IMG/VR virus record: IMGVR_UViG_3300050138_000418
Coordinates: 1 to 48,544 of that record
Strand: one strand, 5' to 3'
Origin: a virus
DNA: 48,544 bases
Below the pieces are notes generated by a model, which saw only the letters and a list, made by a program, of their open reading frames with translations, did not search any database and had not been told where the DNA came from. The translations under genes were made by a program, and so were the position numbers. Positions 1 to 48,544 of this stretch are shown here, one piece after another; position 1 is the first letter of the stretch; each line of letters starts with the position of its first letter.

Positions 1-127
1 CGGGACAAACATCTCAATAGCGGTTTTCATTTCCGCCACCCAATTTCCTGATCGCTGAACTCACTGACCCCCTTAAACACCATCGTCATCGTCTCGCCCG
101 CCAGCTCATACTCGGCGCGCATCACGA
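1..127. repeat. Terminal direct repeat, left copy (circular overlap)
   Basis: Bases 1-127 are identical to bases 48418-48544 at the other end of the window. The most economical reading is that a circular (or circularly permuted) genome was linearised with a short assembly overlap, because the repeat cuts through two minus-strand genes rather than lying at a natural boundary. A length of 127 is also a common assembly k-mer size. A true 127-bp terminal redundancy of the packaged DNA cannot be excluded. Confidence 0.95.
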
Positions 128-311
128 GCACGCCCAGCCCAGCGACGGGCAACAACCACATGATATCTTTCTTCCGCTCCTCGATAAACGTGCCAGAGTC
201 AGAAGGCTTGTGGTCGGGGCAGTAGTCTACGGTCTTCTCCCACTTCGGCGCATACACATAGGGCTTCGCTTCATACCCATCATGCCGATTATTGCCGAAG
301 GAATGCCCCAT
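27..311 (-). CDS. Hypothetical protein in terminase operon
   Basis: A 94-residue protein of unknown function. The start codon overlaps the stop of the upstream gene (TAATG junction at 311), so the two are probably translationally coupled. Residues about 50-66 form a short hydrophobic stretch (MWLLPVAGLGVLVM), too short and isolated to call a membrane segment firmly. A YCPDHK motif lies at about residue 30. It sits between the small and large terminase genes, a position usually filled by small accessory proteins. Its 3' end lies inside the 127-bp repeat, and the next gene begins in the overlapping ATGA. Confidence 0.75.
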   Translation of the reverse strand: MGHSFGNNRHDGYEAKPYVYAPKWEKTVDYCPDHKPSDSGTFIEERKKDIMWLLPVAGLGVLVMRAEYELAGETMTMVFKGVSEFSDQEIGWRK

Positions 312-541
312 TAGTGCACGAGCTCAGACGAAATCGGCGGCAACTCCGCATAGAACTTCTCAATCACCGGACGCACCAACTCCACATAGCCCAAAGACTT
401 TGCCGACAGAATCGCTCGATACCCCACCGTCAACAGCGCACTAAACACTTCACTGGCCGACGCTTCCTCTGCGTGAGCGGCAATCCCGTCGAGCGCCCCG
501 TTCACCATCTCTTCAATCTTTTCGGTACGAATTTCAGCCAT
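311..541 (-). CDS. Small hypothetical protein after terminase small subunit
   Basis: 76 residues from the ATG at 541, chosen because GAGGGAGA lies six bases upstream; the longer open frame up to 637 has no such site and would overlap the terminase gene by 100 bases. The start overlaps the terminase small subunit stop by 8 bases. The protein begins MAEIRTEKIEEM and is mainly helical and acidic at the N-terminus. I do not recognise a family. Its position inside the packaging operon suggests a packaging or head accessory role, but that is inference only. Confidence 0.75.
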   Translation of the reverse strand: MAEIRTEKIEEMVNGALDGIAAHAEEASASEVFSALLTVGYRAILSAKSLGYVELVRPVIEKFYAELPPISSELVH

Positions 542-1265
542 CTGAGTCTCCCTCGTGAATGGCGGCATCCAGAAACGCCGGGGTGCCTCCGGTGGTGTCG
601 TCGCGGACGGCGGGCGTGGGACCTGCGGGCATTTCAATCTTGACGGCCACGACCGTCTGTTGCACCTGCTGTTGGACCGGCTCCGAGAATTGCTTATATA
701 GGGTGCCTTCGAGCAAGCGATGAGTTGCCTCGTGCTTCACAATCTTCACACCTGGGGGTAACGCCGTATTATCCTCCAGCATTTCCTCCAAATTATCGAG
801 CGCCCGGTTCGTCATCTGGTATTCGAGCCGCTCCCGGGGCGCGTCCAGATTCAGCCAGCCATTCTTCCCCGCCCGATAGATATACCCGCTAATCGACTTG
901 GGGCTAATGTCCAACCCTTTGGCAATCTCCCCATCTTCCATGCCCGCGAGGCGCATGGCCATAATCAGGAGAGCACAGCGGCGAACTTTCGAGTCCGGTG
1001 GCAACCACCACGTTGGCCGTCCCGCTGTGACGAGGGCCTTCAGATCCAAGTCACAGATGGCACAGGACGGTCGATCCGGCGCATTCAATGTCCCACACCG
1101 AGGACACTTATTGCGCTGAGGAATAGGGGAAGGCTCCAGTGTGAGTCCAGTCGTCGCCGGAGGGAGGGACGGCGAGGGGGCAGCAGGCATCTGAACCAGG
1201 GCCGGTCCCAGGATCTGGGGGCGCCCGGGACGCTTTGCGACCTTTTTAGACCGAGACTTCGACAC
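534..1265 (-). CDS. terS: Terminase small subunit (putative)
   Basis: 243 residues from a GTG start preceded by AAGGAGGG six bases upstream. The protein has a basic, Pro-rich N-terminus, a zinc ribbon (C54, C57, C68, C71), then a helix-turn-helix at about residues 104-138 (AMRLAGMEDGEIAKGLDIS) that would bind the packaging site. Its tail (TPAFLDAAI) resembles the C-termini I know from small terminases of related podoviruses. It is the first gene of the late minus-strand block and is separated from terL by three small genes. The role is to recognise viral DNA and start packaging with TerL. The zinc ribbon is unusual for this family, so a transcription regulator with zinc ribbon plus HTH remains possible. 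Confidence 0.7.
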   Translation of the reverse strand: MSKSRSKKVAKRPGRPQILGPALVQMPAAPSPSLPPATTGLTLEPSPIPQRNKCPRCGTLNAPDRPSCAICDLDLKALVTAGRPTWWLPPDSKVRRCALLIMAMRLAGMEDGEIAKGLDISPKSISGYIYRAGKNGWLNLDAPRERLEYQMTNRALDNLEEMLEDNTALPPGVKIVKHEATHRLLEGTLYKQFSEPVQQQVQQTVVAVKIEMPAGPTPAVRDDTTGGTPAFLDAAIHEGDSDG

Positions 1266-1297
1266 TGAAACCCTCCTTCTACCATCTTACCATGAGT

Positions 1298-1314
1298 TGG
1301 CACGGAGATTGCAT
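1298..1314 (+). promoter_or_regulatory. Sigma-54-like -24/-12 element before the 1325-3115 block
   Basis: TGGCAC, five bases, TTGCAT is an exact match to the sigma-54 promoter core. The -12 GC ends at 1312, so transcription would start at about 1324, directly at the ATG of the first gene (1325). That gene has no Shine-Dalgarno sequence, so the transcript could be leaderless. The element lies in the 59-base divergent gap between the terminase small subunit and the small-gene block. Confidence 0.6.
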
Positions 1315-1324
1315 ATTCCCGGGT

Positions 1325-1525
1325 ATGTCGCCCCGCTATGATTTCCGCTGCCCCCAATGTCAGCACAAAACTGTAGACTTGTATCTGCCAACGGGGGAAT
1401 CCGAAGCTCAGATGCGCGCCATCTGGCCCCACTGCACCTATTGTCATGTGGCGTTGGAGAAGTTGCCGGCGGCACCGAACTTCAAGGTGACGGGGTTTAA
1501 CGAAAAGAACGGATATTCTAAATGA
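1325..1525 (+). CDS. FmdB-like zinc ribbon protein
   Basis: 66 residues. It starts MSPRYDFRCPQCQ and has a second cysteine pair (CTYC), followed by the AAPNFKVTGFNEKNGYSK ending typical of the FmdB-family zinc ribbon (putative regulatory protein family). FmdB-like proteins are common in phages, but their function is not settled. I prefer the ATG at 1325 over that at 1292 because the upstream in-frame extension would run through the sigma-54-like element and because family members start just before the first CxxC. It is first in a chain of nine coupled genes. Confidence 0.8.
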   Translation: MSPRYDFRCPQCQHKTVDLYLPTGESEAQMRAIWPHCTYCHVALEKLPAAPNFKVTGFNEKNGYSK

Positions 1526-1749
1526 CCTGCGCGAAAACTAACTCGTCCTTTAAGACGGAATGGCCCGCCATCTTACGCGAAGACGGAAAACGTGTGGAGA
1601 TTATCTGTCCGCACGGAGTTGGTCATCCTGTCAAATCCCTCTCCAATCATTGGGACGAGACTTGGATGGGGGTTCATGGGTGCGACGGATGTTGTTCTTC
1701 AGCAGCATTTGCCCTAGCAGAAATACTTCACCAAAATGACTCTCGATAA
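1522..1749 (+). CDS. Hypothetical protein, Cys/His-rich
   Basis: 75 residues starting at an ATGA overlap with the FmdB-like gene. It contains CPHGVGHP and HGCDGCC, so metal binding is plausible, and the shape (short peptide, paired Cys/His) resembles small phage zinc proteins. No family recognised. The tight overlap on both sides and the lack of any competing frame support it as a real gene. Confidence 0.7.
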   Translation: MTCAKTNSSFKTEWPAILREDGKRVEIICPHGVGHPVKSLSNHWDETWMGVHGCDGCCSSAAFALAEILHQNDSR

Positions 1750-1963
1750 ACGGGTTGTCCTCCTCCGCTTGGATGGCATCCACCAAATTGTCGGCCTTGG
1801 CCCCGTCACCGCTTCCTTCCCGCCCGAACTCAAGTGGGACACGGGGTGGGCGACATTGAAAGTTGAACAACCTCGTTTTGTGGTGTATCAAGAACAGGAG
1901 TTCCCATGTTTGGCAGCCCCGCTCTCAACTCCCCCATCGATAACATTGGACTCCCCGGCATGA
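1736..1963 (+). CDS. Hypothetical protein
   Basis: 75 residues. The ATG overlaps the end of the preceding gene by 14 bases and the 3' end overlaps the next gene by 58 bases. The first 50 residues look like a small beta-rich domain (MTLDKRVVLLRLDGIHQIVGL). The last 20 residues lie in the overlap and are low-complexity. No family recognised. The large 3' overlap makes it less certain than its neighbours. Confidence 0.55.
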   Translation: MTLDKRVVLLRLDGIHQIVGLGPVTASFPPELKWDTGWATLKVEQPRFVVYQEQEFPCLAAPLSTPPSITLDSPA

Positions 1964-2148
1964 CGTGGCATGTCGCCGTCCAATACGTAGACATGAACAA
2001 TGACCCGGGGCACGGCATCGCCCAATTTGAACGTCTCCAAGATGTGTGGTTCTACATTCACGGGATGGCCCAACAGTTTCAACTCGATACGGTTGATATC
2101 CAGCGTATCGGACACCGACAATTTATGGAAAAGGATAGAGTCTCATGA
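1906..2148 (+). CDS. Hypothetical protein
   Basis: 80 residues with a good ribosome site (CAGGAG, five bases before the ATG). It contains an aromatic and acidic central part (MTWHVAVQYVDMNNDPGHG, then DVWFYIHG). Unknown function. It ends in an ATGA overlap with the HNH-like gene. A strong own ribosome site in the middle of a coupled series suggests higher expression than the gene before it. Confidence 0.7.
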   Translation: MFGSPALNSPIDNIGLPGMTWHVAVQYVDMNNDPGHGIAQFERLQDVWFYIHGMAQQFQLDTVDIQRIGHRQFMEKDRVS

Positions 2149-2360
2149 GAGATCGGAAAAGCGATAAGCACATGAAAGTCATCCCGGCTGGCCCGGGTCA
2201 AGTCCGCGATCATTTGGACGAGGACAAAAGCAACAATTCCCCGCTCAACCTCAAAGCCGTGGACCGAGGCGAGCATACCGCCAAGCATAACCGGACCCGA
2301 GAATTGGGGAAGCTCCGCAAGGCCTTGACGATGGTGAATCGGAAGGAACGGTTGTACTAA
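2145..2360 (+). CDS. Short HNH-like protein (C-terminal half of an HNH nuclease)
   Basis: 71 residues. The central motif DHLDEDKSNNSPLNL followed by GEHTAKHN matches the second half of the HNH nuclease motif (H-x-D/N-x-N-K-x-N-N-P-x-N-L ... EH-x-x-x-H). The conserved first histidine pair is present only as DH, and the protein is much shorter than the full HNH nucleases of this genome. Such mini-HNH proteins occur in many phages near terminases. It could be active, a packaging cofactor or a degraded homing nuclease. It starts at an ATGA overlap and ends at a TAATG junction. Confidence 0.65.
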   Translation: MRDRKSDKHMKVIPAGPGQVRDHLDEDKSNNSPLNLKAVDRGEHTAKHNRTRELGKLRKALTMVNRKERLY

Positions 2361-2494
2361 TGTATTTTGAACATGGCCGCTTCTGGGTGCTCTGGTCCCT
2401 CCGTTGTTGGGTGTGGCGCCCGAGTTTCCACTGCACCGGCTGTTGCTATTTTTGGTTTGAGTGGGGCCCGTTTGAGATAGGAGTCGCCCGATGA
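2360..2494 (+). CDS. Trp-rich 44-residue peptide
   Basis: A 44-codon frame joins its neighbours at both ends: a TAATG junction at 2360 and an ATGA overlap at 2491. It would otherwise leave the only gap in the block. The product (MYFEHGRFWVLWSLRCWVW...) has seven tryptophans and four cysteines, including a TGCC pair, and ends EIGVAR. Unknown function; it could be membrane-associated. The exact coupling at both ends is the main evidence for it. Confidence 0.65.
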   Translation: MYFEHGRFWVLWSLRCWVWRPSFHCTGCCYFWFEWGPFEIGVAR

Positions 2495-2757
2495 GTATTC
2501 TTGGCTTAGAGAAAACTCCCGTTGGCCCTATTGGCCGGGGACTTGAACTCCAAGGTCAATCTCGTGCAGGCCGTGCCTTCATTCGCTGGGAATCGCATTT
2601 CGCCTATCTCAACAGTGATGGGCAACCCCAAGAAGATATCTCCGCCCTCATTACCGCCACTGGATGCTTTCCTCCTCAAGAAAAAATGTGGCGCGGCGTC
2701 GAATGGTCACGGCAAGATTTTGACCCGTGCCTTTTCAAAGTGTGGTACCGCCGATGA
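2491..2757 (+). CDS. Hypothetical protein
   Basis: 88 residues, coupled by ATGA overlaps upstream (2491) and downstream (2754). It reads MSILGLEKTPVGPIGRG at the start and ends in an aromatic and basic segment (MWRGVEWSRQDFDP, then KVWYRR). A longer frame at 2522-2821 is rejected because it would break coupling and overlap two genes. No family recognised. Confidence 0.7.
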   Translation: MSILGLEKTPVGPIGRGLELQGQSRAGRAFIRWESHFAYLNSDGQPQEDISALITATGCFPPQEKMWRGVEWSRQDFDPCLFKVWYRR

Positions 2758-2918
2758 TTTCCATTACCCGCCTCCTGGAGTTGAAGAAGGACCTGGACTT
2801 GCTTCGTCAAGAGCGGGCTGAATTTGGCCCCTCGGTCTATTCCACTCTGACACGACATCTGGGCGAATACATCGACATCCTCGAAGACTACTTGCGCATC
2901 CAACAGGGGAGTGCCTAA
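2754..2918 (+). CDS. Small helical hypothetical protein
   Basis: 54 residues from the ATG at 2754 (ATGA overlap); the extension to 2727 would lie wholly inside the previous gene. The sequence is strongly helical with leucine heptads (ITRLLELKKDLDLLRQERAEF, then YIDILEDYL), typical of a short coiled coil that may dimerise. Function unknown. It ends at a TAATG junction. Confidence 0.7.
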   Translation: MISITRLLELKKDLDLLRQERAEFGPSVYSTLTRHLGEYIDILEDYLRIQQGSA

Positions 2919-3115
2919 TGTATCCTGACGTCCTGACCGACGCCTCCACCTCAACCTCGGGCTTTGTGACCCTCCATCCCGGCGAGTTCCACCAATACCG
3001 CGACTGCTGCTACTTCATGGACCTCTACGGCTCAATCTGGTATCTCCAGCCCACCGCTGATCCGGGGATGCCACTCGCCACTCTCCTGCTTGAGAAAAAG
3101 CCTTTTCAATTGTGA
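2918..3115 (+). CDS. Hypothetical protein, last gene of the block
   Basis: 65 residues, starting at a TAATG junction. It contains HPGEFHQYRDCCYFMDLYG and ends EKKPFQL. No family recognised. Immediately after its stop begins the hairpin-rich convergent gap, which probably ends transcription of this block. Confidence 0.7.
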   Translation: MYPDVLTDASTSTSGFVTLHPGEFHQYRDCCYFMDLYGSIWYLQPTADPGMPLATLLLEKKPFQL

Positions 3116-3333
3116 AAAAATTCTACGCACGCTCCCTACGGCCCCTGGTGTGCGTGCTGGCTGAGGGGGTGTCCCCCTACCTTGGTACCAGGATACATTG
3201 GTACGCTGGTACATAGATAACAACATAACAATGTACCAACGTACATGCATACATAGTACTTTGTATTGTAAAGTACTTGGACAAAAGAATAGCGTTACGT
3301 TGATGTCCGTAACGCTACATGAGAGGCAGGTAA
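3116..3333. other. Hairpin-rich convergent intergenic region
   Basis: This 218-base gap separates the ends of the plus block (3115) and minus block (3334) and holds no plausible gene. It contains at least five inverted repeats: GCACGC/GCGTGC (3127-3132 with 3152-3157), AGGGGG/CCCCCT (3164-3178), TGGTACAT/ATGTACCA (3207-3214 with 3231-3238), AGTACTTT/AAAGTACT (3255-3262 with 3270-3277) and TAGCGTTACG/CGTAACGCTA (3290-3299 with 3308-3317). The motif GGTAC or GTAC recurs throughout. A bidirectional terminator is the simplest role; an origin or protein-binding region is also possible. Confidence 0.75.
3290..3317. terminator. Perfect 10-bp stem hairpin, candidate bidirectional terminator
   Basis: TAGCGTTACG and its exact complement CGTAACGCTA flank the eight-base loop TTGATGTC. 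The hairpin lies between two convergent gene blocks, 16 bases before the end of the minus block. No T-run follows on either strand, so it is not a classic intrinsic terminator. Confidence 0.45.
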
Positions 3334-3546
3334 CTAGTCGCGCGGGTCGGGCGGGTCAAGGTCGCGGCGTATCTCCGCTTGCACTAAGCGGAGCGCCGCA
3401 TCAATGGCTTCATCGAGGTTTGCCATGCGTGTCGCAAAACCGCTTCCGATCTTCCACTTCGGCTCATCCGGCAACGCATCTTGCAACGCATTACTCGCGT
3501 CCACGAGTGCCGATTCTACCGCATCAAGCGGATGTTTGTTCGTCAT
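3334..3546 (-). CDS. Small helical hypothetical protein
   Basis: 70 residues from the ATG at 3546; GAGGGG lies at the right distance for this ATG rather than the adjacent one at 3549. It is alpha-helical and Ala/Asp/Leu-rich (DAVESALVDASNALQDALPDE; DEAIDAALRLVQAEIRRDL). It is the last gene of the 14-gene minus block. No family recognised. Confidence 0.65.
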   Translation of the reverse strand: MTNKHPLDAVESALVDASNALQDALPDEPKWKIGSGFATRMANLDEAIDAALRLVQAEIRRDLDPPDPRD

Positions 3547-3743
3547 CATCTCCCCTCAATCTGTTCACGAATATCCGCACAACGCTCCGCATGTTGGCGC
3601 AAGGTTTCCAGCCATTGCGGCGCAATACGGCCAGAAAGCGTTGTTACCAATCGTAACAAATCGGCTTGGGCAACGCGAAGCATCTCACTAATAAAGTCAA
3701 GGTCTTCATCTTTTAGGAGAAACGAGCGTTTGATGGTAGACAT
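3546..3743 (-). CDS. Small helical hypothetical protein
   Basis: 65 residues, starting at a TAAATG junction with the upstream gene and with GGAAAGGAT as a plausible ribosome site. It is predicted helical throughout (DLDFISEMLRVAQADLLRLV; WLETLRQHAERCADIREQ). Its stop overlaps the next start (ATGATGA). Function unknown. Confidence 0.65.
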   Translation of the reverse strand: MSTIKRSFLLKDEDLDFISEMLRVAQADLLRLVTTLSGRIAPQWLETLRQHAERCADIREQIEGR

Positions 3744-4070
3744 TTAGGCATCCTTTCCACCGGGATTGTTGTCGCAGCGATAGCCGACACCGAGCACTAG
3801 AATCCGCTTTTGCTTTTTAGGCGGCACCTCCACTAACCCGCAGGCTTGCAAAAATCGCTGCTCATCAAATCGCGGGTTGTATTCCTTGAAGAGCAGCAGG
3901 AATGCTTCGGCGGTTTGGACGGCACGACCGCGCGGAGTAATAGTATTGGCCCCGTCATTGTAGTCCCAACGTTCTGCCCAATCGGGACTAGAATTGTCCC
4001 AATGTCCCTCTAGAATACTCTTGACGATTTCCGCCGCTCGGATGAAGTGCTGCTTTGAAATGTTCGCCAT
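3744..4070 (-). CDS. Hypothetical protein
   Basis: 108 residues, MANISKQHFIRAAEIVKSILEGHWDN at the start. The pattern of a helical N-terminus, TPRGRAVQTAEAFLLLFKEYNPRFDEQRFLQACGL in the middle and a basic tail (PPKKQKR, then a GYRCDNNPGGKD end) resembles small proteins of many actinobacterial and proteobacterial phages that I know only as conserved hypotheticals. The ribosome site GAGGT precedes the ATG. Confidence 0.75.
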   Translation of the reverse strand: MANISKQHFIRAAEIVKSILEGHWDNSSPDWAERWDYNDGANTITPRGRAVQTAEAFLLLFKEYNPRFDEQRFLQACGLVEVPPKKQKRILVLGVGYRCDNNPGGKDA

Positions 4071-4079
4071 ATTTTACCT

Positions 4080-4292
4080 CTAACTTTCGTAATGATTGGT
4101 TTCACCGGGACGATGGCAATATCCCTCCGCACATAACGCATGCGCCATGCGACCATAGGCACCTTGTAATTGCCACGCGAGGCCCGAGTCGATAAGGTGC
4201 TGGAACAATTCGATAATCTGGTCCTTGTCTAAGGCGCCATTCTCATAGTCGATGATAGCGCCCACATGGTCGTAACGTTTTGATTTAAGCAA
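4080..4292 (-). CDS. Conserved phage hypothetical (DUF7417-like)
   Basis: 70 residues. I place the start at the TTG at 4292, six bases after a perfect AGGAGG; the ATG at 4313 has no ribosome site and lies inside the upstream gene. The core (YENGALDKDQIIELFQHLIDSGLAWQLQGAYGR) matches a family common in phages (I recall it as DUF7417) with unknown function. Overlap with the preceding gene is eight bases. Confidence 0.7.
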   Translation of the reverse strand: MLKSKRYDHVGAIIDYENGALDKDQIIELFQHLIDSGLAWQLQGAYGRMAHALCAEGYCHRPGETNHYES

Positions 4293-4455
4293 GGGTTTCC
4301 TCCTGGGTGACATGCTCAACGCTCACGCGTGTGATACCACTTCGGTGCGCTTCATATTCGAGATTGTTCTGGATTTCATTCGAGATGTATTCCACCGTCG
4401 GCGCATCGATATCACGGCTATCGGTTTCAACGGTCACAAGGAATAAGTGTTTCAT
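4285..4455 (-). CDS. Hypothetical protein, 56 residues
   Basis: A short frame from the ATG at 4455 to the TAA at 4285 fills an otherwise empty gap. It begins MKHLFLVTVETDSRDIDAPT and ends VTQEETLA, a likely beta-alpha-beta fold of the kind seen in small phage proteins. The start follows the upstream gene in a TAACATG junction that recurs twice more in this block, and its last codons contain the AGGAGG used by the next gene. No family recognised. Confidence 0.75.
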   Translation of the reverse strand: MKHLFLVTVETDSRDIDAPTVEYISNEIQNNLEYEAHRSGITRVSVEHVTQEETLA

Positions 4456-4456
4456 G

Positions 4457-4699
4457 TTAGACGCCTTTCAACATGGCTTTAAGCTCCGTCTTGATACGCC
4501 GTGCATCGTCTCCGCGCCACGTTGTCGCATTGCTCAAAAAGTAGAGCACAATAGACTTGGCATCATCGCAACCGTACGATTCATTGATACGGTTGAGCGT
4601 GCTCATGGCTGCTAGATACGGCACTGCCCCAAAATACACCTTAGACCAATGCTGACGAATATCTGCCGCTATTACAGACAACCCGCGTAATTCGCTCAT
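4457..4699 (-). CDS. Conserved phage hypothetical protein
   Basis: 80 residues. The pattern DIRQHWSKVYFGAVPYLAAM ... YGCDDAKSIVLYFLSNATTWRG ... RRIKTELKAMLK is a family I recognise from mycobacteriophages and other phages, where it remains of unknown function. AGGAGA lies eight bases before the ATG, within the end of the upstream gene. Stop and next start form TAACATG. Confidence 0.75.
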   Translation of the reverse strand: MSELRGLSVIAADIRQHWSKVYFGAVPYLAAMSTLNRINESYGCDDAKSIVLYFLSNATTWRGDDARRIKTELKAMLKGV

Positions 4700-4700
4700 G

Positions 4701-4865
4701 TTAGTATTCTCCTATCACTTCCCATTGTTTCCGAAGCTGATATTTGACCGCACGCGGGAATAACCGTTTCCAGGCGTGCCAGATAATAGCTTGGAATGTA
4801 GCGGGCGATTCTGCCACGCTGACCGCTGCTCGCGCATAACATTCAGCAAATACCCGAATTGGCAA
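4701..4865 (-). CDS. Hypothetical protein, 54 residues, TTG start
   Basis: A frame from the TTG at 4865 to the TAA at 4701 reads (M)PIRVFAECYARAAVSVAE and ends RKQWEVIGEY. Its helical, Ala/Arg/Trp-containing composition looks much more protein-like than the competing longer frame (4715-5041), which crosses two genes out of phase. The stop overlaps the TAACATG junction of the next gene and the last codons carry that gene's ribosome site. The TTG start has only a weak upstream site, so the start is uncertain. Confidence 0.6.
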   Translation of the reverse strand: MPIRVFAECYARAAVSVAESPATFQAIIWHAWKRLFPRAVKYQLRKQWEVIGEY

Positions 4866-4872
4866 GCCATTA

Positions 4873-5019
4873 TCAGTCTACTTTCACCGCGTAAATTTCG
4901 CCAAGATAACGGTGATAAGGTTTTGGCGTTTTGTGAATTGCTATTTGCATTGTTCGGGCTTCCACGGTCGCAATACAGCGACCTTCCGGCGACCAGTAGA
5001 GATACCACCAAGTAAGCAT
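4873..5019 (-). CDS. Hypothetical protein, 48 residues
   Basis: Begins MLTWWYLYWSPEGRCIATVEA and ends YLGEIYAVKVD. The ATG at 5019 is preceded by GAGGAGAT at seven bases and overlaps the stop of the membrane peptide gene (TGATG). The beta-rich sequence with a WSPEGR turn resembles small phage proteins that respond to host factors, but I cannot name a family. Confidence 0.75.
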   Translation of the reverse strand: MLTWWYLYWSPEGRCIATVEARTMQIAIHKTPKPYHRYLGEIYAVKVD

Positions 5020-5129
5020 CAAAATATCTCCTCAATGACATCCGTGATAAACCACACCGTAGACAAATACAACCCTGCCCACACCGCGCGCCACAGAAAA
5101 TACACCACAGCGTTTGTTAGCAGTTTCAT
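5019..5129 (-). CDS. 36-residue membrane peptide
   Basis: Frame from ATG 5129 to TGA 5019. The product (MKLLTNAVVYFLWRAVWAGL...) is one continuous hydrophobic helix rich in aromatic residues followed by an acidic end (DVIEEIF), so it probably inserts in the inner membrane. It overlaps both the upstream zinc-ribbon gene (ATGA) and the downstream gene (TGATG). Its C-terminal codons contain the GAGGAG of the next gene. Confidence 0.65.
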   Translation of the reverse strand: MKLLTNAVVYFLWRAVWAGLYLSTVWFITDVIEEIF

Positions 5130-5248
5130 TTAAGCGCCCATCCTGTCGTTTGATGTCCACACCGCGAGCAGACAAGTGATAGCTTATCCTTTTCATAAAA
5201 CCGGATGTATTCATGCCGACAGAATAGACGCAAGATTCTGGTCAACAT
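5126..5248 (-). CDS. 40-residue zinc-binding phage protein
   Basis: Frame from ATG 5248 to TGA 5126. It reads MLTRILRLFCRHEYIRFYEK and then CSRCGHQTTGWALK. The CRH...CxxCG...PGW/TGW pattern is a small conserved phage family that I recognise by sight, probably a zinc finger (C-H and C-C ligands). It follows the upstream gene in a TAACATG junction and ends in an ATGA overlap. The longer frame in another phase (5032-5214) is rejected because it disrupts both couplings. Confidence 0.75.
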   Translation of the reverse strand: MLTRILRLFCRHEYIRFYEKDKLSLVCSRCGHQTTGWALK

Positions 5249-5249
5249 G

Positions 5250-5597
5250 TTAAACATCCAATCGGGAAACCGGCGCCCACGTCACCAGCACACTCGACTG
5301 ATGATTCTGGACCTTAATATCACCGGCCAAGTGGATGATAGACTGCAGGTCGTTTGATGTGGCGAGGATTTCGATAACTGCGCCAGCTTCCACTTTGCCT
5401 AACCATAGACCCGAACCATACAGAATGGTTGCGCCTGAAAAGTAGCGGGAAATGAGCACCAGCAAGCCGGGTCTATCCTCCGTATATAGCCGATAGACAA
5501 TCGCCGTGTTCAATGCCTTGCGTTCTTGTTCTCGCGCGAGAATGGCGCTATCCCATGCGCCAGGACCGATGCCGGGAATTGTTTGATTAGTGTTCAT
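5250..5597 (-). CDS. Hypothetical protein
   Basis: 115 residues beginning MNTNQTIPGIGPGAWDSAI. The second half is beta-rich (GAVIEILATSNDLQSIIHLAGDI, then SSVLVTWAPVSRLDV). AAAGGAT precedes the ATG. No family recognised. It is the second-largest gene of the early minus block. Confidence 0.7.
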   Translation of the reverse strand: MNTNQTIPGIGPGAWDSAILAREQERKALNTAIVYRLYTEDRPGLLVLISRYFSGATILYGSGLWLGKVEAGAVIEILATSNDLQSIIHLAGDIKVQNHQSSVLVTWAPVSRLDV

Positions 5598-5603
5598 CGT
5601 ATT

Positions 5604-5657
5604 CTATCCTTTGATAATGAGACGTTTACCGTCAATGACGATGGTATTGTCAAACAT
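5604..5657 (-). CDS. Possible 17-residue peptide
   Basis: A very short frame (MFDNTIVIDGKRLIIKG) has a strong ribosome site (AGGGAGAA, seven bases before the ATG) and fills the gap between two genes. Its last codons provide the AAAGGAT used by the next gene. It could be a real micropeptide or simply a translated leader that couples the flanking genes. Confidence 0.35.
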   Translation of the reverse strand: MFDNTIVIDGKRLIIKG

Positions 5658-5660
5658 TGG

Positions 5661-5768
5661 CTAATTCTCCCTAACTGTGGATAGCAGATACCACGCAAAA
5701 CCGAGACTCCCGAATACGACGATAAAACCTAAGGCGATGAGAGCAACATCGAATACGGTCGTATTCAT
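5661..5768 (-). CDS. 35-residue single-pass membrane peptide
   Basis: Frame from ATG 5768 (ATGA overlap with the upstream gene) to TAG 5661. The product starts MNTTVFDVALIALGFIVVFG and continues as a hydrophobic helix to about residue 29, with a short charged end (STVREN). Probably an inner-membrane peptide. GAAGGGGAAG lies upstream as ribosome site. Confidence 0.65.
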   Translation of the reverse strand: MNTTVFDVALIALGFIVVFGSLGFAWYLLSTVREN

Positions 5769-5959
5769 TTCCCGTCTTCCCCTTCATGGATGGCGCGTTG
5801 TTCACACAGGACATCACAGTAATAGTCTGTCGGGTCCGTTGGCAGGGGTTGGCCGCAGAATCGGCACACTGGATAATCAGGTTCCGCGCCATCATCGGAG
5901 ATACCGTCACAATAGCGTGGGTCAGTGCCTGGGTCGCGGTAATCGTATTTTGAACTCAT
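5765..5959 (-). CDS. Small zinc-finger-like protein, first gene of minus early block
   Basis: 64 residues from the ATG at 5959. The N-terminus is acidic (SSKYDYRDPGTDPRYCDGI), followed by CRFCGQPLP and YYCDVLC, which form a likely zinc ribbon related to those that end in a cytidine-rich C-x2-C...C-x3-C pair. The start was chosen because the longer frame to 6031 runs through the promoter region. No Shine-Dalgarno is visible; a sigma-54-like element ends 14 bases upstream, so the message may be leaderless. Confidence 0.75.
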   Translation of the reverse strand: MSSKYDYRDPGTDPRYCDGISDDGAEPDYPVCRFCGQPLPTDPTDYYCDVLCEQRAIHEGEDGK

Positions 5960-5972
5960 GCCATACCATATA

Positions 5973-5987
5973 GCAAATGATGGTCCA
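5973..5987 (-). promoter_or_regulatory. Sigma-54-like element (weak), minus early block
   Basis: On the minus strand TGGACC, five bases, TTGCTA keeps the essential GG and GC at ten-base spacing but differs from TGGCAC at two positions. The -12 C is 14 bases upstream of the ATG at 5959, the same geometry as the better matches elsewhere. Confidence 0.4.
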
Positions 5988-6101
5988 ACGTGCCAATCGT
6001 TTAGAATCAACAACATGCAGCCATCTACCATTTGGAATTGTGTTCCATTCTGTCAAAACGAGACACGATTATGGAACATGTGCCGTTCTGTTACACAAAG
6101 T

Positions 6102-6115
6102 AGACAGCACTGTCT
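6102..6115. promoter_or_regulatory. Palindromic operator-like site
   Basis: AGACAG-CA-CTGTCT is a perfect 14-base palindrome in the divergent control region, about 13 bases upstream of the sigma-54-like pair. It looks like a binding site for a dimeric regulator; no regulator gene is identified. Confidence 0.45.
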
Positions 6116-6127
6116 CGAAATAGGACA

Positions 6128-6162
6128 CGGCACAACCCTTGCATATGGCATGGGTTTTGCTT
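6128..6162 (+). promoter_or_regulatory. Two tandem sigma-54-like elements
   Basis: CGGCAC-N5-TTGCAT (6128-6144) has one mismatch to the core and is followed directly by TGGCAT-N5-TTGCTT (6146-6162). No start codon lies 13-17 bases downstream, so these would give a transcript with a long leader that covers the repeat cluster before the gene at 6420. Confidence 0.5.
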
Positions 6163-6246
6163 ATAGTTCATGTCCGCACTATACATACCTTAACCTATTA
6201 TCCTGCGCCTGCCTATAGGGTCCAGCCTATCGCCCCTTTGACCCGG

Positions 6247-6392
6247 GCTGTCATATGCCCCGTTGTCGTAGAGCGGTTGTCGTAGAGAGTTCCCGAGCGG
6301 GAAGATGAGGTCATTTTCTACCAAATTCCCTGAAATTATTCCCGAGCGGGAAGACGGGTTGTCGTAGAGCGATTGAATCGAGCTGTCATATG
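6247..6392. repeat. Cluster of short direct repeats and hairpins
   Basis: GCTGTCATATG occurs at 6247-6257 and 6382-6392. GTTGTCGTAGAG occurs at 6262, 6276 and 6358. The self-complementary unit TTCCCGAGCGGGAAGA occurs at 6290-6305 and 6339-6354. The units are arranged almost as a mirror about 6320 in a gene-free region. Iteron-like binding sites for a replication initiator, operators, or an RNA leader element are all possible. Confidence 0.6.
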
Positions 6393-6406
6393 GCATGGGG
6401 TATGCA
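6391..6406 (+). promoter_or_regulatory. Sigma-54-like element before the replication block
   Basis: TGGCAT, five bases, ATGCAA; one base off TTGC in the -12 part. The C of the GC lies 15 bases before the ATG at 6420, the first gene of the rightward block. Confidence 0.45.
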
Positions 6407-6419
6407 AGGTCAGACGAGT

Positions 6420-6791
6420 ATGGATTACCGAACACCCTGCGTAGTTGACCATCCCCATATGAATGTGGCCTATCGTTATCAATGTGCCATATGCGGAAAA
6501 ACCATTAGTCCCGTTCAATGCTCTGGTCCATTTTCTGATGCCTATGATTGTCCTATTCATAGTCCTGATTGTACAAATATGGGCAACATCTCTGCCGATC
6601 TTGAAGCCATTGATACGGCCTACCGTCAATATACGGATGCCATCGAGGGGCCATCAATGGTAGACTATGCTTCAGACTACGAAGCCTATCAAACTCTTAA
6701 AAGAGCAACTCTGCACTTAAAGGTAGCCGCAAATAATCTCTTACAACGGCTTCGTACAGGGACCCGTCCCGGGAAGGGTGATGATATATGA
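6420..6791 (+). CDS. Hypothetical protein with N-terminal zinc-finger-like motif
   Basis: 123 residues from the ATG at 6420 (MDYRTPCVVDHPHMNVAYRY), then CAICGKTISPVQCSG and CPIHSPDC, which suggest a metal-binding N-terminal half. The C-terminal half is helical (DLEAIDTAYRQYTDAIEG; ATLHLKVAANNLLQRLRTG). The longer frame from 6390 is rejected because its start lies in the promoter-like element. First gene of the rightward block. Unknown function; an early regulator is conceivable. Confidence 0.7.
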   Translation: MDYRTPCVVDHPHMNVAYRYQCAICGKTISPVQCSGPFSDAYDCPIHSPDCTNMGNISADLEAIDTAYRQYTDAIEGPSMVDYASDYEAYQTLKRATLHLKVAANNLLQRLRTGTRPGKGDDI

Positions 6792-7072
6792 AATGGCACT
6801 ATTCGTCCGAGAATCTTGCAGGAAATACCCATGCGGCAACAGGGTGGATTAACGAGCATCATCCTGAGTGGGATGTAGTAGCAATGGAATTTAATGGTGG
6901 GGGCTATACAACGGTAGTTCACCGAAGCCCACAACCAGATACCCCGTCAAAACGATGGACCGAGATTTTGTGTCAGAAGTGTGGGGGAAATGGTGTCATT
7001 AAAATTACCAATGGGGTATCAGAATGCCCCCGCTGTGGGGGCCGGTGTTATGACCCGTCCGGTCAAGTTTAA
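6788..7072 (+). CDS. Zinc ribbon protein (DnaJ-type CxxCxG)
   Basis: 94 residues, starting at an ATGA overlap. The C-terminus carries CQKCGGNGVIKITNGVSECPRCGGRCY, two CxxCxG-type knuckles like half of the DnaJ central zinc domain; the N-terminal 60 residues are an uncharacterised domain (WINEHHPEWDVVAMEFNGGGYTTVVHR). Such small proteins are frequent in phages and may act as metal-dependent chaperone-like or nucleic-acid adaptors. Function not established. Confidence 0.7.
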   Translation: MKWHYSSENLAGNTHAATGWINEHHPEWDVVAMEFNGGGYTTVVHRSPQPDTPSKRWTEILCQKCGGNGVIKITNGVSECPRCGGRCYDPSGQV

Positions 7073-7149
7073 CGGCCAAAAAACTGGACACAAATGCAGT
7101 TAAGGTCTATTAAAGTGAACAAGTTACAGCGGCCAAAGAAGCGGCCATA

Positions 7150-7166
7150 TGGCATGGCGTTTGCAA
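7150..7166 (+). promoter_or_regulatory. Sigma-54-like element before 7181 gene
   Basis: TGGCAT, five bases, TTGCAA. The surrounding sequence (CATATGGCATGGCGTTTGCAA; 7147 onward) closely resembles the elements at 6146 and 6391. The C lies 17 bases before the ATG at 7181. A strong GAGAGGGGG ribosome site sits between element and ATG, which does not fit transcription starting at the usual distance. Confidence 0.45.
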
Positions 7167-7180
7167 TCGAGAGGGGGCAT

Positions 7181-7456
7181 ATGAAACCGTTAATGCTCGC
7201 AGGCTGGCTCATGGCGTTTGGCGGTGATGCCGTGACCACAGATATCGGGCTCCAACAACAGGCACGCGAAGTCACCTTGCCCACGCAGAATCGGGTGATG
7301 CTCCAAGGGATGTTGGCGGGGCAAGCAGGCTTTGGTTTGTGGGCGTATAAGCGGTGGCATGTCACCCATCCGAAGCTGGCGAAAACGATCTATATTGTGG
7401 GCGTGGCCACGCATGGTGGGGCGACAATTTGGAACCTCACGCAAATTGTCAAATGA
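7181..7456 (+). CDS. Small membrane protein
   Basis: 91 residues from the ATG at 7181, chosen for the GAGAGGGGG ribosome site. It has a hydrophobic N-terminus (MLAGWLMAFGGDAVTTDIGL), a middle hydrophobic part (MLQGMLAGQAGFGLWAYKRW) and a third hydrophobic stretch (TIYIVGVATHGGATIWNL), so two or three membrane passes. It resembles small phage membrane proteins of the DUF5658-like type (GGDAVTTDIGL near a DAxTT motif), though I am not certain. Ends in an ATGA overlap. Confidence 0.65.
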   Translation: MKPLMLAGWLMAFGGDAVTTDIGLQQQAREVTLPTQNRVMLQGMLAGQAGFGLWAYKRWHVTHPKLAKTIYIVGVATHGGATIWNLTQIVK

Positions 7457-7674
7457 AACTATTCCACCGTTCACGAAAAGAGAAGCCCTTGACGATTGAA
7501 GAAGTCAAACGTATTGCCCGCGCCCCCATTCTCGTCAACCATTATGGCGGGCGCTCGTGGGGTGGGGCGATGCCGTTGCCAGATGACACAACGACTAGAT
7601 TTGAGTATGATGCGTGGAGACATCTGCATAACCAGCATCGGTTGCCGAAACGTTCTGATGAGGAGGGAGATTAA
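7453..7674 (+). CDS. Hypothetical protein
   Basis: 73 residues from the ATGA overlap at 7453; the longer frame to 7354 would overlap the membrane protein by 100 bases. It starts MKLFHRSRKEKPLTIEEVKR and ends LPKRSDEEGD, and has a central VNHYGGRSWGGAMPLPDD. No family recognised. Confidence 0.65.
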   Translation: MKLFHRSRKEKPLTIEEVKRIARAPILVNHYGGRSWGGAMPLPDDTTTRFEYDAWRHLHNQHRLPKRSDEEGD

Positions 7675-7784
7675 TGACTCGAACAGATGTCTTGAACAAT
7701 TGGTATAGCACGTTTACCAACTTACGAGAACATGAAATACCTTTGTCCGAATGGCTTACATATTGGAAAGGACGCCGCCCATGA
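7674..7784 (+). CDS. 36-residue hypothetical peptide
   Basis: Frame starting at a TAATG junction (7674) and ending in an ATGA overlap (7781) with the next gene. GAGGAGGGAG precedes the ATG. The product begins MTRTDVLNNWYSTFTNLREH and ends LTYWKGRRP. Exact coupling at both ends and a strong ribosome site support it. Confidence 0.7.
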   Translation: MTRTDVLNNWYSTFTNLREHEIPLSEWLTYWKGRRP

Positions 7785-7996
7785 CCCGCATCTTCTGGTG
7801 GTCGCTGATGGAGCAATGCGAGCAGTTAGCGAAAATCCCATCTACCTTGGATCCGATTCATAGCTATACAATGGCAAGCAAGCCGTATCGGCAAGCAGCC
7901 TTTGCCAATATCAAAGGCGGCGTAGCAAAAATGAAGTATGCCGCTGACCCCGGTTGGGGCTATCATGCCCAGCAGTCAGGGATGAGTAAGCGATGA
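7781..7996 (+). CDS. Hypothetical protein upstream of RepA-like ATPase
   Basis: 71 residues from the ATGA overlap at 7781. It begins MTRIFWWSLMEQCEQLAKIP and ends GWGYHAQQSGMSKR. The last codons overlap the start of the RepA-like gene (ATGA at 7993). It may be an accessory of the replication ATPase, but no domain is recognised. Confidence 0.65.
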   Translation: MTRIFWWSLMEQCEQLAKIPSTLDPIHSYTMASKPYRQAAFANIKGGVAKMKYAADPGWGYHAQQSGMSKR

Positions 7997-9036
7997 AAAC
8001 TGAGCATGTCGAGTCGTTGTTGATTAAACGTCCAGATCGTCTACAGTTATGTGCGTTTGCTGATTTGGTCTCCCGTCCTCCGGCGCCCTGGCAAATTCGT
8101 GGTGTGTTGCGAGAACAATCGGTATCATTACTCTATGGGCGTAGAGGATGCTACAAGAGCTTTTTGGCTCTCGATCTTGCAGCATCATTAGCAACGGGCG
8201 AACCGTGGCATACCCGTGCAGTATTAACTCCAGGCTTTGTGGTCTATGTGGCTGGTGAAGGGGGTGGAGGTATGGTGCAACGGGCTCGCGCCTGGAGCGA
8301 AGAGCATCAGTGTGATCCGCGCCACATTCGGATGGCCTTTATTACCGAACCTCTGATGGTGACAGCAGATTCTGACGACGTAGAGATTCTCATTCATCGC
8401 ATTCGAGAAGCTATTGGATGGCAACCCCAAGGGTATGACCCAGAAGAGAATACGGAGTATGACCAGCCCGTTGCGCGTGAATGGCCCGTGCTCATTGTCA
8501 TCGATACCCTCGCACGCTGCTTCTTTGGTAATGAGAATGCGCCTGAAGATATGGGACAGTTCATCCAAGGTGTGGACAGGGTGAAGCAGGAGTTTAATAC
8601 CTCGATATTGATTCTGCATCATACCGGGCGCGATGAAAGCCATGAACGGGGGCATACGAGTCTGGCGAGTGCGTGCGATACGATTTACCGCGTGGACCAT
8701 GATGCAAATACCCAAAGCTTGACGCTGACTAATGAGAAGATGAAGGATAGTCGAGAGCCCGAACCTCTGGAATTGTCTTATCGTGAAGTGCGGGTTAGTC
8801 GGCACGCTCACGATGACCCAGATGAGAATTTAACCAGTGTCATTATCGAGTCGGCGGCACAAAGCGTGCAACATAAGACTGAGGGTCTCTTAGACTTACT
8901 CCAAGCGGGGCCTTTGACCTGGGCAGAGTGGCTCCAAGTCTCAGGGTTGCCCAAAGCTACCTTCGGACGGCTCGTAGTGAGACTGACGAAAAGTGAAGAA
9001 ATTGTTAAGGAAAATGGCAAATATCAGAAAAGCTAG
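7993..9036 (+). CDS. RepA-like AAA ATPase / replicative helicase
   Basis: 347 residues. The RecA-fold core has Walker A G-R-R-G-C-Y-K-S at residues 49-56 with FLALDLAASLATG following, exactly the pattern of plasmid/phage RepA-type hexameric ATPases, where Tyr before the Lys is usual. Walker B is VLIVIDTLAR (D171), and ILILHHTGRD forms the next strand with a sensor position. The C-terminal 60 residues look like a winged helix (TWAEWLQVSGLPKATFGRLVVRLTK). It probably loads at the origin or unwinds DNA for the family A polymerase. No separate primase is recognised. Confidence 0.85.
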   Translation: MKTEHVESLLIKRPDRLQLCAFADLVSRPPAPWQIRGVLREQSVSLLYGRRGCYKSFLALDLAASLATGEPWHTRAVLTPGFVVYVAGEGGGGMVQRARAWSEEHQCDPRHIRMAFITEPLMVTADSDDVEILIHRIREAIGWQPQGYDPEENTEYDQPVAREWPVLIVIDTLARCFFGNENAPEDMGQFIQGVDRVKQEFNTSILILHHTGRDESHERGHTSLASACDTIYRVDHDANTQSLTLTNEKMKDSREPEPLELSYREVRVSRHAHDDPDENLTSVIIESAAQSVQHKTEGLLDLLQAGPLTWAEWLQVSGLPKATFGRLVVRLTKSEEIVKENGKYQKS

Positions 9037-9060
9037 TCTCACTCCAATAGGGTGTGAGAC
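9036..9060 (+). terminator. Hairpin after RepA-like gene
   Basis: GTCTCAC (9036-9042) and GTGAGAC (9054-9060) form a perfect 7-bp stem right at the stop codon. No T-run follows, so it is either a factor-dependent terminator, an mRNA-stabilising hairpin or an operator. Confidence 0.45.
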
Positions 9061-9114
9061 CGAACTTAAGTTGTTGTAAACACAAAGGTTAACCTGAGTT
9101 GGACACCCCCTTAC

Positions 9115-9134
9115 TCGTGTTTGTTAGAACACGA
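9115..9134. promoter_or_regulatory. Inverted repeat before virion-like gene pair
   Basis: TCGTGTT (9115-9121) and AACACGA (9128-9134) flank a six-base loop, 77 bases upstream of the ATG at 9212. The 175-base gap from 9037 also contains AACTTAAGTT. A hairpin or operator controlling the next two genes is likely; I see no clear promoter. Confidence 0.4.
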
Positions 9135-9211
9135 TAAGGAGCGTGCCCGAAGGAACCCGAGGAGGAGAAGATGGGACGGGGAGTGGCGATTCACACAAAA
9201 AGGAGAACAGA

Positions 9212-9475
9212 ATGATTTCGAATGATGAAGCGATTGTGCAGGATCAGTTAATGCCATCAGCAGCCGGAGGTAAAGTGCGGGTGCATTATCCGCGCGGTTC
9301 AAATACCGTGTTAACGATTGATGACAAAGGGGTGGTGTCCACACAAGCCGATACTAATGATGGGGCGTGGCAGCAGGCCACGGTGGTGAATGGGGGTAGT
9401 GGCTTGCTGTATTGTAGCGATCAAGCGGGGTCAGTGCCCACGATAGTGCTGGGTGCTAACCTGAAGGCGCTATAA
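9212..9475 (+). CDS. Small beta-rich protein, virion-like
   Basis: 87 residues from the ATG at 9212, with AAGGAGA at six bases upstream (the frame extends to 9143 without a ribosome site). The sequence (GGKVRVHYPRGSNTVLTIDDKGVVSTQADTND, then VVNGGSGLLYCSDQAGSVPTIVLGANL) is beta-rich and looks like a virion decoration or tail protein. It ends one codon before the ATG of the hydrolase-like gene. Gene order and composition suggest the pair works together. Confidence 0.65.
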   Translation: MISNDEAIVQDQLMPSAAGGKVRVHYPRGSNTVLTIDDKGVVSTQADTNDGAWQQATVVNGGSGLLYCSDQAGSVPTIVLGANLKAL

Positions 9476-10513
9476 ATGGCCGCACGAACCAAATTGTTGA
9501 TGGGTGGGGGAAGTGGGGGCTCAATTCGTCCCAAGCCTGTGCGGCAGAAGGGACTGCCCTATTGGGATGCGTCTGATGGTGGAGGCATCGTGCACACGAC
9601 TCCGCCAGATAACCTGCAAATTCCTCAAGGATTTACGCGGGATTTCTGGCGTGGTGATATTGGCGGAGTGATGTTGCCGAAGACACCCCCGTGGGTGGAT
9701 GGAGCGAACTCGACCCCACCGGAAATGACTATGAGCTTTTTACTTCCTAAATATGTACAGTTTGGAACACCCGTTATTGACAGTTTCCTGACCGCACATG
9801 CGATTCGCTACCACAGCCACTTTCATCTGGACCGGGGCACCGCCGTTAATACCCTCGGCCTGCAAGGTGCACTCGATCTCATCGCGTACATCCAGTCCTG
9901 GGGGTTTTATACGAGCTTTTGGCTCTGTGGCACCGGTGATGATCGGTCAGGCGGTTGGCCAATGTTGCAGTCCATGATTGAGCCATTTCTGGAAGCCTTG
10001 ATTGCACAGGGACTTGCAGACAAATCTATTGCGCTAGTAGGAGAGGAGTTGAATACGGGGTGTGTGCCGGGGAATGGGCCCAATGGGCTGGATGGGCTGA
10101 TCAATGGGGTGTGTGCACTCACCAATCCGGTGGGCATTCCCACATGGCTGCATTTCACGCAGAATGTGCCGTCGTGGCAGGCACCTGGACAGGACAGTGT
10201 GGCATGGTGGGGACAATTTGTGGGGAAGCTCAAGGGGTTGTGTTCCCAATTGAATCCTGATGACTCAGCCGGTGCACAGGGCGCTCACCTCTGGGATGCC
10301 CGGTGGCGATTGGCGCAGGCAAGTTTGGACTATCGAGTGGTGGCATTTGAAATTATGGCCACCGCTCAACTATATGGGAGATGTACGGAAGAGTACGGAT
10401 GCTTGCGCGGCCTTGAGAACTTGTACTGTCCAAGTGGGGCACCAGCACCTAATGCGCCAGCGGTCGCGGGGTTTGGCAACGGAGCGCGTTTTCCAGATGG
10501 GTCGGCGATTTAG
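9476..10513 (+). CDS. Putative TIM-barrel hydrolase-like phage protein
   Basis: 345 residues. After a Gly-rich N-terminus (LLMGGGSGGSIRPKP) the protein shows alternating strands and helices (GALDLIAYIQSWGFYTSFWL; ALIAQGLADKSIALVGEELNTGC; VGIPTWLHFTQN), the spacing expected of a glycoside-hydrolase-type (beta/alpha)8 barrel. Adjacent acidic residues E190/E191 at the end of a strand, plus HSHFHLDRG, could be active-site residues. I know similar proteins from phage genomes only as unnamed tail- or virion-associated proteins. Its place among replication genes, on the strand opposite to all other structural genes, is odd. Confidence 0.6.
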   Translation: MAARTKLLMGGGSGGSIRPKPVRQKGLPYWDASDGGGIVHTTPPDNLQIPQGFTRDFWRGDIGGVMLPKTPPWVDGANSTPPEMTMSFLLPKYVQFGTPVIDSFLTAHAIRYHSHFHLDRGTAVNTLGLQGALDLIAYIQSWGFYTSFWLCGTGDDRSGGWPMLQSMIEPFLEALIAQGLADKSIALVGEELNTGCVPGNGPNGLDGLINGVCALTNPVGIPTWLHFTQNVPSWQAPGQDSVAWWGQFVGKLKGLCSQLNPDDSAGAQGAHLWDARWRLAQASLDYRVVAFEIMATAQLYGRCTEEYGCLRGLENLYCPSGAPAPNAPAVAGFGNGARFPDGSAI

Positions 10514-10583
10514 GCATGAGGTTTGCAGTAGTAGTGAGTGCGCGCAGTCGGTGAGTTAACTCGGTTTTCAGGAGACGCAACAT

Positions 10584-11423
10584 ATGGGTGCGAGACCGTC
10601 GTCGTTCAAGAAGGGCGGGGGATTTCTTAATGAAGTCGATGCCCTCATTACAGGAATGACCTTTGAATCAGGGGACACTTACCCGATCAAGAAGGGGCCG
10701 CGAAAGGGAGAGGAGTTCACGCCGCTATCATTGACCGTGAGTGCACGGGTGGATGGCGCGGAAGAGGATGTGTCGAAGCGGCTGCTGATTGCGGACGCCT
10801 CACGGTTTGGGGAGGTGAGTGCGGATGGCACAACTCTTGCGACCCCAGATGGGCAGACCATCAGTGCCTTCAGTGAGGCTGGGATCTTCATCAATTCCTT
10901 GGTCAACCCGATTGAAGGGGGCGATGGTTTCCCCGAGAGTCGGTTGGGCGAGAATGATGACCCGGAAATCACCTATCAACCGGTGGTGGGGACCCGGGTG
11001 CGCTTCATTCAGCAGGAGCGGATGGGCAAGCGGGCGGGCACACAGACCGCCAAGGATGGCCGCGTGTGGCCACTGAAGGATTTGGTGGTGGCAAAGGTGT
11101 ATGATCTGCCGCAGGCGGCAGGGAAGGCGAATGGCAAGGCAGCGAAGCCAGCGGGTAAGACTGCAGCTAAAGCCAAGACTGTGGATACTGATGAAGTGGC
11201 GGTCGAGGCCCTGATCCGGTATGCCCAGGCATCAGGTGGGACGATTGCGAAGTCGAAGATCCTCATGAAGGTGCTGACGGATAAGGCGTTCAGCAACGAC
11301 CCCGAGGGGCGGAATACGGTAGCCACGCTGTTAACGGGTAAGAACAGTGACACGTATCTGGGTGGGCTTGATGGCGTAGCGTATGACAGTGAAGAGCAGG
11401 TTGTAAGTCTCATCGAGGCCTAG
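10584..11423 (+). CDS. Putative ssDNA-binding replication protein
   Basis: 279 residues. Residues 1-170 are beta-rich with a basic N-terminus (GARPSSFKKGGGFLNEVDALITGM) and may hold an OB-type fold. A Lys/Ala-rich linker (GKANGKAAKPAGKTAAKAK, about 175-195) leads to a C-terminal winged-helix-like domain (VEALIRYAQASGGTIAKSKILMKVL). Similar proteins occur in phages next to Cas4-like nuclease and Sak4-like ATPase genes, as here, which supports a role in recombination or replication. ssDNA binding is an inference. AGGAGAC precedes the ATG. Confidence 0.55.
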   Translation: MGARPSSFKKGGGFLNEVDALITGMTFESGDTYPIKKGPRKGEEFTPLSLTVSARVDGAEEDVSKRLLIADASRFGEVSADGTTLATPDGQTISAFSEAGIFINSLVNPIEGGDGFPESRLGENDDPEITYQPVVGTRVRFIQQERMGKRAGTQTAKDGRVWPLKDLVVAKVYDLPQAAGKANGKAAKPAGKTAAKAKTVDTDEVAVEALIRYAQASGGTIAKSKILMKVLTDKAFSNDPEGRNTVATLLTGKNSDTYLGGLDGVAYDSEEQVVSLIEA

Positions 11424-11441
11424 GAGCTGCTGGGGCAGCTC
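11424..11441 (+). terminator. Hairpin after putative SSB gene
   Basis: GAGCTGC and GCAGCTC form a perfect 7-bp stem with a TGGG tetraloop starting two bases after the stop codon. No T-run follows. Likely a transcript-end or stability hairpin before the 81-base gap to the next gene. Confidence 0.5.
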
Positions 11442-11504
11442 TGACCGTGTGGGTTCCGAGCGGATTCTTCGGGGCCAGTTTTATCCGTAAAGGATTGATT
11501 TTAC

Positions 11505-11693
11505 ATGACTTGCACCTTTTCCGCTAGTTTCGAGTATGACCACAGGCCGGTGCTGACTACTCGGGGTGAAGTTTCCGCGTCTCAAGTGGCCTCCTGTGCG
11601 AGATTAGCGACCAAGAAAGCGGTTCTGGCGCAGCGTCCGAAGTGCTGGCGATCTGTTGTAGTTGTATTGGAGCGAAAGGATAACGAAGTATAG
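11505..11693 (+). CDS. Hypothetical protein
   Basis: 62 residues starting MTCTFSASFEYDHRPVLTTR, with AAAGGATT at the correct distance. The sequence VSASQVASCARLATKKAVLA followed by WRSVVVVLERKD resembles small phage proteins with an alpha/beta fold; no family can be named. Its TAG is directly followed by the ATG of the endonuclease VII-like gene. Confidence 0.6.
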   Translation: MTCTFSASFEYDHRPVLTTRGEVSASQVASCARLATKKAVLAQRPKCWRSVVVVLERKDNEV

Positions 11694-12146
11694 ATGAGTC
11701 AGCGCAGTCATCGACAAAAATTAAATCTGCAAAAGAGTGCCGTTGGGGTATGCAGTATATGTCAACAAAAAGATACCCGATTGGTTGCAGACCACGATCA
11801 TGTAAGCGGAGAAACACGCGGAGCTATTTGTAATGGGTGTAATACTGGCCTTGGCTTCTTTCAAGATAATCCGGTTGTTTTACGTCGTGCAGCAAAATAT
11901 GTTCGGTTACACGCCGAACGAATTAGGTTAGAGCGTAAAATAAGGTTAAATTCAGAACTAAAACCACCAACAGTCAAGGACAACATCGATGTCGATCCGC
12001 CAGAATCTCAGCGGCTTGGGGGAGGAGGGCGGTTATCTCATCAAAAATGTGGACAGTGTAATAAATATCGATGGGCCGTTTGGAGAGCGAATTATTGCGA
12101 CCCGTGTTATGCGCGTGTGCAAAAGCAAAAGGCACACCTCAGTTAG
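11694..12146 (+). CDS. Recombination endonuclease VII-like nuclease
   Basis: 150 residues. CSICQQKDTRLVADHDHVSGE followed by TRGAICNGCNTGLGFFQDNP is the signature of the T4 gp49 (endonuclease VII) HNH family: zinc ligands C20, C23, C46, C49 and catalytic DHDH at 33-36. T4 gp49 resolves branched DNA before packaging. This protein has an additional C-terminal zinc ribbon (CGQCNKYRWAVWRANYCDPC). It could work here as a junction resolvase or as a homing-type nuclease; its place amid recombination genes favours the former. Confidence 0.85.
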   Translation: MSQRSHRQKLNLQKSAVGVCSICQQKDTRLVADHDHVSGETRGAICNGCNTGLGFFQDNPVVLRRAAKYVRLHAERIRLERKIRLNSELKPPTVKDNIDVDPPESQRLGGGGRLSHQKCGQCNKYRWAVWRANYCDPCYARVQKQKAHLS

Positions 12147-12240
12147 GGCGGCGGCACTTCTGAGCGTCCGCTGGGTAACTTGCCGTGGGAGCCGTGGCAA
12201 CCCTGAAAAACGGCCCAATTTTTTGAAGGAGGAGTAGCCG

Positions 12241-12528
12241 ATGCGCGATCCAATCTCTGACGCCACCCCGCCGTGTCCGCATTGCGTGAGCGAATATGGG
12301 AAAGCCGATCCATCGTGTCCGTACTGTAAAGGCTCAGGCGCGTGTCCGAGTTCAGTTGATCCCCTACTCGCGCTGGTGGCGCAGTGGCGGGAGCACATCC
12401 GGCAGATCGAAAACGAGGAAGAAAAGCAAACCGATCAGAATCGGCGACTATATTGCGATGGGAAGCTATCAGGATTTAGATACTGTGCCAATGCCCTCGA
12501 AGCGGTGCTGCAGGAGAAACAGCCATGA
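12241..12528 (+). CDS. Small zinc ribbon protein
   Basis: 95 residues with AAGGAGGAG before the ATG. The N-terminus has CPHCVSEYGKADPSCPYCKG, a clear zinc ribbon, followed by a helical part (LLALVAQWREHIRQIENEEE; YCANALEAVLQEKQ). No function known. It is the first of several ATGA-coupled genes leading to the nuclease and polymerase genes. The 94-base gap upstream (12147-12240) contains a weak TTGCC/GGCAA inverted repeat and a TTTTTT run. Confidence 0.7.
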   Translation: MRDPISDATPPCPHCVSEYGKADPSCPYCKGSGACPSSVDPLLALVAQWREHIRQIENEEEKQTDQNRRLYCDGKLSGFRYCANALEAVLQEKQP

Positions 12529-12836
12529 GCGAAAAGACACCCGCCCCACCGCGAGCACAGGAACCAACCTGTCACTGTGAAGTCTACGAAACGTGTGAGA
12601 CGTGTCGTGGCACCAATCGTGACCTGAGCGTCTGCCACTGTGATCAGCCCTATCTGTGCGGGATGAAGGACCACAAGGAGACGTGGCGTTGCTTGCGTTG
12701 TGGGCGTCATCCCTCAGCCGATGAAGAGGTGTTTGTGTCGTATGTGGACGAGATTGAAGTGAAGCTGTCAGATGCGCTGGCTCGGTTAGCGGCTCGCTCC
12801 ACGCGGGCGTGCGCCCCGACCCCAAGGACTAGATGA
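12525..12836 (+). CDS. Cys-rich zinc-binding protein
   Basis: 103 residues starting at an ATGA overlap. Nine or more cysteines in CHCEVYETCETC, CHCDQPYLCG and CLRCGRHPSADE suggest two zinc sites. The C-terminus is helical and basic. No family is recognised. It overlaps the next gene by ATGA. Confidence 0.65.
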   Translation: MSEKTPAPPRAQEPTCHCEVYETCETCRGTNRDLSVCHCDQPYLCGMKDHKETWRCLRCGRHPSADEEVFVSYVDEIEVKLSDALARLAARSTRACAPTPRTR

Positions 12837-13399
12837 TTATTACTCCTGACCCGCACCCCCTGGACTTTAGCAAATCCGACTTGGTGCGGTCACAAGGACT
12901 TCATGCCTCTGATATTTATGGCGCCCTCTATGCGAAACTCGACCCCAAACGCTATGACTATGCGGGTGCGCCCAACTATTTACTCATGTCATTGGGGAGC
13001 GCCTGGGAAGCGCAATTGGAGTATTTACTCATTGAGAATGGGGTGGTGGCCCACCGACCCGGAGAACTCTGCTCTCCAGAAGGCATTTATTACTCTCCAG
13101 ACTTGATTATCCAGAACGGCGAGACGCGGGTGGGCGAAATTAAGCTCACGAGCATGGGATTTGATGAACTGCCAACAGAAGAGTGTTCTTCCTTGCCCCC
13201 GAAGTTTGATCGCTATGGCACACAACTTATGTTGTATGCCTATTGGCTGGAACTGCAGCATGGGTGGCTAGGCATGGTGTCGATTCGAAAGCCGTATGCG
13301 CCGGAGTTTCGCGCCTACAACATTTCGTGGACCGCACGAGAGTTGAAGAGCAATTACGATATGTGCCTCAATTTTGCCAAATCTGAAGGGATGATTTGA
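12833..13399 (+). CDS. Cas4/RecB-like PD-(D/E)XK exonuclease
   Basis: 188 residues. A helical N-terminus (GSAWEAQLE, E60) is followed by GIYYSPDLII (D90) and GEIKLT (E102-x-K104), the D...ExK core of the RecB-type nuclease family (PDDEXK_1). It lacks the C-terminal iron-sulphur cysteines of Cas4, so it is closer to stand-alone phage RecB-like exonucleases. In phages these process DNA ends for single-strand annealing, consistent with the Sak4-like ATPase and putative SSB nearby. Confidence 0.8.
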   Translation: MIITPDPHPLDFSKSDLVRSQGLHASDIYGALYAKLDPKRYDYAGAPNYLLMSLGSAWEAQLEYLLIENGVVAHRPGELCSPEGIYYSPDLIIQNGETRVGEIKLTSMGFDELPTEECSSLPPKFDRYGTQLMLYAYWLELQHGWLGMVSIRKPYAPEFRAYNISWTARELKSNYDMCLNFAKSEGMI

Positions 13400-13791
13400 T
13401 GTTTATCAACCTTGTGATCGCCACCCTCGTGGGACTGACCTTTATTGCCGGCGCATGGTTTACCACCTATCCGGCTATGGTCCTTGTTGTGTTTTTCTGC
13501 TGCCTCATTCTGATGAGCCTCTACCGTATCATCGAGCACAACATCCCCATTGGCTACGTGGCCATCGAATCCACCTATGTCGTCGCCCACTTAATGGGAC
13601 AATTGCAATCCCTCTTGTCCAAACAACAGGACCCGGGACGCATGCCGGTGTATGTGGCACAGGACGGATTGGTGCCCGCGACCGGTATGTTTATTGCACG
13701 GTTGAACGGACAGAAGGCGCTTGTAATTGAGGGGTCGCCTTCAACAGAAGAACTACTTTCCACCGCTCTACATGAGCATGAAGGGAACTAA
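13399..13791 (+). CDS. Membrane protein with two N-terminal helices
   Basis: 130 residues from the ATG at 13399 (TGATG junction). Two hydrophobic helices (INLVIATLVGLTFIAGAWF; AMVLVVFFCCLILMSLY) are followed by a soluble part ending ALHEHEGN. It sits between nuclease and recombinase genes and is coupled to both. Membrane proteins in such a place may tether replication to the membrane, but that is speculation. Confidence 0.65.
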   Translation: MFINLVIATLVGLTFIAGAWFTTYPAMVLVVFFCCLILMSLYRIIEHNIPIGYVAIESTYVVAHLMGQLQSLLSKQQDPGRMPVYVAQDGLVPATGMFIARLNGQKALVIEGSPSTEELLSTALHEHEGN

Positions 13792-14549
13792 TGGCAACAG
13801 CACCCGTCAAGAAGTCTACGTGGGGTAACTTTCAACCCGTCAAAGAAGTGGTTCCATATCGCCTAATATGGCGTTCTTATGGCCCGGAAAAGAGTGGTAA
13901 GAATCATTTTGGCCTGACTGCCCCAGGTCCCATTGCTATTCAATCCTTTGACATCGGCCTTGAAGGTGTTGTGGAGAAATTCGTCAAAGCGGGCAAAGAC
14001 ATCCGTGCCATCTCGTATGAGTTTGAGCGGAATGAGTGCACCCAAGAGGCGGCGCAAGCCCTCCGGGACCAATTTGAGGAAGACTATGAGATGGCCCTCA
14101 AGCACGCCCGGACGGTCATTTGGGATACCGAATCCGAACTCTGGGAACTCTATCGGTATGCGGAGTTTGGCGAAAATGCCCAAGGCGTTAGCACCGATGC
14201 TCCGCGTAATTACGTCAAACTCAATTCCCGTTACCGAGATTTGGTTCAACGGGCGTACGACTCGGGCTGTAATCTTCAACTTATCGAGAAGGTGAAGGAG
14301 CGATGGAAGACTAATGACAAAGGTTCGCCGGTCCCAAGTGGACAATTTGAACCCACAGGGATGAAGGAGTGTGGCTACATTACCCAGGCCAACATCCGCC
14401 ACTCCTGGGACAAGGAGAATGGCTTCGGCCTGCATTGCGTGAATGCCCGTCAAAATATGGCTATCGCAGGAGAGAGTTATTACAATATAGACTTTCCTGA
14501 CTTAGCACAACTTCTGTTTCCTGATTCACAGGAATCAGATTGGGTTTAG
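13791..14549 (+). CDS. Sak4-like RecA-fold ATPase (degenerate Walker A)
   Basis: 252 residues. G-P-E-K-S-G-K-N at 31-38, PGPIAIQSFDIGLEG at 45-59 and Walker B RTVIWDTES (D112) match the AAA_24/Sak4 family of phage single-strand annealing/recombination ATPases. In place of the usual Ser/Thr after the Walker A lysine there is Asn38, which normally coordinates magnesium badly. It may hydrolyse ATP slowly or only bind it. It lies in the expected cluster with an RecB-like nuclease and a putative SSB. The stop overlaps the start of the HNH gene. Confidence 0.75.
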   Translation: MATAPVKKSTWGNFQPVKEVVPYRLIWRSYGPEKSGKNHFGLTAPGPIAIQSFDIGLEGVVEKFVKAGKDIRAISYEFERNECTQEAAQALRDQFEEDYEMALKHARTVIWDTESELWELYRYAEFGENAQGVSTDAPRNYVKLNSRYRDLVQRAYDSGCNLQLIEKVKERWKTNDKGSPVPSGQFEPTGMKECGYITQANIRHSWDKENGFGLHCVNARQNMAIAGESYYNIDFPDLAQLLFPDSQESDWV

Positions 14550-15022
14550 TTAACCCCGTTGCGCGGCGCGAATACAAGAAACAGTGGGATCTTGCGTGGG
14601 AGAGGGCACACGGGGTTTCCTACTGCACTCAATGGGCTCGTGACCATCCGGGTGAAACGCAAAGACGGCACGCAAAACGGTATCTCAGAATAAAAACTGA
14701 TCCGATTGTACGAGCGCAGTATCGTGCTAAATTTACTGCTGGCCGTCTTGCGTTGAAGCGAGAGGTATTTGAGGCTTACGGGGGCGCTCGTTGTGCCTGT
14801 TGTTGTGAAATAGAGATTGAGTTTTTGTGTCTGGACCATATCCGAAATGACGGAAATGCACATCGTAAAAAATTGGGTGGTCGTATCATGGGCATGCGTT
14901 TTTACTATTGGTTAAAACGTCACGGTTTTCCTAAAGAGTTTGGATTGCAAGTTTTGTGTTTTAATTGCAATAATGGAAAGCGAATTAATGGAGGGGTTTG
15001 CCCCCATGATCTTAGTCGATAG
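14540..15022 (+). CDS. HNH endonuclease
   Basis: 160 residues, starting at TTG 14540 with AGGAA seven bases upstream. A basic N-terminal helix region leads to CACCCEIEIEFLCLDHIRND and LQVLCFNCNNGKRINGG, a zinc-supported HNH nuclease of the small phage type (DH and CxxCN). It lies as an insertion between the Sak4-like ATPase and ERCC4 nuclease genes, and its last bases overlap the latter. Lower GC than its neighbours supports recent arrival as a homing-type gene. Confidence 0.75.
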   Translation: MGLVNPVARREYKKQWDLAWERAHGVSYCTQWARDHPGETQRRHAKRYLRIKTDPIVRAQYRAKFTAGRLALKREVFEAYGGARCACCCEIEIEFLCLDHIRNDGNAHRKKLGGRIMGMRFYYWLKRHGFPKEFGLQVLCFNCNNGKRINGGVCPHDLSR

Positions 15023-15719
15023 GCGTATTGGCTCTAATGACCTGCTGAAGCCCCTACAACAAGCTGGTTTTGAGGCACAACTAGTTGAACTCGAATTTGG
15101 CGACATCGCCTTCGAGGGCAAGGGTCCGAATGGCACCACCCTCAATGTGGGAGTGGAATTGAAGGTCCTTGGGGATCTCATTAACTCGCTTCGCACGGGA
15201 CGCCTCGCCGGGCATCAGTTACCGGGGCTGCTCAAGACGTATGATTATACGTGGCTGCTGGTTGAGGGAGAATGGCGAGTTGATCCACGAGGCTATGTGA
15301 TCACGGGAAAAACGAAAAAGTCCCACAGCCACATGATGGCTAGCGAACTCGACAAACAATTGCTCACACTCGAACTCTGTGGAGGGCTGCATGTCGCTCA
15401 CACTCACACCCGTGCTGATACCGTTCGTTTCCTGGGGAATCTGTATCGTTGGTGGACTGATCGTGCTGTGGATCAGCATACTAGCCATTTGGCTCTACAT
15501 GTTTCCCCGACGGTTTACGCGATTTCACCCTTCCGTGCCGCCGTCTGTCAGTGGCCCGGGATTGGAGTCAAAACCTCGAAAGCCGTCGAATCCCGCTTTC
15601 ATTCCATACGAGGGGCCGCATCCGCCAGTGTGGAAGAGTGGGCACAGATTACCACCGGGGAGCGGAAGTTAGGGCGCAAAACCGCCGAGCGAGTTGTGAA
15701 GTTTTTGAGGGGTGAATGA
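15006..15719 (+). CDS. ERCC4/XPF-type structure-specific nuclease
   Basis: 237 residues from the ATG at 15006, nine bases after GGAGGGG. The ERCC4 nuclease signature is present as VDRRIGSNDL, then FGDIAFEG (D33) and VGVELKVLGDL (E51-x-K53...D57), where family members usually have ERKxxxD; here Arg is Leu. A conserved RLxxQ-type helix follows (RTGRLAGHQLPGLL), and the C-terminus contains a helix-hairpin-helix-like stretch (WPGIGVKTSKAVESRF). It probably cuts branched replication or recombination intermediates. Confidence 0.8.
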   Translation: MILVDRRIGSNDLLKPLQQAGFEAQLVELEFGDIAFEGKGPNGTTLNVGVELKVLGDLINSLRTGRLAGHQLPGLLKTYDYTWLLVEGEWRVDPRGYVITGKTKKSHSHMMASELDKQLLTLELCGGLHVAHTHTRADTVRFLGNLYRWWTDRAVDQHTSHLALHVSPTVYAISPFRAAVCQWPGIGVKTSKAVESRFHSIRGAASASVEEWAQITTGERKLGRKTAERVVKFLRGE

Positions 15720-17737
15720 ACGCCCCTTGTCTAGTTGCGGACTTTGAAACCAGAAGCGCTGTTTCACTCCGCAAATCTGGTGCATGGCGGTACAGTATTG
15801 ATGAAACGACGGAAGTTCTCTGCCTCGGGTTCCGTCTTCCCTCATGGGAAGAAGAACGAACTGCCCTTTGGCACCCGGAATTTTCCTCCTTAGAAATCCC
15901 GGAAGCGGAGTGTCCTGAACTACCAGAACTGGTTGAGTGGATTATCGAGGACGGTCTAGTTTCTTGTCATAATGCGTTTTTCGAGAGAAGTATTTGGACA
16001 AATATTCTGACGCCCAAATACGGGTTTCCTCTCCCCCAACCCCACCAGTGGCGGGATTCAGCGGCCAAGGCAGCAGCTCATGCTCTGCCTCGATCTCTTG
16101 AGGATGCTGTTGGGGCCCTAGGGTTGGATGAGCACAAGGATGCGGCGGGGCATAAGTTGATGTTGAAGCTGAGCAAGCCTCGAAAGCCCCGCAAGAAAGA
16201 ACGAGAAGCAGGCGTCACGGGGTTGTTGTGGTGGGAATCTCAGGAACTATTTGAACAACTCTGGGCGTATTGTATCCAAGACGTATTGGCTGAGGCATCG
16301 TTGTCTGCGGCCTTGCCTGACCTGAATGAGCAGGAATCAGCACTCTATGTCCTCGACCAACAGATTAATGAACGGGGGTTTCAACTTGACCAAGAAGCCG
16401 TTACGACCGCTCTTACCCTCATCAATCGGGAAACTCTCCGGCTCAATGCCGAACTCAAAACGCTCACGAACGGCCAAGTCGCCAAAGCCACCCAACGCGC
16501 GCAAATGCTCCGGTGGTTTGAAGGCGAAGGGCTCGACCTTGAAGATACGCAGGCAGCAACGATTTCAGAAGTTCTGGCGAACCCAAGGAATACTCTTAGG
16601 CCGGATACTAAGCGAGGGTTAGAGATTTTATCGACGCTTGGCAAATCCTCAACCGCCAAATATGAAGCGATGCAGAATTGGATGGCCCCTGATGGAAGAA
16701 TACGAGGCGGACTTATTTATCACGGCGCTACAACAGGGCGTTGGACAGGAGCCGGGGTCCAGCCACATAACTTTGTCCGTGGAACTGTTAAAGACATGGA
16801 TGTGCTCTGGGATGCACTTAAGTTGGGACGAGGGGACCTGCTCGCTCACTATGGCGGCATCATGGACGCCCTCTCGCAAGGCTTGCGAGGCGCTATCGTT
16901 AGTCGTCCCGGCAGTCAACTTTATGTAGCGGACTACAGTGCGATTGAAGCGCGCGTGGTCATGTGGTTGGCCGGTCAGGAAGACGCCTTGGACATTTTCC
17001 GCCGGGGCGAAGATATCTACCTCGACATGGCGTCCACTATCTACCACCGGGTGTGCACGAAAGCGGACACGAAGGAACGTCAACTCGGGAAGGCAACAAT
17101 CCTGGGCTGTGGCTTTCAAATGGGTGCCTCGCGCTTCGTGGATACCGCCGCTACCTATGGCATCACCATTGATGAAGACTTCTCCAAAGGTGTAGTGGAT
17201 GCATATCGGGCCAAATACTCGAAGGTCAAAACCCTCTGGTATGACATGGAGCAGGCAGCGGTGGATGCGCTGCACCGGGATAATGAAGGCATTCCGGTCG
17301 AATGTGGCAAAGTTGAGTGGTTGCTCGATGGACGATTCCTCTATTGTATTTTGCCCTCTGGCCGACGCCTTGCCTACCCCGGCCCCCAACTGACGCCCCG
17401 CAAGACCCCGTGGGGCGAGACACGCATGCAGCTCTCGTATATGGGGGTGGATGCGCATACGCGGCAGTGGAAGCGTCAAACAAGTTACGGAGGATTACTG
17501 ACGGAAAACGTCACCCAGGCGTGCGCGAGAGATATTTTGGCGGAAGCCTTAACTCGACTGGAAGCCTCTGGAACCTATCGTCCAGTGCTCAGTATCCATG
17601 ACGAAATCGTCTCAGAAGCGTCCTTGAAAGAGGGCAGTGTAGCCGAATATGAAGCCCTTGTAACTGAAAACCCAGACTGGGCAGATGGCCTTCCGATTGC
17701 AGGAGAAACGTGGCATGGCACCCGTTACCGGAAGTAG
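15716..17737 (+). CDS. polA: Family A DNA polymerase with 3'-5' exonuclease
   Basis: 673 residues. The exonuclease domain has DFETRS (D9/E11), HNAFFER (N84) and YCIQDV (Y185/D189). The polymerase has motif A DYSAIEAR (D406), motif B RQLGKATILGCG (R455, K459) and motif C SIHDEI (H628-D629). No 5'-3' exonuclease is present, as expected of phage enzymes. The position equivalent to E. coli Phe762 is Leu463, a variant that virioplankton studies associate with slower, more often temperate phages. It starts at an ATGA overlap with the ERCC4 gene. This is surely the replicative polymerase. Confidence 0.95.
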   Translation: MNAPCLVADFETRSAVSLRKSGAWRYSIDETTEVLCLGFRLPSWEEERTALWHPEFSSLEIPEAECPELPELVEWIIEDGLVSCHNAFFERSIWTNILTPKYGFPLPQPHQWRDSAAKAAAHALPRSLEDAVGALGLDEHKDAAGHKLMLKLSKPRKPRKKEREAGVTGLLWWESQELFEQLWAYCIQDVLAEASLSAALPDLNEQESALYVLDQQINERGFQLDQEAVTTALTLINRETLRLNAELKTLTNGQVAKATQRAQMLRWFEGEGLDLEDTQAATISEVLANPRNTLRPDTKRGLEILSTLGKSSTAKYEAMQNWMAPDGRIRGGLIYHGATTGRWTGAGVQPHNFVRGTVKDMDVLWDALKLGRGDLLAHYGGIMDALSQGLRGAIVSRPGSQLYVADYSAIEARVVMWLAGQEDALDIFRRGEDIYLDMASTIYHRVCTKADTKERQLGKATILGCGFQMGASRFVDTAATYGITIDEDFSKGVVDAYRAKYSKVKTLWYDMEQAAVDALHRDNEGIPVECGKVEWLLDGRFLYCILPSGRRLAYPGPQLTPRKTPWGETRMQLSYMGVDAHTRQWKRQTSYGGLLTENVTQACARDILAEALTRLEASGTYRPVLSIHDEIVSEASLKEGSVAEYEALVTENPDWADGLPIAGETWHGTRYRK

Positions 17738-17900
17738 TTGTCCTCGATGTGGCGAAACGCGGATGATCGACGGGAATAGTCAAGGTGCCCGTTTTTGTAA
17801 TCTGTGCAGTCTGACTTGGAGGGAAAATGTTAACCGCGACCACAACCGTGACGCAAACCGTCGAACTCAGCCCGCAGCTCAAGCGGCAATTGCTAAGTGA
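17715..17900 (+). CDS. Small zinc ribbon protein overlapping polA and next gene
   Basis: 61 residues from the ATG at 17715. CPRCGETRMIDGNSQGARFCNLCSLTW is a convincing zinc ribbon, and similar small proteins follow polymerases in other phages. It overlaps the polymerase end by 23 bases and the following gene by 74 bases. The tail beyond the ribbon (RDHNRDANRRTQPAAQAA) lies in the overlap and is low-complexity. Confidence 0.45.
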   Translation: MAPVTGSSCPRCGETRMIDGNSQGARFCNLCSLTWRENVNRDHNRDANRRTQPAAQAAIAK

Positions 17901-18186
17901 GTTAAAGACCTATCATGGTTTGAAGACTCAGCTTGAAGGACTGGAAATTGCCATTGCAAACAAGAAAGCTAACATTGGCAAGCTTCGTGAACGATCCGGC
18001 GAGAAGTCGTTAGAGCTAGAAGGCTACAAGATTTCGCTGGTCGAGCCGGTGCGGAAGGAATTGGACAAAAAGAAGTTTGTCGAGTTGGGTGGGTCGCTGG
18101 CTATGCTGGAGAATGCCACCGTCAGCCGACCCACAAAGTCATATGAGCGGATTTCATTACCGGGGGAGAACAATGGTCATGTTTAG
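17827..18186 (+). CDS. Coiled-coil hypothetical protein after polA
   Basis: 119 residues, with GGAGGG before the ATG. The middle is a long helix with heptad leucines (LSELKTYHGLKTQLEGLEIAI, then KKANIGKLRERSGE), followed by a VEPVRKELDKKKFVELG segment. The pattern is a family of conserved small phage proteins next to replication genes, function unknown. Confidence 0.7.
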   Translation: MLTATTTVTQTVELSPQLKRQLLSELKTYHGLKTQLEGLEIAIANKKANIGKLRERSGEKSLELEGYKISLVEPVRKELDKKKFVELGGSLAMLENATVSRPTKSYERISLPGENNGHV

Positions 18187-18379
18187 TGTTGAACTCGAAC
18201 CGTGGGGCACACCAAATTTTGTTCGTACCAAACTTGGCGGCGATTCTATTAAGATTGAAGACCTGGAAGCCGAGACGTTATCGGCACTTTGCGATGAATT
18301 TAGAAAGACAATGTTCGAGCGTGCGGGGTGGCTTGACCCGCGTGTAATTAAGTCCGTGAATGACGATATCCCGTTTTAG
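18173..18379 (+). CDS. Conserved small phage protein, end of rightward block
   Basis: 68 residues from the ATG at 18173 (or 18179), after GGGGGAG. The sequence VELEPWGTPNFVRTKLGG ... LEAETLSALCDEFRKTMFERAG is a family I recognise from many phages, where it lies near polymerase genes; function unknown. Its stop overlaps that of the convergent protease gene by four bases, so there is no intergenic terminator between early and late transcripts. Confidence 0.75.
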   Translation: MVMFSVELEPWGTPNFVRTKLGGDSIKIEDLEAETLSALCDEFRKTMFERAGWLDPRVIKSVNDDIPF

Positions 18380-18990
18380 CGCGGCATCAGGGCGTGAATC
18401 TCCGCCACGCCACAGAGCACCGAATTATTCTCATTCGATGCTTCGTTGACGCCCACCACATAGCCCTGTTCATCAATGGAGGGCCCACCAGACATCCCAT
18501 TGATCAACGGGGCGTCGAGCACCAAGTCGGAGTGGGCATCCAAAAAGGTGAGCTGATGTAGCAATGGCAGTGTATAGTAGCCTGCTACATGATGGATGAG
18601 CGTCACCAGCCCATACTCCCCGACATAGCCAAAATCTAGGACCCCGCTGCCGATGGCGGGCGCCTCATCACGGATCGTGAAGACGTGCGCTTCTGACACA
18701 TCGGTGGCGACCAGGGCGAGGGTTTCGCTCTCATTCACGAGGTGGGCTAAGGTGGTGTTCACTGCAATCGGCGCATCCACCTCTTCCCCGATGCAATGGC
18801 GAGCCGTGACGACCAACCCGGTTTGGTCCACAAAAAATCCCGAGCAATGAATGAGTTCGCCCTCACTGTCAATGCTCAGGATATGGACAATCGCGGAGAG
18901 AGGTGCAGGGACTTGTGGGCGAAGAACCTGACTAGCCGAGAGCCCGAGTAACGCCATACCAATGGCGGTCCAGACGAGGAAAATCTTCAT
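18376..18990 (-). CDS. Trypsin-like serine protease, secreted or membrane-anchored
   Basis: 204 residues. An N-terminal hydrophobic helix (MKIFLVWTAIGMALLGLSASQ) is a signal peptide or anchor. The chymotrypsin-fold triad is visible as TARHC (H65), ALVATDV (D97) and NGMSGGP (S167), with TGLVVTARHC as in HtrA/trypsin-like proteases. No PDZ domain is present. It is the last gene of the late block and overlaps the preceding gene by 59 bases at its start. Proteases of this kind are rare in phages; possible roles are host-envelope modification or protection of the infected cell. Confidence 0.8.
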   Translation of the reverse strand: MKIFLVWTAIGMALLGLSASQVLRPQVPAPLSAIVHILSIDSEGELIHCSGFFVDQTGLVVTARHCIGEEVDAPIAVNTTLAHLVNESETLALVATDVSEAHVFTIRDEAPAIGSGVLDFGYVGEYGLVTLIHHVAGYYTLPLLHQLTFLDAHSDLVLDAPLINGMSGGPSIDEQGYVVGVNEASNENNSVLCGVAEIHALMPR

Positions 18991-19318
18991 CTTCTAAGTG
19001 TAGCAGGCTTTCGAGGGTGTAGAATACAGGAATTCTGTGGAGGAGGGCGAAGTCATGCTCAGCCTTCGCTCCGGTAGAACGCATCCAATCAGAAGTCATC
19101 AGCACCGCATCGCACTTTTTGAGAATGGCTAAGTCTCCATCGAGCCACACATGATCGGGGAGCACGCCCTGGTAATGGCGAGTATTAAGGTGAGGGCAGA
19201 TACAGGCAAATCCCGCTCGCCACACTTCAAGTGCGAGAGTTTCCGCTCGCCGAATGTTCTGCTCAATCTCCCAATGGTGAGCACCGCGAAATGGTCCCGC
19301 GACATATACCACGAGCAT
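18932..19318 (-). CDS. DUF4406 / nucleoside 2-deoxyribosyltransferase-like
   Basis: 128 residues from the ATG at 19318 (TGATG junction). VVYVAGPFRGAHHWEIEQNIRRAE followed by CPHLNTRHYQG, LDGDLAILKKCDAVLMT and STGAKAEHDFALLHRIPVF fits the DUF4406 group of the nucleoside 2-deoxyribosyltransferase superfamily: AGPF binding loop, D in DGDLAIL and E in GAKAEHDFA. These enzymes exchange or cleave bases of deoxynucleosides. It is coupled to the dATP/dGTP diphosphohydrolase-like gene, suggesting joint nucleotide metabolism. Confidence 0.75.
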   Translation of the reverse strand: MLVVYVAGPFRGAHHWEIEQNIRRAETLALEVWRAGFACICPHLNTRHYQGVLPDHVWLDGDLAILKKCDAVLMTSDWMRSTGAKAEHDFALLHRIPVFYTLESLLHLEDEDFPRLDRHWYGVTRALG

Positions 19319-19704
19319 CACTTCTGCTCCTGTTCAAGTTCCTTCTCCAGATAGGCCAGCAAACGCCACGCGCATTTTGCGAGATATCTCACCCCATCGC
19401 TATCAAAGGTGCTGTGTCGTGATTCAAGGAAGTGACGCCCAAAGGCATCAATATCATCTTGGGACTTCGAGCGGTCCCAATGCAAAGGCTGGTTGGGATT
19501 GTGCTGGTCGTTGCCCACATAGGACACATGGGATACCTCAAGCAGCGCCTTCGGAAAGTAATCGAACAGGCCGGTCACGAGAGGATAGGCTTTACGGTTT
19601 GTTTGAACGGGGGGTTCTACGGGCGGTGTCGCTGGCCCATACGGGGCATGGCGTTCACAGGTATGGCTGGCTTCGGGGTCGCAACCGCAAAATTGTGTAG
19701 GCAA
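19318..19704 (-). CDS. dATP/dGTP diphosphohydrolase-like (DUF5664) protein
   Basis: 128 residues from a TTG with GAGGGAGA upstream. The core YPLVTGLFDYFPKALLEVSHVS, then GNDQHNPNQPLHWDRSKSQDD and DAFGRHFLE, matches the DUF5664 / dATP/dGTP diphosphohydrolase N-terminal family, relatives of the MazG-fold MazZ enzymes. These hydrolyse deoxynucleoside triphosphates in phage nucleotide-pool remodelling. An N-terminal Cys-rich extension (CGCDPEASHTCERH) is present. No other Z-genome genes (purZ, datZ) are seen. Confidence 0.75.
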   Translation of the reverse strand: MPTQFCGCDPEASHTCERHAPYGPATPPVEPPVQTNRKAYPLVTGLFDYFPKALLEVSHVSYVGNDQHNPNQPLHWDRSKSQDDIDAFGRHFLESRHSTFDSDGVRYLAKCAWRLLAYLEKELEQEQK

Positions 19705-19811
19705 CAGAGTCTCCCTCTCTGAAAATAAGAATCATCATCTGCGACATCATCTGGACGCCCCCACACATCGAGGCCATCGAGTGAACCATCTTGTGCGGGG
19801 GTAGTGGTCAT
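19617..19811 (-). CDS. Possible small gene overlapping DUF5664 gene
   Basis: 64 codons from the ATGA overlap with the DUF1353 gene (19811). It begins MTTTPAQDGSLDGLDVWGRP and ends in the frame opposite to the DUF5664 gene, overlapping it by 88 bases. No domain is recognised. The perfect start coupling argues for at least translation initiation, but the long overlap makes a full functional protein doubtful. Confidence 0.3.
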   Translation of the reverse strand: MTTTPAQDGSLDGLDVWGRPDDVADDDSYFQRGRLCCLHNFAVATPKPAIPVNAMPRMGQRHRP

Positions 19812-20275
19812 GATACCGGGTCGGCCTTTCGATACTTCCGCCATGTTGGAAAGCCGCCAATTCGAACACCTTTGTAAATAATTTCTCGCTCTATGAGTGT
19901 GACTAACTCACCTCGCGGCATCTGTGGATAATCCGGTTTCGTAAACCCGCGCTCCAAAATCCACGCCGCCTTTAATACACACATGCATTCATTTAGTACA
20001 TCATCTGCATATTTACGGTCGATAACCATGCCGTTGATGTTTGCGTATTGATAAAGAAAATCATGTACGCAAGCTGCTTTTCCGTACCACCCTGTTGGTG
20101 GGAGAAGACTCCAAAACACCCGAGGGATCGAAGCGAAATCCGTCTTAAACCCTATTGGGATATTAACAACGGTTTTTCCGTCTGGAGCCCCGACTGCGTA
20201 GCCAAAAGGCGCACGAACCTCAAAGAAACGTCCATCAAGATAACGCAAATCTAATGGACTTAAAAAGTTAGCCAC
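19808..20275 (-). CDS. DUF1353 family protein
   Basis: 155 residues from a GTG at 20275. IGFKTDFASIPRVFWSLLPPTGWYGKAACVHDFLYQYA is the DUF1353 signature, a family found in many phages in tail/lysis regions, with unknown function and conserved TDFASIP and HDxLY motifs that suggest a hydrolase-like fold. The start overlaps the preceding HNH stop by eight bases. The start codon has no clear ribosome site. Confidence 0.8.
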   Translation of the reverse strand: MANFLSPLDLRYLDGRFFEVRAPFGYAVGAPDGKTVVNIPIGFKTDFASIPRVFWSLLPPTGWYGKAACVHDFLYQYANINGMVIDRKYADDVLNECMCVLKAAWILERGFTKPDYPQMPRGELVTLIEREIIYKGVRIGGFPTWRKYRKADPVS

Positions 20276-20672
20276 AATTTGACTTTAGTTCTGCAACACG
20301 CCGGTTATACGTACGAACTCGATGACAATTAGCGCATACCAAATCGCATTTGAGGAGTTCTTCATCGAGTCGCTTAACCGATGTTCTTTGCACAATGAGT
20401 TGAGAAATGTTTTTATACTTGACACCTCGCACATGGTCAAATTCCATTGCTTCGGGGTGAAACGTATGTCCGCAATCCGTGCAAGGGCCAGCCTTAATAG
20501 CCCACACTTTCGCATGGTGTTCAGCGACATGTTTCTTGTAAGAAACTAATCGCTTGGCGATGCCTTTTTTAGATTTCCCATACTTGGTATTGGCGACCCT
20601 ATGGTATCCGGGATGCGCCTGTTTCCATCTTAACTGGCTTAGACGGTTCCGTTCGGGGTCTTTATGGGGCAT
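20268..20672 (-). CDS. HNH endonuclease
   Basis: 134 residues. A basic N-terminal helix (LSQLRWKQAHPGYH; YKKHVAEHHAKVW) precedes CTDCGHTFHPEAMEFDHVRGV and CDLVCANCHRVRTYNRR, a zinc-supported HNH domain with FDH and CANCH. It resembles the HNH genes at 40367 and 14540 in architecture, so these may derive from related homing nucleases. It is inserted between the lysis-end genes and the DUF1353 gene. Local GC is lower than in the flanking genes. Confidence 0.8.
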   Translation of the reverse strand: MPHKDPERNRLSQLRWKQAHPGYHRVANTKYGKSKKGIAKRLVSYKKHVAEHHAKVWAIKAGPCTDCGHTFHPEAMEFDHVRGVKYKNISQLIVQRTSVKRLDEELLKCDLVCANCHRVRTYNRRVAELKSNCG

Positions 20673-20688
20673 TAGAGGAACCCGGCCA

Positions 20689-20889
20689 TTAGCCGACCTG
20701 AGGTCCCTTATCCTTTTCGAGGAGCGCGATGTATTTGTCCGAATTGGTCATGACAAACTGGAGAATTACCGCTTGTTCGGCTGCGGTCATGCCCGGGTTA
20801 AAGGACTTGACCAGAGCAGTAATCTCTGCGACGGTTGCTAAACCGGCAGCAATCAACTGAGGAAGTGCGGCGAGCATGGCTACTGACAT
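20689..20889 (-). CDS. Small helical protein, lysis region
   Basis: 66 residues. The N-terminal half is hydrophobic (MLAALPQLIAAGLATVAEITAL) but lacks a full membrane helix, the rest is helical (MTAAEQAVILQFVMTNSDKYI). It follows the lipoprotein-like gene without a gap (TAGATG). It may be a lysis accessory; no family is recognised. Confidence 0.65.
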   Translation of the reverse strand: MSVAMLAALPQLIAAGLATVAEITALVKSFNPGMTAAEQAVILQFVMTNSDKYIALLEKDKGPQVG

Positions 20890-21366
20890 CTACTTCACCC
20901 CCATCGCGGTCAACACCGCTGCAATTTCATTCGCTGCGACTTGTGCCTGCGTGAGGAACGCGGCACCTCTCGGGTCGAGCACTTTCGCTACATCGACAAC
21001 ATTCGTAACTATTGCCTGATACGCCGTCACATCTGATGGCACGGCCTGCCCGGGTTGCCAGAGAGTGAGAGCCGCAGCAGCAACCTTTTGATCCTTGAAG
21101 CCCGCAATTAAAAGGTCTGTGGCCGAAGCATGACGAGCATCGGTCAAGCCCGAGGCCAGAGCCAGAGGATTGGTGCAGTGCGGGCCGCTTTCCACCTGCG
21201 GGTTGACGAAGCAGAGAATTCGCTCTTCATCCGCCGCCTTCGAGAGAGCCACGTTGGACGACTGCAGACTGACAATGGCCACATCCTTGGAAACCGGCGC
21301 CGAGGCACAGTTGATGGTCCACGCCATCACCAAGGCCATGAGAGGGACGAGTAGATACTTTTTCAT
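20890..21366 (-). CDS. Secreted or lipoprotein-like protein
   Basis: 158 residues from the ATG at 21366, with AAGGAGAT upstream. The N-terminus MKKYLLVPLMALVMAWTINC is a signal peptide ending in a cysteine; the -1 residue Asn is not usual for a lipobox, so lipidation is uncertain. The mature part is Ala/Val-rich and helical (QVAANEIAAVLTAMGVK). An outer-membrane spanin component is possible by position near lysozyme, but no family match is seen. Confidence 0.65.
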   Translation of the reverse strand: MKKYLLVPLMALVMAWTINCASAPVSKDVAIVSLQSSNVALSKAADEERILCFVNPQVESGPHCTNPLALASGLTDARHASATDLLIAGFKDQKVAAAALTLWQPGQAVPSDVTAYQAIVTNVVDVAKVLDPRGAAFLTQAQVAANEIAAVLTAMGVK

Positions 21367-21375
21367 CAAATCTCC

Positions 21376-22152
21376 TTAGAGGATACGGGTGTGGATAAAC
21401 TGTTTGTTAGCTTTCTTCTCTCGAAACCAACCTCCGCAAGAATTACAGCAATAGCGCTGATACGTGTTTGTGGTGGCCCGATGGATGCCACGCATCTGAA
21501 TGTGATTGGAGCCGCATCGTGGACAAGCCCCGCCTCCACCAAAGAGCTGCCGGTGGATATGACTGCTCATGTAGGGCTGGAGCTTGAGGAAGACCTTCTC
21601 AAGCAAGAGAATGTCCCCCTTGTTGTAGTTTACCATGGTCCGAACGGCCTTGGCATCTCCTTGTAACACCTTGAGCCATAAGCCTTTAGGAGTAGCCTTC
21701 TTGTGTCCACACTTCAGAATGCCGCCCAAATAGTCGAGGGAATTTGAGTTGAAGAGGAAACGTCCCCGAGCGACCTTGAGGGTATCAATCTTGGGGATAG
21801 GCGGGAGAGGCGACAATCCCTGAATCAGCATGCGAGTTTCCGCATACGGGAGGTCGAAGGCATCCCCATTGTGGGCAATGATAGCGTCTGCGCTCGACAG
21901 CACCTCGTGGAGATGCTTCACCACATACCAATCATCGTGGGGGTCAGCCTTAAACCGCTTCGTGTCATCCAGAAGAGACACCGCGTGCACCCCAGGCTTG
22001 CCGAGCAGTTTCCAGGCAAAACTAATGAGATGGCGCTCCTTTTGGATATTGTCGGAGTGGATGTAATCGTTGTGCAGGAGGGAGAAAACGGCGACTAAAT
22101 TGAACGAAGTCTCGATGTCGAGCAGAACGATGCGAGGCTCATGGTTTATCAC
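21376..22152 (-). CDS. RNase H-fold 3'-5' exonuclease with C-terminal zinc ribbon
   Basis: 258 residues from a GTG start. DEDDy exonuclease residues are visible: LLDIETS (D12/E14), AHNGDAFD (D100), and YNKGD (Y176/D180), as in the YprB-like/predicted RNase H exonuclease family. A zinc ribbon follows (C210, C213, C235/C236, C239). It could degrade DNA or RNA ends. It lies oddly in the lysis block rather than with replication genes, and has its own sigma-54-like element 13 bases upstream and no Shine-Dalgarno, so it may be expressed separately. Confidence 0.8.
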   Translation of the reverse strand: MINHEPRIVLLDIETSFNLVAVFSLLHNDYIHSDNIQKERHLISFAWKLLGKPGVHAVSLLDDTKRFKADPHDDWYVVKHLHEVLSSADAIIAHNGDAFDLPYAETRMLIQGLSPLPPIPKIDTLKVARGRFLFNSNSLDYLGGILKCGHKKATPKGLWLKVLQGDAKAVRTMVNYNKGDILLLEKVFLKLQPYMSSHIHRQLFGGGGACPRCGSNHIQMRGIHRATTNTYQRYCCNSCGGWFREKKANKQFIHTRIL

Positions 22153-22159
22153 TCTTTAT

Positions 22160-22561
22160 CTAAAGCAACAAATGTGCCAACTCAATGGCGCGGCCCTTGA
22201 CCTGTCGGGACCATTTGGTCGTCAGCAAGTCGGCGGAGGCGCCGTTCCAATCGTCGGCTTGGGCGAGATTCAGGAAGGTATGGAACTGTGCCAAATCCGT
22301 AATCCCGAGATTGAAGACGAGTTCGACAAAGACTTCTTGCCGGATAGGGGTCAGGCCCGCCACCCACGGGAGGACGCGCTGGAGGTCGGTGTGTGCCTCC
22401 AGGACATCACTCTGGAAGATGTCTTCAACCTGGGCAAGCGTCAGGCCGTTATCGGTGAGATTATGCCCCACCCCAATGGTGATTTTGCCCACCGTATCGA
22501 CATAGGGCTTGAGGCGGAGTCCCTCATGTCGGGTGATGCGCTGTTCAAGCGTTTCGGCCAT
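22160..22561 (-). CDS. T4-type lysozyme (GH24 endolysin)
   Basis: 133 residues. HEGLRLKPYVDTVGKITIGVGHNL carries the E13-x8-D22-x5-T28 catalytic pattern of T4 lysozyme (E11/D20/T26). It cleaves peptidoglycan between MurNAc and GlcNAc to release progeny. No signal peptide is visible, so a holin or other membrane protein would release it; two such genes lie upstream. Family members are 145-165 residues, so this is a compact form. Confidence 0.93.
   Translation of the reverse strand: MAETLEQRITRHEGLRLKPYVDTVGKITIGVGHNLTDNGLTLAQVEDIFQSDVLEAHTDLQRVLPWVAGLTPIRQEVFVELVFNLGITDLAQFHTFLNLAQADDWNGASADLLTTKWSRQVKGRAIELAHLLL
22165..22179 (-). promoter_or_regulatory. Sigma-54-like element before exonuclease gene
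   Basis: On the minus strand TTGGCAC-N5-TTGCTTT is a full consensus match. It lies inside the last codons of the lysozyme gene (LAHLLL end). The C of the GC is 13 bases before the GTG at 22152, the same spacing as at 1298-1325. Confidence 0.6.
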
Positions 22562-22743
22562 TACCGGCTATGATAATGGGGCAGCGGCAAATCCGCAAAG
22601 CCAAACAGATTCACCAGATAGAAGATGACACAGACCACAATCACGACCCGAATGAGCAAGAGAATCGTTGGGTCCATCGGAATGCGTTCAATGAAGTAAA
22701 GAATTACCCCAACAAGCACGAGACCGAGAATGAGACCAATCAT
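22561..22743 (-). CDS. Small two-helix membrane protein, holin candidate
   Basis: 60 residues: MIGLILGLVLVGVILYFIER, then IPMDPTILLLIRVVIVVCVIFYLVNLFGF. Two membrane helices with a short PMDP turn are a pattern I know from conserved small phage membrane proteins (Thivi_2564-like). Directly upstream of the lysozyme, it may be the holin, though it lacks charged turn residues typical of lambda-type holins. AAAAGGAC precedes the ATG. Confidence 0.7.
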   Translation of the reverse strand: MIGLILGLVLVGVILYFIERIPMDPTILLLIRVVIVVCVIFYLVNLFGFADLPLPHYHSR

Positions 22744-22755
22744 GGGAATGTCCTT

Positions 22756-23388
22756 TTAAGGTTTTGGGAGAAGCGAGGGAGGAATCGCTACCGGGCGATG
22801 CAAGAGTTGATTCACTTTGTAGCCAAAGTAGACCGCACTCGCAAAAAGAACGGCAACCACTCCGAGCCCAATCATTACGAGATTAGGCCAGTCCACGAGG
22901 GTGCCCGCGCGCTCAGCCGCAATGATACTGGTGAGGAGTTGGCGTCCCGCAATCCCAAGAATGATGAGGGCGATAGGACCGGCAACTCCGAAGATGGCCA
23001 CATTCTGGCGAGTGATATGGGTTTCCGCTTTGTCGAGTCGCCCATTCTGTTTAACCATATGCGCCTCAACAGCCTTCACGGTGGTGTTGATGGAAGTGAG
23101 CTGAATCTCTTCTGCTCCAGTATGAGCTTGCAAGAGGTCCCGTACCATCGCAACGGTATTACCTGACTCTGCCCGTTGGGCTTCACGAATCTCACGAATA
23201 TCGTCTTGTAGACGGGGAAATTCGGCCAAGGCTTTACTCGCCGTCTCGGAGACGACCTTTGCCGACACGAGGGCGGCAGCATTAAGGGTTTTCAAGGCGT
23301 CTGCGGCTGCTGCGGCAATCGTGGATGTCGCAATCCCCGCTGCAGCAGAGATGACCGCCTTGGCATCTTTTTGTTTATTGGGGAGCAT
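22756..23388 (-). CDS. Membrane protein with coiled coil
   Basis: 210 residues. An Ala-rich helical N-terminus (ISAAAGIATSTIAAAAADAL), a coiled coil (LQDDIREIREAQRAESGNTV; KAVEAHMVKQNGRLDKAETHI) and two membrane helices (VAIFGVAGPIALIILGIAG; LVMIGLGVVAVLFASAVYF) are visible. It starts at a TAATG junction with the largest internal virion protein gene. It may serve in lysis (second holin-like) or in DNA ejection. No family is recognised. Confidence 0.7.
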   Translation of the reverse strand: MLPNKQKDAKAVISAAAGIATSTIAAAAADALKTLNAAALVSAKVVSETASKALAEFPRLQDDIREIREAQRAESGNTVAMVRDLLQAHTGAEEIQLTSINTTVKAVEAHMVKQNGRLDKAETHITRQNVAIFGVAGPIALIILGIAGRQLLTSIIAAERAGTLVDWPNLVMIGLGVVAVLFASAVYFGYKVNQLLHRPVAIPPSLLPKP

Positions 23389-25184
23389 TACTGCCGACCC
23401 CCAAACACTTGCTGGAGTCGCGCGAGTCGGCGAGCCATGATATCTGAGGTAACGAGTGAACTATTGGACGCCGGGTCGGGGCTTCCAAACTCCGCTTCAA
23501 AGGCACTGCCGGCTGGTGCACTGGGCGAACTCGATCCCGGTGGACCCCCATATTGATTCAGTACATCCGCATTGGGCGCATCCGGGGATGTGAGTCCGCC
23601 GATATCTGCCAGCCCACCCTGTCCCGGCTCCACTGGCCACTGCCCGGTCATGCGACCTTCTGGAGAACTGGTATTGATTTCCTTCACAATATCGGCAGCC
23701 GTTTTAGGAGTCGAAACCGATGAGCCTCCAGGTGCCTCATGATACTGGACGCCGTCCATTTCAAAATTCCCCACTCGACCCGAGGTATCAGATTTGAGAT
23801 AAGCGCTCATTAGATCCGAGGGTGAAGCACTAGCCGAGGGCACGGCATCCCGTAATGCCTGAATCTTCGCCTGCACCGCATCACTTTGATAGGGCCAGAG
23901 TTGACCGGGTTGCTGGCTAGGTTCCGTGGACATGGAAGGCTGCGCGGTGCTCACGTTCTTCGGAGGAACAGGGGGCTGATTTTTGATCGCATCCGCCCGC
24001 ATGCGAGCCTGCACGTCAGGAGGAAATCCCGCACGTTTCAAATCTTCCTGACTCATCCCGGCAAACGGATCAGGAGGTGGAGCTTGCGAAGTTGAGGGGC
24101 GCACCGCTCCAGGTTCAGGAATCATAACGGGGGGTCGCTCATTGGGCCCGGATACTTTATTTTTGATCGCGGTGACCAGACGTTGCAGAGGGGTGGCCGC
24201 TCCTGGTTCTGCGGGAGTCGCGCCAAAGGCTTCAGGAATTTCAGAAAAGGTTTTCCCGAGATTCAGATTTTCCGCAGCAGTGGCGGCTTTAGCCCCAACA
24301 GACGTTGCCGCACGTCCAATAGCAGGCCCCGCCGCCGTTCCGGTTTTCAACCCGAGCATGGCCCCCAGCCACGGTTCGTGCACAAGACCCCCGACGAATC
24401 CGCCAATTCCACCACCTGTGGCCGCTCCAAGAGTTTTTTGCCCAATAGGAGAGTTTGCCACGGCTTGCGCACCCTTCGCCACACCACGGGCCACCATGCC
24501 CGGACCATACACCATAGCGGGTCCACTCGCGACATTGAGAACGGTGCCCAACCCGACTGGTTCAACAGGATCACCACTCACCGCTTGCGAGCCCCGGGCC
24601 CCTATTTCTGAAAGAGCGGGACCAGCAGCAGCGATGCCTGCAGCAGCGGGGCCACCAATCACCGGAGCGGCCAAGAGTGCACCTCCGGCAAGAGCGGCAA
24701 CCGTGGACTTTTCTTTTTCCAAGAGGTGCTTCATGAATCCACCAGCAAAGGTGCCGGGTTCAGTCGATGCGCTTTGGTCAGGCACTTGTTTCCACGTCGC
24801 TCCGGTCCACACGCCCGTGGTGCCCTGAATTGTTCGTTGTTCACCAATACGCGGCACATCCGCTCCTGACTGTTGAGGACTTGAACTAACCGCTCTTTGC
24901 GCGTCGGCCAACAACCGATTTTGATCCCCGCCCATTGGAGGAAGCGGACCATGCGGATCTTGGGACACGTCAGAGTATTTGACTGCCAATGAAGGAGGAG
25001 AAAGGAGATCCTTCAAATTGGCATTGGTCCACTTTTTGACCGGAGCATTACTCAATCCCCATTGGTCCGTCGAAGGGAGTTCAGGGAGAGACGGCGTGGG
25101 GTCTTCTCCAGGCATCCACGCTTTGGGTCCCCATGCCGGGGGATTCGAGGGGTCCGTTGGATCAAAACGTTTCAGAGGCGGCAT
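23388..25184 (-). CDS. Large internal virion (ejection) protein, putative
   Basis: 598 residues. A Pro/Asp/Ser-rich N-terminus leads to a Gly/Ala-rich, membrane-active middle (GGALLAAPVIGGPAAAGIAAA; GAATGGGIGGFVGGLVHEP) and a disordered Pro/Ser-rich C-terminal half. Such proteins in podoviruses lie inside the capsid and form the channel for DNA entry. Position after the tail genes and next to two further Gly/Ala/Gln-rich proteins matches T7 and P22 internal protein clusters. The sequence is not closely similar to any named family. Confidence 0.65.
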   Translation of the reverse strand: MPPLKRFDPTDPSNPPAWGPKAWMPGEDPTPSLPELPSTDQWGLSNAPVKKWTNANLKDLLSPPSLAVKYSDVSQDPHGPLPPMGGDQNRLLADAQRAVSSSPQQSGADVPRIGEQRTIQGTTGVWTGATWKQVPDQSASTEPGTFAGGFMKHLLEKEKSTVAALAGGALLAAPVIGGPAAAGIAAAGPALSEIGARGSQAVSGDPVEPVGLGTVLNVASGPAMVYGPGMVARGVAKGAQAVANSPIGQKTLGAATGGGIGGFVGGLVHEPWLGAMLGLKTGTAAGPAIGRAATSVGAKAATAAENLNLGKTFSEIPEAFGATPAEPGAATPLQRLVTAIKNKVSGPNERPPVMIPEPGAVRPSTSQAPPPDPFAGMSQEDLKRAGFPPDVQARMRADAIKNQPPVPPKNVSTAQPSMSTEPSQQPGQLWPYQSDAVQAKIQALRDAVPSASASPSDLMSAYLKSDTSGRVGNFEMDGVQYHEAPGGSSVSTPKTAADIVKEINTSSPEGRMTGQWPVEPGQGGLADIGGLTSPDAPNADVLNQYGGPPGSSSPSAPAGSAFEAEFGSPDPASNSSLVTSDIMARRLARLQQVFGGRQ

Positions 25185-26273
25185 TTATTGCCCTCCGCTA
25201 AGATGCCAATTCGGCCCGAGATCAGTTCCCGTTGCGGCTCCCGAAGTTCCCCCGCTCGATGCAGGGGGCGCGCCTCCACCAGATGCGAGCAGAGCCGAAT
25301 CAATGGCATCCTGCTCTTCGCTGGTTTTGGCGCCTGCATACATGCGCAGCCAGTTTTCAGCCGTATCCAAGACACCACGAAGGGCATCAGGAGTGGTGGC
25401 GTTATTCACGAGAGTACGCCAGTTTTGCATAATCGCTGGACTTGCCGCCGCACGCGAGCCGCCATGCACACGAGCTAAGTTGGTCAGGGTTAGTTCTTTT
25501 TGCCCTTGAAAAGCACTGATGCCACGAGCAGAATTAGGAGGCGTAATTCCTATCGCGTCCGTAACGGGGTTCATGCCCCATTTCGTCGCCGCACCCGTGA
25601 GCATTCCCCGGAAACCCCCGACGACGCCGGTTTTCTCTAGTTGGTCAAGTTCCAATCGTGTTTTCGGAATCTGATTCAGCCCCATCTGGGCATCATGCTG
25701 TTGCGCCTGCACGAGTTGGGGCAGTTTGGCAGAGCCGAAATCAGCGGAAATCCCGCCCTGACTGACATGCACCGGACCCGTGGGGGTTGCATCAGGGGAA
25801 CCTGAGCTACCTGAAGGAGCCAGCAGTTTCAAGAGGGGGTTTTGATTCTGCTCATCGAGTTTGTTCTGCCCCTGTTGTTTGGCCACGGCCAAATCGCCAG
25901 CAGCTTTCGCTTGCACAGGAGCCATTTGGAGGCCGAGCTTTTTCGCAAAGTCCGACGCGGCCATTTGCTGTGTCCCGGGACGACTAGCAGTGGTTTCGTC
26001 CACCAAGGCCTTTTGAGCCGCATCACCTGTGTAGGGCGCCTTCGAGACATCGCTCTCTAGACTGGAGACATCTGAGGGTGTCGCTCCCGTGGCAAAGGAC
26101 GAACCTGTGGCATTCCCCCACTTATCCATGCCCCCCGTCGTATCATAGGTCATGCCGAGGGCCCGTTTCATTTCATCGAGGCGAGCACGCTGCGCCAATT
26201 CAACCTGAATCGGGTTGGTCGGATTATCCGCATTACTACTCAAGGACTTGAGGATATCGAGTGAACTAGCCAT
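25185..26273 (-). CDS. Internal virion protein, putative
   Basis: 362 residues, predicted helical with Gln/Ala/Lys-rich parts (LAVAKQQGQNKLDEQNQNP; LVQAQQHDAQMGLNQIPKT) and a disordered C-terminus (GGGAPPASSGGTSG). The segment RGISAFQGQKELTLTNLARVHGG resembles internal proteins of podoviruses I know as DNA transfer or ejection-like. Coupled to its neighbours with TAA and ATG adjacent. Role by position: ejectosome component. Confidence 0.6.
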   Translation of the reverse strand: MASSLDILKSLSSNADNPTNPIQVELAQRARLDEMKRALGMTYDTTGGMDKWGNATGSSFATGATPSDVSSLESDVSKAPYTGDAAQKALVDETTASRPGTQQMAASDFAKKLGLQMAPVQAKAAGDLAVAKQQGQNKLDEQNQNPLLKLLAPSGSSGSPDATPTGPVHVSQGGISADFGSAKLPQLVQAQQHDAQMGLNQIPKTRLELDQLEKTGVVGGFRGMLTGAATKWGMNPVTDAIGITPPNSARGISAFQGQKELTLTNLARVHGGSRAAASPAIMQNWRTLVNNATTPDALRGVLDTAENWLRMYAGAKTSEEQDAIDSALLASGGGAPPASSGGTSGAATGTDLGPNWHLSGGQ

Positions 26274-26611
26274 TAGGATTTTCCTTGAGTAGTCGCCTGT
26301 TGAAGTCCGGTAAGTCGTGGGTTCTTGTTAAATTGCATGCCCCGGGGTCCATATTGTTCAACGCCGGGACCCGTGGTGCCATTATTCGTATCATAGCCCA
26401 GGTCAGGACCCGACGAACCAGCATAGGCGACGGGCTTACCATCAGCCGCGTTATTGACTGCGCCAAAATACGCATCCCAATTTGGATCAGGAAGTGGACC
26501 CGCCTGTGTTGAGGGGTTCTTAACAGCGGCGCCAAATCGCTTTTCCTGTGCCTGCTGTTGTAAGGCGATCAACTGGCCAAGCGGATCGTTCACGGGGTTA
26601 AAGGGTGCCAT
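26273..26611 (-). CDS. Small virion protein, putative
   Basis: 112 residues, low-complexity and likely disordered (IALQQQAQEKRFGAAVKNP; SSGPDLGYDTNNGTTGP). It sits between two putative internal virion proteins and follows the first with a one-base gap. Function unknown; probably part of the same particle substructure. Confidence 0.65.
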   Translation of the reverse strand: MAPFNPVNDPLGQLIALQQQAQEKRFGAAVKNPSTQAGPLPDPNWDAYFGAVNNAADGKPVAYAGSSGPDLGYDTNNGTTGPGVEQYGPRGMQFNKNPRLTGLQQATTQGKS

Positions 26612-26612
26612 G

Positions 26613-27371
26613 TTAATACAGTCCGGTATTCGCAGAGGGACCAGTAGGAGTTGGCGACGACACCTTGGACACAGACGCTAGTAATCCATTTAGGATACTT
26701 TGGCGCAGTTGTGCCTGTTGCATGGTCTGCTGGACCGCAAGAGTATTCGCGGATTCCTGTGCAGAGATATCCTGCCCACGCTGAGCCACGAGACCCGAAA
26801 ACGCCTGTCCCTCTGCCGTTACATCTTGCCCACGCTGCGTTACTGCTGCGCCTTGATTGGCGAGAGCATTTGTTTCGGCTTGAGTGGCTTGCGTCGTGGC
26901 ATTAGCTCGACTGGCAGCACCTAACTGTTGCTGGCCCATGTTAATGGCGCTCGTCGTACCACCAATCTCTGCTCCAGAGCCAAGCATCCCACGTCCACCT
27001 AAGGCCGAGCGAAGTCCGGTCAAAGCACCAGAGGTTTCAAGTCCGGTCTGGTCTTTGGCTGCGCCAAAGGCAGCTGTCGTCGCAGCAGTGGTATCTACAG
27101 GTGCGACGGTCTGAGCTGCGGATTGTAATCCTCCAAGCGCACCACCCCCACTTCCGTATGCTACAGGAGGTGGAGTCGCACTCGATGTCGAGGTGCTAGA
27201 GGCGCTGCCTGGAGCAAAGGACAATCCTTCAGCTTTAAGGGCATCCAAATACGCCGTTGCTGAGGCCCCCGCTTCCGTCCCTGTGACGGTTCCGGTGAGC
27301 GCCGCCGCCGGCACCAACCCTGTTTGAGGGATCGGGGCACCCGTCACAATTCCGCCGCCTGCGCCTGCCAT
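26613..27371 (-). CDS. Gly/Ala-rich internal virion protein, putative
   Basis: 252 residues. The first 115 are Gly/Ala/Thr-rich; the rest is helical with a tandem motif (TQRGQDVTAEGQAFSGL and AQRGQDISAQESANTL). Amphipathic helices of this type are common in podovirus ejection proteins (P22 gp7-like). First of the internal-protein block after the tail-fibre genes. The 45-base gap upstream holds a plus-strand sigma-54-like element that points away from this gene. Confidence 0.6.
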   Translation of the reverse strand: MAGAGGGIVTGAPIPQTGLVPAAALTGTVTGTEAGASATAYLDALKAEGLSFAPGSASSTSTSSATPPPVAYGSGGGALGGLQSAAQTVAPVDTTAATTAAFGAAKDQTGLETSGALTGLRSALGGRGMLGSGAEIGGTTSAINMGQQQLGAASRANATTQATQAETNALANQGAAVTQRGQDVTAEGQAFSGLVAQRGQDISAQESANTLAVQQTMQQAQLRQSILNGLLASVSKVSSPTPTGPSANTGLY

Positions 27372-27401
27372 AATAATGTCCTATTCCTATTGTACTCGAT
27401 G

Positions 27402-27418
27402 TGGCACGATTCTTGCTT
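27402..27418 (+). promoter_or_regulatory. Sigma-54-like element in antisense orientation
   Basis: TGGCAC, five bases, TTGCTT is an exact consensus match in the only gap of this region (27372-27416), but it faces against the surrounding late genes. No plus-strand gene follows. It may produce an antisense transcript or act as a binding site only. Confidence 0.45.
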
Positions 27419-27620
27419 AGGGTTTGGCCCACACAGCTTGTGCAACCGCGATGACCCGGGCATCCTGTCCCGTGAGGTCATCCCCTGGCGCTAGAACGTG
27501 TCTGTGATAAGTTTTAGCGATTTCCACGCCATCCCGGAGCACCTTGTCGGCACGGCGGATTTGGATTTGCCCATCTTCGAGGACTTCAATTTTGTCAATG
27601 AAGGAGAGTTCAGTAATCAT
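27417..27620 (-). CDS. Conserved small phage protein after tail fibres
   Basis: 67 residues from the ATG at 27620 (TAATATG junction). The sequence IDKIEVLEDGQIQIRRADKVLRDG, then YHRHVLAPGDDLTGQD is a family I recognise at the end of many phage receptor-binding gene sets; function unknown, perhaps a chaperone or tip protein. It has normal GC, in contrast to the AT-rich genes just upstream. Confidence 0.75.
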   Translation of the reverse strand: MITELSFIDKIEVLEDGQIQIRRADKVLRDGVEIAKTYHRHVLAPGDDLTGQDARVIAVAQAVWAKP

Positions 27621-27621
27621 A

Positions 27622-28260
27622 TTAGGTTGCTGTCTGGTAACAAATGCTACCATTGAAATAAGTTGTGTTTGTCAAATCCGCAGTTGTTAATGGAGTGTTA
27701 TTGCCTAATCCTGCCGCTGTAGCACCATTCACTTCTGCTGTGGCAGAGTTATTTGTCATTGATAAATTTATGTAGACCCAATTTGTATTTAAGAGCAAAA
27801 ATATTAGAGGACCAACTGAGCGATTAAGAGATATATTTGCAGAACTAAAAGGAAACCCTTTAATAGTAATACTCCCAACAATAGTTCCCTTTGTTGATGT
27901 CTCAACTAAAAAATTGGCGTATACAAATCGACCAACCTTAACGTAGAACCCAGCTTGAGCACCACCAACGTAACTCTGTCCACTTTCACTTGTAGTTCCA
28001 CCAATAACTGGTGTCCAGGACCCTTCTTCATAGTCATCAAGGGTGTTGGCATCACTTGAGGGATTTTGAGTAGCCGGAAAAGCAATTTGTCCAGCACTAG
28101 CTCCACTAATATTAAAAAGTCCACTTGCACCTACAACAGTAGTAGCTAACGATCCAGCAACAGTAGTAACATTACCCGTGAGGGCAGGAAAATTGGCAGC
28201 AAGTAACACACCTATAGTTTCTTTAAGATTGCCATTTTTATCGATAATTTGGAATGGCAT
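27622..28260 (-). CDS. Receptor-binding / tail fibre protein
   Basis: 212 residues from the ATG at 28260. The N-terminus MPFQIIDKNGNLKETIGVLL is an anchor similar to that of the next gene. ANTLDDYEEGSWTPVIGG is the hallmark of many phage tail-fibre and receptor-binding C-terminal domains, followed by a beta-rich tip. It probably binds the host surface. AT-rich with Asn/Thr/Leu-rich codon use, unlike the flanking genes, a sign of exchange. Confidence 0.75.
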   Translation of the reverse strand: MPFQIIDKNGNLKETIGVLLAANFPALTGNVTTVAGSLATTVVGASGLFNISGASAGQIAFPATQNPSSDANTLDDYEEGSWTPVIGGTTSESGQSYVGGAQAGFYVKVGRFVYANFLVETSTKGTIVGSITIKGFPFSSANISLNRSVGPLIFLLLNTNWVYINLSMTNNSATAEVNGATAAGLGNNTPLTTADLTNTTYFNGSICYQTAT

Positions 28261-28261
28261 A

Positions 28262-28741
28262 TTATCCTGCCGTCCCAAGTGGAACCCAATATACTGTAAT
28301 ACTTAGTGATCCCCCAATTCCAGACACTCCAACAACTTGATAGTAATCCCCCTTCTTTACTGGGAACATAAATCCTTCTCCTATTCCACTAGAAGCTGCT
28401 ACCGTTGATGTCCATAACGCTCTTTTAACAGTTGGTCCAGTACTTGCATCAGAAAATCCAGATACTTGATTCTGCGCATTAATAAGATTAGTACTATAAA
28501 AAACAACTACAACTAAACCATCGCTAGCAGCTAGATATACCGGACCATCACTTCTAGTATTCCATGACAACATCTGAGTCGTAGCAGGTTTGACATTTCC
28601 ATCAAATACTTGATTACCAGTTCCAGTAAAATGATTATTTGCATTTAATAATGGGATATTTGCACTATCTGATAAATCTGATGATGACACTATGCCAGTC
28701 TTTATCTTTGTAAAACCGTTTTTATCAATAACAGTAAACAT
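28262..28741 (-). CDS. Tail fibre or tip protein
   Basis: 159 residues from the ATG at 28741 (TAATATG junction). N-terminus MFTVIDKNGFTKIKTGIVSS parallels the following gene (IDKNG motif), then a beta-rich tip with DGPVYLAASDGLVVVVFYS and GEGFMFPVKKGDYYQVVGV, a pattern known from phage tail tips (YYQVxGxxG). Probably a second receptor-binding or adaptor protein of the same module. AT-rich. Confidence 0.7.
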   Translation of the reverse strand: MFTVIDKNGFTKIKTGIVSSSDLSDSANIPLLNANNHFTGTGNQVFDGNVKPATTQMLSWNTRSDGPVYLAASDGLVVVVFYSTNLINAQNQVSGFSDASTGPTVKRALWTSTVAASSGIGEGFMFPVKKGDYYQVVGVSGIGGSLSITVYWVPLGTAG

Positions 28742-28742
28742 A

Positions 28743-29084
28743 TTAATCCGTATAGATGAGGTTATCACCCACCGCTAATGCTATTTGGATAATAGTTCGT
28801 TCAGTACCGTTGTCATTATACTGTAATGTTAGTGTAGCAGCAACAGTATCAGCATTTTGAACTGATAGAAACTTCACTTGTCTAGTATGTCCACTTGCGG
28901 GCGCAGCTAAGATAGCAACAGCAGTCCCACTATTAGTTACGCCATCATTTGAACCTACAGCAGAAATAGATTGGTCAGTTGAAAGAAGATCAACATACCC
29001 AAGAACAAAAGGTAATTGATTAGTGGTAATAGCACCACCCAATTTAATTTCTAAAGATTTAGTTGTTGCATCAAGAATAATCAT
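28743..29084 (-). CDS. Small virion protein (tail tip associated)
   Basis: 113 residues. IILDATTKSLEIKLGGAITTNQLPFVLGYVD followed by HTRQVKFLSVQNADTVAATLTLQYND and TIIQIALAVGDNLIYTD is a beta-sandwich pattern common to phage head decoration and tail proteins. It begins at a TAAATG junction with the collagen-like gene. AT-rich. Function unknown; likely virion surface. Confidence 0.7.
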   Translation of the reverse strand: MIILDATTKSLEIKLGGAITTNQLPFVLGYVDLLSTDQSISAVGSNDGVTNSGTAVAILAAPASGHTRQVKFLSVQNADTVAATLTLQYNDNGTERTIIQIALAVGDNLIYTD

Positions 29085-29597
29085 TTAATTTCTCAACATT
29101 ACTCGGGTTAAGACCTGGGCGAACGACATCATGGGACGGGTATTCAACGCCCCGAGGTAGGCGGTATCCCCGTCTTCCCCGTCTTGACCTGGAGGACCCA
29201 TCAGTCCCATGACCCCAGCAGCTCCAGCCGCACCTGCAACACCCGCTACGCCCGCAACTCCTGGAAATCCATCAGCCCCATCCTCACCGTCATTTCCCTG
29301 AATGGTATAGCCTTGCGGACCCTGAGCACCCGTGGAGCCTGTTGAGCCGGTTGCGCCTGTCGCTCCACGAACCCCGGGCACCCCGTCCGCGCCATCTTCC
29401 CCCGTATCCCCTGGAGGACCCATTGGGCCCGGGAGACTGCTGCCCGTTGATACAGGAGTTGCCACCGAGCCCGCCGCAGCCACACTGGCCTGCCGTAACG
29501 CCTTGAAGAGCGTTTCAAACATCGTATCGATGTCCTCAACACCCTGGGGGGTCAGGGGCCAGGAGATCCGATACTGTTGCGGGCGCAGAGGAGCCAT
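29085..29597 (-). CDS. Collagen-like repeat virion protein
   Basis: 170 residues. A helical N-terminus (VEDIDTMFETLFKALRQASV) that could trimerise is followed by Gly-X-Y repeats from about residue 57 to 143 (GPMGPPGDTGEDGADG, GATGATGSTGSTGAQG, GFPGVAGVAGVAGAAG), interrupted once by YTIQGND. Collagen-like triple helices form fibrous shafts in phage tails. It sits between the propeller tail proteins and the receptor-binding module, so it may be a fibre shaft or adaptor. Confidence 0.85.
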   Translation of the reverse strand: MAPLRPQQYRISWPLTPQGVEDIDTMFETLFKALRQASVAAAGSVATPVSTGSSLPGPMGPPGDTGEDGADGVPGVRGATGATGSTGSTGAQGPQGYTIQGNDGEDGADGFPGVAGVAGVAGAAGAAGVMGLMGPPGQDGEDGDTAYLGALNTRPMMSFAQVLTRVMLRN

Positions 29598-29598
29598 G

Positions 29599-29940
29599 TT
29601 ACGTGACGATCACGGAGAACTCGCCTTCAACGGTGATAACGAGCGCGGCGCCGTTGCCATCAAGACCTACAAGGAAGTCCGTTGCGAGCATACGCAGATT
29701 GCAGTAATAGTCAAAAGAGCCATTAGCAGCCACAGACTGGCCCTTAAAGAGATTTTTGCCATCTGAGGCGTTACCCGTCGTACTCACGCACAGATTAAAT
29801 GATACCGCGCCTGCCGTAATATTCGCCACATGAATATGCTTGATAATTGTATATATGGGCGTCGTGGCCGGGGTATAGATGTTGGTCGCCGTGGCCGCGA
29901 TATACGCGGGACCAGCGATTTTTGCGGGTGCGTTAGCCAT
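29599..29940 (-). CDS. Small beta-sandwich virion protein
   Basis: 113 residues. KIAGPAYIAATATNIYTPAT, then YTIIKHIHVANITAGAVSFNLCVS and FDYYCNLRMLATDFLVGLDGNG. Such proteins lie near tail-fibre genes in many phages and have an immunoglobulin- or jelly-roll-like strand pattern; function unknown. The product likely coats the tail or head surface. It starts one base after the preceding stop. Confidence 0.7.
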   Translation of the reverse strand: MANAPAKIAGPAYIAATATNIYTPATTPIYTIIKHIHVANITAGAVSFNLCVSTTGNASDGKNLFKGQSVAANGSFDYYCNLRMLATDFLVGLDGNGAALVITVEGEFSVIVT

Positions 29941-29941
29941 A

Positions 29942-31597
29942 CTATCTCCTACCGATCAATTGCACAGGGTTCACTTCATAGCCAAAGAGTTGGACATCTT
30001 GGCCGACTTCATTATTGGCGAGTTCGAGTTGCAGATGCTTGCCACGACCCAGCCGCCCTAATCTCTGCCGATTCAAGCGCATATCGTAGTATTGCGTCAA
30101 CGTCTGGGTGCCGTTCATCGCGCCAATCCGCGAGATCACGTTGAGGTGCCCACCAGTTTGGGCTTTCCCGAGCAAACTGATTTCACCAAAATATTTCTCT
30201 TGATCCGGGACTTCGAGCGCGTGACGTTTACCGATAGCAGAACACGCAATCGCAGTAGATGCGCTATCAGTGCGCAACGCTTGATCGTTGTAAATGTTCT
30301 GGTCTTCTCCGCCAATGACTGGAACATTGGCATCAGTGCTCGTAGTGCGGTTAAAGGCACTCGTCGGCGAGAAGGCGTTGGTCGAATGTGGCCCCCACCA
30401 TGTGCCACAGTTAATGTCGTAGTCTACGAAGGTATCTATCACCGAACTCCCTGCGGAGGCCAAGAAGAGCCGATACCGGGGATGATTTGGGTCGATATGC
30501 GCAAATGCCCCCGAGTAGAGGTCCCGGTTAAAGTAATCATCCGTCGCAAACCATGCCCGAACCTGACCTTTGCCCCCGCTCGCACCTTGATACGCGGAGG
30601 CGCCGGAAATTTGTCCATCCGAGATACATTGAATGCCGTTGGGTCCCCAGCTATAGACGCCATCTTTCCACAAGAAGTAGGCCACATCACGAAACACCCG
30701 CATCGACTCTTGGGATTCCACCCCGAGTTCACGTGAGAGAATCACGCAGTCAAAGTCAATGTTGGTCACATTGTTATTAGAGTCGAGAGTCTCCGCACCT
30801 GTGCCGGTAATCTGGGCCAACAGATTGCGGCGCCCAACTCCAAGCGCATCACGGCGAGGAATCAGCGAAGAGATGCCAAATTGATCTGACCCCAAAGATG
30901 GAATAGGGATAATGTTGGTCTCTGGCCACGCATACTGAATGCCGGCTTCCGTGTAGCGGACATTGTTAATATCAAGGTCCCCGACACCAAAGAGCCGACC
31001 ACGAAACTCAGCGATTAAGGTCAGGTGGGGCGGTGTGCCCAATTTGGGTGCGCCAACCAATGATAAGCCAGCATCTGGCAAATCATCACTCACCGCTGTC
31101 AGGACATTGCCGTCAAGGTCTACCCACTGGAACAACACCGCCCCGCCACTCGTTGGACGATAGATGCGGCGCCCGGTAATCGTATCGGGAGAGATATCTA
31201 GTCCTGAAGCCGTGAGTAATTTACCTGTAATAGTCACCGGCCCTGAGGCTGGGCTATAATCACTTTCAGAGATGATGTTCCCGTATGCATCCTTGGTGAC
31301 GAAGGTATAACGCACACCATTATACGTGCCTGAAAGTCCACCCGAAGTTACACCAGAAAGAATAGGCGCAAGTCGTGGTGGCTTGGGCGTCAACAACCGC
31401 ACCACGCCAGTAGCATCTATAATGAGCGGTTGACTCGGGGTATTCACGAGCACCGTATAGTAGTTGTAGACCCACCAACGCGGCGGCACATCATTGCGGA
31501 GCGTCACACCTGTCGGCAGGATCAGTGGGGCGGAGACTACCCCTGATTCGTTCACCAGTTGCAAATTGGTATTGGCTTGCACCACCATCAATGCCAT
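29942..31597 (-). CDS. Propeller-type tail protein (P22 gp10-like)
   Basis: 551 residues. Beta-rich throughout; an Fn3-like segment at about residues 75-180 (RYTFVTKDAYGNIISESDYSP; GRRIYRPTSGGAVLFQWVD), then a propeller-like region with VFRDVAYFLWKDGVYSWGPNG and CGTWWGPHSTNAF. The pattern of the C-terminal half (IGGEDQNIYNDQ, then YYDMRLNRQRLGRLGRGKHLQLEL) matches tail nozzle/stabilisation proteins of podoviruses. It probably forms the short tail below the head-tail adaptor. Confidence 0.7.
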   Translation of the reverse strand: MALMVVQANTNLQLVNESGVVSAPLILPTGVTLRNDVPPRWWVYNYYTVLVNTPSQPLIIDATGVVRLLTPKPPRLAPILSGVTSGGLSGTYNGVRYTFVTKDAYGNIISESDYSPASGPVTITGKLLTASGLDISPDTITGRRIYRPTSGGAVLFQWVDLDGNVLTAVSDDLPDAGLSLVGAPKLGTPPHLTLIAEFRGRLFGVGDLDINNVRYTEAGIQYAWPETNIIPIPSLGSDQFGISSLIPRRDALGVGRRNLLAQITGTGAETLDSNNNVTNIDFDCVILSRELGVESQESMRVFRDVAYFLWKDGVYSWGPNGIQCISDGQISGASAYQGASGGKGQVRAWFATDDYFNRDLYSGAFAHIDPNHPRYRLFLASAGSSVIDTFVDYDINCGTWWGPHSTNAFSPTSAFNRTTSTDANVPVIGGEDQNIYNDQALRTDSASTAIACSAIGKRHALEVPDQEKYFGEISLLGKAQTGGHLNVISRIGAMNGTQTLTQYYDMRLNRQRLGRLGRGKHLQLELANNEVGQDVQLFGYEVNPVQLIGRR

Positions 31598-34500
31598 TAG
31601 AGTCCCACCAAGCCAATCGCTGGCACAGTCGTTTCCGTGGTGGTATCGCCAGTCAAAAAAGCCGTACGATCTGTAAAGACCGCGCCCGCATCAGACTCCA
31701 AGAGGACCGCTCCAAAGCTCTTACTTCCGCCTGCCACAAAGAGGTTGTTATTCCAAACAAACTGCGAGGTAAGCGGACGTTGCGTCGTGGTTGCCCCGGT
31801 ATAGATGGTGGTCCAAGTCGTCCCATCAAACGACATAATCAGGGAATTAGGACCGGAGTCCCAATAGGTGGCGATTAAGAGCGTATTAAACACACCAAGT
31901 GTTAAGAACCCGTTATACGCGCCAGTATTGGGCCCGGTCTTTGATCCAGCATACGCCCCATCTACTGTCGTGCGGACCAGCACTTTGCCGGCTGACGCTC
32001 CAACATTATCCGTGCCGACATACAGGTTGCCCTTGTAGGAACACATCGAGGTCACACCACCCAGAGTATCACCAGAGAGCGCATGATCTAGTGTCCAGGC
32101 GGTGTCAATTCCCGGACGGATAAAATACACATTCCCCGGTTCGCCATTAGCCAGATTGGTGCCGAGCCACAGTCGATCCATATGCCACGTTAACGCATAG
32201 GGCACTTCACCACCGGTAAATTGTGCTCCCAACGGAGTGAGCACTTGTGAATTTGGATCAAACGAAAACACTCGTCCGGTATAGGTATCGTCTGCGCCCC
32301 CATCAAGAGTGGTGAGATAGAGCATCCCCGCTGCCTGCAGCATCGACAGAATACACTGTGGGGGCACACCCGCAAGGGACGGCATCCGAGTCATCAAGCG
32401 GTCAGAGGTGCCATCAAAAATTCTCAGCGTTGGCTCCTCCACCCCGAGGAGATAGTCGTCCCCCGCATAGATCAAATGGTTGTTGAAGCTCGTCGCAATA
32501 CCCGGCGAGCCCCCTAAAACACCCGCATTACTTCCCGCTGCAAACGCCGCCACCTTATCCCAAGCACGCGGGTGCCGGGGATTCTGTGGCACCGTAATCA
32601 GACTCGACCCACCCGTAAACCCATTGAGTGATTGCCACCAACCGCCCAGATCAGCGGGCACAAAGGCTCCGCCATTAATGACCGAGGTGTTCACGGCAAA
32701 GATAGGATCGGCGGGATTGGCGCTCCATCCACCTGTGACCTGTCCTGCGAGAACAAATACCTCATACTTGGTGAGGTTCGTGTTGAGAGCGGCCCCCACA
32801 CTAATCTGATTGGCGGTGCCTGCGGTAATGGCCGTCGTGCTATCCACACCAGCCAAGGTGCAACTATGTGTCGTGAGATGCGAGGGGTCGCGGAAATACG
32901 CGGCGCTATCCCCCGCAGAAATCATAGCAAAGAGAGGAGACGCGCCATTCAGCGTAAGCGCAATATTCCGTGCTCCCGTACCATCACCCGTATAGGTGCC
33001 AATATACACAGGACCCGTGGTGCTCGCGCTATCGCTATTCCGCCACGCAGAAAAGGCTCCCCCCGGTAACGCCCCGTGCACAGCGGTTTTGGTCGTGATC
33101 TTTCCCTGTCCCGTGGCCACAACCGTTGCCGTTACACCCGTATCCAAGAGGTCGGCTTGATTGGTCGTGTGGCCTGGACCCTTGAAATACACTCCAGTTA
33201 AATCAGTGGCGGCGTGTTCCATCATCAGGAACAAGCCGTCCGGGTTAAAACTGGCGTCTCGTAATTTATTGATGGCGGAGGTCACGCTCGCATTATGCGA
33301 ATACGCTCCGTTCAACACATACCGCATAGCTGGATCGCTAAACCCCACCCATTGATAGGTCTTGCCCGTTTGATTGAGCGCGGCGTTACTCCCCGCGATA
33401 TGCACCACACCTGTGCCATCTGGCAATTGGAGAAATTGTGTACCGCCTTTTTGTGGCGCGGGCGTATAGCTTAATGACCCATGAGATCCCACCATCGAAG
33501 AGAACCAGAATCCTCCCACATTGGCCGTCGCCACAGGTCTTACCCACCACCAATGGATGGGGAGCTTCGTAGTAATGTCTTGTCCGGTGCTATTGCCGGC
33601 GTAAATGCCGGAATACACCGCTGCTGGACTTAATATATCCGCGCCTCCACCAATATACTTTGCCCATTCACTATTCGGGAAGGGCGAGTTATGCACGTTG
33701 ATGGCGGGAAAAGCCAGATCCGGTTCATCCTCTGGTCCCCAGACACCAAGAAATTCTGCCTCCGCATACACGCCCGCAATCTTTTGCATAGAAGTCGCGG
33801 TCGCCTGATATTCAAGTTCAATCGGATAGGACGTGGGCGGGGCTAACGACCCCCCGGCATTGGACAAGAGTAGTTGGCCCCACGAACCCCCGGAAATAGA
33901 GGAAATCGGTGCAATACTAGTTCCCAACCGTGTGGGCCCCCACAACACACCTAAAGTTTGACCGGTGCCTACTGTAGTGGTCTTTGAGGCCACAAGGAGA
34001 CGAATCGTCACGCACCCAAGTTGTTCGTCCTGAAAATCTGTCGTAAGGTTGAGTGTGCCCGCAGCGGAGATTAAGGTCAGCTCATTGTTATTATCGGTCG
34101 AATTTTGCTCACTGTTCACCGGGTTCGCAAGCATCGACCGCCAGTCACCCACCCAATTGATGTGGTTCGCGCCAAAACCCGTTGGTGTTAGCCGTTTGAA
34201 ATGACTTCCCGTCGTCCAATCGAGCCCAATGAGCGTCGGGGGCACCGGAGCGTTAAACCAGTCGTCAATATCCAGCTCCATCCCATTGTAGGAGCCGCCA
34301 TTGGCGAAAAGCGTAGAAGAGGTATGATAACCAGCAGTCCCTAATCCAAATCCGCCAAAAATAACCGGTACAGCGGCAAATTGCGGGGCCCCGTTAACAA
34401 AGAGCACGGCATACCCCGACATGCCCCCAACCGAAAAAGAAAAGATGATGTCAATGCGCGCCCAAACATTCAACGGCAACGTAACAAGACTAGTTCCAAT

Positions 34501-35238
34501 GAGTGTGCCCGGATAGGCGTTATTTCCCTGGTTATAGAGTTTCAGATACCCCGTTGAGGTCAGGAAGAGATTTAGGGCGGGACCGCCGCCTTCTAGTGAG
34601 CCGATGCAGCTCCAAAACGAATCTTGGTTCGTGCCACCCGAAGAATAGGTCCGAGGACGAATATAAATGCGTTCCCACGAACTGGAGTTATGTGGAAGGG
34701 TTGTTGGCAGTGTGCCGGTAATCGTAGTACTGGATTCATTTCGATACGCAAATCCATATCCGTCCGAGGTGCGAGACGCATCACGGGACCCAGAGTAGGG
34801 CGTATTGGACACAATACCCGGGCCATCCGCGAGACTATTCGGAATTTCAAATCCGGTCGCAAATCGCCGCGACATAATCGGCTGGGTCGTTGTGCCAGAA
34901 TGGTTTTCACCGGCAAACACCCCCACCCAATAGAGTGTGCCCCCAGGAGCACCCGCCAAGACATGCGTGAGACCACCCCCATCTACGGTATAGCCGGCAG
35001 GATAGGGCGCACTCTCAATTGCGGTCGTAAGGATACTGGTCGAAGGTAATCCACCCAAATCAATGCGGGGCGCGGGCGGCTTATCTCCGGTGCCATCCCA
35101 GATTGTTGCCCCGTAGGTAGCTGCTGCTGTTTGTGGAGAGACAGCAATGCCATCAGGATGCAATTCCTGATAGCGCAACGCATCATCCAGATTGAGGACG
35201 ATGAAATAGCGTTTATAATGCAATCCGGTAACAGCCAT
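31597..35238 (-). CDS. Large tail protein with lectin-like and propeller domains
   Basis: 1213 residues, the largest gene here. After about 120 residues a concanavalin/LamG-like segment is suggested at about 125-330 (SWERIYIRPRTYSSGG; FFSVGG-like NVWARIDIIFSFSVGGMSG; GMELDIDDWF), and the C-terminal third has repeated propeller-blade motifs (GTSDRLMTRMPSL; MLYLTTLDGG; RLWLGTNLAN; LYVGTDNVG). It may form the tail hub or a carbohydrate-binding tailspike. It starts at a TAATG junction with the short gene before it. Confidence 0.65.
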   Translation of the reverse strand: MAVTGLHYKRYFIVLNLDDALRYQELHPDGIAVSPQTAAATYGATIWDGTGDKPPAPRIDLGGLPSTSILTTAIESAPYPAGYTVDGGGLTHVLAGAPGGTLYWVGVFAGENHSGTTTQPIMSRRFATGFEIPNSLADGPGIVSNTPYSGSRDASRTSDGYGFAYRNESSTTITGTLPTTLPHNSSSWERIYIRPRTYSSGGTNQDSFWSCIGSLEGGGPALNLFLTSTGYLKLYNQGNNAYPGTLIGTSLVTLPLNVWARIDIIFSFSVGGMSGYAVLFVNGAPQFAAVPVIFGGFGLGTAGYHTSSTLFANGGSYNGMELDIDDWFNAPVPPTLIGLDWTTGSHFKRLTPTGFGANHINWVGDWRSMLANPVNSEQNSTDNNNELTLISAAGTLNLTTDFQDEQLGCVTIRLLVASKTTTVGTGQTLGVLWGPTRLGTSIAPISSISGGSWGQLLLSNAGGSLAPPTSYPIELEYQATATSMQKIAGVYAEAEFLGVWGPEDEPDLAFPAINVHNSPFPNSEWAKYIGGGADILSPAAVYSGIYAGNSTGQDITTKLPIHWWWVRPVATANVGGFWFSSMVGSHGSLSYTPAPQKGGTQFLQLPDGTGVVHIAGSNAALNQTGKTYQWVGFSDPAMRYVLNGAYSHNASVTSAINKLRDASFNPDGLFLMMEHAATDLTGVYFKGPGHTTNQADLLDTGVTATVVATGQGKITTKTAVHGALPGGAFSAWRNSDSASTTGPVYIGTYTGDGTGARNIALTLNGASPLFAMISAGDSAAYFRDPSHLTTHSCTLAGVDSTTAITAGTANQISVGAALNTNLTKYEVFVLAGQVTGGWSANPADPIFAVNTSVINGGAFVPADLGGWWQSLNGFTGGSSLITVPQNPRHPRAWDKVAAFAAGSNAGVLGGSPGIATSFNNHLIYAGDDYLLGVEEPTLRIFDGTSDRLMTRMPSLAGVPPQCILSMLQAAGMLYLTTLDGGADDTYTGRVFSFDPNSQVLTPLGAQFTGGEVPYALTWHMDRLWLGTNLANGEPGNVYFIRPGIDTAWTLDHALSGDTLGGVTSMCSYKGNLYVGTDNVGASAGKVLVRTTVDGAYAGSKTGPNTGAYNGFLTLGVFNTLLIATYWDSGPNSLIMSFDGTTWTTIYTGATTTQRPLTSQFVWNNNLFVAGGSKSFGAVLLESDAGAVFTDRTAFLTGDTTTETTVPAIGLVGL

Positions 35239-35519
35239 TAGCTTGTAGAAGCACGCCCAATATAGATAGCAATACCAACACCTTGCACCACACTCTGATC
35301 TGCGAGGGGCAGATCACAGCCACCAAGGATGGTGCCTGCCAGTGTTGAAGTGTTGAACGCAATGAGTCCGGGACGCTTGCGAATCGCGGATTGCCCCGAC
35401 TGAGGGTCGGAGATATAGTTCGCCGCTTGCATGAGTTCGTTGTCCCCAAGCTCCAGCGGGTCCTTATCTACATTCACCCCATTCAGACCCAGCGACTCAA
35501 CAATCAGTGGAGCGGCCAC
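35238..35519 (-). CDS. Short tail-protein N-terminal fragment or adaptor
   Basis: 93 residues from a GTG. The sequence ESLGLNGVNVDKDPLELGDNELMQAANYISDP, then RKRPGLIAFNTS, is the usual N-terminus of propeller-type podovirus tail proteins, but it stops after 93 residues and the following large gene continues in another frame. It is probably a true split gene that is translated as a small adaptor, because the junctions are TAAGTG and TAATG. Confidence 0.7.
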   Translation of the reverse strand: MAAPLIVESLGLNGVNVDKDPLELGDNELMQAANYISDPQSGQSAIRKRPGLIAFNTSTLAGTILGGCDLPLADQSVVQGVGIAIYIGRASTS

Positions 35520-35765
35520 TTAGCCGCCTGCCGGTCCCATGATTGAGCTGCCAGGAGCCATTGGACCCTGAGCGGCCTGCTTCAGCCCAAGCAATGCGGC
35601 TGATTTCGGTGGTCCACCAACAACGCGAGCGTTATAGTTGGCGTGCGCCTTCTTGTGTTTCTTGCCAAACAGATTTGACCCGCCTTCAGGCTTCAATTCT
35701 GCGGGCTTCCCAGGAATCTGAAGATTACTCGGCCCGACGCCACTACCCGGTTGTCCAAATGCCAT
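35520..35765 (-). CDS. Small hypothetical virion protein
   Basis: 81 residues, Gly/Pro/Lys-rich and likely disordered (FGKKHKKAHANYNARVVGG). AAAGGACG precedes the ATG. It lies between the head-tail adaptor and tail genes. No family is recognised; a flexible connector is possible. Confidence 0.6.
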   Translation of the reverse strand: MAFGQPGSGVGPSNLQIPGKPAELKPEGGSNLFGKKHKKAHANYNARVVGGPPKSAALLGLKQAAQGPMAPGSSIMGPAGG

Positions 35766-35777
35766 TCCACACGTCCT

Positions 35778-36866
35778 TTACCAATCTTCGTACAGCCCGT
35801 CAAACAGCCCCTCAACGATTTCTTCTTCCTGCTCTTGGCGCGGGGTCAGGGCCGTCAAGAGGGATTGTTTGTCAGTTGAATAGGTCGCAAACCACGCCGG
35901 GTCCGGGCTGCGATCTTCACGCTCTTTCGCCCGAGCCCATGCCACCGCCCAGGACACGAGAGCATTATCGCTTTCCCCGGGGATGGGGTTGTTGTCCGTC
36001 TCCACAAGTGTAGGAAGCGTAGCCACGTAGACAAGGCGAATCGGGATATCTGAACTGGTTGGTGGAGCGCCTACAATCAATGGCGATCCTACGGGTGAAC
36101 CGGCATTCAAAATATCATAGAATACTGTCATTGCCAATGCGGGATCGGTAATCTGTTGGGCGCGTGCGGCCTGAAAGGTCTGCGAATGATATTGCTTGGG
36201 CTTAAAGTAGATCCATGACGCGGCGGTCGGGTTATTGAACCCAATTGCGTGCGGCTCAATCATCAGGATGCGGAAGCAATCGACGGGAACGCCAGTAAAA
36301 TTGGTTGTTACCCCAGAGGTGCCCGCCGGATACTTACACGACTGGTCATCGAGGATTTTGACAAAGTGGCCTTGATGAAGGTCGATAATCCCTCGCCACA
36401 AGTCCTGACAGCCCTTGATAATAATGTCTAGGAGTTCCGCTTCGGTCCAATAGGGCTGGGTGATCCCAGAGGTATTGATGGCAGGAGCGACAGCGCTATC
36501 TCCGGCGAGCCCGGTATCGTTAAAGGTGGTCGCTGCCGTGGTGGAACCGATTTTCCCCGTCGTCGTCGGACTGCTCCCGGCGGTAACAGTGCGATAGAGG
36601 TCGTAGCCCGTTGCACCCGGGACGGCTTGCCAATTAAGTTGGTTATAATTCGTACCTGAGAGCGTAGCATTCGCTGTTGCCACCGTTGTGCCTTGGCTTG
36701 CATCACTGGACCCCACAGAATTGGTAGCCACGATGGCATAGGTGATGGAGGTAGTGCCCGGGGTGCCTTGCGGCGCCACCAGTGGCGAACCCGGCGTAGT
36801 TAAAGCGAGTGTTTCATGGAGCCGTGTCCGCACCGCTTGTCGAATATTTGAAAGAACAGTTGCCAT
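35778..36866 (-). CDS. Head-tail adaptor with inserted Fn3-like domain
   Basis: 362 residues. The outer parts (MATVLSNIRQAVRTRLHE; then WTEAELLDIIIKGCQDLWRGIIDLH and ALVSWAVAWARAKEREDRSPDP) have the helical pattern of podovirus head-tail connector/adaptor proteins (P22 gp4-like, DUF6682-type). Residues about 22-130 are an Fn3/Ig-like insertion (TSITYAIVATNSVGSSDASQG; WQAVPGATGYDLYRTV), common in such adaptors and often surface-exposed. It seals the portal and binds the tail. Confidence 0.75.
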   Translation of the reverse strand: MATVLSNIRQAVRTRLHETLALTTPGSPLVAPQGTPGTTSITYAIVATNSVGSSDASQGTTVATANATLSGTNYNQLNWQAVPGATGYDLYRTVTAGSSPTTTGKIGSTTAATTFNDTGLAGDSAVAPAINTSGITQPYWTEAELLDIIIKGCQDLWRGIIDLHQGHFVKILDDQSCKYPAGTSGVTTNFTGVPVDCFRILMIEPHAIGFNNPTAASWIYFKPKQYHSQTFQAARAQQITDPALAMTVFYDILNAGSPVGSPLIVGAPPTSSDIPIRLVYVATLPTLVETDNNPIPGESDNALVSWAVAWARAKEREDRSPDPAWFATYSTDKQSLLTALTPRQEQEEEIVEGLFDGLYEDW

Positions 36867-37477
36867 TAGGAGGTCTTTCCGGCCTTCCCCGCTTTGGGGT
36901 TCTGCACCTTGACATTCCAGCGCGGATCAATGGTCATCACGCCTCCGGGGTCCACATCAGGCCGATCTAAGAGGTATTTTGGGTCGATTCCTTCGCCTTT
37001 GCCGTTGACCGGAGACGCGATGCCCTGGAGCACCATTGCACCCCGGGCATGACCCACAACCAAGTGTGTGCCCGGGTCCTCGATCCGTTTGCGCATCTCT
37101 GGCACGAATCTTGCGAGATAGGAATCAATAGATTCGCCATTCGGAGCTGAGACATCGGGAGTGCGGATCAGCTCTTTCATCTGAGGAAGCGAGTCTGTGA
37201 CCTTGGTGCCCGCGAGGTCGCCCGTATTCCAATCCCTGATATTTGGCTCTAATTTGGGCGCCATTCCGAGGTGTTTACCTACTATCTCGGCGGTTTGGGC
37301 CGCTCTAGGAAGGTCCGAGGCGGAGAAGGTGTCGGGGCGCAAGGACAACTGCGACCCCGCATCATGGGCTTGCTGCTCACCCTTGGGCGTTAGCGGAACT
37401 GGAAGCCAGCCGCGTAGCCGTTCTTCTGTTCCGCCCTTATTGAGTGCGGACGCCCCATGTCGAATGTAAATCAGCAC
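36866..37477 (-). CDS. Histidine phosphatase (phosphoglycerate-mutase superfamily)
   Basis: 203 residues from the GTG at 37477, five bases after GGAGGG. LIYIRHGASALN is the RHG catalytic motif, followed by SDLPRAAQTAEIVG, an acidic DWNTGDLAG and VVGHARGAM (second catalytic His). These residues form the complete active site of the branch 1 histidine phosphatases. The substrate is unknown. The gene lies between head completion protein genes, coupled to the adaptor gene by a TAATG junction, which is unusual. It may dephosphorylate a virion or host component. Confidence 0.85.
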   Translation of the reverse strand: MLIYIRHGASALNKGGTEERLRGWLPVPLTPKGEQQAHDAGSQLSLRPDTFSASDLPRAAQTAEIVGKHLGMAPKLEPNIRDWNTGDLAGTKVTDSLPQMKELIRTPDVSAPNGESIDSYLARFVPEMRKRIEDPGTHLVVGHARGAMVLQGIASPVNGKGEGIDPKYLLDRPDVDPGGVMTIDPRWNVKVQNPKAGKAGKTS

Positions 37478-37491
37478 CAACCCTCCCCGGG

Positions 37492-37959
37492 TTAGAGAAG
37501 ATAATCCGCTCCAACCGAGAAGGTCTCACTCGCCGTCGCCACCGTCGCCACGAGCCGCCACGCAGGACCTAGATGTTGATTGATCGTTACACCCGTGCTA
37601 TCTGCGATGCCTGTGAGTCCCGGATAGATGGTAATCAAGGCTCCCGTATTATTATTCAGCGCCGCCGTCGCCGCACCCGCTAAGTCAATCCAGGTATTCG
37701 TATAGGGATTCCGCACCTGGACTTTCACCACCACCGTGCCCGACCCGTTGGCGACCGTGGTATAGAGGCGCACCCCTTTGGCATTCGGGTTATATTGTTC
37801 CGCCGACGCATAGACGCCATCGGAGTTGACGCCTCCGTTTTGCGCCCGCGCCGCCGTGACAAAGATATACCCGGCATTTTGGAGGGCGTCGCCGCTGGTC
37901 ATGTCAACGGGAAGCGACCCCATGACTGGACCATTCACATGATAATCAGAACTTGGCAT
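37492..37959 (-). CDS. Beta-rich virion protein
   Basis: 155 residues with AGGAAAC before the ATG. YASAEQYNPNAKGVRLYTTVANGSGTVVVKVQVRNPYTN is a typical jelly-roll decoration or head surface pattern known from many podoviruses (TWIDLAGAATAALN). Probable head decoration or tail-associated protein. Function not established. Confidence 0.65.
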   Translation of the reverse strand: MPSSDYHVNGPVMGSLPVDMTSGDALQNAGYIFVTAARAQNGGVNSDGVYASAEQYNPNAKGVRLYTTVANGSGTVVVKVQVRNPYTNTWIDLAGAATAALNNNTGALITIYPGLTGIADSTGVTINQHLGPAWRLVATVATASETFSVGADYLL

Positions 37960-38016
37960 AACTGTTTCCTGTGGGTAAAGATGAGGGTGGGTTACTACCC
38001 CACCCCCAGGTTACAA

Positions 38017-38676
38017 TTACGAGTTCGCAAATGGAGTCGCCAGCGTGCCCGAAGGAGACACGACAATCCCCGTCACAAGCCACGCGGTTGCGGACACACA
38101 CAGGAAACTTACCCAAGTGCCAATCCCACCACCCGTTGTGGTACCGTTCATATTGAACGAAATAAAATTGGACGCCGCAGGAGAGTTAAACTGCATTGGA
38201 CCCAAGGTGCTCGATGGCGTAACTTTTTCACCACTGAACATCTGGATCGCGCCATTCAGATAGGTGGTTCCAGCATCCGTGATGATCTTAATCGTTCCGC
38301 TTGTCTGAAGAACGGTTGATAGAAAGTTATACTGCAATCCAACTACGGGAGCGGGAAGCGTATACAGAATGTTGGTGGTGGAAATATCGAACAGATTCAC
38401 GGAACCTGAGGAGGCGCCCGTCAAGATACGAGTCGTGCCGCCCGAAGCTGCGACCACTTCGGTATACGCCGCAGCATTAATAATCGGGGATGTGAGCGTT
38501 TTAGCTGCAAGCGTTTGGGCTGTGCCCGTATCCACAAGTGTGGTTTCCGTCGAGCCCGACCCCGCGCCATCGAGAATGAGGAGCCCCGATGTGGAATCGA
38601 CGCGGATGGGAGCGGAGGTGGCGGTGGCAAAACCTCGCTGCGCCGAACCTCGATAAATTGAACGAATACCGGACAT
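38017..38676 (-). CDS. Beta-rich virion protein
   Basis: 219 residues with AAAGGAT before the ATG. The N-terminus RSIYRGSAQRGFATATSAPIRVDSTSG and the motif TQAQTLAAKTLTSPIINAA-like (TAQTLAAKTLTSPIINAA) are shared with many tail-fibre-like and head fibre proteins. The rest is Ser/Thr-rich and beta-stranded. It is probably a surface fibre or decoration protein. The interval 37960-38016 has nothing notable; 38677-38766 contains no gene. Confidence 0.65.
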   Translation of the reverse strand: MSGIRSIYRGSAQRGFATATSAPIRVDSTSGLLILDGAGSGSTETTLVDTGTAQTLAAKTLTSPIINAAAYTEVVAASGGTTRILTGASSGSVNLFDISTTNILYTLPAPVVGLQYNFLSTVLQTSGTIKIITDAGTTYLNGAIQMFSGEKVTPSSTLGPMQFNSPAASNFISFNMNGTTTGGGIGTWVSFLCVSATAWLVTGIVVSPSGTLATPFANS

Positions 38677-38766
38677 AACAAATCCTTTGGCTAGAATGGA
38701 GTAGGATGCGCTACCCCACCTATGTGGCCGTTAGAGAAGAGAAAAATCTCGCATCAGATATACGAA

Positions 38767-38844
38767 CTAGACGACTGACAACTTTGCAACTTCCGCAGCC
38801 TGCGCAACCTTCTGATCAGCCGCGAACTTTTCTGCATTCGTCAT
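38767..38844 (-). CDS. Possible 25-residue peptide
   Basis: A frame from the ATG at 38844, three bases after the preceding stop, to TAG 38767. GGAG lies eight bases upstream, within the end of the preceding gene. The product (MTNAEKFAADQKVAQAAEVA...) is Ala/Lys-rich and helical. It could be a true small virion or assembly peptide; the coupling is good but the length alone makes chance possible. Confidence 0.4.
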   Translation of the reverse strand: MTNAEKFAADQKVAQAAEVAKLSVV

Positions 38845-38847
38845 AAA

Positions 38848-39348
38848 TTATGCTCCAACAATCGCAAAGCCACTCATCTGATTCGCCAACAGCGTCAGCG
38901 TCGAACCTGTGCGGGTCGTATCTTCCGTGAGTGTGAACCCGGTAGACATTGCACGACCATCAGGATACAGGACCACTACATCACCCGCTGCCGTCGCGGC
39001 AATCGCGCTGTCCTGCGTGCCATCGGTGGCCGCTGTCGTGGCGTTATTGGAATACTTGACGATGGTTTCCGTGGTGCCCGATTTCTTCAGATAGATGCCG
39101 TAAATGGTGCACGCACCCGCAATCAGCACCTGGGAGACGTTGTTGCCACCATCCGAAGAATTGTAGGTGCCATCAATCGGCAAGAACTGCAGATTCGGAT
39201 TCCGCTTGTCCTGCGATAGATACGCCTTGAGGTCGAGAAACGCATTCTGTGACGCCGGATTCGACCCAACACCAGCTACTTGGATATTGGAGAGCGCATT
39301 CTTAACCTTCTGCCAAACGAGATTTCCGCTTTGAAGTGCTACAGCCAT
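38848..39348 (-). CDS. Head completion or decoration protein
   Basis: 166 residues with GAGGAAAA upstream. The C-terminal half (YLKKSGTTETIVKYSNNATTAATDGTQDS, then DVVVLYPDGRAMSTGFTLTEDTTRTG) is beta-rich and Thr-rich, consistent with a capsid surface protein. It lies between two other head genes downstream of the capsid protein. No named family. Confidence 0.65.
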   Translation of the reverse strand: MAVALQSGNLVWQKVKNALSNIQVAGVGSNPASQNAFLDLKAYLSQDKRNPNLQFLPIDGTYNSSDGGNNVSQVLIAGACTIYGIYLKKSGTTETIVKYSNNATTAATDGTQDSAIAATAAGDVVVLYPDGRAMSTGFTLTEDTTRTGSTLTLLANQMSGFAIVGA

Positions 39349-39380
39349 GATCTTTTCCTCGCCAGCCCGTCGCTCAGAGG

Positions 39381-39938
39381 TTAGTCAGCAAGACTAACCA
39401 GCCCGGATCGAGCCGTACTACTAGAGGAGCCTGATGTGGGCACATGGCGCTCCGAACCCATGCCAGGACTAGAAACCCGCTGTCCTGTACGTCGTTGGTA
39501 GGATTCCCAGGCTTGGCCTGAGCGATCCCACATATCATTGCGAGTCTTGCGTCGAATCTCCGCCTCATTCGCCGCATCCACGCTATCTTCTTCTTCCGCA
39601 ACTTTGTCGCCACCACCCCGAGCCCAAATGTCCCGGCTCTTGAGAGTGGCAATGATGTTGTCAATCGACCATGCCTGTCCGGTGCGGTAAATCAATGTGA
39701 CCGGCACCAACCCGCGCATCAAACAGAGTTTGGTATCAGGCTGAGTAATCGTCTCCGCGAGTGCCTGATCCATGGCCGAAAAGTTTCGTCGCCGCCGAGC
39801 CAAGACGTAGGCATACGGCACATAGCGGCTCGGGAAAACAACTAACTCGGCATCATAATCATAGAGGCGTTGCAACCAATAGGCGGGAGGCACCGCCATG
39901 TTCTGGTTGTCGTTAATAAAATTTACGAAATCAGGCAT
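39381..39938 (-). CDS. Hypothetical head-region protein
   Basis: 185 residues from the ATG at 39938, which overlaps the preceding gene by eight bases. NMAVPPAYWLQRLYDYDAELVVFPSR followed by VLARRRRNFSAM and TLKSRDIWARGGGDKVAEEEDSVD. The C-terminus is disordered and Ser-rich. Similar proteins occur after capsid genes in podoviruses I know as hypotheticals. Possible head-assembly role. Confidence 0.65.
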   Translation of the reverse strand: MPDFVNFINDNQNMAVPPAYWLQRLYDYDAELVVFPSRYVPYAYVLARRRRNFSAMDQALAETITQPDTKLCLMRGLVPVTLIYRTGQAWSIDNIIATLKSRDIWARGGGDKVAEEEDSVDAANEAEIRRKTRNDMWDRSGQAWESYQRRTGQRVSSPGMGSERHVPTSGSSSSTARSGLVSLAD

Positions 39939-40362
39939 TATCCGCAATCGGATTCAACTGTGAGCCCCGGACCTTGACACCAGCATCAAAACTCCCTTTG
40001 GCCTGGACACCGGCCTTCTTACCCTTGAAGGCCACATGTTCCCCGGGCTTCAGATGATCCTCGACCAGCGTTTCCCAATCAAGACGGCAGGGACGCCCTA
40101 GATGCTCTTCCCATTCTGGTTTCGAGAGAAAAGAGCAGTCATCTACGCCCTTGATTCCAATAAGATAGCGCCCGCCAGAGAGGCTGGGATTATCTGGGTC
40201 CGCTGACCCCATAATTGGGTTCTGGTTCTTCGCGTAGTTCACTGCGACCTTGGGAATCTGTGATTCCCCGGGCGGGATTGTAATGTCCTGCCCATCGAAG
40301 CGCACATTAAGTGCCACCGGCGCCCGATTGACGACTGCGACCTGCTCGTAAAAAATACCCAT
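39931..40362 (-). CDS. Hypothetical head-region protein
   Basis: 143 residues. It begins MGIFYEQVAVVNRAPVALNVRFDGQDITIPPG, a beta-sandwich-like start, and continues NYAKNQNPIMGSADPDNPS. The ATG follows the HNH gene by a four-base gap. Families of this type are common right after the capsid gene in podoviruses and may be a minor head protein. Confidence 0.65.
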   Translation of the reverse strand: MGIFYEQVAVVNRAPVALNVRFDGQDITIPPGESQIPKVAVNYAKNQNPIMGSADPDNPSLSGGRYLIGIKGVDDCSFLSKPEWEEHLGRPCRLDWETLVEDHLKPGEHVAFKGKKAGVQAKGSFDAGVKVRGSQLNPIADNA

Positions 40363-40366
40363 TGTC

Positions 40367-40906
40367 CTAGACTCCCTCTAAAACTTGTTTCTGATCTCGC
40401 TCGACCTTATGAAATGTTCGGTGACAGTTGGCACACAGAACATCGCATTTTGCTATCTCCGCCAAGAGACGACGAATTCCAAATTTTCTAAACTCACCGA
40501 TATGCCCGAGTTTAGTTGTTCGATCTCTGTGGTGAAAGTCCAAACACTCCAGCCGCTTCTCGCCACACTGAATACAGCCACCTATTCGCGCATCAGCAAG
40601 GATTTTTTGTTTATCCTTAAACACCTGAGTATATTGTATCTTATACTCTTCAGGATGCGCTTTCCGCCACCGAACCATTCGGTCAGCCCCCCGCTTTCTT
40701 ACCGCAGGATCAAGCCGGTGCTTTTGCATCGCCTCTCGAACGCACGCTCTGCAACCCCGACATTGATAGCCTTTCCAATTGTAGTGCCAATAAGTATTGG
40801 CCTCATCATAGGGGTGGCCTTTCTTGCAATGTGTCTTTCGTTCCCGCCCCAACCCGTCTTCTTCACTGCCGATTCGCTGCTTCGCTTCACCCGGAAAAGT
40901 GGACAT
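40367..40906 (-). CDS. HNH endonuclease inserted after the capsid gene
   Basis: 179 residues. An N-terminal zinc-binding part (CKKGHPYDEANTYWHYNWKGYQCRGCRACVREA) precedes the nuclease core CIQCGEKRLECLDFHHRDR and CDVLCANCHRTFHKVER. This HNH architecture (N-terminal Cys-rich AP2-like or NUMOD-like DNA-binding element plus HNH) is typical of free-standing homing nucleases. AGGAGGT precedes the ATG, and a near-perfect sigma-70 promoter lies just upstream. It splits the head operon between capsid and downstream genes. Confidence 0.85.
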   Translation of the reverse strand: MSTFPGEAKQRIGSEEDGLGRERKTHCKKGHPYDEANTYWHYNWKGYQCRGCRACVREAMQKHRLDPAVRKRGADRMVRWRKAHPEEYKIQYTQVFKDKQKILADARIGGCIQCGEKRLECLDFHHRDRTTKLGHIGEFRKFGIRRLLAEIAKCDVLCANCHRTFHKVERDQKQVLEGV

Positions 40907-40924
40907 GCTATACCTCCTAGTGGA

Positions 40925-40952
40925 AGTATAACATGCCCAAACCCAATGTCAA
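40925..40952 (-). promoter_or_regulatory. Sigma-70-type promoter of HNH gene
   Basis: On the minus strand TTGACA (40947-40952), 16 bases, then TATACT (40925-40930), followed by AGGAGGT and the ATG of the HNH gene. This is the best housekeeping-type promoter I can see in the window, and it lies just downstream of the capsid gene. Confidence 0.7.
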
Positions 40953-40982
40953 GGACCAACCATAAGTAGTTGATTCTAAAGA

Positions 40983-41008
40983 GTAAAAGATCTTTATAAA
41001 TCTTTTAC
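40983..41008 (-). terminator. Hairpin at the end of the capsid gene
   Basis: GTAAAAGAT and ATCTTTTAC form a 9-bp AT-rich stem with an eight-base loop that covers the capsid stop codon, followed on the minus strand by a TCTTT tract. It may reduce or end transcription from the capsid gene before the HNH gene with its own promoter. Confidence 0.5.
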
Positions 41009-42283
41009 AATTACCAAAGTTTGACCCGACACGCCGTCCCAACGCGCACTCAGACCAGGATTTTTGCAGAAATACTGTTTTCTCGCAAAATAGGTCGCCT
41101 CATACGCATGACGGGCGCCGCTGCCCGAGCCATCACGAATCCAGACCAGTCCATCGCGATCCATGAACTTGCCGGGTTCCGCCACGTAGCGTTTGAAGCC
41201 GCCCTTTTTGGTATCGAGGAAATAGACTTGTGCAAGGCCGAGAGTCCTAATAGCCTTGATGGCCACTTCCCCAATCGTGAGGTCACCCTGGGTGAACGCC
41301 TTGGTCCCGCCGTCTGGGGCCTTGAGGTCCGAGCCCATATAGCGACGATCCGCATCGAGCAGCTTGATGTATTCACGACGCACCGACTGATGCATCAGAA
41401 TGACATTGATGATGCCGCCCAGCTTTTCATACACCACGTCAGCGGTGCGCTGCGCCACGTCAAGCGACAGAGCGCCCACGCTAGCGACCACATACGACTG
41501 CATACTCGGGACCTGACTACGCAGGATACCAAAGTAATTGTCGCGGTTCGTGCCATCGTCCACCAGTGCCGGCAGACCCCAGAACGCCTTTTCAAAGGCG
41601 GTATCCTGGATGTCCGTGACAGAGGTAGACGCCGCCTGAACCACGTAGTCGCCGCTCGTCCACGAAGGGTCCGAACTCAGCGTTGCGCCCGTGCCATCCG
41701 ACGTGGTACTCAGAACACTCACAACGTTCGCACGCAACGCACCCGAAGCCGGGTTAATTCCTGCGAGCGCCATACCCACATCAATGAAGCGGTTGCCGAA
41801 GCTCGTCCCAGTAATGTTGCCGGGATTCTTCAGCGTAATCGCCGCCGCGTCCGCGTTAACCACGGAGATGACCGCGCGTCCGTCCATGCCGAGTGCATGC
41901 TCTTCACGGCGGGCAATATCATCGACCAGCCGCGTCTTCTCATCCGTCATCCCGTTCCGGAACGATGCCTCGCTGGACACCAGATCCGCCATCGCCTCTT
42001 CCGTCATACGGATTCTGGCGATGAGCTTCTTCATGTCAATCCGACCCTGCGCGTGGGTCTGATTGCCCGCGACCGGATACGCCGAATCCTCACCCGCGAA
42101 AAACGGGCTGGTATTCCGACCAAAGTGATGAGTAAACTTGGTCCCAAGTCCACCCTTCCAGTCCACCTGCTCGACCGGAAACTCTTCCTTGAGCGGGAAC
42201 GCGTTGTTCACGCCCTCAGACACGCCCTGCTCAAAGACATCTTTGGCAAGGCCCGAAAGTGCTGTCGTATCTGCTCCAGCCAT
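40994..42283 (-). CDS. Major capsid protein
   Basis: 429 residues, preceded by AAAGGAAT. The N-terminus (ADTTALSGLAKDVFEQGVSEGVNNAFPLKEEF) and the inner pattern (IDMKKLIARIRMTEEAMADL, then EEHALGMDGRAVISVVN, ILMHQSVRREYIKLLDADRRYMG) are those of HK97-fold capsid proteins of podoviruses and related phages, with the usual order scaffold then capsid. No N-terminal cleavage region is evident, in line with a separate scaffold. The long reverse frame of 479 codons over this gene is a shadow. Confidence 0.85.
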   Translation of the reverse strand: MAGADTTALSGLAKDVFEQGVSEGVNNAFPLKEEFPVEQVDWKGGLGTKFTHHFGRNTSPFFAGEDSAYPVAGNQTHAQGRIDMKKLIARIRMTEEAMADLVSSEASFRNGMTDEKTRLVDDIARREEHALGMDGRAVISVVNADAAAITLKNPGNITGTSFGNRFIDVGMALAGINPASGALRANVVSVLSTTSDGTGATLSSDPSWTSGDYVVQAASTSVTDIQDTAFEKAFWGLPALVDDGTNRDNYFGILRSQVPSMQSYVVASVGALSLDVAQRTADVVYEKLGGIINVILMHQSVRREYIKLLDADRRYMGSDLKAPDGGTKAFTQGDLTIGEVAIKAIRTLGLAQVYFLDTKKGGFKRYVAEPGKFMDRDGLVWIRDGSGSGARHAYEATYFARKQYFCKNPGLSARWDGVSGQTLVIVKDL

Positions 42284-42299
42284 TGGCTGATTCCTTTAC

Positions 42300-43169
42300 T
42301 TATTCCCCGTAGGCGCCGCCGTGGGACTTGTACGACTCCACGAGCGCGTCACCGAAGGATTTGTCGTTGTTATAATCGATCTTTTTGCCGCCCGGGCCGA
42401 CGACACTGCGATCCCGACCGCTCGGAACCCTTCGCTGCCGTTCGACTTCGGACTGCGTGACTTTGCGACGAGCCGGTTCAAAGAAATCCTCGACGTAGGT
42501 TTTCACAAACTCGGGGATCACCGTCTCATCACCCTGATCATAGCGGGCCAGGAATTGTGGATCGGATTCGCACTCATTGACAAAGGCGAGTTGGACGCGC
42601 CGAGCCTGTCGATCTGACAGGGTGCCCCCAAATTCCTTCGTCACCGCATTGACCACCGCCGTGAGGGTCTGTTTCCCCTGTCTCCGGTATTGCTGCTCCG
42701 AGGCTTCTTTCATCGACGCCGCTTGTTCGCGCAGTTCCTTGATGGCCTCAATGTCCTCTTTGGACAAATTGGCGAGATCGGGAAAATACTGCCCAAACTG
42801 TCGGCGAATCGTCTCCGCATCGACTTCATCCTTGGACTGCGGGTTGACCCCGGCCAACGCCTGAACCCGACGCTTTTCTGCGGCCAGCTCACCCTGATAG
42901 GTAGCGACTTGCCGCTCGTAGTCCTGCCGCTGCCGTCTTTCCTTTTGCAAATCCGCGAGAACGCCGCGATACCGATCATCCTCAGCTTTTTGCGCAGGAG
43001 CCGGAACCTGGGTGGACGATTGGGGGGCTTTCCCGGAATCACTGCCCGCAGGAGTTGGTGCGCTGTCGTTGGGAGCGCCCTGCGGTTCATTTGGTGCACC
43101 ACCGCCACCCGAACCATCACCGGGTTCGTCCAGCAGAGGAAACATCATTTCAACAGACTTCATAGCCAT
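42300..43169 (-). CDS. Capsid scaffolding protein
   Basis: 289 residues. An acidic, disordered Gly/Pro/Ser-rich N-terminus (EPGDGSGGGGAPNEPQGAP) is followed by a long coiled coil (GVLADLQKERRQRQDYERQVATYQGELAAEKRR), more helices and a basic C-terminus (FFEPARRKVTQSEVERQRR), as in P22-type scaffolds that bind capsid via a basic end. It lies directly upstream of the capsid gene. GGAGT precedes the ATG. Confidence 0.8.
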   Translation of the reverse strand: MAMKSVEMMFPLLDEPGDGSGGGGAPNEPQGAPNDSAPTPAGSDSGKAPQSSTQVPAPAQKAEDDRYRGVLADLQKERRQRQDYERQVATYQGELAAEKRRVQALAGVNPQSKDEVDAETIRRQFGQYFPDLANLSKEDIEAIKELREQAASMKEASEQQYRRQGKQTLTAVVNAVTKEFGGTLSDRQARRVQLAFVNECESDPQFLARYDQGDETVIPEFVKTYVEDFFEPARRKVTQSEVERQRRVPSGRDRSVVGPGGKKIDYNNDKSFGDALVESYKSHGGAYGE

Positions 43170-43209
43170 CGTTTACTCCATTTTTCGCCAGCGGAAGCAC
43201 TGGAACGAT

Positions 43210-43226
43210 TGGCACACGTATTGCAT
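43210..43226 (+). promoter_or_regulatory. Sigma-54-like element 1 before HNH gene
   Basis: TGGCAC-N5-TTGCAT, exact match, in the 106-base divergent gap between the scaffold gene and the HNH gene. No start codon lies at the usual distance downstream; the second element is closer to the gene. Confidence 0.55.
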
Positions 43227-43244
43227 GCCCTCCAATTTCTAGTG

Positions 43245-43261
43245 TGGCACAGTCCTTGCAT
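43245..43261 (+). promoter_or_regulatory. Sigma-54-like element 2 before HNH gene
   Basis: TGGCAC-N5-TTGCAT, exact match, ending 17 bases before the ATG of the HNH gene (43276). Its context TTGCATATT...GGGTAT resembles that of the element at 1298. Confidence 0.6.
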
Positions 43262-43275
43262 ATTGTAAAGGGTAT

Positions 43276-43746
43276 ATGCCCGGTGGAAGACCTAAAGGAA
43301 GCGGACTTATTCCTCTGTCAGTACGATTTTGGTCTAAGGTTCGCAAAACGGATACCTGTTGGTTATGGACGGGTGCCACTACAACTTTTGGATACGGGGT
43401 CATGACAACCCATACTCGAAAGGTAAATGGAGCCCATCGTGTCTCTTGGGAGTTGCATCACGGTCCTATTCTCAAAAATCTTTGTGTTCTTCACACCTGT
43501 GACATTCCCGCCTGTGTAAACCCCAATCACCTTTTTCTCGGAACCAAATGGGATAATATCCATGATGCCATGAAAAAAGGGCGGGCGCCTCAAATGTCGA
43601 GCCCCGAACGCTGTATTCGAGGGCATAAATTTGACCGTCGAGTCGGAATAAAATCTCCTCAACAGATTTGTTCAATCTGTCAAATCATCAGACGTAAGGC
43701 ACAACAAGCCCGCCAATCCGCCATGTCTATTGAGGCGCAACTTTAG
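43276..43746 (+). CDS. HNH homing-type endonuclease on the opposite strand
   Basis: 156 residues. WSKVRKTDTCWLWTGATTTFGYGV followed by AHRVSWELHHGPI, VLHTCDIPACVNPNHLFLGTKWDN and a C-terminal zinc knuckle (CIRGHKF ... CSICQ) is the HNH_3-type nuclease common in phages: catalytic HH/H and N-P-N-HL motif. It is the only rightward gene inside the late block and its end overlaps the portal gene end by 20 bases. It may have been acquired as a mobile homing gene. Confidence 0.85.
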   Translation: MPGGRPKGSGLIPLSVRFWSKVRKTDTCWLWTGATTTFGYGVMTTHTRKVNGAHRVSWELHHGPILKNLCVLHTCDIPACVNPNHLFLGTKWDNIHDAMKKGRAPQMSSPERCIRGHKFDRRVGIKSPQQICSICQIIRRKAQQARQSAMSIEAQL

Positions 43747-46240
43747 GGTTGTTTTCTTTTCCTGAATTCTGGTTGCTGTTGCGTAATGCTCGACCAGCCC
43801 CTTGCGCAGGCTCCGGCTTTGCTGGGGCTCCAGGCGCCCCTGCCGGTGGCGGCGAGGTAATATTCTCCACCTTATCGAAGAGTTCGCGCACCTGAGGATC
43901 AGCCAGCGCCTGCGCGTCAAACTGGTAACTCACCTTGGGTCCATACTTCGGATCAATGGGCTTGGGCATTGCGGCTTGCATTTCCTGTAAATGCTGTGTC
44001 AGGAATTGCTGAGCTGCTGGTTGCTTCGTGAGCAAGTCCCTTACATGATCATCATTGGCCCACTTCATAAACTCCTGCAAATGGACCTGGGCGTTATACC
44101 ACGGGAGCCACTTCAGAGGCGTATTGGCCAAAATGGATGGCGGCGCCTGGGGCATCGGAATCGGCGGCGGTATGGGCTGCATGGGGTCTTTGGCCTGTTG
44201 CAATTGTAGGGTATTCTGTTGTGCAACTTGTAGGACTTGCTGCTGATACTGCTGTTCCTGCTGCTGCGCCTGCATCAGCACTTGCTGAACCGCCTGAGGA
44301 TTGATAATCCAGTCTTCAAAGGCTTGCTGCTTCTGTAGTGCACTCTGCACGTTGATATCTAGCATCGGGACCATACGAGTGAGGCCGAATAGTTTCAATC
44401 CTTCATACTGTTGATCAGGATCGTGCATGTCCAGCATACCCAAGGTATTTGCATGCTCCACCGCTGCCCGCATGCCCAGATTTGTCTTCGGTGTCGTTGA
44501 ACCATCTTCCACGACAATGACAAATGACCCCTGGAGTTGTGCACGTTTGAAGGTCTGATAGGTCCAGGTCCGGGCAGGCGTCAAGACAGCTTTGGTCCGC
44601 TCATCCGGGCCAAACTCCCGCTCTAATTCAATCGCAAACTTGAACCAGTTCTTGTAAACATCACCCCGGGATTGAAACACCGAAGAGAAGCGCGCCTGTG
44701 ACCGCTCAATCAAGGCTTGAATGGCTGAGAACGCTTCCACCCCTGCAGGCTTCTGCCCCTTCATAATGTCGAAGGTACCGGCTAAGTCCTCAATATCCTT
44801 GAGGTATTGTTCCCGAAGGGCCATGACCGACGCATCAATGGGCACACCGGGAATGCGCTCTGGCTTAGCGTTACCGCCTACGGTCAGAGGATTCCACTTA
44901 ATCACGAGCCCGGGCATACCCGTGAGCTTTTGAATCTCCGCCCCTTTGGGTTCCAGCCACACTGGATTGCCCATGCGCTGCAGACAAAGGAGGACCAACG
45001 AATCCAACTGATTCAGTTGATCTTGCTTCTGAATAATGACATCCAATGGCCCTGAGCCAAGAATACGCCCACCGACATGCTCAAAAATACCGTGTGCGAA
45101 CGTAAACAACGGATTCCCATCGGCATCCTGATACGGTAGGGGACCGGGTAACCCTTCCGTCTCCTCAAGATGAACGATAATCGGCGATCCGTCGCCAATC
45201 ACGCGAAACACCAATCCATCAGGATAGGCATCGCACGGCTTCATCCAGACTTCGTATTCCGCGATACCCTCATCGTTTTGGCCTCCACGACCGGAACCCT
45301 CGGACCAATAAATTGGCGTAATTCCGAGATCGTTGGTCTGCACCAATGATGTATATAGGGCGAGACTATGATCCTGCGGCGCCTTCTGCCATGTAATTTG
45401 GGGGACCAGATCCTTAAGAATCGGATGACTTTCATAATAGCGTTTCGTCCGCCATCGGCGACGAATCACATAGGGGAGGTCATCAAAACGGGTATAGGTA
45501 TGGGGAAAAGCGAGTTCCAGTGGGGACAACACAAGTGTTGTGGGCACCCCTTTGGGCAGTATCTTCTGAATGGGCTGGCCCGTTTCGTCCATCGCGGGGG
45601 CAAATTGATTGCCGCCGCAAGAAGGACAGGTTGGCTGTGCCCCGGTCAACTGATCGGTGGAAGTCACCTGCTGACAACTCTGGCACTCTTCTGACCCCAC
45701 CTTCAGCACACCGTGCTTGATATCATAATCGACAAACACATGTATAAACGCATTCCCGGTCACACAGAGCCAAAAATCAAACTCCGACATCGCTTGATTC
45801 ATCAGATGGATTTCGTGGAGGAGCGGCGCCATCTGATCAGCGGTATTTGCTGCGGCCACATTCAACGGATCAGAACCATTCGGTCTGACGTTCACACTCA
45901 AGGCGATTGAGGTAAACATCGCCCGAATCGCCTGAACCGTTTCCTTGCACTTATTCGTGACAGGGCGGGGTATCCACGCGGCCATGCGTTTATCGCGCCA
46001 GCCACCATACTTGCTCTGGTATTCTATCCATTGCCGACCCAGAATATACCAGAGGTTCCGCTGCCACTGGCGCTCAAACACCCAGCGCGAATCAAATGAT
46101 TCGTGCTTCAGGATTTCCCAGAGGTCGAGTAACTCCTGATCATCATACGATCCCGTGAGCGGGGTATCAGCGGAGTTCCCCGCATCTTTGGGAACGGGAG
46201 TTTTCGTGGCGCGATCAAGCGGCGTGGTGAAGTCTGCCAT
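43727..46240 (-). CDS. Portal protein with zinc ribbon insertion
   Basis: 837 residues. LWEILKHESFDSRWVFERQWQRNLWYILGRQWIEY and TNKCKETVQAIRAMFTS are the typical N-terminus of P22-like/podovirus portals, and the order after terminase is canonical. A zinc ribbon (C186, C189, C205, C208) is inserted in a segment after MSEFDFWLCVTGNAF. The C-terminal region after about residue 640 is Gln-rich and helical (QQQEQQYQQQVLQVAQQ), the barrel part. Twelve copies would form the DNA gateway. Confidence 0.85.
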   Translation of the reverse strand: MADFTTPLDRATKTPVPKDAGNSADTPLTGSYDDQELLDLWEILKHESFDSRWVFERQWQRNLWYILGRQWIEYQSKYGGWRDKRMAAWIPRPVTNKCKETVQAIRAMFTSIALSVNVRPNGSDPLNVAAANTADQMAPLLHEIHLMNQAMSEFDFWLCVTGNAFIHVFVDYDIKHGVLKVGSEECQSCQQVTSTDQLTGAQPTCPSCGGNQFAPAMDETGQPIQKILPKGVPTTLVLSPLELAFPHTYTRFDDLPYVIRRRWRTKRYYESHPILKDLVPQITWQKAPQDHSLALYTSLVQTNDLGITPIYWSEGSGRGGQNDEGIAEYEVWMKPCDAYPDGLVFRVIGDGSPIIVHLEETEGLPGPLPYQDADGNPLFTFAHGIFEHVGGRILGSGPLDVIIQKQDQLNQLDSLVLLCLQRMGNPVWLEPKGAEIQKLTGMPGLVIKWNPLTVGGNAKPERIPGVPIDASVMALREQYLKDIEDLAGTFDIMKGQKPAGVEAFSAIQALIERSQARFSSVFQSRGDVYKNWFKFAIELEREFGPDERTKAVLTPARTWTYQTFKRAQLQGSFVIVVEDGSTTPKTNLGMRAAVEHANTLGMLDMHDPDQQYEGLKLFGLTRMVPMLDINVQSALQKQQAFEDWIINPQAVQQVLMQAQQQEQQYQQQVLQVAQQNTLQLQQAKDPMQPIPPPIPMPQAPPSILANTPLKWLPWYNAQVHLQEFMKWANDDHVRDLLTKQPAAQQFLTQHLQEMQAAMPKPIDPKYGPKVSYQFDAQALADPQVRELFDKVENITSPPPAGAPGAPAKPEPAQGAGRALRNSNQNSGKENNPKVAPQ

Positions 46241-46244
46241 AGAA

Positions 46245-46598
46245 TTAACTCTGTGCTACAACCGTTGGAACAAAATTCCCCTCGTCATCCCACCCAATCC
46301 CCATGCGCGCCGCTTCCTGATCGCCCACATCAGAGAAGAGCTGCCCCGCATCATTGATGATGTGACTGACAGGTGTCCGACTCGTATTCTCTTCTTCAAA
46401 GCGAATAGCAGGCACACTCACGCCGAGGTATTTCTGGATGAGCGCCCCACGTTCATGGTCGATTTGGGTCACACGCACGCGCATCCAATCAGCGGCGGCT
46501 TCCATCGCAATCACGCGGGGTTCGAGCGCCCTCGCAATGCCAACGGCGATATCCCGCTCCGTGAGGATGCGAAGATACTCAATTTTACTAATCCACAT
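46245..46598 (-). CDS. Small hypothetical protein between terL and portal
   Basis: 117 residues from the ATG at 46598 (TAATG junction), with AGGAGGGG upstream. The sequence is helical at first (WISKIEYLRILTERDIAVGIARALEPRVIAMEAA) and then has a hydrophilic part (RFEEENTSRTPVSHIINDAGQL). Its position and the coupled starts suggest a packaging or portal accessory protein, but no family is recognised. Confidence 0.7.
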   Translation of the reverse strand: MWISKIEYLRILTERDIAVGIARALEPRVIAMEAAADWMRVRVTQIDHERGALIQKYLGVSVPAIRFEEENTSRTPVSHIINDAGQLFSDVGDQEAARMGIGWDDEGNFVPTVVAQS

Positions 46599-48208
46599 TA
46601 GTTCCCCTCCTCCATCCACGCATCCGCCGTGTCGTTGCCAAAGAATGATCCCACCGGATACCCCGGATCATCCAGTTCCAAATCTCCGTCGCCTTTTTCC
46701 TTCTTCTGATACTCGCGCATCCGCTCCAAATCGGCGCGACTCTTGTCATCGAGGGCGTTCCACCGCGACATCTGGGCGTCGGTCATGACCTTCTCCTCCG
46801 ACACCGGAAGTTCTGGCCACGCCATAATCGCATACCGTAGCGCATCAGGGAGTTCGTCCTTGAACTTGAAGACTTCCTCTTTCGGCTTCTTTTCGCCAGA
46901 GGGCTTCGTATTGTCGGCCATCCGATAGGCCCGCATCTGCTCAATCGTCTTTGGCACGGTATATGCAAAGAACAACTTTCGTGAGTAAAGCCAAGATTGC
47001 ACCCGCTGAATCCCTATTTCGTGTTTATTTTCAGCCGGTATTACCCCTACCCCTTTCAGGGCAAATTCTAACCGTAGATTTGCTTCGTTCTTATTCGCAG
47101 ACCACCGCAGATTTGGATAGGCACCAAGGTTCAGGGTTTGGGATATCGCTGGCAGATGTTGTGATAGCGCCTTCTGACGTTCAAGATATTCTCGAACAAC
47201 AACCAGTCCACCCTCCGTCGCCACCACCATCACCGCCCCAAATGGATGGTCCACGCCGCTATCTAACCCAATTAAGACTTCCCGGGACGGACTGATATTC
47301 GGCCACTCCGGGATAATCTTCTTGACCTCCTCATCATTCATGAGGCATTGCTTCTCGATGAGCGAGTAGTCATAGATGAGGCCAGTGGCATTTCTCCGCT
47401 CCGCCTTATACTCCTGCGCAAAGAACTCCGGCGATTTGGTCCGTCTCGCCTCCGCAATCTCCTCCATCATGATGGGGTTCGTGCGGAATAGGGGATTCTC
47501 TTCAGTCCACCAGCGGGTCGCCCAATAGCCGGGATTCTTGTAGACTAACGCCCGCTTCTCAATCGCATCATAGGTCCAGTCAAAACCCAAGACCGTCGTG
47601 GTGGCAATGACAATGCCCCCGGCTTTGATGAGCGTGGGCGTAAACACATCATAGGCACGCTCCGGGCATTGCGCCGCCTCATCAAACCAGCCACCACTAA
47701 CTCCATGTGGCCCTCGTGCTCGCTCAGGATCTTCGAGCGACCGAAAGGCGACCCGCGAGCCATTCTTGAGCGTCAGCTCACTATGTTCCGCATCCCACCG
47801 CAGCACCCACTCAGGATTAATCAAGCGAATCAACGTGGGGAACGTCGAATCCCACAACACCTTAAACGTCGGCCCCATCGCCCACCAGGTGGAGTTGGGA
47901 ATCATCAATTCGGCGCGCACCGCATGGGCACCCGCCAGCGTCTTGCCGCCGCCTCGACCCGCGAGAAGAAGGAAGCGTCGAAAGGCTCGGGGCGCCGTCA
48001 AATTACTCAAGTGCAGAAACCGACACTTGGGGCAGGTGAAGGCGCCGTTTTCATCCATCAAGCCAAGCGTATGACAATTCAAACAGACCCGTTTGCGGCG
48101 CGCGGTATCAAAGCCTTTCACGGAATCGTGGATGTATGCGTTATAAAGATAGGGCACACCGAGGTCAGCGCCACAACCTGGAGGTAATCGCGGTGCACTA
48201 CCAGCCAT
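46598..48208 (-). CDS. terL: Terminase large subunit with N-terminal zinc ribbon
   Basis: 536 residues. A zinc ribbon (C42, C45, C59, C62) precedes the ATPase: Walker A GRGGGKT (84-90), Walker B GGWFDEAA (D176-E177) and coupling motif ATTT (202-205). The nuclease domain begins with LIGLDSGVDHP (D316). It pumps DNA into the prohead and cuts it. The ribbon is an unusual addition also seen in the terminase small subunit and portal here. Translation is coupled to the preceding gene (TAATG at 48208). Confidence 0.93.
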   Translation of the reverse strand: MAGSAPRLPPGCGADLGVPYLYNAYIHDSVKGFDTARRKRVCLNCHTLGLMDENGAFTCPKCRFLHLSNLTAPRAFRRFLLLAGRGGGKTLAGAHAVRAELMIPNSTWWAMGPTFKVLWDSTFPTLIRLINPEWVLRWDAEHSELTLKNGSRVAFRSLEDPERARGPHGVSGGWFDEAAQCPERAYDVFTPTLIKAGGIVIATTTVLGFDWTYDAIEKRALVYKNPGYWATRWWTEENPLFRTNPIMMEEIAEARRTKSPEFFAQEYKAERRNATGLIYDYSLIEKQCLMNDEEVKKIIPEWPNISPSREVLIGLDSGVDHPFGAVMVVATEGGLVVVREYLERQKALSQHLPAISQTLNLGAYPNLRWSANKNEANLRLEFALKGVGVIPAENKHEIGIQRVQSWLYSRKLFFAYTVPKTIEQMRAYRMADNTKPSGEKKPKEEVFKFKDELPDALRYAIMAWPELPVSEEKVMTDAQMSRWNALDDKSRADLERMREYQKKEKGDGDLELDDPGYPVGSFFGNDTADAWMEEGN

Positions 48209-48447
48209 TACTTGTTATTGTAGTAATCTTGCTTCATATATCCACCACGACCACAACGCAAGCAGATGGTCGCGTAATATGTCCACCCAGAATCAGTAGG
48301 ATTCTCCACCACAGAACCGTGTATTCGCCACAGTGAATGCCCTAAGAGCCAACAGAAAAAGTCAACCCGCCATCGCTGATACCATTTGAGCCAGCAGCGT
48401 CCGCTACATTCATTCTGCGGGACAAACATCTCAATAGCGGTTTTCAT
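48208..48447 (-). CDS. Small Cys-containing protein before terL, crossing the circle junction
   Basis: 79 residues from the ATG at 48447, equal to base 30 of the window, overlapping the upstream stop (ATGA). The C-terminus has GHSLWRIHGSVVEN and TICLRCGRGGYMKQDYY; with CSGRC upstream this may bind zinc. Small proteins with GH...CxxCGR are common in phages and of unknown function. The gene is complete only because of the 127-bp overlap. A GTG at 48456 is an alternative start. Confidence 0.7.
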   Translation of the reverse strand: MKTAIEMFVPQNECSGRCWLKWYQRWRVDFFCWLLGHSLWRIHGSVVENPTDSGWTYYATICLRCGRGGYMKQDYYNNK

Positions 48448-48544
48448 TTCCGCCACCCAATTTCCTGATCGCTGAACTCACTGACCCCCTTAAACACCAT
48501 CGTCATCGTCTCGCCCGCCAGCTCATACTCGGCGCGCATCACGA
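48418..48544. repeat. Terminal direct repeat, right copy (circular overlap)
   Basis: Identical to bases 1-127. The gene at 48208-48447 and the gene ending at base 27 run continuously across it when the ends are joined, which supports a circular map of about 48,417 bp. Confidence 0.95.

Follow-up and report, generated by a model that had tools for sequence, protein, structure and literature searches.

Transcripts from σ54 (RpoN) promoters begin 12 bases after the C of the −12 element, and σ54 polymerase stays in a closed complex until an activator acts on it. Early phage genes are generally assumed to be transcribed with the housekeeping sigma factor or by a polymerase of the phage itself. A consensus for σ54 promoters was reportedly given by Barrios in 1999. 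The σ54 consensus given in PMC12316311 is TGGCACN5-7TTGCT. Where rpoN is known to affect phage infection, the explanation given was glutamine and RpoS or, alternatively, flagella (PMC8744999, PMC11877940). No report of σ54 promoter arrays in phages was found in the open literature, with subscription journals mostly outside the search, and the novelty of such arrays is provisional.

Here, we analyzed a viral sequence of 48,544 nucleotides (IMG/VR record IMGVR_UViG_3300050138_000418, hereafter the window) and its relatives (together, the window family), in which a similar element occurs repeatedly. The element shares with bacterial σ54 promoters the TGGCAC-N5-TTGC core, the Y, R and W positions around it, the fixed spacing and a mostly intergenic location. 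However, the phage copies are clustered, tandem and, in other phages, convergent, they are accompanied by no encoded activator, and in the window family they lie at start codons. Like the promoters of T7-like RNA polymerases, the element is repeated, directional and found genome-wide before phage genes, but T7-like promoters change with the phage polymerase, whereas this element does not differ between unrelated phages and corresponds to the site of a host factor. A leaderless phage message is known in the lambda cI transcript from PRM, where, as predicted for the window family, the start codon is at or beside the transcript start. In contrast to lambda, which uses σ70 there, the window has several early genes and a σ54-type element.

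The element in the window and its relatives

An earlier note on this DNA claimed seven exact matches to TGGCAC-N5-TTGC, and all seven are present (1298, 10826, 27402, 37100, 43210 and 43245 on the plus strand, 22179-22165 on the minus strand), compared to 0.16 expected (300 dinucleotide shuffles, maximum 2). This comparison with composition-matched shuffles had been set beforehand as a test. When TGGCAC and TTGC were separated by spacers of 0–20 bases other than 5, each spacer gave 0 or 1 match, so that only the 5-base spacer was enriched, and a reversed-letter control pattern had no matches in the window record. The position-weight matrix scan proposed in the same note, for which we used a matrix trained on unrelated phages only, detected 10 sites scoring at least 17 bits (0.12 expected) and 14 sites at 10 bits (1.7 expected). 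σ70 consensus sites were not enriched at window positions 1-20000 (16 versus 17.0 expected). These observations confirm the set of σ54-like elements in the window, which is listed together with the associated genes in Table 1.

Table 1. Copies of the element in the window and genes associated with them.
Feature	Position	Strand	Score (bits)	Remarks
Element TGGCACGGAGATTGC	1298..1312	+	21.8	−12 C 13 bases before ATG 1325
Gene, 66 aa Zn-ribbon-like protein	1325..1525	+		First of an early block; no Shine-Dalgarno
Weak element TGGACCATCATTTGC	5973..5987	-	<10	Two mismatches; 14 bases before ATG 5959
Gene, 64 aa	5765..5959	-		First of minus-strand early block
Element CGGCACAACCCTTGC	6128..6142	+	12.4	First of close pair
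Element TGGCATGGGTTTTGC	6146..6160	+	21.1	Second of close pair with 6128
Element TGGCATGGGGTATGC	6391..6405	+	12.4	−12 C 15 bases before ATG 6420
Gene, 123 aa	6420..6791	+		First of main plus-strand early block; no Shine-Dalgarno
Element TGGCATGGCGTTTGC	7150..7164	+	17.4	−12 C 17 bases before ATG 7181
Early gene	7181..7456	+		Shine-Dalgarno-like GAGAGGGGG, outside the predicted σ54 transcript
Degenerate element AGGCATGAGGTTTGC	10512..10526	+	14.2	Upstream of gene 10584-11423; absent from the earlier list
Exact match	10826..10840	+	17.6	Within gene 10584-11423; G after TTGC; possibly chance
Element TGGCACATTTGTTGC	22165..22179	-	21.8	−12 C 13 bases before GTG 22152
DNA polymerase exonuclease subunit gene	21376..22152	-		No Shine-Dalgarno
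Element TGGCACGATTCTTGC	27402..27416	+	23.8	Between two minus-strand genes; antisense to late block; syntenic in three relatives
Exact match	37100..37114	+	20.6	Within minus-strand gene; G after TTGC; possibly chance
Element TGGCACACGTATTGC	43210..43224	+	22.8	First of tandem pair; between conserved minus-strand late families 6 and 7; syntenic in five relatives
Element TGGCACAGTCCTTGC	43245..43259	+	20.3	Second of tandem pair; −12 C 17 bases before ATG 43276
HNH endonuclease gene	43276..43746	+		Under tandem pair; PF13392
One-mismatch match	46952..46966	+	19.4	Antisense within terminase gene; possibly chance

Among the sites that had been described as one-mismatch forms, 6128, 6146, 7150 and 46952 indeed differ at one position, while 6391 has two mismatches; the minus-strand site at 5987 was rightly called weaker, and the six distances given between the −12 C and a start codon (13–17 bases) were correct. 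Two or three of the matches, located inside genes, may have arisen by chance, possibly including 10826 and 37100, because in both TTGC is followed by G rather than A or T.

We further checked letters outside the search pattern, i.e., Y before TGGCAC, R after TGGCAC and W after TTGC. In the window family, R followed TGGCAC in 44 of 49 sites and A or T followed TTGC in 42 of 49. Among the matches listed for other viral loci (398 elements), Y preceded TGGCAC in 80%, G followed it in 69%, and A or T followed TTGC in 86%. The extended element thus follows the σ54 consensus outside the searched letters. Its placement, mostly in noncoding sequence ahead of genes of the same direction, also fits this promoter class.

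Searches of IMG/VR with the terminase and capsid proteins placed the window in a lineage of uncultured phages whose capsid proteins are 63–90% identical. Ten relatives were read nearly whole, with genes predicted by a simple codon-based caller and proteins grouped by BLASTP. We identified 49 TGGCAY-N5-TTGC sites in nine genomes (the window and eight relatives), 33 of which were intergenic, although noncoding DNA accounts for 12.5% of the sequence. The element was found at syntenic places in eight of the ten relatives, in agreement with the conservation expected of a functional site in the earlier note. The other two (G013 and G014, contigs of L032 and L033) had no elements, and none at 12 bits by the matrix. 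These two genomes belong to the same structural lineage and have a different early region; they are possibly phages of hosts without σ54.

Several syntenic places were recognized. Eight genomes including the window have a site in the divergent region, which separates the first late gene (family 10) from the early block and holds the 1298 element. Another site is upstream of family 30 in G002, G006 and G008, and the fragment G001 has one at its corresponding end; at this place, the window has the degenerate copy at 10512 and the relatives have full matches. As in the window, relatives also have an element upstream of the minus-strand block that includes the exonuclease gene starting at 22152. 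Six genomes, the window among them, have a site between late families 6 and 7, often as a tandem pair, and four, again with the window, have one between family 11 and the late gene that follows. At these two places, the element is directed against the late genes. Named relatives showed no DNA match and only distant capsid and terminase similarity. A search for the host with the terminase in 84,980 genomes had no match, and neither did the DNA polymerase as a query in viral contigs.

In the window, 27402 and the 43210/43245 pair lie at conserved places and face the late structural genes in antisense. The only predicted target that can be named for such sites is, in the window phage, the HNH gene at 43276, and RNA downstream of them showed no consistent or conserved structure. 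In Pseudomonas phage PAK_P3, early antisense RNA covers late structural genes (PMC4933390). The window sites resemble this arrangement in their antisense direction. PAK_P3, however, contains only three TGGCAY-N5-TTGC sites, none of which is close to an antisense RNA among those annotated within 50 kb of its start, and no link to σ54 was found in PMC4933390 for this phage. The parallel is suggestive only.

Start codons and predicted leaderless messages

ATG-started open reading frames in the window family peak 13–14 bases after the −12 C, with 13 observed versus 2.5 expected (p 2e-6, a value that ignores shared descent). A Shine-Dalgarno (SD) word was present in 2 of 15 genes starting at an element compared to 201 of 327 (61%) conserved genes (p 0.0003), a contrast that is somewhat inflated, as the 15 genes were judged real by eye and the gene caller favors SD starts. 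The starts at 1325 (with homologues) and 22152 (with a homologue) agree in alignment. Since σ54 transcripts begin 12 bases after the −12 C and these start codons are 13–17 bases after it, the predicted leader has 1–5 bases. The coincidence of the start-codon peak with the predicted transcript start, together with the depletion of SD words, suggests that early messages in the window family are likely leaderless. The start-codon peak is weak in unrelated phages with arrays, so placement at start codons is mainly a trait of the window family.

The idea of host σ54 combined with leaderless messages, put forward in the earlier note, is therefore supported by the consensus at unsearched positions, the start-codon peak and the SD depletion. 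That note also raised an objection, namely that strong ribosome sites at 7181 and 43276 would lie upstream of the transcript start. For 43276 this is not fatal, because the element 35 bp further upstream would place AAAGGG in the leader. GAGAGGGGG at 7181 is still upstream of the predicted start; this is not fatal either, because 7181 is within an operon, where transcripts that start further upstream could cover it. The objection is thus answerable.

The element in unrelated phages

The element is common to unrelated phages, well beyond the window phage. In IMG/VR, tandem pairs with elements 15–45 bases apart were detected at at least 120 loci versus 1 with reversed letters, and convergent pairs with 3–8 bases between them at at least 120 loci versus 0. 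Among the matches listed, the G+C content of contigs with arrays ranged from 32 to 65%. Elements around arrays were intergenic in 121 of 138 cases, and the first gene had the same direction in 69 of these 121, again among the matches listed. Convergent pairs among the listed matches preferred gaps of 4 and 7 bases (TTGC-N4-GCAA); such pairs could be compact two-way promoters. A stricter tandem pattern was present in 38 of the 120 viral loci among the matches listed. In bacterial and archaeal genomes (257 Gb), it occurred in 8 stretches, including at least two simple repeats and one phage tail contig. This difference indicates that arrays are characteristic of viruses. Tandem and convergent elements are present in a very large number of unrelated viral contigs (L070-L189, L279-L337). 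In contig IMGVR_UViG_3300049489_000321 (L108, L198; 147530 bases), 26 elements were located within the first 16 kb.

Named phages with clearly clustered elements, T5-like phages of Vibrio among them, infect Vibrio and Pseudomonas, both of which have RpoN; their clusters are located in early or terminal-repeat DNA. In Vibrio phage D254, all 7 sites are at 105–110 kb of the 117 kb genome, beside A1/A2-like pre-early genes; Vibrio phage D419 has 6 of 6 sites at 103–107 kb and Vibrio phage VCPH 6 of 7 sites at 116–120 kb. Vibrio phage phi 3 (KP280063.1) has sites at 4415, 7337, 112784 and 115706; these form two pairs with the same separation of 108,369 bases, which is the pattern that one copy per terminal repeat would give. 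Pseudomonas phage Ab02 (LN610572.1) contains four sites in each annotated 1165-base terminal repeat (1-1165, 92684-93848) and three more in a noncoding stretch at 80.8–81.0 kb, and the same seven distinct sites are present in Pseudomonas phage PAK_P1, with elements at 55.4–55.6 kb. The terminal-repeat elements of phi 3 and Ab02, two unrelated phages, possibly lie on the first-entering DNA. No elements were found in T5, the Erwinia T5-like phage KEY, T4, lambda, phiKZ, Gordonia phage GordTnk2 and Aeromonas phage AhMtk13b, and Arthrobacter phage Jasmine had one. When the consensus was used as a BLAST query, phages of Gordonia and Arthrobacter were each matched at a single intragenic place, which was taken as chance, and Pseudoalteromonas phage Slicky01 and Aeromonas phage MQM1, which were matched by one array locus, lacked an exact element.

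Possible readers of the element

We consider it likely, from their sequence, location, conservation and distance to start codons, that the elements are −24/−12 promoters for host σ54 RNA polymerase. Host σ54 polymerase would then drive the early genes rightward from divergent control regions and the exonuclease gene leftward. At the lead genes the transcript would begin 1–5 bases before the start codon and be leaderless; where elements are paired, the upstream member would give a message with a leader, and antisense sites between late structural genes would probably produce early antisense transcripts. The promoters would be opened by a host enhancer-binding protein; a phage-encoded RpoN or σ54 activator domain was found in none of 34 records, in which positive controls were detected. 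Several features argue against promoters: dense arrays leave little room for one activator site per promoter, few strict tandem pairs occur in bacteria, and several exact matches are inside genes. In addition, we know of no bacterial σ54 promoters that form convergent pairs 3–7 bp apart.

The arrays, the convergent dyads of fixed geometry and the almost complete lack of strict tandem pairs in bacteria, all unlike ordinary σ54 promoters, could instead mean that the element serves an RNA polymerase or regulator encoded by the phage, as its promoter or operator, and merely resembles a σ54 site. A private phage element of this kind was the main alternative in the earlier note; it is weakened by the presence of the same element in unrelated phages, with specificity unchanged from 32 to 65% G+C and the σ54 consensus kept at unsearched positions, and by the finding that the clearly clustered named carriers all infect σ54 hosts. 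Moreover, BLASTP of all open reading frames, from which distant homologues may escape, revealed no protein family common to unrelated carriers (the widest, DNA polymerase, was in 8 lineages), which makes a conserved host factor the simplest reader of the element. PF00940 had no match in 30 records, and neither did its control; no single-subunit RNA polymerase was found among the window genes scanned. We regard a phage-encoded reader as unlikely.

Because closed complexes of σ54 polymerase need an activator to proceed, the holoenzyme might also be bound mainly as a stable closed complex, making the elements a titrating decoy, a roadblock or a placeholder on incoming DNA rather than promoters. 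Dense and overlapping copies, some of which face late genes in antisense or lie at a distance from any gene, would suit such a function, but the start-codon peak and the missing SD words in the window family suggest that transcription matters. This explanation appears quite improbable to us, although a decoy or roadblock role is less so for dense arrays.

Chance, or a codon-usage artifact of a large genome, might account for two or three window sites inside genes, two of them without A or T after TTGC, but is very remote as an explanation and is ruled out for the whole set by the shuffles (0.16 expected), the spacer control, the matrix from unrelated phages, synteny, the zero counts in G013 and G014, and reversed-letter counts of 1 and 0 versus at least 120 each. 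A hairpin or RNA element was rejected, as the N5 letters of the convergent dyad arms were not complementary by eye.

With host σ54 polymerase as the preferred reader, the spread of the element suggests that viruses widely borrow a host σ54 switch that they were not known to use. If many phages use σ54, infection would depend on an activator-requiring factor tied to nitrogen, envelope and stress signals; this could explain some rpoN effects on infection, and phage success would hinge on host physiology. A tentative and rather doubtful extension is that a broad range of unrelated virulent phages place their first-expressed DNA, namely control regions and terminal repeats, under host σ54 arrays, on which silent closed complexes would be fired by infection-triggered host stress activators (e.g., of the phage-shock type); if so, an alarm of the host itself would control early phage transcription. 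The use of σ54 by phages is directly testable, since Pseudomonas aeruginosa is a host of PAK_P1 and its relatives.

Two other features of the window were observed. Its family A DNA polymerase gene (15716-17737, plus strand) and the separate polymerase exonuclease subunit gene (21376-22152, minus strand) are on opposite strands. The first gene of the late block (534-1265, minus strand), which is kept in 10 of 11 genomes compared and has weak Zn-ribbon and HTH matches, is a candidate late regulator.

Follow-up and report, generated by a model that had tools for sequence, protein, structure and literature searches.

The DNA analyzed here, an IMG/VR viral contig of 48,544 bases that is referred to as the window, encodes a branch 1 histidine phosphatase within its late virion operon. 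The gene is phage-owned, is under purifying selection and is optional in the phage group to which the contig belongs. The explanation that is favored, with somewhat better than even confidence, is that the gene product is a catalytically competent, optional, late-made phosphomonoesterase that resembles PhoE and CobC. A search of the open-access literature found no virion-associated phage histidine phosphatase and no direct precedent, an absence that in itself proves little. The analysis documents a conserved phosphatase that belongs to the phage and sits among virion genes; if the protein were packaged, phage particles would carry or deliver a phosphatase.

The gene and its operon

The phosphatase open reading frame is read from a GTG codon and encodes 203 amino acids (Table 1). 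An alternative TTG start at 37480 would give a protein of 204 amino acids (36866–37480). The GTG at 37477 is the likelier start since the resulting amino terminus, MLIYIRHG, agrees with those of the homologues in two related contigs (MLIYVRHG in L024 and MLIFVRHG in L028) and since a Shine-Dalgarno-like sequence, GGGGAGGG, precedes it. Both a chance reading frame and host contamination were ruled out from the orthologues in late operons of other phage contigs, the GC content and the evidence of selection.

Table 1. Positions of the phosphatase gene, its neighbors and associated sequence features in the window. Residue numbers are counted from the TTG codon.
Feature	Position	Strand	Remarks
Histidine phosphatase gene	36866..37477	-	PF00300 E=3.6e-23; phrog_12933 1.1e-13
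Shine-Dalgarno-like GGGGAGGG	37481..37488	-	read directly; immediately 5' of the start codons
R7-H8-G9, catalytic histidine motif	37454..37462	-	invariant in 4/4 homologues
R59, second active-site arginine (SDLxRA)	37304..37306	-	invariant in 4/4
IRDWNTGDLAG block with D83	37208..37240	-	DWNTGD invariant in 4/4; usual position of the proton-donor Glu
GHARG (143–147) with H144, second catalytic His	37040..37054	-	kept in 3/4; SSGRI in L028
TGGCACGAATCTTGC, sigma-54-like match	37100..37114	+	exact; antisense inside the phosphatase gene
TGGCAC-N5-TTGC copies	1298, 10826, 27402, 37100, 43210, 43245 (+); 22165-22179 (-)	+ and -	exact
TAATG stop/start overlap, phosphatase/adaptor	36864..36868	-	A at 36866
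Head-tail adaptor-like gene, downstream	35778..36866	-	weak SU10_adaptor; conserved in relatives
Small protein with motif SAALLGLKQAAQ	35520..35765	-	like-motif proteins near the phosphatase in all four phages
Upstream late-operon gene, no assigned function	37492..37959	-	homologues directly 5' of the adaptor in relatives, e.g. L016/L039 and L011/L040

The gene belongs to a same-strand run that comprises the terminase, the portal (P22_portal, phrog_156), a gene at the scaffold position and the major capsid protein (phrog_14242). Several unassigned genes come next, then the phosphatase, a weakly matching SU10-type adaptor and long genes of the tail region. This gene order confirms an earlier note on the same DNA, made from the sequence alone, which had placed the phosphatase among virion genes. 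From its location in the virion operon, the phosphatase would be produced late. The left arm is opposite in direction and encodes an AAA/primase-helicase-like protein, endonuclease VII and DNA polymerase A. Since the contig has no end repeats, it is perhaps incomplete. On the minus strand, at 18376–18990 and 18932–19321, a gene for a Trypsin_2 serine protease overlaps a DUF4406 / nucleoside 2-deoxyribosyltransferase-like gene.

The downstream gene had been called a head-tail adaptor and was said to be translationally coupled to the phosphatase. The label is backed by the conserved synteny of this gene with the portal, scaffold-position and major capsid genes in relatives, but not by its SU10_adaptor match, which falls below the Pfam cut-off (22.6 vs 27 bits). 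Its start does overlap the phosphatase stop, and coupling is plausible from this arrangement; the phosphatase would probably be translated together with the adaptor. At the junction between the phosphatase homologue and its next gene, L024 has a TGATG overlap, L028 a TAATG overlap and L007 a gap of two bases.

An antisense TGGCAC-N5-TTGC element had also been pointed out within the gene. The match is exact and covers the codons for ARFVP. At these codons, the DNA match is absent in all three homologues, so that the copy at 37100 is no evidence for regulation of the phosphatase, and a functional antisense promoter at this site was dropped as unconserved although the element itself is enriched in the window. 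Seven exact copies occur where 0.2 are expected and, when spacers of 0 to 11 were compared, enrichment was present at spacer 5 only, with a single hit at spacer 8. The element is also found in many of the sampled relatives, mostly antisense to late genes, and copies are located in the portal-scaffold gap of L003, L004, L005 and L010. These sequences may serve as promoters or as asymmetric operators.

Active site and family membership

The match of the protein to PF00300 (His_Phos_1) scored 82.7 bits against a Pfam cut-off of 21.7, far above chance. The residues that define branch 1, namely RHG, a second arginine, an acidic donor and a second histidine, are all present. The full RHG / acidic / GHARG active site described earlier is therefore borne out, with R59 as an addition. 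When numbered from the TTG codon, R7-H8-G9, R59, D83 and H144 align with the catalytic set of PhoE (1ebb, 1h2e) and CobC. Considering the fold family together with the catalytic residues, the protein is probably an active phosphatase. It would hydrolyze phosphomonoesters via phospho-His8; the phosphate is predicted to be held by R7, R59 and H144, and the proton to come from D83. The donor position is occupied by Asp in the window protein and by Glu in PhoE (LREIHLGDWEG); the chemistry could be altered by this substitution and by the unusual segment at the C-terminus (PGGV).

PhoE from Geobacillus (Bacillus) stearothermophilus resembles the window protein in being a branch 1 enzyme of about 200 amino acids whose catalytic residues align (1ebb/1h2e, E=1.8e-13 with a four-row profile). 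It differs in being cellular, in its Glu donor, in its typical C-terminus and in being encoded outside a virion operon. The best single-sequence match in the PDB was of the CobC type (TTHB049, 2p9z; 6nru; 6e4b; 5.2e-12). A Foldseek search with a low-confidence AlphaFold model (four sequences, pLDDT = 59) also ranked TTHB049 and CobC at the top, lending weak support for the fold.

It is very unlikely that the protein is a true phosphoglycerate mutase or a CobC α-ribazole phosphatase that serves glycolysis or cobalamin synthesis as an auxiliary gene. While ribazole_cobC was the highest scoring NCBIfam model and the dPGM models scored as well, the scores are far under the cut-offs. For the CobC equivalog TIGR03162, the score was about a third of the value required (55.3 vs 162.9 bits), and for the 2,3-BPG-dependent phosphoglycerate mutase subfamily TIGR01258 (pgm_1) it was 34.1 vs 81.7 bits over residues 3–71 only. 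Furthermore, a non-exhaustive scan of the window proteins contained no cobalamin or glycolytic gene. The SixA equivalog TIGR00249 reached 14.4 bits of the 74.5 required. With none of these NCBIfam cut-offs reached, identification as CobC, phosphoglycerate mutase or SixA was dropped.

Among phage proteins, phrog_12933 is the sole PHROG common to all four phosphatases compared in this study (3e-12 to 5e-18). It is an unannotated phage family, and its match to the window protein spans residues 2–145, which leaves the C-terminal segment outside. Pseudomonas phage PseuP_222 (OP626800) has a gene annotated with a histidine phosphatase domain whose product is 30% identical; that gene adjoins the repressor/early region, whereas the window gene lies in the virion operon.

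By its likeness to PhoE and CobC, the phosphatase would most likely act on a small phosphorylated metabolite, and would do so mainly in the infected cell. A phosphorylated protein as target, be it the capsid or the substrate of a host kinase, or a part in counter-defence, is distinctly unlikely. The virion operon location is in keeping with such a role, as is a patchy distribution that is typical of accessory and defence-related genes; however, PADLOC returned no match to the phosphatase and the SixA score was low. In the absence of a PADLOC hit, the phosphatase was also dropped as a known defence protein.

Distribution and selection among relatives

Related contigs of the same gene order were fetched by scans with the capsid, terminase and adaptor proteins, and PF00300 was sought across the whole records, where it was found in one of 14 contigs in one set and in none of 10 in another. 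L024 and L028 were added by a motif scan, the former being reached independently via its adaptor (L047) as well. Hits named "Listeria phage" from the phage collection were left out since they are unannotated, comprise many pieces under one name and were judged to be probable bacterial contamination. In the subset of records at least about 40 kb long, the phosphatase is present in four (the window, L007, L024 and L028) and absent from 12, counts that do not represent an unbiased frequency since L028 was found solely via the phosphatase itself. The nearest relative by capsid protein (L002; 90% identical) has no phosphatase, and wider motif scans for homologues gave no additional close orthologue. 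The survey of gene neighborhoods that the earlier note had proposed locates the L007 and L024 orthologues in late operons and leaves 12 long relatives without the gene.

The carriers place the phosphatase at three different positions in the operon. In L007 it precedes a small glycine-rich gene that is followed by the adaptor; in L024 both the adaptor and a trypsin-like protease gene lie ahead of it; and in L028 it is preceded by a GH108-type lysozyme region and succeeded by genes for a metallophosphoesterase and for a trypsin-like protease. In other relatives the variable stretch ahead of the adaptor hosts other cargo, such as glycosyltransferase-like and methyltransferase-like genes in L010 (15963–17227), the latter recognized by sequence reading only. 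Given its patchy presence, its differing positions and the other cargo found there, the phosphatase has the behavior of an accessory gene that occupies a variable slot. A Trypsin_2 protease accompanies three of the four carriers and three of 14 non-carriers, numbers that are too small for a claim.

Relative to the window phosphatase, the homologues are 58% (L024), 54% (L007) and 31% (L028) identical, and the catalytic residues are complete in the L007 and L024 orthologues. The L028 homologue (7368–7973) keeps RHG and R146 and has lost the second catalytic histidine, from which it follows that full catalysis is not needed family-wide. This replacement of GHARG would suit a protein that serves the particle as a structural element or pseudo-enzyme, its catalytic site being a relic. 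Such a role is extremely unlikely for the window protein, since it, L007 and L024 retain all of the catalytic residues despite saturated synonymous divergence. Nor is the phosphatase a needed structural part, because it is missing in the majority of relatives whose head genes are the same; particle assembly would be expected to proceed in its absence.

Among the window, L007 and L024 genes, synonymous sites are saturated (pS 0.75–0.85) and dN is 0.39–0.49, about equal to that of the adaptor C-terminal domain. The GC content of each gene tracks that of its phage genome (pairs of 0.58/0.53, 0.63/0.62, 0.60/0.58 and 0.41/0.42) over a range of 40–63%. Taken together, the saturated pS, the dN values and the GC tracking speak for a long stay of the gene in phages, with selection acting on its protein. 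The earlier note would have given up its proposal had the gene been absent in relatives with no sign of selection on the active site; instead, relatives do have the gene, and its three closest members do not differ at any active-site residue. In the L007 phosphatase (L007:15230), the conserved amino terminus lacks an ATG, GTG or TTG codon and has an ACG that follows AAAGGAG, representing either a rare start or a sequence error.

Packaging and the C-terminal motif

A tentative alternative to action of newly made enzyme in the infected cell is that the phosphatase is packaged in the virion and delivered on infection, having been recruited by a C-terminal tag or by a tagged neighbor. The L007 orthologue ends in SQPSLGGLKKAG, which fits the pattern [SA][LIM]xGL[KR]xA, and a motif-bearing gene is located near all four phosphatase genes. 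However, the C-termini of the window, L024 and L028 proteins do not have the motif, the pattern itself is only a candidate packaging signal, and a position in the late operon is insufficient to demonstrate packaging. The earlier note had suggested that the enzyme may be packaged or may act on phosphorylated capsid, sugar or nucleotide substrates; the L007 motif is the only hint in the sequences, bearing on packaging alone and, for the window protein, a weak one.

Motifs close to [SA][LIM]xGL[KR]xA were identified in 19 late-operon proteins from 14 clusters, in most cases starting 9–12 residues from the C-terminus. Outside of the last 25 residues, the clusters have no detectable similarity to each other, and the motif codons are varied. 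Across 537 proteins, the strict motif gave 11 hits within the final 40 residues compared to 0.6 in shuffled sequences, and a control stretch close to the N-terminus gave none, although this enrichment is not an independent test since the motif was first noticed by eye. The motif may be considered a candidate virion or cargo tag. A broader proposal, that the phage group loads accessory enzymes including the phosphatase by means of this C-terminal tag on unrelated late-operon proteins, with the phosphatase tagged in L007 and, in the window, encoded close to a protein that bears the motif, is regarded as unlikely. Through the shared motif, cargo loading could be tested directly in a group of phages that is uncultured. 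Motif-bearing loci include L007:15230–15880 and L007:14874–15227, and others are present in L028, L002, L008, L010, L040, L046 and L052.
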